Part shown: piece after piece, positions 1 through 32,457 of the stretch | How the letters are laid out: every line of letters starts with the position of its first letter | How positions within the stretch are numbered: position 1 is the first letter of the stretch | Virus record (IMG/VR): IMGVR_UViG_3300050033_000347 | Coordinates: 1-32,457 of that record | Reading direction: 5' to 3' (one strand) | Source of the DNA: a virus | Length of the DNA: 32,457 nt | Program-made: the position numbers and the translations under genes | Notes under the pieces: model-generated | The model's database searches: none | Seen by the model: only the letters and a program-made list of their open reading frames with translations | Told to the model about the DNA's origin: nothing

Positions 1-9
1 TAATTTTAT

Positions 10-861
10 ATGAGTACTGACAATATTAAATCTAAGACTAAAAATAATTATTATGATGAGAGATTAATGAGAGATTACTGCAAACAATGGCAGGACAGTA
101 CCACAGAATTACAAAAACAAAAGATATATAATAAAATGCATATCATATTAGCTCTAATGTATAATTATATCAGAATCCGATATTTTACAATACCTTCTCA
201 TGATATAGAAGCAGTAAAAGTATCAGCATTGAGTAAATGTTTCTTAGCTATTAATACTTATGACTTTAAACATACTACATTCTCATTTTTCCAAACAATT
301 ATAAAAAATGAACTGCATGATTATAATTATTATAATATTTATACTATAAGAGGACGCAGCAGCTATTTACAGGACTTAGACTTATGTGGTATAGATCAAG
401 ACAGTAACAGTGACTTAATTGATAATAATGAGTCTTATAGTGACTACAAGAGTGATCTAATTGATAATAATGAGTCTTATAGTGACTACAAGAGTGATCT
501 AATTCTAATACTGTCTTTAAAATATAAACTATATGAGAATAGAAATGATAGGGATATAATCAGGGATATAATCTATTTTTTAGAGAATTATGAAATGCGT
601 TTTATGGCAGACTTAGAAGTATTTTTATTTAAAAAAGGCTATGAAATAAAATATATTGAAAAGATATTTAAAAAACAATTTAATACGTTTGGTCATATAA
701 AACAAACAATCAGAATAGATAAAAATAAAGATAGTAATAAAAATATTAATTATACTGCTGATAATGAGTATTATAATGATTATGTACAGCAGACAAATAA
801 ACAAAAATATTATCAAAGATTAAAATATAATATAAAAAAGAACGATGACAGAAAGACATAA
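10..861 (+). CDS. Phage sigma-factor-like protein (gp55-type, probable)
   Basis: A 283-residue protein. Residues about 62-107 look like sigma region 2: a helix, then a Tyr-Asp-Phe stretch leading into 'TFSFFQTIIKNELHDY'. This has the same layout as the region-2 core of T4-type late sigma factors, where an aromatic-rich segment precedes an Ala/Phe-Gln-Ile-Ile helix. The role inferred is to direct host RNA polymerase to phage promoters. Residues 138-165 are two exact copies of a 14-residue acidic unit, a recent tandem duplication in the probable linker. The C-terminus is Asn/Lys-rich low complexity. The ATG at 10 follows an A/T-only leader. The 3' end overlaps the next sigma-like gene by 17 bases, so the two are probably co-translated. 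The assignment rests on pattern resemblance only; a generic helical DNA-binding protein is the alternative. Confidence 0.5.
   Translation: MSTDNIKSKTKNNYYDERLMRDYCKQWQDSTTELQKQKIYNKMHIILALMYNYIRIRYFTIPSHDIEAVKVSALSKCFLAINTYDFKHTTFSFFQTIIKNELHDYNYYNIYTIRGRSSYLQDLDLCGIDQDSNSDLIDNNESYSDYKSDLIDNNESYSDYKSDLILILSLKYKLYENRNDRDIIRDIIYFLENYEMRFMADLEVFLFKKGYEIKYIEKIFKKQFNTFGHIKQTIRIDKNKDSNKNINYTADNEYYNDYVQQTNKQKYYQRLKYNIKKNDDRKT
421..504 (+). repeat. Perfect 42-bp tandem duplication inside the sigma-like gene
   Basis: Bases 421-462 and 463-504 are identical. The unit encodes 14 residues in frame (Asp-Asn-Asn-Glu-Ser-Tyr-Ser-Asp-Tyr-Lys-Ser-Asp-Leu-Ile). A degenerate 12-base partial unit precedes it at 409-420. 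Perfect identity suggests a recent slippage event. Confidence 0.95.
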
Positions 862-1525
862 CATAATAACAGAAAAACATGACCTAATGACTTTGGCTAT
901 AGTCGGGAAGACCAATAAAGACATTATAAATAACTTTTTCTCAGAAAATTATAAAACGCTTTTACTGAAAAGTAAAGAGTATTGCAAGATATACAAGACC
1001 AACGTGTTAGACTTTGACGAATTGATATCAGATATTTACATATCAACGTTAGAAAACGTCATACGTACAAAGAAATTAACACAATTAATTTTACTATCAG
1101 CAGCAACTTTGAATTACAATTATAACAATAAAGCATTTTATCATATCTTAAAAACAATATACACACATGCAAAGTCAAACACAAATATCAATGATCGTAA
1201 AAAGCGTCTTAAAATAGTATATTGTAGTACGCTATATGAAAACAATGAGAACAATAATAACATTTCAAATGATAGCAATGATAACCTTATAACTGATCTT
1301 ATTAACATGTTTAATTTTGAAGACGTTTATAAAATAGCTTTACAATTATCATATATTAATAACAACTACTGGAAATATAAATTATGGAAGGATTATTATA
1401 TAGGAAAACAAACATATACAAAGTTATCTGAACATTATAATATAACACGCAAAGCAATATTTCTAATAGTAAAAGATTATAATAAACTGATTAAGACAGA
1501 ACTTCTGATTAAACTTAATATTTAA
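845..1525 (+). CDS. Second sigma-factor-like protein with C-terminal HTH (probable)
   Basis: A 226-residue protein. Residues about 28-110 form a helical region whose 'LDFDELISDIYISTLEN' stretch (55-71) resembles the region-2 start of sigma factors, where a D/E-D-L motif opens the core-binding helix. Residues about 189-214 ('YTKLSEHYNITRKAIF') fit a region-4-like helix-turn-helix, with a first helix, a turn at His-Tyr-Asn and a recognition helix. The middle (about 135-155) is an Asn/Ser-rich linker. Together this suggests a compact two-domain sigma factor. It starts inside the 3' end of the preceding sigma-like gene. Both may serve the same transcription programme, perhaps on different promoter classes. 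The assignment is inferred from layout and motifs without alignment. Confidence 0.5.
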   Translation: MTERHNIITEKHDLMTLAIVGKTNKDIINNFFSENYKTLLLKSKEYCKIYKTNVLDFDELISDIYISTLENVIRTKKLTQLILLSAATLNYNYNNKAFYHILKTIYTHAKSNTNINDRKKRLKIVYCSTLYENNENNNNISNDSNDNLITDLINMFNFEDVYKIALQLSYINNNYWKYKLWKDYYIGKQTYTKLSEHYNITRKAIFLIVKDYNKLIKTELLIKLNI

Positions 1526-1612
1526 TAATATTAATCAAATTAGGTGAACTAATGACAGTGTTAAAAATAAGGAAAGAATAATATTTTGTGATAAAGGATA
1601 AAATTTAAAACT

Positions 1613-2650
1613 ATGGAAGAAACAATAAAATTTGAAGATGATAATAAAGTATATGGTAGTAAAAATGAAATACTATTATATACAAAATTTGATGCTGAAT
1701 TAGCAGTTATAGAGACTTTTGAAGAATTAAAAGTACTTGAAACTAAAGCAATGGTAATTGCTGAATTAGCTAAAAAAGACAGAAAAGGTAAAGAAGAACA
1801 AGACGAATGGGGAATCTTTCGTCTTAAAATTGAATGCAAAAAAGCTGATTGGTTAAATAAAAATTATCCAAAAAGTGTAAATGCTAATAAGAGAAAAAGA
1901 GCAGTTACCCAAGTGGAAACTGCTGAATTACCTGATACAATGCCAGTATCAGCAAAAGAAAGTAGCAGAGCCAGACTTATAGGTAGTGAACCTGAATTAG
2001 TACAACAAGCAATTAATGCAATTAAAGCAGAAGGTAAAAAGGTGATTACACCAAATTTAGTGGCAAGAGGAATCAGAGAAATTAAAGCACAAATTGTAAA
2101 AGATAATACTAAAAATGTTGAATTAGATACCAATAAGAAATACAGAATATTTTATGCTGACCCACCTTGGGAATATAATGCAGGTGGTCAACAGGCTGGC
2201 AAAGATAAAGTACAAATGACAGTTACAGATATTCATTATCCTTCAATGACAATAAAAAAATTATGTGAGTTACCAATTAAAGAAATGAGTGAAGACAATG
2301 CAGTGTTATTTCTTTGGGTTACAAGTCCACTACTTGCAGAATGTTTTGAAGTAATAAAAGCATGGGGTTTTGAATATAAAACTAGTATGATATGGGATAA
2401 GGTAAAGCACAATGTTGGTTATTATGTATCGGTAAGACACGAATTACTTTTAATATGTACTAAAGGAAGTTGCACACCAGACACTAAAAAATTAGTTGAT
2501 AGTGTATATTCTGAAGAAAGAACAGCACACAGTAAAAAGCCAGAATATTTCAGAAAATTAATTGATGAATTATATACAACTGGCAAAAGAATTGAACTTT
2601 TTGCCCGTGAAGTACATGATAATTGGGACAATTTCGGGAATCAAATTTAA
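1613..2650 (+). CDS. MT-A70 family DNA N6-adenine methyltransferase
   Basis: A 345-residue protein. The C-terminal half carries the MT-A70 catalytic signature Asp183-Pro-Pro-Trp186, in the context 'FYADPPWEYNAGG'. The following 'LPIKEMSEDNAVLFLWVTSPLL' and 'WGFEYKTSMIWDK' blocks, and the closing 'RIELFAREVHDNWDNFGN', are all usual for this family. MT-A70 enzymes transfer a methyl group from S-adenosylmethionine to the N6 of adenine; phage members usually modify DNA, often for protection from host restriction. The N-terminal ~175 residues are charged and helical with no recognised domain, and may carry target recognition. It stands in the left regulatory block without a partner restriction enzyme, so an orphan protective or regulatory role is more likely than a restriction-modification system. 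The sequence preference cannot be read from the gene. Confidence 0.88.
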   Translation: MEETIKFEDDNKVYGSKNEILLYTKFDAELAVIETFEELKVLETKAMVIAELAKKDRKGKEEQDEWGIFRLKIECKKADWLNKNYPKSVNANKRKRAVTQVETAELPDTMPVSAKESSRARLIGSEPELVQQAINAIKAEGKKVITPNLVARGIREIKAQIVKDNTKNVELDTNKKYRIFYADPPWEYNAGGQQAGKDKVQMTVTDIHYPSMTIKKLCELPIKEMSEDNAVLFLWVTSPLLAECFEVIKAWGFEYKTSMIWDKVKHNVGYYVSVRHELLLICTKGSCTPDTKKLVDSVYSEERTAHSKKPEYFRKLIDELYTTGKRIELFAREVHDNWDNFGNQI

Positions 2651-2660
2651 TATAAATATT

Positions 2661-3167
2661 ATGTTATACGAACCAACCACATACTATAAAAAAATGCAAA
2701 TTGAAGGTGATAAATATCAAATATATGTTGCTTACATATTTTCTCTTTCTCAAATACTTAACATACAGTTACATTTTATTGAAAATGAAAAGGGACAACG
2801 ATCAGGAGAAACAACGGAAGGTTATGAAATTAAATATGATAGAAAATTTAAAGAAAGTAAAAACTTATATATTGAATTTGCAGAAAAAAGCAATGCCAAT
2901 TATCAAAATTATAGTACAAGTGGTATTATGAAAATGGACAATTCAAATTTTTATGTAATTGGCAATTATAGCACCATTTTTATATTTAATAAGAAAAATA
3001 TAGTTAAATATTTTGAAAATAGACTATATAAAGAAGTAATAACAAATACTTCAAAAGGTTATTTATTATATGATGAAAATGCAAAATATATTGCTGATAA
3101 GATAATTGAAATTGAAGAAAATAATTTAAAAATAAATGTTAGAAACAATTTAAATTTTAAGCTATGA
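2661..3167 (+). CDS. PD-(D/E)XK nuclease-like protein (probable)
   Basis: A 168-residue protein from the ATG at 2661. An in-frame upstream ATG at 2562 lies inside the methyltransferase gene, so the start 10 bases after the methylase stop is preferred. The core 'GYEIKYDRKF' (Glu56-Ile-Lys58, Asp60), followed by 'NLYIEFAEKS', then a Ser-Gly-Ile and an 'NFYVIGNY' strand, repeats the order seen in small phage PD-(D/E)XK proteins (E-x-K-x-D, N-x-x-I-E, S-G-I, D-x-Y-x-I). Such proteins cut DNA or act as resolvase-like nucleases, using metal ions bound by the acidic residues. It overlaps the next gene by an ATGA, implying translational coupling. The fold is inferred from motif order; the substrate is unknown. 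Confidence 0.5.
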   Translation: MLYEPTTYYKKMQIEGDKYQIYVAYIFSLSQILNIQLHFIENEKGQRSGETTEGYEIKYDRKFKESKNLYIEFAEKSNANYQNYSTSGIMKMDNSNFYVIGNYSTIFIFNKKNIVKYFENRLYKEVITNTSKGYLLYDENAKYIADKIIEIEENNLKINVRNNLNFKL

Positions 3168-3679
3168 TACAAATTGAAGATACTATAACAGGACACCATA
3201 AGGTTTTTTTCACAGGTGGAGAATTATGTAAGCTAATACAACTGAGAGATAATAAAGGTAAGCTGTTAGGTCGTAATTCTTTTTACAAACGACTTAAAAC
3301 AGATAAGTATATGTTACAGGATGGTACATTACCCCAAAGCTGGTTGTCATTGGATATGGGTATTATGTATACCACTCTTAAGAAAGGTGGTGGTGGTCAT
3401 AAGTACATTTTGCCATTATGGTCTGAGAAAGGTGTGCAATTTCTTAAAAATAAATATCATGTAGAACCTGTCAATGATAGAAATTTTGGTAAGGTACTAA
3501 AAGAGAACCTTACCAAAATGCCAGTATTAAAAAGTCCTATTGGTGATGAATTATTAGAAGTTATACCTGAAGAAGACTTTGAGAAAGAAATAACTAGAAA
3601 GTATGGTCTTAATACAGCAGCATATCAAATTGCAAATAAATTTGGTGAAACTGGAATAATTGATGATGATAAAATTTAA
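3164..3679 (+). CDS. KilAC/antirepressor-like DNA-binding protein (probable)
   Basis: A 171-residue protein starting in an ATGA overlap with the upstream gene. Residues about 18-90 follow the pattern of the KilAC domain of phage antirepressors: a short helix ('GELCKLIQLRD'), a Leu-Gly-Arg-Asn turn leading to 'SFYKRLKTDKYMLQDGTLPQSW', a beta strand pair ('GIMYTTLKK...YILPLWSEKG') and a closing helix ('GVQFLKNKY'). In temperate phages KilAC proteins counter repressors; in lytic phages they are usually of unknown regulatory use. Two inverted repeats lie just downstream (3724-3765) and could be operators for this or a neighbouring regulator. The domain call comes from memory of the family pattern, with moderate confidence. 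Confidence 0.5.
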   Translation: MIQIEDTITGHHKVFFTGGELCKLIQLRDNKGKLLGRNSFYKRLKTDKYMLQDGTLPQSWLSLDMGIMYTTLKKGGGGHKYILPLWSEKGVQFLKNKYHVEPVNDRNFGKVLKENLTKMPVLKSPIGDELLEVIPEEDFEKEITRKYGLNTAAYQIANKFGETGIIDDDKI

Positions 3680-3723
3680 TATTATGGAAGAATTATTTGG
3701 AGAGTAACTTAAAAATATCAAAC

Positions 3724-3765
3724 GGTCAAAATGACCACTTGATTTTGGTAAGTGCAAAATTGCAC
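3724..3765. promoter_or_regulatory. Two adjacent inverted repeats, possible operator pair
   Basis: In the 115-bp gap between the KilAC-like and winged-helix genes there is GGTCA-AAA-TGACC (3724-3736) and, 15 bases later, GTGCAA-AA-TTGCAC (3752-3765). Both are short, perfect dyads with 2-3 base spacers, too short for a terminator and not followed by a T run. Paired dyads between two DNA-binding protein genes suggest repressor binding sites; this is inference. Confidence 0.4.
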
Positions 3766-3794
3766 ATAGCACTTTTTAAAATAAATAACTTGAA

Positions 3795-4193
3795 ATGTTA
3801 AAAGAAAAATTCAATAAAGAAACTGACAAACCATACGACAAGGTATTGGCTTGTAACAAAAAAGATTTAAGAATTTCTGGTGATGCTTACAGATTATGGG
3901 AAACACTGTATTATAGTGCTGATGACTATAACCCAACTGAAGCAAGTTTAGCTGTACAGTTTAAAACATACGAAAAGAAAATTTATAGGTGGATAAAAGA
4001 ATTAAAGCACTTTGGTTATATGAGTATACAAGGTAGTAAAATAGGTGGTTACACTTGGACAATTTATAAAATATCACACGGTGAAGTTAATATTAAAGCA
4101 GAGAAATTTATTACCAAGAAAAATAAAGAAATACAAAAATATAATAAATTAAAAAAGAGATTAGTAAATAAAGTATTAATACATAAAAATTAA
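3795..4193 (+). CDS. Winged helix-turn-helix protein
   Basis: A 132-residue protein. Residues about 28-85 fit a winged helix: 'GDAYRLWETLYYSADDYNPTEASLAVQF' (helix 1 and 2), 'KTYEKKIYRWIKELKHFGYMSIQGS' (recognition helix ending in the usual Leu-x-x-x-Gly-Tyr turn) and 'GGYTWTIYKIS' (wing). The C-terminal 40 residues are Lys-rich and helical. This layout is common in phage replication-initiator and regulator proteins of Bacteroidetes mobile elements. The promoter-facing dyads at 3724-3765 lie immediately upstream, so it may control its own expression. Specific function is not recognised. Confidence 0.55.
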   Translation: MLKEKFNKETDKPYDKVLACNKKDLRISGDAYRLWETLYYSADDYNPTEASLAVQFKTYEKKIYRWIKELKHFGYMSIQGSKIGGYTWTIYKISHGEVNIKAEKFITKKNKEIQKYNKLKKRLVNKVLIHKN

Positions 4194-4197
4194 AATT

Positions 4198-4590
4198 ATG
4201 AAAAAAATTGACAGTAAAACAAAAAAGAAAATTTTAGAAGAAATTTCTAATCAACCAGAAAGAAGAAAAGAAATTCTGGAAAGTTATGATATACCAAGAA
4301 GGACATATTATAATTGGTTAAATGAAAAATCTGTGCCAGTTGTGCCAGTTGTGCCAGTTGAAAGTGTGCCAGTTGTGCCAGTTGAAAGTGTGCCAGTTGT
4401 GCCAGTTGTGCCAGTTGAAAGTGTGCCAGTTGTGCCAGTTGTGCCAGTTGAAAGTGTGCCAGTTGTGCCAAAAATTGATGAAAGTAAACAGACACATTTG
4501 TCTGCTATTATTAAGGTCAATGCACTGCCCGAAGGTGCAGGTGCATTGCCCAACAACACTTGGGATAAAATTGAAAAGAAAGAAAAATAA
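4198..4590 (+). CDS. HTH protein with Val-Pro repeat; C-terminal half in -1 frame
   Basis: A 130-residue product as read in this frame, starting 4 bases after the preceding stop. Residues 2-44 form a transposase/homeodomain-like helix-turn-helix ('ILESYDIPRRTYYNWLNEKS'). Residues 45-91 are a Ser-Val-Pro-Val-Val-Pro(-Val-Glu) minisatellite, probably an extended stiff spacer. The tail ends '...NTWDKIEKKEK' at a TAA (4588-4590) that follows an A-rich run including five consecutive A (4583-4587). The -1 frame is open from 4575 and continues without a stop for about 130 codons to 4985, with no ATG near its start. The natural product may therefore be a longer HTH-spacer-domain protein, made by frameshifting or broken by an indel. 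Function is not recognised. Confidence 0.6.
   Translation: MKKIDSKTKKKILEEISNQPERRKEILESYDIPRRTYYNWLNEKSVPVVPVVPVESVPVVPVESVPVVPVVPVESVPVVPVVPVESVPVVPKIDESKQTHLSAIIKVNALPEGAGALPNNTWDKIEKKEK
4330..4470 (+). repeat. GTGCCAGTT minisatellite coding Val-Pro repeats
   Basis: There are thirteen copies of GTGCCA, usually spaced by GTT and interrupted by Glu-Ser codons, in blocks of 11, 8, 11, 11 and 6 residues. Every unit is a multiple of three bases, so copy-number change keeps the reading frame. The repeat also leaves other frames on both strands open; those are shadows. Confidence 0.95.
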
Positions 4591-4985
4591 CACCAATTGA
4601 AGAAGTTAAGACAATAACACCAATTGTAACGGAAAGTAAATATTCAATATATATCAAGAATGACTATGAAAATTTAAAGTCCAATTATTTTGGTAGCAAG
4701 TTAAATGAAAAATTACTTCAAGACTACTTAGCATTACCCAATACCTTTAAAAGTAAATTAACATATCACCAATTTGAAAAATTATTTATTGTAATTCTTA
4801 ATGCTGACTATTTTATTGAATTAATGGATAAGGTCAATTTAGATAGAAATTATATGATACAATTTTTAAACCTTCAATATGATAATTATAGTTTAGAAAT
4901 TATCAATAAAATGCCAAGCTACCTTTATGAATTTTGTAATGAAGAAATTCAATTAACTGAAGATATTGAAAAATATAAATTATAA
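4575..4985 (+). pseudogene. Frame-shifted C-terminal domain of the HTH/Val-Pro gene
   Basis: An open frame of about 136 codons (counting from the first codon after an in-frame TGA at 4572) lies in -1 relative to the HTH gene and overlaps its last 16 bases. It lacks an ATG until about 4823, in the middle of what looks like a continuous folded domain ('KYSIYIKNDYENLKSNYFG', 'LTYHQFEKLFIVILNADYF', 'MIQFLNLQYDNYSLEIINK'). Codon use and composition match neighbouring genes. A one-base slip back in the A run at 4583-4587 would join it to the upstream protein. Either a programmed or low-level -1 frameshift, a homopolymer sequencing error, or a real disabling indel would explain it. The domain itself is not recognised. 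Confidence 0.6.
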
Positions 4986-5012
4986 ATAACTTTTAATTAA
5001 AAGAAATATCCA

Positions 5013-5102
5013 ATGAATAAAGAAACAGTTACAATAACTGAAGAGAGGTATCACCAACTTTGTATGTTAGCTTCTTTCATGGCAAAAAGAGCAAAAAGGT
5101 GA
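5013..5102 (+). CDS. Small hypothetical protein, 29 residues
   Basis: ATG at 5013 after an A/T-rich leader, TGA stop, product 'MNKETVTITEERYHQLCMLA' plus nine residues ending in Lys/Arg. The first residues suggest a beta strand followed by one helix, with a basic tail. It is the last open frame before the 5149 terminator. It could be a genuine micro-protein or chance; the in-place start and the tight fit before the terminator favour a gene only weakly. Confidence 0.3.
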   Translation: MNKETVTITEERYHQLCMLASFMAKRAKR

Positions 5103-5148
5103 TACCAATTAGAATGATTATTGTCAAGAGTTTATAAAAATAAAGATT

Positions 5149-5178
5149 AAGGTCCGCAGATATCTGCGGACCTTTTAT
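5149..5178 (+). terminator. Strong palindromic intrinsic terminator
   Basis: Bases 5149-5174 are a perfect 26-base palindrome centred on GATATC, with a GGTCCGCAG arm that is G/C-rich against a very A/T-rich background. It is followed by TTTTAT and preceded by an A-rich stretch, so it could also act on the opposite strand. It closes the first gene block. Confidence 0.9.
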
Positions 5179-5221
5179 AAAAAATAATTATTAATTAATG
5201 ATGTTTTTTTCAACATTGGCT

Positions 5222-5228
5222 GTATTTA
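5222..5228 (+). promoter_or_regulatory. GTATTTA promoter-like element 1
   Basis: GTATTTATG, between the 5149 terminator and the gene at 5265, 36 bases from its ATG. It is one of seven intergenic copies in this window, all on the + strand and each preceding a new gene block. A run of T lies upstream (about 5204-5211). Confidence 0.55.
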
Positions 5229-5264
5229 TGTTAAATAAGTTTTTTGATTTAACAAACAGACAAA

Positions 5265-5615
5265 ATGGAAACAAAGATAACAGAAATAAAAGAATTTTTA
5301 TCCGATTTTGAATACTTGTCAGAAGACACAAGTATAATTGAAACAACAAAAATAAATGGTACTATTGGTTGTATTATTAAATATAGAAATGCATCAGAGA
5401 TGTATGATCTTACAGAAGTAATGAATATTAATAATTATACTAAAGAAGAAACATTAGATTATCTTACACGTACATTTAAAGAAATAGTTGATAAAAAAAT
5501 AAATAATGCATTACTTGATTTTGAAGATTCATTCGAAACAATAAATCTTCTTGAATTAAAAGAAGAAGAAATTAAACACATTAAATATTTAATTTCTCAA
5601 TCTAAATTTAAATAA
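5265..5615 (+). CDS. Hypothetical protein, 116 residues
   Basis: Not recognised. It is an acidic, soluble, probably alpha/beta protein. The N-terminal third has a strand pattern ('TIGCIIKYRNASEMYDL') and the rest is helical ('YTKEETLDYLTRTFKEIVDKKI', 'LLELKEEEIKHIKYLISQ'). It is the first gene after terminator 5149 and promoter-like element 1. It is followed 27 bases later by the zinc-knuckle gene, with which it probably shares a transcript that ends at 6179-6219. Confidence 0.7.
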   Translation: METKITEIKEFLSDFEYLSEDTSIIETTKINGTIGCIIKYRNASEMYDLTEVMNINNYTKEETLDYLTRTFKEIVDKKINNALLDFEDSFETINLLELKEEEIKHIKYLISQSKFK

Positions 5616-5642
5616 CATTTAAATAATAAATAAATAATAATT

Positions 5643-6128
5643 ATGAGAAGAAGACTTAAAAATGTGAAAAAAGAACCGAAAAAAATAAAAAAAATTTTGG
5701 ATAAAATTACTTGTCCGCACTGTGGTGTAACAGGTACTGAATATTTAATGAATCGTTGGCATTTTGAAAATTGTAGGAATAAAGGTGAGATTAAAATTGA
5801 CGAAGTTCAAGAAATAAATGCAAAAGTAGTTGTAGAACAACTTGAAGATGTCTTAACAATGACAAAAAAAGAAGCAATAGAAATTGATAATATAGATATG
5901 AAGTCATTATCAGTTAAAGAATATGAATTAGAACATCAGAATAATCTATTTGAAGGTTATAACATATATAAAAATGTATATCTTCAACAACAAGATTTTA
6001 CAATGCCATTCATTGAATTCTTGAAAAAATTCAAATATTGGTTGATTTCAGAAAATATTCACCCCAACAATTTAACGATTCAGAACATTTATAAATTTAT
6101 AAAATTTTTACCTAATATTCAAATATAA
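5643..6128 (+). CDS. C2HC zinc-knuckle protein, 161 residues
   Basis: After a Lys/Arg-rich N-terminus (1-21), residues 24-44 carry Cys24-Pro-His-Cys27, then Arg38-Trp-His40-Phe and Cys44. This is the C-P-H-C...W-H-F-x-x-C knuckle often found in T4-like phage proteins, including HNH homing endonucleases and DNA-binding accessory proteins. It probably binds one zinc and contacts nucleic acid. The remaining 115 residues are helical, with no catalytic H-N-H or GIY-YIG motif, so a homing endonuclease is not supported. It may be a DNA-binding regulator. The second gene of a two-gene unit, it ends before a stem-loop and a terminator. Confidence 0.6.
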   Translation: MRRRLKNVKKEPKKIKKILDKITCPHCGVTGTEYLMNRWHFENCRNKGEIKIDEVQEINAKVVVEQLEDVLTMTKKEAIEIDNIDMKSLSVKEYELEHQNNLFEGYNIYKNVYLQQQDFTMPFIEFLKKFKYWLISENIHPNNLTIQNIYKFIKFLPNIQI

Positions 6129-6150
6129 TTGTTCAGGTCACTTTCCATGT

Positions 6151-6176
6151 ATTAAGATGAAGTGCGATCTCTTAAT
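6151..6176 (+). other. Stem-loop ahead of terminator
   Basis: ATTAAGA (6151-6157) pairs with TCTTAAT (6170-6176) across a 12-base loop. It lies between the zinc-knuckle stop and the next terminator. It lacks a T run of its own and may protect the 3' end or pause polymerase. Confidence 0.35.
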
Positions 6177-6178
6177 GC

Positions 6179-6219
6179 AAAAACCCCAGATCAGATTTCT
6201 CTTTTCTGGGGTTTCTTTT
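6179..6219 (+). terminator. Intrinsic terminator after zinc-knuckle gene
   Basis: AAACCCCAGA (6181-6190) pairs with TCTGGGGTTT (6205-6214), followed by CTTTT. A 14-base loop separates the arms. A-rich bases before the stem make it potentially bidirectional. Confidence 0.85.
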
Positions 6220-6330
6220 GACATGAAAAAACTTAATTAACAAACAATCTCAAAGATATATTTTATTAGAAATAAATACAAGGTTTTTTAAAAATAAATA
6301 CAGATATATTAAAATAAATCGAATTTCTAA

Positions 6331-6340
6331 GTATTTATAT
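6331..6340 (+). promoter_or_regulatory. GTATTTATAT promoter-like element 2
   Basis: GTATTTATAT, 43 bases before the phosphoesterase ATG. The 252-bp gap from 6129 to 6380 otherwise holds the stem-loop, the 6179 terminator and two TAAATAC copies (about 6269-6300), which are the same core on the opposite strand. Confidence 0.55.
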
Positions 6341-6380
6341 GACAGACAGAAAAAAATAACTTTATTAACACAAACAAAAA

Positions 6381-7130
6381 ATGATTAATCAAAGATTAAG
6401 ACTAAACAAAAACGAAATTGAACTAATAACATTACTCAGACAAACCAAAAAATCAACAACAGACCCAGAAAGAACACTTCAGACAGACGGTAATAGAATT
6501 CTGGTAATATCCGATCTTCACGCACCATTTGTTCATCCTGATGCTTTAAAACACTGCAAAAAGGTTTATAAAGAATACGAATGTAATCAGGTAGTATGCA
6601 TTGGTGACGTAATTGATAACAGTGCAACCACACGTTGGGAAGTGAATCCTGATGGCAAATCTGCAAAAGATGAATTAGATGAAGCAATTAAAATATTATC
6701 ACAATGGTATAAAGCATTTCCTGTTGCTTATGTTACAACTGGTAATCATGAAGCACGTATAATGAAGAAATTACAAAGAGGTTCGGTAAGCAGTAAATGG
6801 TTAAAAGACCTTAATGAAGTTCTTGAAGTACCTGACTGGACATTTGTCAATGAGATCATAATCGGAAAAACTAAATATTTGCATGGTGAGGGTTGCAGCA
6901 GTACACTTCAATCATTATTACAATCAAGTACAAACATCGTATTTGGACACTTTCATAGTAAGTTTGAGATCATTTACAACCAAGATAGGTTTGCTATGTG
7001 TGTAGGATGGTTGGGTGATAGGGATGCTCTGGCTTTTAATTATGCAAGAACATTCGTTAAACAACAGATTTTAGGTTGTGCAGTGGTACTTAATGATCAT
7101 CCAATATTATGTCCGATGAAAAATAATTAA
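6381..7130 (+). CDS. Calcineurin-like metallophosphoesterase
   Basis: A 249-residue protein with the full metallophosphoesterase motif set: Asp45-Leu-His47 ('VISDLHAPF'), Gly75-Asp76 ('CIGDVIDN'), Gly121-Asn-His-Glu124, His168-Gly, and Gly189-His190-Phe-His192. These residues bind two divalent metals and hydrolyse phosphoesters. The domain fills most of the protein after a ~38-residue helical N-terminus. Phage members act as DNA phosphatases/nucleases or cyclic-nucleotide phosphodiesterases; the substrate here cannot be decided. It is preceded by promoter-like element 2 and followed by an A/T-only hairpin that overlaps its stop codon. It sits some 800 bp upstream of the terminase genes, so a role in DNA processing is possible but unproven. 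Confidence 0.9.
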   Translation: MINQRLRLNKNEIELITLLRQTKKSTTDPERTLQTDGNRILVISDLHAPFVHPDALKHCKKVYKEYECNQVVCIGDVIDNSATTRWEVNPDGKSAKDELDEAIKILSQWYKAFPVAYVTTGNHEARIMKKLQRGSVSSKWLKDLNEVLEVPDWTFVNEIIIGKTKYLHGEGCSSTLQSLLQSSTNIVFGHFHSKFEIIYNQDRFAMCVGWLGDRDALAFNYARTFVKQQILGCAVVLNDHPILCPMKNN

Positions 7131-7160
7131 AAAATATTTTAATAAATGTGAATATTTTTT
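7129..7160 (+). terminator. Weak A/T-only hairpin, possible terminator
   Basis: AAAAAATATT (7129-7138) and AATATTTTTT (7151-7160) are complementary, with a 12-base loop and a final T run. The stem has no G/C pair, so it is weak. It sits between the phosphoesterase stop and promoter-like element 3. Confidence 0.35.
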
Positions 7161-7171
7161 CAAAAAACAAA

Positions 7172-7180
7172 GTATTTATA
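7172..7180 (+). promoter_or_regulatory. GTATTTATA promoter-like element 3
   Basis: GTATTTATA, 22 bases before the ATG at 7201, just after the A/T hairpin. A T run (7155-7160) precedes it, as in element 1. It would drive the small genes and perhaps the terminase genes. Confidence 0.5.
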
Positions 7181-7200
7181 GTAAAAAGTAAAATGATATT

Positions 7201-7350
7201 ATGAAAAAAGAAATGACAGATGATGAATTGATAAAAGAATATGTTAAAACACGTATTGAATTACAGAAATATCTTAATGTATTAATAAATCGTATAAATA
7301 ATACTCTTAATGCAGCAGAAACAATAATTGAAAATATATATAATAAATAA
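7201..7350 (+). CDS. Small hypothetical protein, 49 residues
   Basis: ATG at 7201, TAA at 7348. The product is one long amphipathic helix with heptad-like Leu/Ile/Val spacing ('ELQKYLNVLINRINNTLNAA'), consistent with a small coiled-coil protein. It is the first gene after promoter-like element 3, and the next gene begins 8 bases later. Function is not recognised. Confidence 0.5.
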   Translation: MKKEMTDDELIKEYVKTRIELQKYLNVLINRINNTLNAAETIIENIYNK

Positions 7351-7358
7351 AAACAACC

Positions 7359-7568
7359 ATGATAGTTAATTGTAATACTTCAACAACTTTGACTGTATTT
7401 GATAAAGAGATCATACTTTTATCAAGTGTTATTAAGAAATTAGTTGATGAAAATAATCTTAAAGTTATTGGTTTTAAATATATTCAATCAATTAGTCTGA
7501 CAGGTAAAGAAGTACAATTTCTCGAAGAACTGCATGCGAAAATTATAAATGAACTAAAAAAAGAATAA
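7359..7568 (+). CDS. Small hypothetical protein, 69 residues
   Basis: Not recognised. It has a beta-rich N-terminus ('STTLTVFDKEIILLSSVIKKL') and a helical C-terminus ('KEVQFLEELHAKIINELKK'), giving a plausible small alpha/beta fold. It starts 8 bases after the preceding gene and ends 1 base before the next ATG, so it belongs to a tightly packed run of small genes at 7201-7919. Confidence 0.6.
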   Translation: MIVNCNTSTTLTVFDKEIILLSSVIKKLVDENNLKVIGFKYIQSISLTGKEVQFLEELHAKIINELKKE

Positions 7569-7569
7569 C

Positions 7570-7719
7570 ATGAAAACAATTGAATGTACAGGTAAATTAT
7601 GGATAAGTGTAAGTGACGATCAATATATAGTTATAATACAACAAATTGGTTTGAAAGCAATATATAATCTTAATGAAATATATCAAGGAATAAAAAATGG
7701 AGAATTAATTAAAAATTAA
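7570..7719 (+). CDS. Small hypothetical protein, 49 residues
   Basis: ATG at 7570, one base after the preceding stop; TAA at 7717. The product starts 'MKTIECTGKLWISVSDDQYI' and continues into a short helix ('LNEIYQGIKNGEL'). No motif is recognised. The tight spacing to both neighbours and the in-place start support a real gene. Confidence 0.45.
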   Translation: MKTIECTGKLWISVSDDQYIVIIQQIGLKAIYNLNEIYQGIKNGELIKN

Positions 7720-7727
7720 AAATAACA

Positions 7728-7919
7728 ATGAAAACTACATTTAAAAAACTTATAAAAATAATGAAAAGTATTAAAGATATTTTAGTCTCAGTACTTGAAG
7801 CACCACTTTGGATAACACTTATTATCGTACTGATACTCTTAGGTTTATTCGAATTACTAAAGACTGATGGTGGACTCACAAAGAAGATATTGGAAGCAAG
7901 AAAATCTGTAAAAGTTTAA
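7728..7919 (+). CDS. Small single-pass membrane protein, 63 residues
   Basis: A Lys-rich N-terminus (residues 1-16) is followed by a hydrophobic helix at about 28-44 ('LWITLIIVLILLGLFELL') and a charged C-terminus. By the positive-inside rule the N-terminus probably faces the cytoplasm. It lies at the end of the small-gene run, just before the small terminase gene. It could be a holin-like or superinfection-exclusion protein, but nothing in it decides between these. Confidence 0.6.
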   Translation: MKTTFKKLIKIMKSIKDILVSVLEAPLWITLIIVLILLGLFELLKTDGGLTKKILEARKSVKV

Positions 7920-7953
7920 ACTAAAATCACTGAAAAAACGTAAAAATAATAAC

Positions 7954-8460
7954 ATGACACCTAAAGAATGGATGGATAATCAAGGCAATAACCTACCAGT
8001 GGTAAAGAAAAAAGCACATAGACGTTCTGTATTATCAAAGTATCAGCGTGAATTAATGATTATTGCTGTAGCAGAAATGATATTATCTGGTGTAAGCCGT
8101 TCAGATATTGTAGATAGGGTTCATGTGAATTACGGATATTCTGTAAATACCATAAAAGATATTATTGTAGAAGCACAGACTATGGCTGCAAAGCAGTTTA
8201 GTCCTGAAGAAATAAAGATTGTAGCAAGAAAAATAGATGCATTATATTCACGAACATTAGGAGATACTGAAGAATCAATCATGTGGAAACTAAAAGCAGC
8301 AGACCAATGGGCAAAACTGCATGGACTTTATAAACCCGATGCACTTATCCAAATAAATATAAACGCAGAACTTGATAAAAAACTCAAAGAATTTACTGTA
8401 GAACAATTGGAAGATTTTGATGAAATAATTGAAGAACACAAACCAAAGGATAACGAATAA
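7954..8460 (+). CDS. terS: Terminase small subunit (probable)
   Basis: A 168-residue protein directly upstream (6 bp) of the large terminase. Residues about 28-75 fit the DNA-binding helix-turn-helix of small terminases ('LMIIAVAEMILSGVSRSDIV', then 'YGYSVNTIKDIIVEAQ'). The central helices ('WKLKAADQWAKLHGLYKPD') match the oligomerisation segment seen in Bacteroidetes phage TerS proteins, and the acidic tail could contact the large subunit. Small terminases recognise the packaging site and stimulate the motor ATPase. The assignment is driven by position and layout, since TerS sequences are poorly conserved. Confidence 0.75.
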   Translation: MTPKEWMDNQGNNLPVVKKKAHRRSVLSKYQRELMIIAVAEMILSGVSRSDIVDRVHVNYGYSVNTIKDIIVEAQTMAAKQFSPEEIKIVARKIDALYSRTLGDTEESIMWKLKAADQWAKLHGLYKPDALIQININAELDKKLKEFTVEQLEDFDEIIEEHKPKDNE

Positions 8461-8466
8461 TAGCGA

Positions 8467-10032
8467 ATGACTGATAAACATAACATATTGAATGAATTAC
8501 ATAAATTACCTGTAGCAGAGGTTAACCTGACTGTAAAAAAAAACTTATATGAAAAGAGTTTTTATCACTTCTTTGTTGGGTGTACAACAGCAGTGTATAA
8601 AAATGTGAAATGGATTTACCCACCATTTTATCGTTATGTATGTGACAGATTGCAATATTATGCTGAAAATTATATTAATGGGCATAAAAAAATAAAAGAC
8701 ATTATCTTGACTTTGCCTTATCGTTCGGGTAAGAGTACTATTTTAGAATGTTATAAGGCATGGTTATGGACTCGTAGTTTGAATATTGATATACTTTCAA
8801 TATCAGCAACAAGTCCTTTGGCAGTGAAATCAAATAGAAATGTAAAAAGAATTATTGAAAGCGAATGGTATCAGTCAATGTGGAGTACAAAGTTTGCTAA
8901 AGACCAAAAGGCTAAAGGTAGTTATAATAACGAAAATAATGCTTCAATGATTGGTATAGGCGTAAAATCTTCGGCAGTTGGCAAAGATGCCTCATTATTA
9001 TGCATAGATGACCCAAACGAACCCCAGTCAAAAAATGCAACAAAGACTGCTTTTACTAATGTGATAGACCGTTTCCGTGATGTCTTATATTCAAGACTTA
9101 ATGAACCAACACGAGGATATCGTGTAATTTGTCAACAGCGTGTAGATGCCGAAGACCTTACGGGTTGGATTTTAAAAAATCATGGTGGTACTGTTGAAAA
9201 TATCTGTTTGCCTGTAAAGTGGAATAAATATGCTACATCAAGTCTTAGACATTTATATGATGCAGAAGGATATCTTTGGCGTGAACGTTATACAACAGAA
9301 TATCTAAAAGAATGTGAAGATACAATGACACCGAATGCAGTGGCATCACAACTTTATGCAAGTGCAAGTGCAATTGAAGGTTCGAGTATTATGAAATTAT
9401 GGTTCGATACAATACTTGATAGTCAATTTAAGCGTTTGGGAGCATTTAAGACATTCTTATTTGTGGATGGTGCTTATACCTCAGATAAGATGAACAATGA
9501 CCCTACTGCATATTATGTATGCACATTAATAAATAAACGCATATATGTACTTGACGTAATACAAGATTGGCTTGAATGGAATGATAATGTTGAATTCATC
9601 AAAGAACTTATACTGAAATATTCAATTAAAGAAGTTATTATTGAAAAAAAGGCAAACGGTATTTCACTTATTCAAGAACTTCGTAGACAAATACCACGTA
9701 CAAGTATTGTTGGAATAGACCCTGCATCAAAAAGCAAAGGTATGAGAGCAAAATTAACACAACCATATTTGTCAAATCATAATGTAATACTTGTGCAAGG
9801 TAGTTGGAATGATATGTTTAAAGACCAGTGTGCAAGTTTTGACGCAGATAATCCAAGAGGTCATGATGATATGGTTGACTGTTTAGTATATTCGGTGATA
9901 TATCTTCTTATTAATCGTTATAGCGTTAATGCAATCAAACAAGCAGGTCTTAATATTATTAAAGATGGTAAAACATGGGAAGAAAAGAATAGTTATTTGA
10001 ATAATAAATCGGACAATTATTATTACGATTAA
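8467..10032 (+). CDS. terL: Terminase large subunit (packaging ATPase/nuclease)
   Basis: A 521-residue protein with both TerL domains. The ATPase domain has a Walker A-like Pro84-Tyr-Arg-Ser-Gly-Lys-Ser-Thr91 and a Walker B at about 176-182 (Leu-Leu-Cys-Ile-Asp181-Asp182-Pro). The RNase H-like nuclease domain starts with 'FLFVDGAY' (Asp334) and includes 'VIIEKKANG' and the C-terminal His466-Asp-Asp468-Met-Val-Asp471. Together these drive ATP-dependent packaging and cut concatemeric DNA. The protein is full length for the family. The domain order and His-Asp-Asp motif resemble terminases of Bacteroidetes phages with headful or cos packaging; the packaging mode cannot be told from the sequence. 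Confidence 0.95.
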   Translation: MTDKHNILNELHKLPVAEVNLTVKKNLYEKSFYHFFVGCTTAVYKNVKWIYPPFYRYVCDRLQYYAENYINGHKKIKDIILTLPYRSGKSTILECYKAWLWTRSLNIDILSISATSPLAVKSNRNVKRIIESEWYQSMWSTKFAKDQKAKGSYNNENNASMIGIGVKSSAVGKDASLLCIDDPNEPQSKNATKTAFTNVIDRFRDVLYSRLNEPTRGYRVICQQRVDAEDLTGWILKNHGGTVENICLPVKWNKYATSSLRHLYDAEGYLWRERYTTEYLKECEDTMTPNAVASQLYASASAIEGSSIMKLWFDTILDSQFKRLGAFKTFLFVDGAYTSDKMNNDPTAYYVCTLINKRIYVLDVIQDWLEWNDNVEFIKELILKYSIKEVIIEKKANGISLIQELRRQIPRTSIVGIDPASKSKGMRAKLTQPYLSNHNVILVQGSWNDMFKDQCASFDADNPRGHDDMVDCLVYSVIYLLINRYSVNAIKQAGLNIIKDGKTWEEKNSYLNNKSDNYYYD

Positions 10033-10047
10033 AATAAAATATTTAAA

Positions 10048-10815
10048 ATGGTTAATGTAGAAATTGGTGAACAAACATTTAAAATGCCAAACAGCATTTA
10101 TGAAATAAATTCAAAGATTGGGTTTAGTCTTGATAAATTAATTCATGAAGACTATAATGATGTTAGATCATTAGAAGCTAACAAATGGATATTGTCTATT
10201 TTATGTAATACTGATTATGATACTATTGACTTAGTAGCTGATGAAGTTGTTGAAATGGTTGTTAATAAACATGCATATTTTCAAAACAACAGGATATATT
10301 TAGCCAAATATGTTATTTTAAAACATATAATATATCAATTACGTGAATTTGATAAAGATGTTGAAGGTAATGAAATGATGATAGTGCTAAATTATGATGA
10401 GATAAGTGAATTATTATTAAAACCATACGATAATTATCAAAAAATATTCTTTAAATTATACAAACCCTTAAATCCATTAAAACAGTTAAACTATAAATTG
10501 AGATTTTTTATAAAAAATTATAAAAATATTGATAATATACCTTACATGATATTAGTATCTGCTATCTATAATCACTTAATGTGGCGTGGTGACTTACTTA
10601 AAAGATATAAACTTGCAATGTATGATGATAGAATGGAGAAAGGTCAACAGGATGAAAAAGTTGAACTAACTGATATTGAAAAAATATTTGGGTTGTATCA
10701 TCACATCATGACTATATGTAATTGTGACATGAAAATGTTTTATTGGTGGCTTGGTCAAGATGTTGAAATGCTGTTTAAACAAATATATTATTTACAACTT
10801 CTTAATTCAAAATAA
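10048..10815 (+). CDS. Probable tail-assembly chaperone
   Basis: A 255-residue, mostly helical protein located between the terminase and tape measure genes. The start ('VEIGEQTFKMPNSIYEINSK') is a small beta region. The end ('LTDIEKIFGLYHHIMTICNC' then 'FYWWLGQDVEMLFKQIYYLQ') resembles the Trp-rich C-terminal helices of tail chaperones that sit immediately before tape measure genes. No slippery heptamer and no second open frame were seen near the 3' end, so a GpG/GpGT-type frameshift is not supported. The call is positional; function otherwise not recognised. Confidence 0.45.
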   Translation: MVNVEIGEQTFKMPNSIYEINSKIGFSLDKLIHEDYNDVRSLEANKWILSILCNTDYDTIDLVADEVVEMVVNKHAYFQNNRIYLAKYVILKHIIYQLREFDKDVEGNEMMIVLNYDEISELLLKPYDNYQKIFFKLYKPLNPLKQLNYKLRFFIKNYKNIDNIPYMILVSAIYNHLMWRGDLLKRYKLAMYDDRMEKGQQDEKVELTDIEKIFGLYHHIMTICNCDMKMFYWWLGQDVEMLFKQIYYLQLLNSK

Positions 10816-10818
10816 TAA

Positions 10819-10856
10819 TTCATAAATATTTACTGTTTTAATGTATTTAATAATAT
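10819..10856 (+). promoter_or_regulatory. GTATTTA promoter-like element 4 (extended form)
   Basis: GTATTTA is at 10843-10849, 33 bases before the tape measure ATG. The preceding 24 bases, including TTTACTG, are almost identical to element 7 at 25063: 30 of 31 positions match over 10819-10849. Confidence 0.65.
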
Positions 10857-10882
10857 AAAAGAAAATATTTTATAGAATAATT

Positions 10883-12904
10883 ATGGATAGTAATGACTTG
10901 GTCTTAATATTAAAGGTGCAAGCTGATCAAGGTGCAAAAATTGACGACTTAAGTAATAAGTTAGATAAATTAAAGAAGTCAAGCAAAGAATCAAGTGATA
11001 GTTTTAGTATAATGGATACTAAACTTGGTAGTATGTGGAAAACATTTACTGAAGGTGTTGATAAAGGTGTTAATAGTTTAAAAACATTTCAAGGTGCACT
11101 TGCAGCAACAGGAATTGGTCTGCTTCTTATTGCTGTTGCAAATTTAGTTCAATATTTTCAAACAACTACAAATGGTGCTAATATAATGAAAGGTGTTATG
11201 TCAGCATTGGGTGAAGCTGTCAGAGAAGGACCGAAATTGGCATTTGATGCTTTAAAAATAGCTTTCGAAGTAATGTTATTACCTATGCGTACATTTATTC
11301 TTATTGCTGGAAATATGGTTCAGGTATTAAAAGGTAAAGAAAGTATTAAAGAAGCAGTTGAAAATGTTAAAACTGGTATTGAAACACTTAAAAAAGAAAT
11401 AACTGATACTGCTACTGAGATGGCTAATATGGGTAAGAATATTGGTTTATCTTATGAATTGGGTGTTAAATGGGAACAAATACAGCAAAAGATACAAGCA
11501 GATAGAGTTAAAGAAGCAGAAATAGAAACAAAAATTGCTGAATTACGTGATAAAGCACAAGAAGTAAAAACAAGTGATTTAAGTGCTGATGAGAAAGCAA
11601 CAAAACAACTTGATTTGCTTAATCAAGCAAAAGAATTAATGCATCAAAAAGATAAAATTGCTTTAGATGATGCAAATGCTGCATTAGTAATTGCAAAAGA
11701 ACAACTTACACTTGCACCAACTAATCTTGATGCAATTAAAAAAGTTCAGGATGCAGAAATTGATATTCAAAGTATTAAAGATAGAGGTTTTCAAGATGAT
11801 AAAGCAATTCAAAGACAAAAATTAGGTGCAAGTCAAGAATTAATAAAAGCAAAACAAGATGAGGCAAAAGAACTGGCTAAAATTAATGAAACCATATTAG
11901 AAGATAGTCTTCAAGGTCAGTCGAAAGAACAGGCAGCACTTGATTTTAAATATAAAGAAGATCAGGAAGCAGCAAAAAATAATAATAAATTACTATCAGC
12001 TTTAAATGATAAATATATTGCAGATAGTTTAGCACTTCAAAAGAAATATGATGACGAACAAATAAAAAAAGATAAAGAAACAGCAGATAAACTATATGAA
12101 CAAAAACAAAGGGATGATAAAAAAGCATTGGATGATCATAAAGCAATACAAGATCAATTAGCAAAACTTAATACAAAAGACCAAACAACAGCTATAGGTA
12201 AATTAACTGCACAATATAACCAAGAAAGAAATAGTTTTAAACAATTATGTGATGATAAGCATGCAACAGCACAAGAATTGGCAGAAGGTATGCAAGCAAT
12301 TAATGAAGCTGAAGCAAACGCAAAGAAAAAATTAAGACAAGTTGAATTAGAGGATTATTTAGCACAGGCAGGTAGTATTTTACAAACAGCTTCTGACTTA
12401 GCTGGTAAAAGTACTGTTTTAGGTAAAGCAACTGCAATTGCTGGTATTATTGCTAATGCAGCACAAGCAGAAATAAAAACCTTTGTTGGTTATGCTGATA
12501 TGCCAATTATCGGTGAAATATTGGCTATTGCACAAGCTGCAATGATAGGTTTAAGTGCAGCAAAAAGTATAAGTCAGGTTGAAGCAGTTAAAGCACCAGC
12601 AGCACAACATTTGGAAAATGGTGGTTTGGTTGGTGGTAATAGTTATTCAGGTGATAAAATATCTTTAATGGGTAACACTGGTGAAATTATGATTAATAAC
12701 AGGGCAACAGCAAACCCGCTTATTGCGCAACAGGCATTAATGTTAAATAATGGTCAGCTAATTCAACACAATTCAATAACTGAAGAACGTGTGGCAGAAA
12801 TAGTAAGACAAGGTATTAAATCAGTACCTGTAGTAGCAAGTCAATATAGACTTGACTGGACTGATCAAAGGGTGAAAGCGTCACAGGGTCATTTCACAGT
12901 TTAG
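10883..12904 (+). CDS. Tape measure protein
   Basis: A 673-residue protein with the features of tail tape measures: a hydrophobic segment at about 71-91 ('ALAATGIGLLLIAVANLVQY'), another around 117-146, a long coiled-coil region (about 190-500, rich in Lys/Glu/Ala/Gln), and a second small-residue hydrophobic block at about 505-565. The tail ends with a Gly-rich 'GGLVGGNSYSGDKI' and 'GNTGEIMINNRA' motif that recurs in phage tape measures. It sets tail length and is threaded through the tube. By the usual ~0.15 nm per residue rule, its length would imply a tail near 100 nm; this is an estimate. It is the only larger gene here ending in TAG. Confidence 0.85.
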   Translation: MDSNDLVLILKVQADQGAKIDDLSNKLDKLKKSSKESSDSFSIMDTKLGSMWKTFTEGVDKGVNSLKTFQGALAATGIGLLLIAVANLVQYFQTTTNGANIMKGVMSALGEAVREGPKLAFDALKIAFEVMLLPMRTFILIAGNMVQVLKGKESIKEAVENVKTGIETLKKEITDTATEMANMGKNIGLSYELGVKWEQIQQKIQADRVKEAEIETKIAELRDKAQEVKTSDLSADEKATKQLDLLNQAKELMHQKDKIALDDANAALVIAKEQLTLAPTNLDAIKKVQDAEIDIQSIKDRGFQDDKAIQRQKLGASQELIKAKQDEAKELAKINETILEDSLQGQSKEQAALDFKYKEDQEAAKNNNKLLSALNDKYIADSLALQKKYDDEQIKKDKETADKLYEQKQRDDKKALDDHKAIQDQLAKLNTKDQTTAIGKLTAQYNQERNSFKQLCDDKHATAQELAEGMQAINEAEANAKKKLRQVELEDYLAQAGSILQTASDLAGKSTVLGKATAIAGIIANAAQAEIKTFVGYADMPIIGEILAIAQAAMIGLSAAKSISQVEAVKAPAAQHLENGGLVGGNSYSGDKISLMGNTGEIMINNRATANPLIAQQALMLNNGQLIQHNSITEERVAEIVRQGIKSVPVVASQYRLDWTDQRVKASQGHFTV

Positions 12905-12951
12905 TATAAATAACAACTTAATATAAATAATATAATTAATTAAATAAGAAA

Positions 12952-14346
12952 ATGATCCTTGCAGAACTAAAATGTTTAAAAAATAAAAAGATATGGAAAA
13001 TATCTTGGGTTAAAGAACCAGCAAATGATCGTAATTGGATTGCAATGCGTAAAGAACACCCACTAAAATTATCTATTAATGAAGAACGTCATGAAGTAAC
13101 GGGAATAGTATTAGTACCTGATCAAAGAGTTTACAGGGGAAAAGACTATTTTAATAAGACTGTTGGTATTAATGAAGACGGTGAATTCTTTATGTCAGCA
13201 GATACAATAAAAGAATTTGCAATTGAATACATGCGTATGGGTAATGATGGTAGTGTTGATCATAGTCAAGATGAAAATGACAATATAAATGATTGTGTAA
13301 CAATGATAGAAAGCTGGTTAATAACAACACCAAATGATAAAGCATACGATTTAGGTTATAGTAAAGAAGACGCACCAATAGGTACATGGTTGAAAACTGA
13401 CAAGGTTGATGTTAGTACAGAAAAAGGTTTACAGTTGTGGAAAGACATTAAAAACGGTGTTTACAGGGGTTTCAGCGTTGAAGGTAATCCTGAAGTTGAA
13501 GTAATTAAATCTGGTTTGGCAATGCAAACTAATGAAAGTGATTATTTCTCACCAAGCATGAAATTTAGTAAAGAGAAAGAAATTGAAGATAAAATTTTAA
13601 AAGCATTTGATGAAGTATTAAAAGAATACCAAGATGAGTTAAGATTAGGTGCACCTATGGGTAATCAAAATGCTGCAAAAGATCATCAAAGTACTGATGG
13701 TAATAGTAGTGGTGATGGTGGTGGTAATGCTACAACAACAGGTGAAGCAGAAAGTCAAGCAAAAGAAATGGGGGTTACAGCAGATTATAGTAAAATGAGC
13801 GTTGAACAAGCAAATATTATTAATGGTACTGTTAGTGATCATTTAAATGAATTTTCAGGTTTGAATGATAATTTAAAAATAATAAACTCTAATGTTAGTA
13901 GAGGCGGTCAAAATATGAGTGCTTCTGGTACATATTATCCAGATAAGAATACAATGGCAATAAATCCAAATTTTAATCAGGTTGAAGCAGATGCTGCAGT
14001 AGCAGATCAATTTCATCCAGCAGGTTGTAATAGTTTAAAATCAGCAGTTGATCATGAAATAGGACATGCAATTTATTCTAAATATGATTTAGATAATAAT
14101 AAAGATATTCAATCATATTATAAAAAACAAAGAAAACAAGTTTATGCTGAAATGGATGCTGCTGGAAATATAACAAAACCAAGTAGTGGTGGTTATTCTG
14201 GAATAAGAACGACATTATCTTCTTATGCAAATACAAACGTTAAAGAATATGTTAGTGAAGCATGGTCAGAATATAGAAATAATCCGCATCCAAGAGAAGC
14301 AGCAACATATATAGGAAAAATAATTGACACATATAAGAATAAATAA
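12952..14346 (+). CDS. Prohead serine protease (XkdF-like) fused to HEIGH metallopeptidase-like domain
   Basis: A 464-residue protein in two parts. Residues 1-220 match phage XkdF/prohead protease type: 'HEVTGIVLVPDQRVYRG', a conserved His in 'GSVDHSQD', the 'VTMIESWLI' strand, 'GTWLKTDKVD' and 'GVYRGFSVEG', where the Ser is the likely nucleophile. Residues about 228-270 are a Gly/Ser/Thr-rich linker opening with 'APMGNQNAAKDH'. Residues about 275-464 contain His368-Glu-Ile-Gly-His372, a zinc-binding HExxH, and downstream 'EYVSEAWSEY' (Glu432/Glu436) as possible third ligand. This second part resembles the metallopeptidase tails found on some minor head proteins. Serine maturation proteases cleave scaffold and capsid; the role of the second domain is unknown. 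No break was seen between the two parts. Confidence 0.75.
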   Translation: MILAELKCLKNKKIWKISWVKEPANDRNWIAMRKEHPLKLSINEERHEVTGIVLVPDQRVYRGKDYFNKTVGINEDGEFFMSADTIKEFAIEYMRMGNDGSVDHSQDENDNINDCVTMIESWLITTPNDKAYDLGYSKEDAPIGTWLKTDKVDVSTEKGLQLWKDIKNGVYRGFSVEGNPEVEVIKSGLAMQTNESDYFSPSMKFSKEKEIEDKILKAFDEVLKEYQDELRLGAPMGNQNAAKDHQSTDGNSSGDGGGNATTTGEAESQAKEMGVTADYSKMSVEQANIINGTVSDHLNEFSGLNDNLKIINSNVSRGGQNMSASGTYYPDKNTMAINPNFNQVEADAAVADQFHPAGCNSLKSAVDHEIGHAIYSKYDLDNNKDIQSYYKKQRKQVYAEMDAAGNITKPSSGGYSGIRTTLSSYANTNVKEYVSEAWSEYRNNPHPREAATYIGKIIDTYKNK

Positions 14347-14347
14347 A

Positions 14348-14599
14348 ATGGATATAAAATCACCAATATGTTTAAAATGTAAAAATTTTACACCAGACGC
14401 AAACGAAGATGGAATGTTTTTTTGTAATGCATTTCCAAAAGCAGAAACTTGGACAAAAAAAGAATTAAAAGTTCGTTATGAAAAAGATGGAATTATGATT
14501 GACCCCAAAGGTATACCTGATGAAGTTATCTTTGGTGAAAATGATCATTCAAAAGTAATAAAAGAACAAGAAGGTGACTTTATTTTTGAATCAATATAA
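14348..14599 (+). CDS. Small Cys-containing protein, 83 residues
   Basis: The start is taken at the ATG at 14348, two bases after the protease stop; an in-frame ATG at 14324 lies inside the protease gene. The product has Cys-x-x-Cys near the N-terminus ('ICLKCKNFTPD'), a further 'FFCNAFPKAE', and a C-terminal 'KGIPDEVIFGENDH' followed by 'GDFIFESI'. I recall this C-x-x-C...C-x-A-F-P...G-I-P-x-E-I...G-D arrangement in a small family that sits next to minor head proteins in many phages. It may bind zinc. Its position right after the HEIGH domain fits that neighbourhood. Role unknown. Confidence 0.65.
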   Translation: MDIKSPICLKCKNFTPDANEDGMFFCNAFPKAETWTKKELKVRYEKDGIMIDPKGIPDEVIFGENDHSKVIKEQEGDFIFESI

Positions 14600-14616
14600 A
14601 AAATAAATAAAAATAA

Positions 14617-14666
14617 TTACAGAAAAAATCAAATGAAAAGACATTTGATATATTTATATTCTGTAA
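14617..14666 (+). other. Nested RNA hairpin in leader before the scaffold gene
   Basis: An inner stem of ATCAAATG (14628-14635) with CATTTGAT (14642-14649) and an outer stem of TTACAGAA (14617-14624) with TTCTGTAA (14659-14666) share one axis. There is no T run after it, so a terminator is unlikely. It lies upstream of promoter-like element 5 and may be a 3' end stabiliser for the upstream transcript. Confidence 0.5.
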
Positions 14667-14738
14667 GATGAATTAAATAAAAATAATAATTAAATAAGAA
14701 AATTAATTTACAAAAAAAGAAATAAACAATGATTTAAT

Positions 14739-14747
14739 GTATTTATG
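14739..14747 (+). promoter_or_regulatory. GTATTTATG promoter-like element 5
   Basis: GTATTTATG preceded by TTTAAT, as in elements 4 and 7; 63 bases before the scaffold-like gene. A GTTATTGACG tract follows. Confidence 0.55.
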
Positions 14748-14808
14748 TTATTGACGTAAATATATTGATTATTAAAACAAAAATAATCTTATATATAAAT
14801 TTTAAAAA

Positions 14809-15738
14809 ATGAGTAAAGAAACTATAGTAGACAAGTTAATTTTGAAATTAAAAGAAGTTCAACTTGATGAAACTAAATTAGCTGCAACAACTGGTGATAC
14901 TGGTACAACATCTGGTAGTACACTTCAAACAGTTATCGTAACTGAAATTATACCAAAAAACTATAAAGTATCGTATTCAGCAATTGGTGCACCTGTATTG
15001 GTTGAACAAAAGGGTAAAGAAGTAGCAGCACCTGATGACGACTATAATTTAGTAAACGGTAAAACAATAACAGTTGTTAAAGGTAAATTAACTGCTGAGA
15101 TTAATACACCAGCAGAAGTTACAAGCGGTACAACTGGACAAACAGGTACTACTGGCACAACTACAATGGCAAAAGTTATTGTTAATACATTAGACCTTAA
15201 AGCATATCCGTGGGACGTTTGTATTGCAGATCAAAAGAAAGCTGGTTACAGTGATGAAGATGCAAAAAAGATTTGTGGAAAGATCAAAGCAACTAACATG
15301 TCAAAAGAACAATATGACGACCTTAAAATGGCAATGTCAACAGCAGATAGCGTAAAAAGTGCTTTAACACGTGCTGGCTTAGATATTTCAAAAGCTGGTA
15401 GTTATTGTTTAAACTTTTCAATTGGTGATGACGGTAGCATGACATACGGTACACTTCAGACTAACACATATCAGGATTTGATGCTTGCTAAAGAAAAAGA
15501 AATTGGTGAAGCTGTTGACACTAAAGTAAAAGAACTTGAAACAGCATACGAAACAAAGATGAAAACTCAAAAGGATAATTACGAAAAGGTAATTAAAACT
15601 TTAAATAGTAACACTAAAACAATCAACACAAATCCTGCTAATTCAGAGAAAGAAGTAGTAAAACCAATTACAAAAGCAGATTTGTTTAGAGCAGAAGTTT
15701 TGGCAATGAAGAAAGCCAAAGGAATTAATATTGAATAA
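14809..15738 (+). CDS. Probable capsid scaffold protein
   Basis: A 309-residue protein located immediately upstream of the major capsid gene. The C-terminal third (about 225-309) is a charged helical/coiled-coil region ('EIGEAVDTKVKELETAYETK') ending 'KADLFRAEVLAMKKAKGI', typical of scaffold tails that bind capsid subunits. The middle holds 'AYPWDVCIADQKKAGYSDED' followed by 'AKKICGKIK', a short Trp-Asp-x-Cys...Ile-Cys motif often seen at the ends of phage prohead proteases. The N-terminal part contains Thr/Gly-rich segments ('GTTGQTGTTGTTT'). The role inferred is to template the prohead and then be digested by the maturation protease encoded upstream. Confidence 0.6.
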   Translation: MSKETIVDKLILKLKEVQLDETKLAATTGDTGTTSGSTLQTVIVTEIIPKNYKVSYSAIGAPVLVEQKGKEVAAPDDDYNLVNGKTITVVKGKLTAEINTPAEVTSGTTGQTGTTGTTTMAKVIVNTLDLKAYPWDVCIADQKKAGYSDEDAKKICGKIKATNMSKEQYDDLKMAMSTADSVKSALTRAGLDISKAGSYCLNFSIGDDGSMTYGTLQTNTYQDLMLAKEKEIGEAVDTKVKELETAYETKMKTQKDNYEKVIKTLNSNTKTINTNPANSEKEVVKPITKADLFRAEVLAMKKAKGINIE

Positions 15739-15780
15739 AAACATAATTTAAAAAATAATTTTATATAAAAAATAATTAAA

Positions 15781-16794
15781 ATGGGTAAAAATAAAAAAGA
15801 CGAATTTGCAAGTCTTAAAATGGGTCTTGAAGAAACATTTGAAAACACTTTGAAAATGGATTTCGATGTAACTAACGCTGTTGACTTTACTAATTCACAG
15901 GGTCAGGTTATGATCGTGGATATAATTCAGGCTGGTGACGAATTTCAAAATAAATATATTGGTGTTCAAAAGAATATTAAATATAAAGAAAAACTTATTG
16001 ACGTTGGTGTTGGTAAAACATACATTCAGAAAACAAATAACAAACTTTCAGCAGTTGCACTTTCAGGTGGTTCAACATTAACAGATATTGACATTGAAGT
16101 TGTTGAATTGGCTGTTAAGGAAGGTTACGAACCTGACGAACTTAATCCAAAAATTGCTGGTTTGCTTTTGGCTGCCGGTTCAAGTCCTGACAATCCACTT
16201 CCACTTAAAGACATTGTAATAAGTCTTAAAGGCCTTGAAGTTAGTAGACTTAATTCATATCAGTTATGGCAGGCGAAAAAAACCGGTTCAACACAAAATA
16301 TGAATTATTTTGATGGGTGGTTGACACTTATTAATAAGTCAAGTGGTGTAACTTCTGGTGGTACTGCACATGCATTTAGTGCAAGTACAGTACTTGCTGA
16401 CATGGTTAAATTTAACAATGTAGTTATTAGTAAATTCCCAGCATGGATTAACAACGGTTACGCTGTTTTCATGTCACCTTCACAATTTCAGTGCTTCTAT
16501 CAGACTAAGTTCGCACAGAATGGTGTTGTTGATGCATTGACATTAGCAGCTGGTGTTACAAAAACAAGTTTTACCTTCAATAATGTAACTTATTACAGTA
16601 TGCAGGGTATGATCGGAAGCAACCAAATAGTTGCTACACGTCTTGGTAACTTAACAGCAGGTACAGATTTGGTTTCTGAAACAGATACCGTTAAATTTGA
16701 ATACTTACGTGAAGCTGAAATTTACAGATTAGAGATTATCTATAAATTAGGTGCACAAATTGCACGTGAAAAAGAAGTTATAGCAACCCTTTAA
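15781..16794 (+). CDS. Major capsid protein (HK97 fold, probable)
   Basis: A 337-residue protein of typical length and composition, following the scaffold and protease genes. The N-terminus is helical and charged (1-30), possibly a delta-like region. The core has 'AVDFTNSQGQVMIVDIIQAG', a Gly-rich loop, a spine-like helix region ('STVLADMVKFNNVVISKFPA') and 'NNGYAVFMSPSQFQCFYQTK'. The end ('LREAEIYRLEIIYKLGAQIA') matches the closing strand of HK97-type proteins where the capsid axial domain ends. It forms the icosahedral shell. The fold call is from layout and context rather than a strict signature. Confidence 0.8.
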   Translation: MGKNKKDEFASLKMGLEETFENTLKMDFDVTNAVDFTNSQGQVMIVDIIQAGDEFQNKYIGVQKNIKYKEKLIDVGVGKTYIQKTNNKLSAVALSGGSTLTDIDIEVVELAVKEGYEPDELNPKIAGLLLAAGSSPDNPLPLKDIVISLKGLEVSRLNSYQLWQAKKTGSTQNMNYFDGWLTLINKSSGVTSGGTAHAFSASTVLADMVKFNNVVISKFPAWINNGYAVFMSPSQFQCFYQTKFAQNGVVDALTLAAGVTKTSFTFNNVTYYSMQGMIGSNQIVATRLGNLTAGTDLVSETDTVKFEYLREAEIYRLEIIYKLGAQIAREKEVIATL

Positions 16795-16802
16795 CATATT
16801 AT

Positions 16803-16844
16803 GACACTATAACAGGAAATAATTAATTGTCCTGTTATAATGTC
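16803..16844 (+). other. Hairpin between major capsid and downstream gene
   Basis: TATAACAGGA (16808-16817) pairs with TCCTGTTATA (16830-16839) across a 12-base loop, extended by GACA/TGTC after one mismatch. It is not followed by a T run. It lies just after the capsid stop, and would be inside the coding region if the downstream gene started at 16827. It may be an mRNA-stabilising or processing hairpin that protects the capsid message. Confidence 0.6.
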
Positions 16845-16883
16845 TTAAGTAAAAATAATTTTAATTTAAAAACGATATATATT

Positions 16884-17447
16884 ATGGGTTTATTAACAGG
16901 TATTGGAAGAGAAAGTTCTAAAGGTCAGGGTGGTTTAATGGATGTCAGAATTGCAATTTTTGGTGATATTGCAACAACTGGTATTACTGTAACATCTGGT
17001 GGCACTTTAAGTTTTCATTGTCCTGCTAACACATTCAAACAATTTCAAGTTAGCAAAGAAGGTGGTAGCAAGTTTATGAGCACTCAAACGGGTAACGTAG
17101 CAAATGCAAGTAATAGCTGGAAACAAGTATTAACAATGAATTTCAGACGTAATCAGATACAAAAACGTAGGGAAGCAAGTGTATTAGCACAAAATGAAGT
17201 AGTAGTAATTGTAAATGATAATTTTACACCAACATCAGGTGGCACAGTTGGTAATTTATATGTCTTTGGTATAAAAGTAGGTAATGACTTTGGTGGTGCT
17301 GATGCAACATCAACAGTACATGATACTGGTGGTCAATTTACAGATGCAAACAGCATGGTGGTAACACTTGAAGCATTGGAAAGTCATGAAGCATATACAA
17401 TAAGTGCTGCTGATTATGCCAAAATAATTGCTGGTACGGCATTGTAA
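16884..17447 (+). CDS. Probable major tail (tube) protein
   Basis: 187 residues from the ATG at 16884, which follows an A/T-only leader. An in-frame GTG/TTG-type extension back to 16827 would overlap the hairpin and is not preferred. The protein is beta-rich. The segment 'SWKQVLTMNFRRNQIQKRRE', then 'EVVVIVNDNF', 'LYVFGIKVGNDFGGADA' and 'VTLEALESHEAYTIS' follows a pattern I recall from tail proteins of Bacteroidetes phages (a Thr/Gln-rich strand, a Val-Val-Asp-x-Asn strand, a Gly-rich loop and a final Leu/Glu strand). It lies directly after the capsid gene and before a strong terminator, suiting a highly expressed structural protein. No other tube candidate is in the window. Confidence 0.5.
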   Translation: MGLLTGIGRESSKGQGGLMDVRIAIFGDIATTGITVTSGGTLSFHCPANTFKQFQVSKEGGSKFMSTQTGNVANASNSWKQVLTMNFRRNQIQKRREASVLAQNEVVVIVNDNFTPTSGGTVGNLYVFGIKVGNDFGGADATSTVHDTGGQFTDANSMVVTLEALESHEAYTISAADYAKIIAGTAL

Positions 17448-17485
17448 TTAGGTTTTTTGGTTTCATATTTCATAATTCTTAAGTG

Positions 17486-17517
17486 AAAGTGTTAAGTTGA
17501 TACTTAACACTTTTTTT
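17486..17517 (+). terminator. Strong intrinsic terminator after the capsid/tube genes
   Basis: AAAGTGTTAAGT (17486-17497) and ACTTAACACTTT (17502-17513) pair perfectly across a 4-base loop, followed by TTTT. It closes the tape measure-protease-capsid block. Confidence 0.92.
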
Positions 17518-17552
17518 ATTTACCATATCTAAGAAATATATAACTGTATAAT

Positions 17553-17565
17553 GTATTTATATAAT
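17553..17565 (+). promoter_or_regulatory. GTATTTATATAAT promoter-like element 6
   Basis: GTATTTATATAAT, 127 bases upstream of the fibre gene and 36 bases after the terminator. Apart from this element, the remaining bases to 17686 contain no convincing gene. Confidence 0.6.
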
Positions 17566-17686
17566 GAAACTAATTTATATAAGTTGAAGTATAGTCAGAA
17601 AATAGTTGAAATGATATTCAAACTTAATAATAACGTTCTAAAAATATTTGAAGATTAAATATAAAAATTAATAAAATTTAAAATAA

Positions 17687-20308
17687 ATGCAGTACATAAC
17701 AAGAAATTTACCTTTAACGTTTCAGATAAAATTATCTAATGCTGAAATAAATCCATATAGTGGTACTTATAATTTTAATGTACGAAATGTGCAAACAAAT
17801 CAGCAAACAGTATTAACACTTGTTGATATTTCAACACTTAAAAACATATATTCAAAATTTACAATTGATAGTGGTACAACATTTGGTTTATTTACAGGAC
17901 AAAATGATGTTAGTATATATGATATTGTTTCTGGAAGTACTTTAATTGCTAAAGATCGTTGGGTGGTTACAGATACTGAAATTGATAATAATATATATTT
18001 CATGCAAAGTGATAACAATCCTGTTGTTTATGGTATATATACAGATGCTGTTCCTTTTACACCAATATTTACACTTACATTATTAACTTCTGGTGTAGAT
18101 GTATTAATAAAATTACAACAAGGTAGTCCAAATACTGAATCATTTGATATTTGGCGTAAAATTGGCACTGGTGGTACTTATATAAATATTGGAAATGATA
18201 TTACTTCTTTTGTTAGTTATGATAATATTCTTAATTATAACACTGAATATTTTTATAAAATTAGAGCAAAAAATACTGTAGGATATTCAAATTTTACAGC
18301 AGAACAAAGCATTAATACTGCTAATATAACTGGTGTTACGGGTAGCAGTTATTATACAAAGTCAGAAATTAACACATATACTGGACAAACAGCATTATTA
18401 CTTAATTCTAAGTTAAATTTAAATATTTTTACTGGTTATACAGGTACTACAGTAAATAAATCTAATTTTAATATATATACTGGCACAACAGCACCAAATA
18501 CATTTTTAAATAAAACTGCTTGTGCATGTGATAGTAAATTATTTAATGCTAAATCTTCATCATATTATCTTAATACAGGTAGTACGGCATTATGCGCAAC
18601 AACTGCTGGTAATGCTTTGGCATTGTGTGGATGTACTCCAAATTGTTTTTTAGGTATTAATGATTGTGCTGCTGATAGTGCTAAATTTAATAATCAATTA
18701 TCTACATATTATCTTAATACTGGTTCAACTGCTGTATGTGCAACCTGTGCAATTGGAGCAAAAAATCTTTGTGGTTGTGTACCAGCATCATTTCTTTTAT
18801 CAGGTGGTACTGCAATAAATAGTTTAAAATTGGGTGGTCAATTACCAGCTTATTATCTCAATACTGGTAGTACAATTACCTGTGCAGCAGATTCTGCTAA
18901 ATTAAATAATAAACTGCCAGTATATTATCTTAATACAGGTAGTACTGCTTTATGCGCAACCTGTTCAGTTGGTTCAAAGAGTCTTTGTGGTTGTGTACCT
19001 GCTTCATTTCTTTTATCAGGTGGTACTGCAATAAATAGTTTAAAATTGGGTGGTCAGTTACCTGCCTATTATCTTAATACAGGCAGTACAATTACCTGTG
19101 CAGCAGATTCTGCTAAATTAAATAATAAACTGCCAGTATATTATCTTAATACTGGTTCAACTGCTGTATGTGCAACCTGTGCAGTTGGTTCAAAGAGTCT
19201 TTGTGGTTGTGTACCTGCTTCATTCTTACTTAGTGGTGGAACAGCAGTAAATTCATTGAAATTAGGTGGTCAGTTACCTGCTTATTATCTTAATATTGGT
19301 AGTACTATTGGTATTGGTTGGTCAAATTTAACTAAGGGTTCAACAGTTGCTGGTTGTGGTACAATTGCAAGTGGTACATCTTGTAATAATACTTTTTATG
19401 GTGTTTGTGCTGGTGCTAAAATAGGATGTGGTGTTGGTAATATTGCTGTTGGTTATGAGGCACTTTATTGTAATATTAGTGGTTCTTATAATACTGCAAT
19501 TGGTTATTTAACACTTTATAATAATGCTTGTAGTTGGATAAGCTACTGTAAAGGTCAATATAATACTGCAATTGGTGGTACAGCACTTTTTTCTAATATT
19601 TGTGGTTGTAATAATACTGCAATTGGTTATTCTGCAGGTTATTGTAATCAGACTGGAAATACTAATGTTGCAATAGGATATAATGCTGGTTACTGTGAAA
19701 CTGGCTCAAATAAATTATATATTCATAATAGTGGTAGTGTTAACCCTTTAATTTATGGTGACTTCTCATTAAAATGTATTAAAATTAATGGTTGTTTAAA
19801 TGTAACTGGTTGCACGACATCAGTAAAATTTATTGAAGGTGGTACTTGTTTAGGAAGTACTTATTTGGGTTTAACATCTTGTGCTTGTGATTCAAAATGT
19901 TTAGGTACAAAACTACCGGCATATTATCTTAATACTGGAAGTACTGCATTATGTGCAACAAATTCTGCTTGTCTTGGTGGAGTATTACCAGCATTATACT
20001 TACTTACTGCTGCAAGTATTGTTGTTGTGACAGGAACAAGTCTCACATTATCTTATGCTACACATAATGCTAAGATAGTTGAATTGACAAATACAGGAGC
20101 AACAACTGTATGGCTTCCTACTGGAATGACAGCAAATTTTCAAGCAGATTTTACAAGTGTTAGTGCAAGTAATAAGACATTCTGTCAATGTACAGGTGCT
20201 TGTGTGAGAAGTCTTAGCAGTCACGTCATATTGACAGGTGCTTATAATATGGCAGCATTATATTTAAGATGTACAAATAATTATGTTTTGTCTGGTAATC
20301 TCTGTTAA
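17687..20308 (+). CDS. Cys-rich repetitive tail fibre / receptor-binding protein
   Basis: An 873-residue protein. Residues about 118-208 look like a fibronectin type III domain ('YFYKIRAKNTVGYSNFTAEQ'). From about 280 it carries repeats of the fibre type '...KLGGQLPAYYLNTGST...' (the L-G-G-x-x-P-x-x-Y-L pattern of T4 gp37-like fibres), including a 72-residue unit near-perfectly repeated (residues about 351-540). Residues about 580-675 have 'NTAIGY'-type repeats, like the head repeats of trimeric autotransporter adhesins. The C-terminus is a small beta domain. Roughly 45 Cys residues occur, all after about residue 275, which is exceptional for a fibre. It probably binds host surface structures as a trimer. 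It follows promoter-like element 6. Confidence 0.75.
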   Translation: MQYITRNLPLTFQIKLSNAEINPYSGTYNFNVRNVQTNQQTVLTLVDISTLKNIYSKFTIDSGTTFGLFTGQNDVSIYDIVSGSTLIAKDRWVVTDTEIDNNIYFMQSDNNPVVYGIYTDAVPFTPIFTLTLLTSGVDVLIKLQQGSPNTESFDIWRKIGTGGTYINIGNDITSFVSYDNILNYNTEYFYKIRAKNTVGYSNFTAEQSINTANITGVTGSSYYTKSEINTYTGQTALLLNSKLNLNIFTGYTGTTVNKSNFNIYTGTTAPNTFLNKTACACDSKLFNAKSSSYYLNTGSTALCATTAGNALALCGCTPNCFLGINDCAADSAKFNNQLSTYYLNTGSTAVCATCAIGAKNLCGCVPASFLLSGGTAINSLKLGGQLPAYYLNTGSTITCAADSAKLNNKLPVYYLNTGSTALCATCSVGSKSLCGCVPASFLLSGGTAINSLKLGGQLPAYYLNTGSTITCAADSAKLNNKLPVYYLNTGSTAVCATCAVGSKSLCGCVPASFLLSGGTAVNSLKLGGQLPAYYLNIGSTIGIGWSNLTKGSTVAGCGTIASGTSCNNTFYGVCAGAKIGCGVGNIAVGYEALYCNISGSYNTAIGYLTLYNNACSWISYCKGQYNTAIGGTALFSNICGCNNTAIGYSAGYCNQTGNTNVAIGYNAGYCETGSNKLYIHNSGSVNPLIYGDFSLKCIKINGCLNVTGCTTSVKFIEGGTCLGSTYLGLTSCACDSKCLGTKLPAYYLNTGSTALCATNSACLGGVLPALYLLTAASIVVVTGTSLTLSYATHNAKIVELTNTGATTVWLPTGMTANFQADFTSVSASNKTFCQCTGACVRSLSSHVILTGAYNMAALYLRCTNNYVLSGNLC
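18740..19310 (+). repeat. 216-bp tandem repeats in fibre gene
   Basis: Units start at 18740, 18956 and 19172, exactly 216 bp (72 codons) apart; the third is partial and more diverged near its end. Synonymous differences between copies show some age, but protein sequence is largely kept. Confidence 0.9.
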
Positions 20309-20311
20309 AAA

Positions 20312-21100
20312 ATGTTTATAACTCGTAGAGGCATATTATATCCTTTCAGTTCTTTTGATGCTAATGCTCAAGCATTAATTGCTCGTATGATAGCAGCAGG
20401 AGAAACTCCTACATCTGCAAGACAGAATGCTATTAATACTTGTATTCTTAGTCTTAAAGCAAATAGTCTTTTTGATACTATGTTTGATGTACTGGTAGTC
20501 ACAAGAGCACACGGAGCAGCATCTGCTGTAATGAACTGGATTAAAAATGCTAATAATGGTATACCTACAGGTAGTCCTACTTTTACTACAGATGTTGGTT
20601 TTAGTTCTGCAGGTTATACACAATATATTAATTCAAATTATGCACCTGCATCACAAGGCACAAATTTTACTTCTCTTAATGCTGGTTTCTTATTGAAATT
20701 ATCTGGTACTATTACAGGTGGTTATGGTTTACACGGCACAGTAGGAGCAACTTATGCTGATAGAATATCAATAGGTAGTGGTGCTTGTTCTGACATTAAT
20801 AGTTCAACTATAGTAGGTACAACTGTAGTAATTGGTTATAATGCAGTAGTAAGAACTGGTACAACAAATATAACAGACCTTAGAAATAATAATGCTCCTG
20901 TAGTTAGTGCTCAAGCATTTTCAACATTATCTGCTACTAATCCTGCTTTTATTTTATCTTATAATGCTGCGGGTAGTCCTTGGAATGCAAGTAACTGTGT
21001 TGGCGAAATAGTTGAAATATATGGTTTTAGTAAGTCAATGACACAAGCACAATTTTTAACTTTTCAAACTATAATGAATACTTATTTTACAACTACTTAA
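20312..21100 (+). CDS. Tail/receptor-binding-like structural protein
   Basis: A 262-residue protein starting 4 bases after the fibre stop. The N-terminal region ('DANAQALIARMIAAGETPTS', 'INTCILSLKANSLFDTMFDV') matches a pattern seen in Bacteroidetes phage tail proteins, where an Asp-Ala-x-Ala-x-x-Phe segment precedes a helical linker. The rest is beta-rich with Ser/Thr/Gly loops ('GTITGGYGLHGTVGATYADR') and a closing 'GEIVEIYGFSKSMTQAQFLTF', in keeping with a concanavalin/LamG-like binding domain. It probably decorates the tail tip or fibre. The assignment is by resemblance and context. Confidence 0.55.
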   Translation: MFITRRGILYPFSSFDANAQALIARMIAAGETPTSARQNAINTCILSLKANSLFDTMFDVLVVTRAHGAASAVMNWIKNANNGIPTGSPTFTTDVGFSSAGYTQYINSNYAPASQGTNFTSLNAGFLLKLSGTITGGYGLHGTVGATYADRISIGSGACSDINSSTIVGTTVVIGYNAVVRTGTTNITDLRNNNAPVVSAQAFSTLSATNPAFILSYNAAGSPWNASNCVGEIVEIYGFSKSMTQAQFLTFQTIMNTYFTTT

Positions 21101-21119
21101 AAGCAAAATATGGATTATA

Positions 21120-21404
21120 ATGACAGAAAATCAAAATATATTAAAAAGTGATGTAAAAATACCAATCTGGATCTTCAGTATAATAGTAACTCTTATGTTG
21201 GCATTATTAGGATTTATAGCAGTCAATGCAACAAGTAGACAACAAGTTGTGCAGAATAGTATTGAGATAAGTAGTATAAAAAATAATGAGATAAAGCAAC
21301 TTCAATCTGATAAAGCAGATAAAGCAGAAGTTGTTACAATGCAAACAACATTAGTGAGAATTGAAAATAAATTGGATAATTATATATTATTAAAAAGCAA
21401 ATAA
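21120..21404 (+). CDS. Small membrane protein with coiled-coil tail
   Basis: A 94-residue protein with one hydrophobic helix at about 16-36 ('IWIFSIIVTLMLALLGFIAV') and a C-terminal coiled-coil-like region ('EISSIKNNEIKQLQSDKADK'). This is the layout of some holin-associated or inner-membrane spanin-type proteins. It starts 19 bases after the tail gene and ends 2 bases before the next membrane gene. No endolysin is visible in the window, so a lysis role is only an inference. Confidence 0.6.
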   Translation: MTENQNILKSDVKIPIWIFSIIVTLMLALLGFIAVNATSRQQVVQNSIEISSIKNNEIKQLQSDKADKAEVVTMQTTLVRIENKLDNYILLKSK

Positions 21405-21406
21405 TT

Positions 21407-21700
21407 ATGATAAATATTATTAACTATATAAAGAAATTAGTTGATGAAAAAGACTCAGCAAGCAGTAAAATAGCAATGGGACTAATGTTTGCTTTTTTTA
21501 CCATATTACTAATTATAGCAAAAATAGTAATTCAATCAATACCAATGGATGTGCTTTATTTTTCAGGTGGTATGGTACTTAGTCTATTTGGTTTAAATAG
21601 TATTGATAAATTTAGAAAAAATAGTAATGATTCATCAGTTGTGAATACTGAAACTCACACTAATGTAGAAATAAATAAAAAAGAAGAACAAATAACTTAA
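21407..21700 (+). CDS. Two-helix membrane protein, holin-like
   Basis: A 97-residue protein with a charged N-terminus and two probable membrane helices (about 22-44 'KIAMGLMFAFFTILLIIAKI' and 50-66 'VLYFSGGMVLSLFGLNS'), separated by a short loop. The C-terminus is hydrophilic and acidic/basic mixed. Two-helix proteins of this size are commonly holins. Its neighbours are also membrane proteins, which supports a lysis cassette. It cannot be separated from other small membrane proteins by sequence alone. Confidence 0.55.
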   Translation: MINIINYIKKLVDEKDSASSKIAMGLMFAFFTILLIIAKIVIQSIPMDVLYFSGGMVLSLFGLNSIDKFRKNSNDSSVVNTETHTNVEINKKEEQIT

Positions 21701-21706
21701 ATAATT

Positions 21707-22018
21707 ATGATAAAATTTAGTGGTATAACATTAATTAATAAGATTCTTTTTGGTGCGATCATAATATTCAGTCTGTTAGCATTCATGAAAGGATGTTCTT
21801 ATGGTAAGACCAGAGTCAAATGTCCGACAATAACAACAAATATTAAATATATTCATGATACGATCACTCGTGAAATACCTAACTATTATACATATTACAT
21901 TCAGGGCAAAGATTCTATTATATATCAAGAGAAATTAATACCTGCAAAAGTAGATACTATAGCTATTTTATATGATTATTACGCTAAACACATATATAAC
22001 AGGCAATGGAAAGGTTAA
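21707..22018 (+). CDS. Single-pass membrane protein, spanin-like
   Basis: A 103-residue protein with an N-terminal hydrophobic helix (about 10-28 'ILFGAIIIFSLLAFMKGCSY') and an extracytoplasmic-looking tail ('IHDTITREIPNYYTYYIQGK', 'KVDTIAILYDYYAKHIYN'). The pattern resembles phage i-spanin or Rz-like proteins, although coiled coil is not strong. It ends shortly after 'YNRQWKG'. The +1 frame stays open from an ATG at 21972 to 22091, so the C-terminus may be truncated by an indel or overlapped by a small gene. It is third in the membrane-gene run before the portal gene. Confidence 0.5.
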   Translation: MIKFSGITLINKILFGAIIIFSLLAFMKGCSYGKTRVKCPTITTNIKYIHDTITREIPNYYTYYIQGKDSIIYQEKLIPAKVDTIAILYDYYAKHIYNRQWKG

Positions 22019-22091
22019 ATGGACTCCTTATATAAAAGGATTTGAATTTGGTACAGGAATAAAAATATTACAATTTAAAACAAAAAAATAA
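21972..22091 (+). CDS. Possible small overlapping gene or frameshifted tail, 39 residues
   Basis: ATG at 21972 in +1 relative to the spanin-like gene, running to TAA at 22089-22091, four bases (22092-22094) short of the portal ATG. The product reads 'MIITLNTYITGNGKVKWTPY' and continues with 'IKGFEFGTGIKILQF' and a basic tail. It may be a genuine overlapping gene (as in nested spanins, though no lipobox Cys is present) or the displaced end of the upstream protein. The evidence is its position and freedom from stops only. Confidence 0.25.
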   Translation: MIITLNTYITGNGKVKWTPYIKGFEFGTGIKILQFKTKK

Positions 22092-22094
22092 GAA

Positions 22095-23456
22095 ATGGAA
22101 GACAATATATTAAGTGAAAATACTTTAAACAATAATGATGTAGTTAAAAAGTCATCTTCAGGTCAAATTGACTATAGTGGCTTTGATGAACTTGAAATGA
22201 CTGCCAATGTATTTGGTGACGGTACACGTATTATACCAAGAATACAAATACAGTATTCAAAAAAGTATATGTTATGGTGTGATAATAGTACAACAGCTAA
22301 TGATTATCCAAACAAACTTCTTGAATTATATAATAACTGTAGTTTACACCACTATATATGCAATTTAAAAGCACTTCTTATTACGGGTGCAGGATTGGTA
22401 TTAAAAGATTCTGGTGCTACTAATGCGTCTAAAACACAGCAATTTCTTGATCAATTAAATTCAGATGGTGACAATGCCAATATGGTACTAAAAAAACAAG
22501 CACTTGATTTGGTTTTATTTGGTGGTCATGCTGAAGAAATACCTTTTACAAAGAATTATGATAAAATTCTTGAAATAAGACATTTAGAAGTACTTAAAAT
22601 AAGAACTGCACGTCCTGACACATACGGACAAATAAACGGCTTTTTTTGGGCATTTGCATGGACTGATACCTATAGACCTTCACGTGCTATTTATTGTCCT
22701 AAATTCAATGCTATTAAGGCAGCATATAACAGGGATGCATATAAAAAGATAATGGATGATATTCAATATAATAATGTTAGTCCGTATGATATGGAAACAA
22801 TGAAAGACTTTATAAATACTGGTAGTACAATTAACTTTTATAAAGAATATACACCAAATAGTTATTATTATCCACTTCCCGATTATGTTGCTGTCATACC
22901 CGCTATTGAAATTGACATTGAATCAGATATTTACGCTTTATCATCTTTGAAAAATGGTATGGATAGCGGTGTTAGAATTAATTTAATTGGTGACCCTGAC
23001 GACCCCGAATTTAAACGTGGTATTAAGAACATGTTAAAAAACTATACTGGTAGTCGTAAAGCCAATAAACCTTGGATAACAATTAGTCAGACCCCTGAAA
23101 CAAAACCTGACATGGAAGCAATTGGCACAACCAACAGTTTAGCACAAAAATATAAAGTTATAAATGATAGTCAACAACAGAAAATACTTTCAGGTCACGG
23201 TATTAACAACCCTGCAATGGTTGGTATATTGGTAGCTGGTAAGTTAGGTAACACAACAGGTGTTGAAATATATCAAAGTTATCAGATATTTCATAATTAT
23301 ATAATAAAGCCTAAAAAGAAAATTCTTGAAGATTTTTGGAATACTATTATGAAATATAACGGATTGGCAGAAGTTGAAATAAAAGACGTTGACATTTTCA
23401 CACCACAAAACACACAAATACCAAAAGGTAATGAAATTGTTACTGATATAGTATAA
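22095..23456 (+). CDS. Portal protein
   Basis: A 453-residue protein with features of SPP1/PBSX-type portals. It has an N-terminal strand-rich wing ('CSLHHYICNLKALLITGAGL'), a region with 'LDLVLFGGHAEEIPFTKN' and 'EIRHLEVLKIRTARPD', and a clip/stem region with 'FINTGSTINFYKEYTPN' and 'SDIYALSSLKNGMDSG'. It also has a crown-like segment 'LSGHGINNPAMVGILVAGK', which matches the loop before the central helix in portals, followed by 'EIYQSYQIFHNYIIKPKKKI'. Portals form the dodecameric gate through which the terminase packages DNA. It stands about 12 kb from terL, against the usual terminase-portal adjacency. It is followed by head-tail connectors. Confidence 0.8.
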   Translation: MEDNILSENTLNNNDVVKKSSSGQIDYSGFDELEMTANVFGDGTRIIPRIQIQYSKKYMLWCDNSTTANDYPNKLLELYNNCSLHHYICNLKALLITGAGLVLKDSGATNASKTQQFLDQLNSDGDNANMVLKKQALDLVLFGGHAEEIPFTKNYDKILEIRHLEVLKIRTARPDTYGQINGFFWAFAWTDTYRPSRAIYCPKFNAIKAAYNRDAYKKIMDDIQYNNVSPYDMETMKDFINTGSTINFYKEYTPNSYYYPLPDYVAVIPAIEIDIESDIYALSSLKNGMDSGVRINLIGDPDDPEFKRGIKNMLKNYTGSRKANKPWITISQTPETKPDMEAIGTTNSLAQKYKVINDSQQQKILSGHGINNPAMVGILVAGKLGNTTGVEIYQSYQIFHNYIIKPKKKILEDFWNTIMKYNGLAEVEIKDVDIFTPQNTQIPKGNEIVTDIV

Positions 23457-23488
23457 AAATAATAAATAAAACTTAAAATATAAATAAT

Positions 23489-24055
23489 ATGTCTATACTC
23501 GTTCATTTTATAACAACTGATTACGTTAAAGAAAACACTTTAATTGATACTTCTGTTGACGATAAAATTATAAAATACATGATAACACGTGCTGAAGATA
23601 GATTTTTACAAACTGTGCTTGGTACAACATTATTTGAAAAGTTACAATACAACATTCAATATAATTCAATAACCGTTAAGCAAAGATTTTTAATTGATAA
23701 TAAAATAATAAAATTTTTATTGGCAGCTATTCAATTTATAGCAATGAATGATGTTCTTGCAAAATATGCTGAAAATGGTGCATATACCGTAACACCACAA
23801 AACACAGCACAACTAACACCACAACAGGTTGAAAATATTCAAATAAATTCAGAAGCTGATATGCATGTTTATGAAGCATTAATTGATACATATATTCATC
23901 AAAATATTGGTGACTTTCCTGAATATGACAGTAAGTTAGATATTGAAAGTAAAAAGGTACGTAATTTCGGATTTTATTTGGACAGTGAAAATGATGAAAA
24001 AGATAAATTTTACAATGAACGTACTGGCTGGCATAATTTTGACGAGTCATTGTAA
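23489..24055 (+). CDS. Head-tail connector/adaptor protein (probable)
   Basis: A 188-residue protein starting 32 bases after the portal. The opening 'ILVHFITTDYVKENTLIDTS' followed by 'DDKIIKYMITRAEDRFLQTV' and 'LGTTLFEKL' is a pattern common to a Bacteroidetes phage family placed next to portals, in which a helical N-terminus resembles HK97 gp6-like adaptors. It ends with a Tyr/Phe/Asp-rich tail ('NFGFYLDSENDEKDKFYN'). It probably forms the first ring below the portal. Identification is by neighbours and layout. Confidence 0.6.
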   Translation: MSILVHFITTDYVKENTLIDTSVDDKIIKYMITRAEDRFLQTVLGTTLFEKLQYNIQYNSITVKQRFLIDNKIIKFLLAAIQFIAMNDVLAKYAENGAYTVTPQNTAQLTPQQVENIQINSEADMHVYEALIDTYIHQNIGDFPEYDSKLDIESKKVRNFGFYLDSENDEKDKFYNERTGWHNFDESL

Positions 24056-24094
24056 GCAAATAAAAATAATATTTAAAATTAATATATAATTATC

Positions 24095-24532
24095 ATGTAT
24101 AATACTTTAAAAGAAATTGATAACGATTTTAAAAACCTTACTGAAAACTTATTAGCTGGTACAGTAGAATATGTAAATGATGATATGACGGAATTTACAT
24201 CAAAAAACAGACATTATCCTTTAGTTTTTGCTATGCCTGTTGAAATGGATACAGTTGACGGACAAACAATATTTCAGATATTGATAAGAGTTATGAATAT
24301 TCAATATGAAAACATGAAGTTAAATGATATCTGGAATGAAACTTCAATTATAGTACAAGAAATTATAACTTATTTTAATGAACGTCAGGATAGCGATACA
24401 AGATACTTTGGTGTAACAGCAAGTCAATTTAAGACTTTCAATATGGGTATAGATATGGCAGCAGGTTGGCAGGGTACTTTAAGTTTTAAACTTCGTAATC
24501 CGATTGACTATTATTCTATTAGGTTTAAATAA
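24095..24532 (+). CDS. Head-tail joining / tail terminator-like protein (probable)
   Basis: A 145-residue alpha/beta protein with N-terminal helix ('YNTLKEIDNDFKNLTENLLA'), strands ('HYPLVFAMPVEMDTVDGQTI') and a helix-strand region ('TSIIVQEIITYFNERQDSDT'), closing 'FNMGIDMAAGWQGTLSFKLR'. The order helix-strand-strand-helix-strand and the size fit tail terminator or stopper proteins, which close the tube or the connector. It lies between the connector and a gp10-like gene. The assignment is context-based. Confidence 0.5.
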   Translation: MYNTLKEIDNDFKNLTENLLAGTVEYVNDDMTEFTSKNRHYPLVFAMPVEMDTVDGQTIFQILIRVMNIQYENMKLNDIWNETSIIVQEIITYFNERQDSDTRYFGVTASQFKTFNMGIDMAAGWQGTLSFKLRNPIDYYSIRFK

Positions 24533-24542
24533 CATTATTAAT

Positions 24543-25016
24543 ATGCAATTAGATAACCTTAAGAAAATTGTTCAAATATACGGATTAGAACGTATTGCCT
24601 TATTCAGTGCTGCAATGAAGGATAATGGCAGTAAACATTTATTTGATCAATTGGACGGTGAAACAAAGGAAGAAATTGATAGTATAATTCTGACAATTAA
24701 AGCACCTGTAACTGTTTATTATGCCAGTGAAGGAAGAAAACAAGGTAAATTTCCACCACCACAAGTTATATTAAGTTGGGTCAAAGATCATAACATACAA
24801 TTCAGGGATAAAAAAGGCAGATATATTAAAGATGCTGCTACAGCATTTATTGTTAGCAGAAAAATTGCAACGGTTGGTACAAAACTTAATGCTATTCATT
24901 TTCTTGACGAGTGGAAACTAACTGATGAATTTAAAACAGATGCATTGCAAGCATATATTGAAGATGTTAAAACAGAATTAAGTCAAATTATTGACAAATT
25001 AAACGCTGATCAATAA
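24543..25016 (+). CDS. HK97 gp10-like tail completion / neck protein (probable)
   Basis: 157 residues from the ATG at 24543; an in-frame ATG at 24504 overlaps the previous gene and is less likely. The pattern 'VYYASEGRKQGKFPPPQVIL' followed by 'SWVKDHNIQFRDKKGRYI' and 'KDAATAFIVSRKIA' closely follows phage neck proteins, in which a Tyr/Glu-x-Gly-x-x-x-Gly-Lys-Phe-Pro-Pro motif is typical. The C-terminus ('LQAYIEDVKTELSQIIDKL') is helical. It probably joins head to tail. It is the last gene before promoter-like element 7. Confidence 0.65.
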   Translation: MQLDNLKKIVQIYGLERIALFSAAMKDNGSKHLFDQLDGETKEEIDSIILTIKAPVTVYYASEGRKQGKFPPPQVILSWVKDHNIQFRDKKGRYIKDAATAFIVSRKIATVGTKLNAIHFLDEWKLTDEFKTDALQAYIEDVKTELSQIIDKLNADQ

Positions 25017-25062
25017 TAATATTATTTAACTTAAGTGAACTAATATTTTCAAGAAATTATTT

Positions 25063-25100
25063 TTCATAAATATTTACTGCTTTAATGTATTTATATAATA
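25063..25100 (+). promoter_or_regulatory. GTATTTATATAAT promoter-like element 7 (extended form)
   Basis: GTATTTATATAAT at 25087-25099, 28 bases before the Dit-like gene ATG (counted from the GTATTTA core). The 24 bases before it match element 4 except at one position. The gap from 25017 holds no other gene. Confidence 0.65.
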
Positions 25101-25121
25101 TAGAAATATAATATAAATATT

Positions 25122-26258
25122 ATGGTAGTAACCCTTTCTTCATTACCTTCAATTAGTCCAGTATATTGTGATAATTTAGTACTTAACGCATCAGGTAGTA
25201 CAGGAAATACTTGTTACTATAAGTTTACAATTGTTGTAAATTCAGTTACTGGTGAAACATTTTCTTATCCTGCAAATCCATCAGCACCTTACATAGTAAG
25301 TATTAATTTAAGTACAATATTATCAACTTATTTTACTTCAAATGTTTATATACCTTCTTATCCATATCAACTAATGGAAAAGATTTCTAATAGTATAATC
25401 CCGTATTACATTATCGCAAAATTATACACTGCTAACAATACTTTAATGTCAACCGTAGTAAGTACTACATATTATACTTTTAACGGTGGTTATAATGCTG
25501 AAGATAATTTTGCAATGACTGACTATATAATGACAAATGGTTCACATGGCAATTTTTTAACTAATTGGAATACCAGCAGGGAAATAACATTTAATGATCT
25601 TGCATATATAAATGTTTTAACGGGTCAATACGGTACAGCTTTAAATACAGCTTTTTCAGGCATTAAAATAACAAAATATCAGGCAAATGGCACAAGTGCG
25701 TATATAACCAGTGGCTATACAGACAACATAACAAAAACGCTTGTTAACATAAATGTAAGTCCAAGTGTTATAAATAGTCATTATCCAAATTTTATTGATT
25801 CTAACACTTTATATTATACTATCGAAGACTTAAACGGTTATACAAAACAGCAAATGACAATAACATTGGTGCAAGAAAATAAAATAACAAATTTTTATAA
25901 TTTTTTATATATTAATAAAGTTGGTGGTGTGGACTTTTACACGTTTACAAAAGTAAGTAATCAACAGTATAATATAACAAGAAACGTTTTAGATCAATAT
26001 CTTATTCAGAAAACATACTATACAAATGCAGATAAGTCAATTGTGGCACAGTCACAATTTTTGTCAGCTTACATGGCAGATAAATTAAAGGAATTATATT
26101 TTTCACCAGCAATTTATGTATGGTTTAATAATAAACTAACGCCTGTAAGAATTATTACAAATAGTTTACCTGTTTTAGATCGCTATCCAAAAGATAAATT
26201 TCAACAATTTACAGTTGAATTTAGTTTCTTGAACAAAAATTATGTGCAGCAGTATTAA
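25122..26258 (+). CDS. Dit-like distal tail protein (probable)
   Basis: A 378-residue beta-rich protein. Its C-terminal half contains 'FYNFLYINKVGGVDFYTFTK' followed by 'QQYNITRNVLDQYLIQKTYY', a pattern known from Bacteroidetes phage proteins upstream of tail-associated lysins, with the Gly-Gly-Val-Asp-x-Tyr core. The end ('LKELYFSPAIYVWFNNKLTP', 'FTVEFSFLNKN') reads as a closing galectin-like domain. It would form the ring at the tail tip joining tube and Tal-like hub (next gene). It starts a new transcript at element 7. Dit identity is by position and general pattern. Confidence 0.55.
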   Translation: MVVTLSSLPSISPVYCDNLVLNASGSTGNTCYYKFTIVVNSVTGETFSYPANPSAPYIVSINLSTILSTYFTSNVYIPSYPYQLMEKISNSIIPYYIIAKLYTANNTLMSTVVSTTYYTFNGGYNAEDNFAMTDYIMTNGSHGNFLTNWNTSREITFNDLAYINVLTGQYGTALNTAFSGIKITKYQANGTSAYITSGYTDNITKTLVNINVSPSVINSHYPNFIDSNTLYYTIEDLNGYTKQQMTITLVQENKITNFYNFLYINKVGGVDFYTFTKVSNQQYNITRNVLDQYLIQKTYYTNADKSIVAQSQFLSAYMADKLKELYFSPAIYVWFNNKLTPVRIITNSLPVLDRYPKDKFQQFTVEFSFLNKNYVQQY

Positions 26259-26281
26259 AAATAAATATTTAAAAAGTTCTA

Positions 26282-29200
26282 ATGAATAATTTTTCAAATC
26301 TTATATTACGTTTTAACAATGATATTTTACAAGATATTATACTTGATAAGGTTGAACTAAATATTCAGTTATCCGACATAAAGAATTTAGCACAATCCAA
26401 ATCATCTTTTTCTGTACCTTTTAATATTCCTTACACACCAAAAGCAGTAAGTATTTTAGGATGTTTATTTAATATTAATAATGCCACAACAATTACACAC
26501 AATCACATTGACGCACAACTTATACAAAACAACCATGTTATTATAAACGGTTATGTTTATGTTGATCATGTTGACACTAATTATATTTATGCAATAATTG
26601 CAACTGGTGAATTAACAATTTTTGAAGACATTCAAGGGTTAGTATTAAATAATCTTAATCTAACTGGTACAACATATAATAATAAAAATTTAATTGATTA
26701 TTATAGTAGTAATAATAGTTTCACATTTTCTGGTGATACTGGTAGTACACATCATTTTGTAAATGTGGATTGGTTCGGACAAGCAGGTAATTTAAATAAT
26801 TATAAGGGCACAAATGTCAATTCTTTACTCTCATTACGTAAACCTTCACCGATTATTAAGGTTAAAACAGTCTTTGATGCGATAATGACTGCAAATGGTT
26901 ATAGTTACAGTGGTAGTAGTGCGTTCATAAATAAACTCAATACTAAGTATATGAGTACAAACGTACCAATTACTAATTATTGTGCCAGTGCTGAAACAGT
27001 TATAGCCACAAACGGTAATTTAATATCTGGTTATATTAATGCACAATCAAATCATAATTTATATTTAAATCCTGTTGAGACTGTAAATAGTAAATATTTC
27101 AATATTGTCAGTACTCATACAAATATTGCTGTAAATGCTTTTAATCATGGTTTACGAGCTATTTATCCTTTTGTCGATGTTGGAGAGCCTTATACTTTTA
27201 ATTGTCGTTTATATGCTCATACAAGTGGTGCAAGTGGTAATGTTAAGTTCTATCTTCATAGAGCATATTATCTTGATAATTATTTTGATGCTGATTTCTC
27301 AAATGCAAATGAAATACTAATTGGTGAATTTACCGTACCAGATGTTACTAATACTCTTTATTATAGTACAAAAATAGTAATTCCAGACAATACTATGATT
27401 TCTGGTGAATATACTATTTCTGGTATAACTGATCATTGGTATGGTTATTATATAAGAGTAGAAAAAGATGCTGATATCGTACTTGATAATGGTAGTAGTA
27501 ATAGAATAACAATCACAAATTCTTGGCTTTATGATACTGGACACACATATACTTTAAATGATCTTTTATCAAATACTTATAAACAATACGATTTTCTTAA
27601 TGATGTTCTGACAGATTTTAATATTTATATTTATACTGATAATCAGAATAAGAAATTTTTGAATTTCAAAACTTATGATGACTTTAAATTAAATGATGTT
27701 CTGGACTGGTCAAAGAAATTCAGTCTTGAAGCACTTGAAGTTTATGACTTGCAACAACAATTATATCAGGAATATCAGTTAAAAAATGCAGATGGTAATG
27801 ATTTGATTAATACCTCATATAAAAATAGTTATAATAAAAGTATAAATCAACAGGATATTCTTAATGATGTACAAATTAATATAAAATCAATTAATAACAT
27901 TCAATTAACAATACCAGAAAATATATTAACAACAAATTTAGTTAAAAGCAATAGTACTAATTTACCTATTGCAAGTCCTTATACAGCAGAAAACGGACAA
28001 ATCATGTTTGGTTTTATTAATTATTTTAATTATGGTGAGAATATATTATTAACTTCATATCAATTAAACTCAGACTTATTAAATGATATATATGGTTACA
28101 TGCCGATATTATATAATTTAAATAGTTATCTGACTTTTTCACCTTTTCAAATCACAGGCAGTACAATTAATGATATATCTTCACCAAATACTTTTGCACT
28201 TCAATTCAATACACAAGATCAATATATTAATAAATATTCAGGTAATACTATTACAAACAATAATCTTTACAGTCAATTCTGGCAGAAAGAACTGGAAGAA
28301 AAAATATATGGTAATCAGAAATATGTACGAGCTAAAATGAAATTATTACCAGAAGACCTGAATATTCAAAATTTCAGAAAACGTATCTGGATTGATAATA
28401 GTAAACTTGGTGCTGCATATTATAGATTATTAAAAATAACATATCCTTCAGACCCGACAATATTAAGTGATGTTGAATTAATCTCAGATGTTAATTATAA
28501 CTCAGTAATACCAACCACGATAGCTTTAAATAAATTAACATATAATCCAATTAATCAAATTTCAAATTCAAGTTCAAATTCAAGTGGTTCTGGTGGTGGT
28601 GGTGGTGGAACAGGTACTCAGGGATCACAAGGTACAGGAATTCAAGGAGCAATGGGTATTCAAGGAGCAACAGGTACAGGAATTCAAGGAGCAATGGGTA
28701 TTCAAGGACCGTATTCACAGGGACCTGCAGGAGGCACAGGTCCGCAAGGAGCAACTACTCAAGGAGGCACAGGTCCGCAAGGAATAACAGGTGTTGCAAC
28801 ACAAGGTGCTGATGGTTCTCAAGGCGGATTTGGTGGTAATGGTCCTCAAGGTATAACTGGTTTGCAGGGTATTCAAGCAACAGGTAATCAAGGACCGACA
28901 GGACCGCAAGGACCTACTTCTCAAGGTGCTAATGGTCTTCAAGGTATTACTGGTGCTGGTCTTCAAGGTATTACTGGTGCTGGTATACAAGGAGCGACAG
29001 GTACTGGACTTCAAGGAATACAAGGTGGAAACGGAACAACAGGTATTCAAGGACCATCAGCTCAAGGACCTACTGGTCTTCAAGGTATTACTGGTGCTGG
29101 TCTTCAAGGTATTACTGGTGCTGGTATACAAGGAGCGACAGGTACACAAGGTTCTTATGGAATACAAGGTGGAAACGGACCGACAGGACCGCAAGGACCT

Positions 29201-29680
29201 ACTTCTCAAGGTGCTAATGGTCTTCAAGGTATTACTGGTGCAGGATTACAAGGTATACAAGGTCATACTGGAACAGGTACACAAGGTTCTTATGGAATAC
29301 AAGGTATTCAAGGACCTGCATTTACTCAAGGAGGTGTGGGACCACAGGGTGCTACAGGAGCAGGTACACAAGGTTCTTATGGAATACAAGGTATTCAAGG
29401 TATACAAGGTACAACTGGTACACAAGGTTCAGATTTAAGATTAAAAACAAACTTACAAACAATATCATTAGCACCTTTAAATATAGAATATAAGAACTAT
29501 GAATTCAAAGAATGGAGAGGAGAAACTCGTGCAGGTGTAATTGCACAAGAAATTATAGATGAATATCCAGAATTTGTTAAAATGGGTGAAGATGGTTTTT
29601 ATTATGTAGTATATCAAGATATATTCATACGTGAAATCGCATCATTAAAAGAAAGAGTTAAAGAATTAGAAAATAAATAA
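26282..29680 (+). CDS. Baseplate hub/Tal-like protein with collagen-like stalk and S74 chaperone
   Basis: A 1132-residue protein. Residues 1-~770 are beta-rich and hub-like ('[20 protein letters not shown]', '[15 protein letters not shown]'), as in Tal-type baseplate proteins. Residues about 770-1048 are a collagen-like Gly-x-Y region, in which Gln, Ile, Ala and Thr are common ('GPQG', 'GTGIQGA'). From Ser1050-Asp1051 follows the peptidase S74/intramolecular chaperone domain: 'SDLRLKTN', '[10 protein letters not shown]', '[18 protein letters not shown]' and the closing coiled coil '[14 protein letters not shown]'. S74 domains drive trimerisation of the stalk and are cut off at the Ser-Asp start. 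The Gly-Ser-Asp junction fits. The hub therefore carries its own fibre, likely a trimeric host-binding appendage. Confidence 0.8.
28593..29428 (+). repeat. Collagen-like coding repeats with long direct repeats
   Basis: The DNA is made of short GGT/GGA-CAA-type units. Longer exact copies exist, for instance a 65-base direct repeat at 28892-28956 and 29177-29241, and other shared segments around 28940-29010 and 29085-29150. Recombination between them could alter stalk length in frame. Confidence 0.85.
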
Positions 29681-29710
29681 AAATAATAATAAATAAAAAT
29701 AATAAATAAA

Positions 29711-29920
29711 ATGAAAGCAATTCAAACACCAACAAATCCTGTAGTAATAATTACTCCAGTACAAGGAGCACAGGGTGCTCAAGATGTAACACCGATAGTA
29801 ATACCATCACCAATACCACAACCAATAGTTGTGTCAAAAAAGAAAATAAATCCTTATTTGATATTAGGAATTATTGTAGTTATTGTAATAGTGGTTGTAA
29901 TTATATTGGTTTTAATTTAA
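29711..29920 (+). CDS. Small tail-anchored membrane protein, 69 residues
   Basis: The N-terminal ~40 residues are Pro/Val/Gln-rich ('QGAQGAQ', 'IPSPIPQPIV'), then a basic Lys-Lys-Lys and a hydrophobic helix at about 49-69 ('LILGIIVVIVIVVVIILVLI') with no residues after it. This is a C-terminal tail-anchor layout. It may be a holin-like or regulatory membrane protein. Its stop codon lies within an A/T palindrome that also holds the stop of the convergent gene on the other strand. Confidence 0.6.
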   Translation: MKAIQTPTNPVVIITPVQGAQGAQDVTPIVIPSPIPQPIVVSKKKINPYLILGIIVVIVIVVVIILVLI

Positions 29921-29932
29921 AAATATTTTTAA
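29917..29932. terminator. A/T palindrome between convergent genes
   Basis: TTAAAAATATTTTTAA is a perfect 16-base palindrome. The + strand stop (29918-29920) and the - strand stop (29929-29931) both lie in it, with only 8 bases between them. It may act as a weak bidirectional terminator; no G/C stem is present. Confidence 0.4.
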
Positions 29933-30549
29933 CTTAATCTTTGTAAATTGTTTTTTACAGCATTTTTATAAAGAATATTTATGTCTTGATATTTATCAAG
30001 CATTTTAAATATTTTTATACTCTCTTCTTGAAGTCCAATCCACCATGCAGCAATTGCTCTTTCAAAAACAAATACATAATTACCAACATATTCTACATCA
30101 GTAATTAAAAGTAAATGATCAAAACTACCGTATGTACCTATATTATTATTTATTTCTAATCCTTTTATTTTATCATCATCATAAGTTATACCAGTTAATT
30201 GTTCTCCTATTCTCGCCCATGCATAAGATTCATGCCATTCTTTACATTGTTCATAGAGACGACATAATAAAAATATTGCTTCTGGACGTTCAGGCATAAA
30301 TGATATTGCTCTTAATAAAATACCTTTTGAAACATAAGTTCGTTCTCCTTGATGTACCAGACATAAAAATAATCTTATTAATGATTCATAAATTAATAGT
30401 TTATCTTCACCAAATTCTGCTGATCTTAAATAAAATGAACAAGCAGCACTTAATTGTTCCAATTCTTCATACTGTTTGCCTACTCTGAAATTGTTAATCT
30501 GATTTTTAGGCTCTTGTATATATTCGTTTAATGATTTTTCTAAATTCAT
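29929..30549 (-). CDS. TPR-like protein (GT-associated type)
   Basis: A 206-residue, helical-repeat protein. Residues about 20-115 give a regular helix-turn-helix pattern ('QYEELEQLSAACSFYLRSAE', 'ILLRAISFMPERPEAIFLLC', 'WHESYAWARIG'), including the Arg-Pro-Glu-Ala turn often seen in TPR-type segments attached to viral glycosyltransferases. Residues 145-206 ('FVFERAIAAWWIGLQEES') resemble the end of that type of segment. It probably binds protein or stabilises a glycan enzyme. It lies 15 bases downstream of the GH130-like/radical-SAM gene on the same strand, so they likely share a transcript. Precise function unknown. Confidence 0.6.
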   Translation of the reverse strand: MNLEKSLNEYIQEPKNQINNFRVGKQYEELEQLSAACSFYLRSAEFGEDKLLIYESLIRLFLCLVHQGERTYVSKGILLRAISFMPERPEAIFLLCRLYEQCKEWHESYAWARIGEQLTGITYDDDKIKGLEINNNIGTYGSFDHLLLITDVEYVGNYVFVFERAIAAWWIGLQEESIKIFKMLDKYQDINILYKNAVKNNLQRLS

Positions 30550-30564
30550 AATATAATGATTTTA

Positions 30565-32457
30565 TTATACTGTTTTTATTATTTTATTATTTTCTATTTT
30601 TTTACCATTTTCACAATATCTGCATAATTCAAATGATGTTCCGACTACAGGTATTAAATCTTTGTATTCTTGAGTAAATAAATTACCTAAAATATGTTTC
30701 AATTCGTAATCTTGACAACATATAGTCATATCACCGTTTGGAAGCATTACTGTATGTTTGAATTTTTCTAATGCAAAGTTTGCAAACTTATCTGGACTAC
30801 TACAAGTACAAGGTGCGCCATTATCAGTACTTATATATTTATCCTTTAAGTCCAGAAGTTCGGGTTTTAATAATGCTTCTTTTTCAAGATTTCCTGCTCT
30901 TGAATACATTTGTAAATTTTGTCCAACATTACTAAAAATATGTTTTACTTTATCGTGAGGAGTACCCATACACATTACCCTAAAGTTTGATATTTCATTA
31001 CTAACTTTTTGAAGATATTCAAGAGTTTCAATATATTTATCAGTAATTGGGTGTTTAGAATATCCTTCTTGGTCTGGTAAATGTAATGTAAATCCACGTT
31101 GACTACCATTAGCAAATGGAATGTTTTTAATTCTATCAATATCATTTATTGACATTCCAACTCCTGTAGTAAATAGAGTGACTTTATGTTTCTTTTCATT
31201 TGCATATATTATCATATTTGTACAATTCTTATTAAGAAATGGTTCTGCAAATCCTGCAAAGACAATACCTATTTCTTCATCTAATTTATCTACAACTAAT
31301 TTAAAATTATCAAGTGATAGTATTTTATCTTTTGAAGAATACATCGATGAAATTAATTTCTGTGGACAAAATACACAATTAACAATACATCCTGCAAAAG
31401 GCATTGCCGTAGTTATCTCAAGAGTAGGATAAATTACTTCATCTATTACACATTTTGTCTCAACTATTTTTTCTTCTTCTTTTATGATTTTATCATTAAG
31501 TCCTATGATATCATCAATAATATCTTTAGGAATTCGGAGCATAAATGCTGCGTTATCCTGAAAACCAAATGTAATTAGTAGATCACCTTTAAATAAACAC
31601 ATCCCACAAGCAAACTCAATCTCTGCATCCATAAACGAAAATCTCTCAGATATGTGTATTAAATTCCAGTTTATATCCCATATCACAAAATAATGCATGT
31701 ACGTAGCATCTTTTTGTCCTTGATAATTCTTTTTTAAGTCAACATCATGAACAATAGCAATTCTATAATCTTTATATCTTATGACTTGACTACCACCTCT
31801 CAAATCCATTAAATTTGGTACTTTATGATTATTCTGTGACACTACAGATGATGTACTATTAATTATATCAGCAAATACTATTTCTGTCGGATTAACCCAC
31901 TTTACATAATGAAACGGTATATCTTCTATAGGCATCCAATTCTTTTCACAATAACTATTTTTATCGGTGGGATGTTCTATTCTAATTCTTGTACGTTCTT
32001 TTGCGAAAGTTGAATTAATAAGTATTTCAGAAAGTTCCATTCTACCTTGACCATTATCAGTTGTATCTCTACGAACTCCTGTCAAATATGTTTTATCATT
32101 CCATGTAATAAGACGAGCATCTTCAAGACCGTGAAATTCCCACTTTGGATTTTTTACATCCAATTTTGAAGTGTCTACTTTTAATACTTTTTTAATAGAC
32201 AGATCATTTTTCATTTCACATAAAAAATTAATAGTTTTTAAATGAATATCATTTTCAGGATTTAAATATGCAAGAGGACCATATCGACTATTATATTGCT
32301 GTTTATTTTCACTATGATAAAGAGTATAATTTATGTTTCTTATGTTTATATATAACTTATCATTAATAACAGCAACGGTAGGATTCATCAGTCCTAATCC
32401 TTTAGATAGATTAGAAGGAATAATAAGAGGAATTAAATTACCTCTCTTTTCAATTAT
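30565..32457 (-). CDS. GH130-like beta-propeller fused to radical SAM/SPASM domain (5' end outside window)
   Basis: An internal ATG at 32388 gives 607 residues, but the frame stays open to the window edge ('...SNLSKGLGLMNPTVAVIND'), so the gene starts beyond 32457. Residues below are numbered from that ATG. The first ~295 residues follow GH130-type five-bladed propellers: 'FHGLEDARLITW' (87-96), 'EKNWMPI', 'DLRGGSQVI', 'EIEFACGMCLFKGDLLITFG' and 'FQDNAAF'. GH130 enzymes act on beta-mannosides. Residues ~320-607 carry a radical SAM cluster, Cys334-x3-Cys338-x2-Cys341, then 'VFAGFAEPF' (a GGEP-like motif). The C-terminal part has 'MLPNGDMTICCQDYELKHIL' and 'GNLF', plus Cys589-x-x-Cys592, a SPASM/twitch-type auxiliary cluster. 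No frameshift separates the halves. The true substrate is unknown. Confidence 0.78.
   Translation of the reverse strand: MIEKRGNLIPLIIPSNLSKGLGLMNPTVAVINDKLYINIRNINYTLYHSENKQQYNSRYGPLAYLNPENDIHLKTINFLCEMKNDLSIKKVLKVDTSKLDVKNPKWEFHGLEDARLITWNDKTYLTGVRRDTTDNGQGRMELSEILINSTFAKERTRIRIEHPTDKNSYCEKNWMPIEDIPFHYVKWVNPTEIVFADIINSTSSVVSQNNHKVPNLMDLRGGSQVIRYKDYRIAIVHDVDLKKNYQGQKDATYMHYFVIWDINWNLIHISERFSFMDAEIEFACGMCLFKGDLLITFGFQDNAAFMLRIPKDIIDDIIGLNDKIIKEEEKIVETKCVIDEVIYPTLEITTAMPFAGCIVNCVFCPQKLISSMYSSKDKILSLDNFKLVVDKLDEEIGIVFAGFAEPFLNKNCTNMIIYANEKKHKVTLFTTGVGMSINDIDRIKNIPFANGSQRGFTLHLPDQEGYSKHPITDKYIETLEYLQKVSNEISNFRVMCMGTPHDKVKHIFSNVGQNLQMYSRAGNLEKEALLKPELLDLKDKYISTDNGAPCTCSSPDKFANFALEKFKHTVMLPNGDMTICCQDYELKHILGNLFTQEYKDLIPVVGTSFELCRYCENGKKIENNKIIKTV

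Follow-up and report, generated by a model that had tools for sequence, protein, structure and literature searches.

GTATTTA elements ahead of the structural gene blocks of an uncultivated virus probably constitute a single-element late promoter

Distribution of the GTATTTA element

The window, i.e. the complete stretch of 32,457 nucleotides that was analysed (IMG/VR record IMGVR_UViG_3300050033_000347), harbors a structural and packaging region that is preceded by around 5 kb of putative early genes (Table 1). The seven copies of GTATTTA on the + strand are all intergenic and lie exactly at the coordinates given in an earlier sequence-only reading of this DNA. The distance between the end of the motif and the next ATG is 22 to 127 bases for all seven, as that reading had put it, which amounts to a sixfold spread. 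Six of the seven read GTATTTAT, and the earlier count of four copies that read TATTTATA (6332, 7173, 17554 and 25088) was found to be correct. On the - strand there are five more copies, of which two are intergenic (6273 and 6295) and three lie antisense within genes (8144, 22813 and 25642). Because of the latter, the statement that no copy resides inside a coding region is valid for the sense strand only.

Table 1. Elements, hairpins and genes discussed in the text (all positions refer to the window)
Feature	Position	Strand	Remarks
Candidate minimal sigma factor	10..861	+	Weak region 2 match, residues 56-104; no region 4
Protein called sigma-like in the sequence-only reading	845..1525	+	No support found
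Terminator-like hairpin before element 5222	5149..5174	+	-20.1 kcal/mol, z -6.2
GTATTTA element, GTATTTATG	5222..5228	+	ATG at 5265, 36 bases on; terminator hairpin ~48 bases before
Structural and packaging region	5265..29920	+	Seven blocks, one element opening each
Terminator-like hairpin before element 6331	6181..6214	+	-20.2 kcal/mol, z -4.3; absent from pattern-scan list
GTATTTA element, GTATTTATA	6331..6337	+	Metallophosphoesterase gene at 6381, 43 bases on; terminator hairpin upstream
GTATTTA element, GTATTTATA	7172..7178	+	22 bases ahead of block 7201-10815, with the large terminase gene
GTATTTA element, TTTACTGTTTTAATGTATTTAATAATAT	10843..10849	+	Tape-measure-like gene at 10883, 33 bases on; sole copy without T at position 8
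GTATTTA element, TTTAATGTATTTATG	14739..14745	+	63 bases ahead of block 14809-17447 (probable head genes, by position)
Terminator-like hairpin before element 17553	17485..17514	+	-14.7 kcal/mol, z -4.8
GTATTTA element, TAATGTATTTATATAAT	17553..17559	+	Fibre-like gene at 17687, 127 bases on; terminator hairpin upstream
GTATTTA element, TTTACTGCTTTAATGTATTTATATAATATA	25087..25093	+	28 bases ahead of tail block 25122-29920

GTATTTA is the most over-represented intergenic 7-mer of the window, with 7 copies against 0.5-0.6 expected in 2191 intergenic bases, whereas sense coding DNA contains none against 6.25 expected in codon shuffles (P of zero 0.006). The A/T-corrected motif check that had been proposed thus places the motif between the genes. 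When both strands of the entire window are counted, the 7-mer shows no over-representation (12 vs 16.45 expected), which, together with the 82% A+T of the spacers, could be taken to indicate an artefact of chance or composition. However, the expectations were matched for composition, none of 300 simulations that allowed for the choice of the best 7-mer reached the observed level, and the element is conserved independently in other phages (see below), which makes such an artefact hardly credible. The signal is one of placement and not of overall abundance, and the original observation is confirmed and in fact stronger than claimed.

The distribution over the gaps is equally uneven. Within the structural region 7 of the 9 gaps of at least 60 bases carry GTATTTA, against 0 of the 19 shorter gaps, and the element is found in none of the 5 gaps that fall within the first 5 kb. 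In addition, three strong hairpins are positioned just upstream of elements and a promoter is therefore expected in exactly those intervals. The proximity to start codons would also suit a leader signal that acts at the level of the RNA, in translation or processing, but the variation in that distance, the restriction to block starts to the exclusion of genes within blocks, and the fact that copies follow terminators render this reading very improbable.

The leading G matters: six of the eight upstream copies of TATTTAT are preceded by a G, against a G background of 0.10, and TATTTATA alone is less informative, with 19 copies on both strands. Using the same gene set as in the scan of nine phage records (see below), GTATTTAT was the top upstream-sense 8-mer of the window (6 vs 0.17 expected). 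Apart from the core, just four isolated columns stand out (-16, -12, -11 and +15), and the columns around the seven copies contain neither a conserved -35 nor a second conserved element at a fixed distance. The lack of a -35 is as expected for a sigma factor without region 4. A leave-one-out weight matrix of 25 positions ranked just 2 of the 7 copies above every other position, and therefore little appears to be conserved beyond the core. The copies at 25087 and 10843 have around 40 bases in common, and in some copies the core is followed by TATAAT-like letters. The latter, and operator-like repeats in related phages such as AGTGACCAGT in Cellulophaga phage phi18:1, would fit a target for a phage activator or repressor at or beside an ordinary promoter. 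Nevertheless, the motif is directional relative to the gene and not palindromic, a second element at a fixed distance is lacking, and the corresponding word that the same script recovers from phage T4 is the promoter itself, so that an operator seems quite improbable.

Conservation in T4-like phages

A scan with the pattern TTTAATGTATTTATATAAT returned 22 stretches, most of which fall within coding sequence and appear to be chance matches. Three are different (L210, L220 and L211); the first two are contigs of a single phage, and L211 matches a baseplate protein of phage immuto. The three stretches obtained with the pattern TTTACTGNTTTAATGTATTTA were judged to be chance. The former scan led to a large clade of uncultivated T4-like phages in IMG/VR (L240-L319, G009, G011, G012 and G013). 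Of 80 portal loci that were fetched, one was left out because its upstream DNA was too short; in all 79 others the portal gene has GTATTTA at most 160 bases upstream. GTATTTAT is invariant in 44/44 distinct upstream segments of the clade and ranks first among the upstream 8-mers in 37 of the 41 loci of at least 11 kb. It occurs upstream and in sense 20 times (0.71 expected) in G011 and 12 times (0.47 expected) in G009, two contigs of the same phage.

Variants of TATTTAT are likewise found on the sense strand in cultured T4-like phages of Bacteroidota. The counts were 10 vs 0.30 expected for CTATTTAT in Flavobacterium phage immuto, 9 vs 0.27 for TTATTTAA in Rhodothermus phage RM378 and 8 vs 1.15 for ATATTTAT in Mel-JY01. 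As a positive control, the same script recovered TATAAATA from E. coli phage T4 (8 vs 0.84 expected).

The window and the uncultivated clade thus have in common the word GTATTTAT, its orientation, a similar distance to the start codon and its location ahead of structural genes. In contrast, the clade has many more copies per genome and genes on both strands, its portal and terminase families differ from those of the window, and no shared protein could be detected between the window and G009/G011. The common element may therefore have more than one cause.

Comparison with host-type promoters

The primary sigma factor of Bacteroidota hosts is an unusual one. Its promoter (TTTG / TAnnTTTG) resembles the element in that it belongs to the -10 region, begins with TA and has a T-rich centre, but the element lacks the TTTG end. 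Upstream of the window genes TAnnTTTG was encountered 0 times (1.92 expected), as compared to 15 times in Flavobacterium phage 11b (2.7 expected) and 11 times in phage 1/32 (1.7 expected). Over 360 kb of chromosomal DNA from Chryseobacterium, TATATTTG was the top word (20 vs 2.9 expected), whereas GTATTTAT showed no excess (4 vs 2.7 expected, rank 1051). These data support the earlier claim that the element is unlike the Bacteroidetes host box. Matches to sigma70-type promoters did not exceed shuffles over the first 20 kb (145 vs 132) and were in modest excess in 17000-32457 (133 vs 108.7); they were too common in the window to serve as a guide and were dropped.

The element could nevertheless be read by the host RNA polymerase with an alternative or relaxed Bacteroidota sigma factor, and thus without a phage factor. 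TATTTATA fits the host box at 4 of the 6 fixed positions, a common host factor would explain why unrelated phages have the element in common, and the phage factor is only a candidate (see below). On the other hand, the Chryseobacterium chromosome, a single one that may not be from the phage's host, favors TATATTTG; other phages of Bacteroidota whose TerL or another gene is distantly related rely on TAnnTTTG; and the putative early genes, which would need host promoters, are not preceded by the element. Overall, we consider host recognition unlikely.

A candidate sigma factor

The sequence-only reading proposed that the element is recognized by the proteins encoded at 10-1525, and for the first of these there is some indication. 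The 10-861 protein gave a weak match to sigma region 2 of 7.2 bits, the best of 65 window ORFs and reached in 0/500 shuffles, which is close to the 8.0 bits of T4 gp55 on the same model. The region 4 profile matched neither of the two. The 845-1525 protein received no sigma support from the profile. For both window proteins a convincing match was lacking in every library searched and single-sequence structure prediction was uninformative (pLDDT 35.9 and 38.3, respectively), and a pairwise comparison with six sigma proteins did not favor the 10-861 protein. A recognizable sigma region 2 gene was present in 3 of the 11 T4-like records examined (G012, G013 and RM378), and the G013 sigma could be traced with an E value of at most 0.01 in 3 of 23 contigs, most of which are fragments. 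Based on the above, we tentatively put forward the 10-861 gene product as the best candidate for a gp55-like reader of the element.

Comparison with T4 late promoters and phiEco32

According to PMC7892883, T4 late promoters consist of one -10-like 8-mer without a conserved -35 and occur in many copies before structural genes, and gp55 is a diverged sigma factor with region 2 that acts with gp33 and gp45. The window element is likewise a single -10-like element without a conserved -35, is oriented in sense ahead of structural gene blocks, and, when read in sense, TATTTATA shares 6 of its 8 letters with TATAAATA. It differs in that the middle AA of T4 is TT and the leading G is fixed, and the window phage is not T4-like. 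The T4 core itself was not recovered as a signal, as TATAAATA showed no upstream-sense enrichment in the window (4 vs 2.25 expected). No member of the clamp (gp45) or co-activator (gp33) families was found when the larger window proteins were scanned against PHROGs; the record may be a fragment. The sequence-only reading had remarked that TATTTATA is the reverse complement of TATAAATA. This is correct and the lead to T4 was a good one, but the relation does not run via the reverse complement, since TATTTATA in sense differs from TATAAATA at just 2 of 8 positions and the elements of the TATTTAT type in T4-like phages linked to Bacteroidota are in sense as well.

The promoters of phiEco32 gp36 have the consensus tAATGTAtA, a single element without -35 that is read by a phage sigma factor lacking region 4 (PMC8948821). 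The word TAATGTAT, with 8 of the 9 consensus letters, is found at four of the window copies. However, AATG is lacking in 3 of the 7 copies and, in the T4-like clade, the G is not preceded by a fixed AAT. Identity with the phiEco32 promoter was rejected on account of these three copies, and the likeness is probably a coincidence between A/T-rich -10 elements. Motif-based predictions of this sort can fail, as the one published for the sigma factor of phage 7-11 (PMC4331800) disagreed with later primer extension data (PMC8948821).

Relatives of the window phage

Searches of IMG/VR with TerL and with the proteins encoded at 15781-16794 (taken as the capsid by position), 25122-26258 and 845-1525 yielded distant relatives or nothing, and of six window proteins compared to INPHARED three had distant matches and three none. 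The best TerL relative stood at ~32%, and the genomes searched likewise contained only distant ones. GTATTTA was not a top upstream word in any of nine plus eight phage records, nor in the viral TerL loci of at least 8 kb among the best 80 of 442 from the TerL alignment search. Orthologous footprinting within the window's own lineage is therefore precluded. By their titles, 62 of the 77 genome loci from that search are Bacteroidota, which is weak evidence for the host because the query alignment itself derived mostly from Bacteroidota phages.

A proposed role in late transcription

The element lies ahead of every virion-gene block and at late genes of the T4-like clade, which suggests that it is a site where the virus makes the host RNA polymerase start on its late genes. 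From its placement, enrichment, orientation and terminator context, the absence of a host-type box, the conservation in the T4-like clade and the absence from one Bacteroidota chromosome, we infer that GTATTTA(T) is probably a single-element late promoter that is read by the host RNA polymerase with a phage sigma factor. The early genes would be expressed first and the late promoters used afterwards, when the polymerase, equipped with a phage-encoded minimal sigma factor, would melt the DNA at TATTTAT; the G in front of this sequence would also belong to the signal. Transcription would start a few bases downstream of the element, providing each structural gene block with a short leader, and the terminators between blocks would end the preceding transcript. 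The large T4-like clade would use the same specificity.

To our knowledge, little has been established by experiment on the takeover of transcription by Bacteroidota phages, and a search of titles and abstract openings in the open-access literature retrieved no report of the element as a late promoter of these phages. It is conceivable, if somewhat speculative, that nTATTTAT represents a late promoter class of the Bacteroidota phages' own, a phylum-wide code distinct from that of the host. It would replace TATAAATA in the T4-like phages of the phylum, and unrelated small phages would have acquired or reinvented it, together with a minimal region-2-only sigma factor adapted to the divergent Bacteroidota RNA polymerase. 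If so, late genes could be recognized straight from the sequence in many uncultivated phages, and a signal common to unrelated phages would raise the question whether a sigma-promoter pair has moved or has been reinvented. Phage immuto and Flavobacterium sp. LMO8 would then offer a cultured system for testing the TATTTAT class.

Distribution of the GTATTTA element

Seven intergenic copies of GTATTTA had been reported from the sequence alone, and all seven (see table) were present as described. The gene set of 38 selected ORFs leaves 2191 intergenic bases with an A+T content of 82%, in which GTATTTA occurs seven times in sense orientation against 0.60 (first-order Markov) or 0.53 (second-order) copies expected, the expectations being drawn from the window intergenic DNA itself. 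It is the 7-mer with the highest over-representation there. As the word had been picked after inspection, the best 7-mer was recorded in 300 simulated spacer sets, and none equalled the observed value. The sense coding DNA contains no copy, against a mean of 6.25 in codon shuffles (zero in 0.6% of these). All seven sense copies lie between genes, and the claim that none lies within coding regions holds for the sense strand; three antisense copies do occur within genes. As counter-evidence, GTATTTA shows no enrichment when both strands of the complete window are counted (12 versus 16.45 expected). Another intergenic word, TAAAAATAA, is also strongly over-represented (13 versus 1.5-1.7 expected), in keeping with the A-rich leaders ahead of start codons in Bacteroidota.

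The element is found in seven of the nine gaps of at least 60 bases in 5265-29920, in none of the 19 shorter gaps of that region and in none of the five gaps of the first 5 kb. The products of 5265-29920 include terminase, tape measure, protease, portal, fibre and tail proteins. The first 5 kb encodes the sigma-like candidates, a DNA methyltransferase and a replication-initiation-like protein, and its genes are presumably early. Where a terminator precedes, a promoter is required before the next gene, and the element is the feature common to the intervals that follow the hairpins. In the simplest account GTATTTA would be a late promoter, recognised by host RNA polymerase that carries a minimal sigma factor of the phage. 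The data directly show the sequence of the element, its placement and conservation, and its contrast with one Bacteroidota chromosome; its promoter function, late timing, start sites and reader are what we infer. Predicting the promoters of phage sigmas from motifs has misled before: for phage 7-11, going by the available text of both papers, primer extension (PMC8948821) mapped a motif other than the predicted one (PMC4331800).

Coordinates of the features discussed
Feature	Position	Observation
Element	5222 (+)	Strong hairpin 5' (z -6.2)
Element	6331 (+)	Strong hairpin 5' (z -4.3)
Element	7172 (+)	No hairpin of note 5'
Element	10843 (+)	No hairpin of note 5'
Element	14739 (+)	Weaker hairpin 5' (z -3.7)
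Element	17553 (+)	Strong hairpin 5' (z -4.8)
Element	25087 (+)	No hairpin of note 5'
Long gaps	16795-16871; 22019-22094	Element absent
VPVVPVES-repeat protein	4198-4590	5' neighbour of next gap
Gap, 233 bases	4591-4823	Appears partly coding; perhaps a frameshifted or misassembled gene
Fibre genes	17687-20308; 26282-29680	Long internal repeats (LPAYYLNTGST... and collagen-like GxQG); match tail fibre families
Radical SAM / SPASM protein, 607 aa	30565-32388 (-)	Strand opposite to remaining phage; N-terminal half matches no Pfam model
Transposase-family gene, T4-like phage G011	L239:643-1812	GTATTTAT 15 bases before start codon
Thymidylate synthase frame, 534 aa	L237:10903-12507	HNH endonuclease domain within, possibly an intein
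Two GTATTTAT elements, probable T4-like fragment	L211:9612-9650	Between divergent genes, on opposite strands, facing each other

Contrast with the host-type box

The Bacteroidota sigma-A promoter box is TAnnTTTG, refined to TAHHTTTG in the available text of PMC6847099. The element had been described as unlike this promoter, and this is borne out: TAnnTTTG is found 0 times upstream of window genes (1.9 expected; not significant taken alone), whereas it is enriched upstream in Flavobacterium phage 11b (15 versus 2.7) and phage 1/32 (11 versus 1.7). Its absence fits a switch of promoter class. In phage 11b our script recovered the host box unprompted (TATATTTG, 10 versus 0.44 expected), and some IMG/VR relatives have TATATTTG or TATCTTTG as their leading word. 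As host control, 360 of 451 kb of one Chryseobacterium contig gave TATATTTG as top upstream word (20 versus 2.9), with GTATTTAT, the 8-mer form of the element, at rank 1051 (4 versus 2.7). Other upstream repeats were seen in Cellulophaga phage phi18:1 (AGTGACCA and TGACCAGT, five copies each upstream of genes and none within; operator-like) and in Croceibacter phage P2559Y (CATTGTTT / ATTGTTTA type, 6 versus 0.15 expected), the latter possibly a phage-specific promoter of a different class.

The element in T4-like phages

Close relatives of the window were not found, and IMG/VR was therefore searched with the long form of the element. This gave 22 stretches, two of which (L210 and L220) come from a single T4-like phage. 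The portal of this phage matches proteins annotated as gp20, e.g. from Aeromonas phage 65 and RM378; its terminase matches that of T4-like phages. Upstream-sense GTATTTAT occurs 20 times (0.71 expected) in its contig G011 and 12 times (0.47 expected) in the overlapping G009, with 14 and 11 GTATTTA copies, respectively, in sense coding DNA too. A scan with the portal protein of this phage then supplied the best 80 of 168 loci (74-100% identity), chosen without reference to the element save for contigs already known. Among these, GTATTTA lies within 160 bases 5' of the portal match in all 79 loci holding that length, with two copies in each of the first 25 listed. Across 44 distinct 45-base portal-upstream segments GTATTTAT is invariant and the A-rich stretch 3' of it likewise conserved, while several bases 5' of it vary. 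Of 41 loci of at least 11 kb, 37 have GTATTTAT as their leading upstream 8-mer and 35 have GTATTTA as their leading 7-mer. The larger records hold 77 copies of GTATTTAT versus 26 for the reversed control (G013, 246 kb) and 147 versus 63 (G012, 349 kb).

Cultured T4-like phages showed related words: CTATTTAT (10 versus 0.30 expected) and TATTTATA (13 versus 1.24) in the structural 50 kb of Flavobacterium phage immuto, TTATTTAA (9 versus 0.27) in Rhodothermus phage RM378 and ATATTTAT (8 versus 1.15) in Microcystis phage Mel-JY01. In none of these phages was GTATTTA itself enriched. The letter 5' of TATTTAT is G in six of eight window copies and in the IMG/VR clade (e.g. 20 of 24 in G011); immuto has C or A there, and Mel-JY01 has A. 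The positive control, E. coli T4, yielded TATAAATA as top 8-mer (8 versus 0.84). Among the T4-like phages tested, TATTTAT-type words occur in immuto and RM378, which are linked to Bacteroidota and relatives, but also in Mel-JY01, recorded from Microcystis. The word shared by two unrelated phage groups may stem from a common host-side constraint, from transfer of a sigma gene or from convergence on an A/T-rich melting sequence. Immuto (L321, record 60411-110410) also carries an upstream repeat with ATCAATAAT (13 copies versus 0.11 expected) and TATATTTAG (14 versus 0.21) among small genes of no known function, perhaps a second, distinct promoter or operator class with early timing.

Candidate reader

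According to the available text of PMC8948821, gp36 of phiEco32, a sigma that lacks region 4, recognises one element only, tAATGTAtA, and transcription starts 6-8 bases downstream; similarly, the window element has no clear second conserved part. The sequence-only reading had proposed sigma-like proteins at 10-1525. Of its two genes, 845-1525 obtained no score with the region 2 part of a profile derived from 29 Bacteroidota sigma proteins, while 10-861 scored 7.2 bits, weakly, as compared to 8.0 for T4 gp55 and 19.9 for phiEco32 gp36. The 10-861 score was equalled by none of 500 shuffles and was the best among 65 window ORFs; with the whole profile it was 7.0 (one of 500 shuffles equally good). 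Neither 10-861 nor T4 gp55 scored with region 4. Pairwise comparison with six sigma proteins singled out neither window protein, and Pfam, PHROGs, NCBIfam and PDB searches returned no convincing match for either. Inhavirus P12024S, which has five genes in common with the window, encodes a sigma region 2 protein, yet use of GTATTTA was not seen in it. Such a protein is recognisable in three of 11 T4-like records (RM378, G012 and G013; most others are fragments), those of G012 and G013 being orthologous.

Follow-up and report, generated by a model that had tools for sequence, protein, structure and literature searches.

The window analysed here spans an entire IMG/VR record (32,457 bases) and ends in a large gene on the minus strand (30565..32457), the product of which joins a GH130/GT108-like propeller to a twitch radical SAM enzyme. 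The reading frame is open from 32457 to a stop at 30565 and encodes 630 amino acids; no stop lies within it, which confirms the preliminary description of this DNA as containing a single continuous frame across the two domains. Homologous direct fusions of full length (L002-L008, 608-642 amino acids, 47-50% identity), which that description had proposed to look for, were found in IMG/VR, on six or more further contigs, and since this direct fusion recurs on independent contigs, a frameshift or assembly artefact can be ruled out. As the window is the whole record, the gene cannot be extended past 32457; judged by the full-length fusions, about eight N-terminal residues are missing from the protein, so that the truncation suspected earlier is real and small. 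In the AlphaFold model of the fusion protein (mean pLDDT 86.5), the two domains are separated by a disordered linker with pLDDT < 50 (residues 325-341; 31435..31485, minus strand). The motifs quoted earlier, GLEDAR (residues 110-115), RGGSQVI (220-226) and FQDNAAF (299-305), are all found in the protein. The same holds for the quoted cysteines, the numbers of which shift by 23 once the partial N-terminus is counted: 334/338/341, 527/529, 557/558 and 589/592 become 357/361/364, 550/552, 580/581 and 612/615, respectively, and, C550 apart, every one of them is invariant across 47 relatives. A search of PHROGs with the fusion protein returned no family. By its terminase and portal, the window phage is closest to phages of Flavobacteriia (22-29% identity); therefore, a Bacteroidota host is likely, and not certain.

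On the same strand, starting 15 nt past the stop of the fusion gene, lies a gene encoding a TPR-like protein (29929..30549), homologues of which (35-47% identity) are located directly after, or fused to, the propeller, the radical SAM domain or an FkbM methyltransferase in dozens of loci. Convergent with these genes is a plus-strand gene (26282..29680) encoding a collagen-like tail fibre, the proposed substrate, which has a Pfam Peptidase_S74 chaperone domain and PHROG tail fibre matches, and in which an interrupted Gly-X-Y region spans 28592..29446. The phage setting next to fibre genes, as claimed earlier, is borne out by this fibre. Between the fibre and the cassette lies a small plus-strand ORF (29711..29920), whose 69-residue translation contains a stretch rich in proline and valine and, C-terminally, a hydrophobic helix, and looks membrane-anchored; its membership in the cassette is uncertain. 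The "Cys-rich fibre" of the preliminary description is probably the product of 17687-20308, a protein of 873 amino acids that matches tail spike/fibre and virion-protein PHROGs and contains 46 Cys, an unusual count for a phage structural protein.

The propeller domain (residues 1-324; 31486..32457, minus strand) is modelled as the five-bladed beta-propeller of GH130, and VIA-align superimposes it on RaMP1 (5ay9) with a Z of 23.3 over 278 aligned residues (rmsd 3.3); about 13% of the structurally aligned positions are identical. Teth514_1788 matches model residues 1-323 nearly as well (Z 23.2), and GT108 mannosyltransferases match with a Z of 17-18. At the sequence level, the window protein has no match to Pfam Glyco_hydro_130, to which relatives L025 and L031 match weakly and of which only the distant relative L100 passes the cut-off. 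GH130 structures were likewise absent from the PDB sequence matches of a profile of 49 phage propellers, and hhalign of the phage propellers alone against GH130 gave a probability of 4%, as opposed to 95 (E 3.7e-8) with a bridging profile to which distant genome-contig relatives had been added. The earlier GH130 assignment thus fails with Pfam and with phage-only profiles, and holds with the bridging profile and in the fold. The L100 gene itself (L100:6829-8994), on an Ignavibacteriae genome contig, encodes two tandem propellers in one protein and ties the phage family to Pfam GH130.

Several active-site residues of GH130 have conserved counterparts in the phage propellers. The GLEDAR motif (32113..32130, minus strand) aligns to the GxEDxR motif of GH130 and contains the candidate general acid D113; E112, D113 and R115 are kept in 49 of 49 relatives from phages and in 19-20 of 21 from genome contigs. 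D301 of FQDNAAF (31555..31557, minus strand), conserved in 48/49 and 21/21 of these sets, shares an hhalign column with BT3780 D363, and the D363A variant of BT3780 is inactive (PMC4599007). In all, the functionally important residues N74, R89, E141, D142 and D363 of BT3780 (PMC4599007) correspond to the conserved N25, R40, E112, D113 and D301, covering the general acid and the -1 subsite, with E112, D113 and D301 placed by hhalign, and N25 and R40 by motif and spacing. The basic residues R130, R139, K172, R220 and H237 are also invariant in the propellers, their register relative to the three basic phosphate or donor contacts of GH130/GT108, in place of which GH130 hydrolases have two Glu, being uncertain. 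From its fusion partners and neighbours (FkbM methyltransferase, GT25, GT2 and TPR proteins), we infer that the propeller is used for synthesis; the distant relative L095, a fusion of the propeller with a GT2 glycosyltransferase and TPRs, points the same way. One phage carries, besides an intact propeller, a second, diverged one (L054:8302-9879) that lacks part of the N-terminal region and is fused to FkbM. In addition, BFVD fold matches to the fusion model include Pithovirus, Solivirus, Satyrvirus and Indivirus proteins, some of which carry fucosyltransferase, pyruvyltransferase or LicD domain annotations, so a related propeller may build glycans in giant viruses too.

The second domain (residues 341-618) exceeds the cut-off of Pfam Radical_SAM (31.5 bits vs 29.5), and its core CX3CX2C motif (residues 357-364; 31366..31389, minus strand) is present in 47 of 47 relatives. 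The SPASM-like cysteines of the preliminary description, on the other hand, do not form a full SPASM domain: the seven-cysteine motif with CX2CX5CX3C is found in 0 of 47 members, and the window protein scores 19.9 bits against Pfam SPASM, below the cut-off of 21.5 that several relatives exceed. Apart from C550, they instead follow the auxiliary-cluster cysteine pattern of a twitch domain, or half-SPASM (C552, C580/C581, C612 and C615; 30613..30804, minus strand), since the gapped pattern CX9-15GX4C, gap, CX2C occurs in 47/47 relatives and the strict CX9-15GX4C in 46/47, the window protein having a longer insert than the strict form allows. BtrN is both the closest PDB sequence (4.6e-4) and the best fold match (Z 16.9) to a separate model of the domain (pTM 0.86), followed by DesII (Z 14.2) and then by SuiB, ChlB, EpeE, SkfB and anSME (Z ~13-14). 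The earlier remark that radical SAM/SPASM enzymes usually modify peptides or sulfatases needs adjusting here, the nearest folds being led by sugar/cyclitol enzymes with the peptide modifiers behind. As BtrN acts on a cyclitol and DesII on a sugar nucleotide, it is plausible from the modelled fold that the phage domain has a sugar as its substrate. A prokaryotic viperin (pVip), with an anti-phage role, was rejected as an identity for this domain, as only 88 core residues match (20 bits) and the auxiliary-cluster cysteines, which viperins lack, are invariant.

The fusion gene is one arrangement of a mobile, widespread modular cassette, and not a lone case, real as the fusion is. In 129 distinct viral loci, four modules, namely the propeller (P), the TPR-like protein (T), the radical SAM domain (R) and the FkbM methyltransferase (M), recur in reshuffled combinations, either separate or fused, with single ORFs encoding P, T, R, TMR, PT, PR, PMR, TR, TM or RM; P is also fused to, or adjoins, GT25 and GT2. 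The module sets are PTMR in 45 loci, PT in 41, PTR in 25 and others in 18, and P and T, the latter represented in the window by 29929-30549, a gene that the preliminary description had left out, occur together in 114 of the 129. The gene family is abundant among environmental phages, a single scan giving at least 600 matches, and P, T and R were all absent from 359 random viral loci (3.1 Mb). P also had 0 matches in 86 random records, a search in which the positive control was detected in the second of two runs. The cassette was not described in the literature retrieved by searches on phage radical SAM-FkbM-fibre genes, phage GH130 and viral collagen O-glycosylation. P-T pairs are also present in three contigs binned as bacteria (L086, L088 and L091), which look like phage contigs binned with bacteria; in L086, collagen-like genes adjoin the pair. 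A 2OG-Fe(II) oxygenase gene is located near the cassette in 12 loci (e.g. L119:2299-2880); aquatic phages often carry such oxygenases, and by analogy with collagen hydroxylation elsewhere, this one could act on the fibre.

The cassette is associated with collagen-like fibres well beyond the window. In L002-L005 the gene order is fibre, a gap of ~30-70 nt, P-R and an abutting or overlapping T, and a same-strand fibre lies immediately upstream of the cassette in 30 of 106 loci, vs 12 when genes are picked at random from these loci. Pfam collagen matches were found in 38/46 carrier records vs 11/87 random IMG/VR records (Fisher 1e-15), both sets being restricted to records of at least 25 kb and the random one being drawn by arbitrary 14-mers, not host-matched. 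The eight carrier records without a collagen gene are possibly fragments. Similarly, S74 is encoded by 27/50 carrier vs 4/37 random records, and in 15 of these 27 it is located within 3 kb of the cassette, vs 4.8 expected at random positions. These counts are to be read with the carriers' relatedness to one another in mind, some records being near-duplicates. The Actinomycetia phage DSL-LC01, which has a distant propeller (28%), has no annotated fibre within 8 kb, and the link to fibres is therefore not claimed for that branch.

The Gly-X-Y repeats of carrier fibres are themselves altered. Where eight or more triplets follow one another, Thr occupies the X position with a median frequency of 0.35 in 51 carrier loci vs 0.03 (range 0.02-0.12) in 14 controls (p 5.5e-8); two of these control entries come from identical or overlapping records that entered the set by separate routes, so that the independent controls are slightly fewer than 14. 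Pro at X changes in the opposite direction (0.02 in carriers vs 0.19 in controls), and Thr at Y, which does not differ between the two sets (p 0.19), was rejected as a marker. The excess of Thr at X is retained when fibres are clustered by their non-repeat parts (0.13-0.65 across the clusters). Base composition was rejected as its cause, as controls at 33-43% GC do not exceed 0.12 and the values peak in carriers above 42% GC. In the isolated cyanophage DSL-LC02, P adjoins a TPR-FkbM-radical SAM protein, and the fibre beside this cassette consists of GTQ, GTT, GAQ and GAT triplets with 0.71 Thr at X. The signature is weak in the window fibre 26282-29680, in which Thr occurs in 6 of 55 triplets at X (0.11) and in 15 of 55 at Y. 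Since the carriers are related and the controls few, the signature could have been inherited with the fibre lineage.

That the cassette travels with Thr-rich collagen-like fibres suggests that these phages attach unusual sugars to their own fibres. We propose, at about an even chance of being right, that this phage-encoded cassette assembles a modified glycan, carried by threonines of the collagen-like tail fibres. The propeller would act as an inverting GH130/GT108-like glycosyltransferase or phosphorylase, forming a probably beta-mannosyl-like bond; the BtrN/DesII-like twitch radical SAM domain would then oxidise or rearrange the sugar, which in FkbM-bearing loci would also be O-methylated; and the TPR-like partner may serve as a scaffold binding the enzymes or the protein substrate. 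The genome association and the repeat composition point to an O-glycan on Thr of the fibre as the product; such a glycan would shield the receptor-binding fibre, modulate it, or lend stability to a triple helix poor in proline. Speaking against the proposal are the weak Thr signature and convergent orientation of the window fibre, and the carriers in which no collagen gene was seen. A more specific version of this proposal, which we advance tentatively, is a dedicated tailed-phage pathway of collagen glycosylation, in which the propeller transferase and the twitch radical SAM enzyme, sometimes with O-methyltransferases, would place a radical-edited sugar on X-position Thr of proline-poor Gly-Thr-Gln/Gly-Thr-Thr fibres, the glycosylated Thr replacing proline/hydroxyproline in stabilising the helix. 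Threonine glycosylation has been named as a mechanism that stabilises collagen (PMC3368898). The broader role suggested earlier, modification of glycans or of the virion, we judge to be probably right.

The main rival to fibre glycosylation, which we consider rather unlikely, is that the cassette modifies a host surface glycan (O-antigen, capsule or glycoprotein), either against superinfection or to alter receptors, the adjacency to fibres reflecting a shared host-recognition island. Such a role has been published for glycosyltransferases in the fibre islands of pelagimyophages, where radical SAM cassettes also occur (PMC7029224), and FkbM, GT25 and GT2 are common in the synthesis of surface glycans. 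However, a host glycan as the target predicts neither altered collagen repeats nor a strong co-occurrence with collagen, and among the neighbour families, surveyed through representatives of recurrent clusters, there is no nucleotide-sugar pathway, flippase or membrane transferase. It explains the island and not the repeats; glycosylation of the fibre is the simplest reading that covers all the observations. It is improbable that peptides of the fibre or the host are direct substrates of the radical SAM domain (through epimerisation, cross-linking or oxidation, as in RiPPs), the propeller then serving for binding or having an activity of its own; the close Z values of the peptide modifiers and the placement of anSME near the top by Foldseek agree with this, but BtrN and DesII lead the fold list, the propeller retains GH130-type active-site residues and is fused to FkbM and GT25, and neither a precursor peptide nor an RRE-like peptide-binding domain appeared in the models and neighbour searches. 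An auxiliary metabolic role, in which the propeller, given its GH130 phosphorylase fold, would be a catabolic mannoside phosphorylase feeding host sugar metabolism, is very improbable, as its partners are TPR, FkbM, radical SAM and GT domains, virion genes adjoin it and no catabolic neighbours were seen.

If glycosylation of the fibre proves true, a gene family abundant among environmental phages would gain a function where, as far as we have seen, none is established; tailed phages would join the systems in which collagen-like proteins are glycosylated, and the known means of virion modification would come to include a GH130/GT108-like propeller and a radical SAM enzyme. As the decorated part would be the tail fibre, there would also be a bearing on host range. 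The proposal predicts modified Thr in the GTQ/GTT repeats of the isolated cyanophage fibre.

Compared with known systems, the propeller shares with the GH130 enzymes RaMP1, Teth514_1788 and BT3780 the five-bladed fold across the whole domain (Z 21-23), as well as the pattern of the GxED general-acid motif and the other -1 subsite residues, but differs in its low identity, in having no Pfam match and in being fused to radical SAM, FkbM, GT25 or TPR modules. The Leishmania GT108 enzymes MPT-1, MPT-2 and MPT-4 have the same fold and set a precedent for a GH130-type propeller in synthesis (PMC8950772), whereas their Z is lower than that of GH130, and they build eukaryotic storage mannan, from GDP-mannose or mannose-1-phosphate, and have no radical SAM partner. 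BtrN, the twitch radical SAM dehydrogenase of butirosin synthesis, which carries out a two-electron alcohol oxidation, is alike in fold, sequence match and half-SPASM cysteine pattern; it is, however, a stand-alone antibiotic enzyme with 17% identity to the phage domain. Pelagimyophage host-recognition islands, likened here by description, also place radical SAM genes and glycosyltransferases beside the tail fibres of aquatic phages, but are read as modifying the host O-chain, and the portion of the source drawn on describes neither these domains nor a collagen link (PMC7029224). A functional parallel by description is mimivirus L230, which glucosylates viral collagen (PMC4691112): a virus enzyme thereby modifies the virus's own collagen-like proteins, as is proposed for the phage cassette, although L230 is described as combining glucosyltransferase and hydroxylase domains and acting on hydroxylysine (PMC4691112), whereas the phage cassette would decorate threonine.
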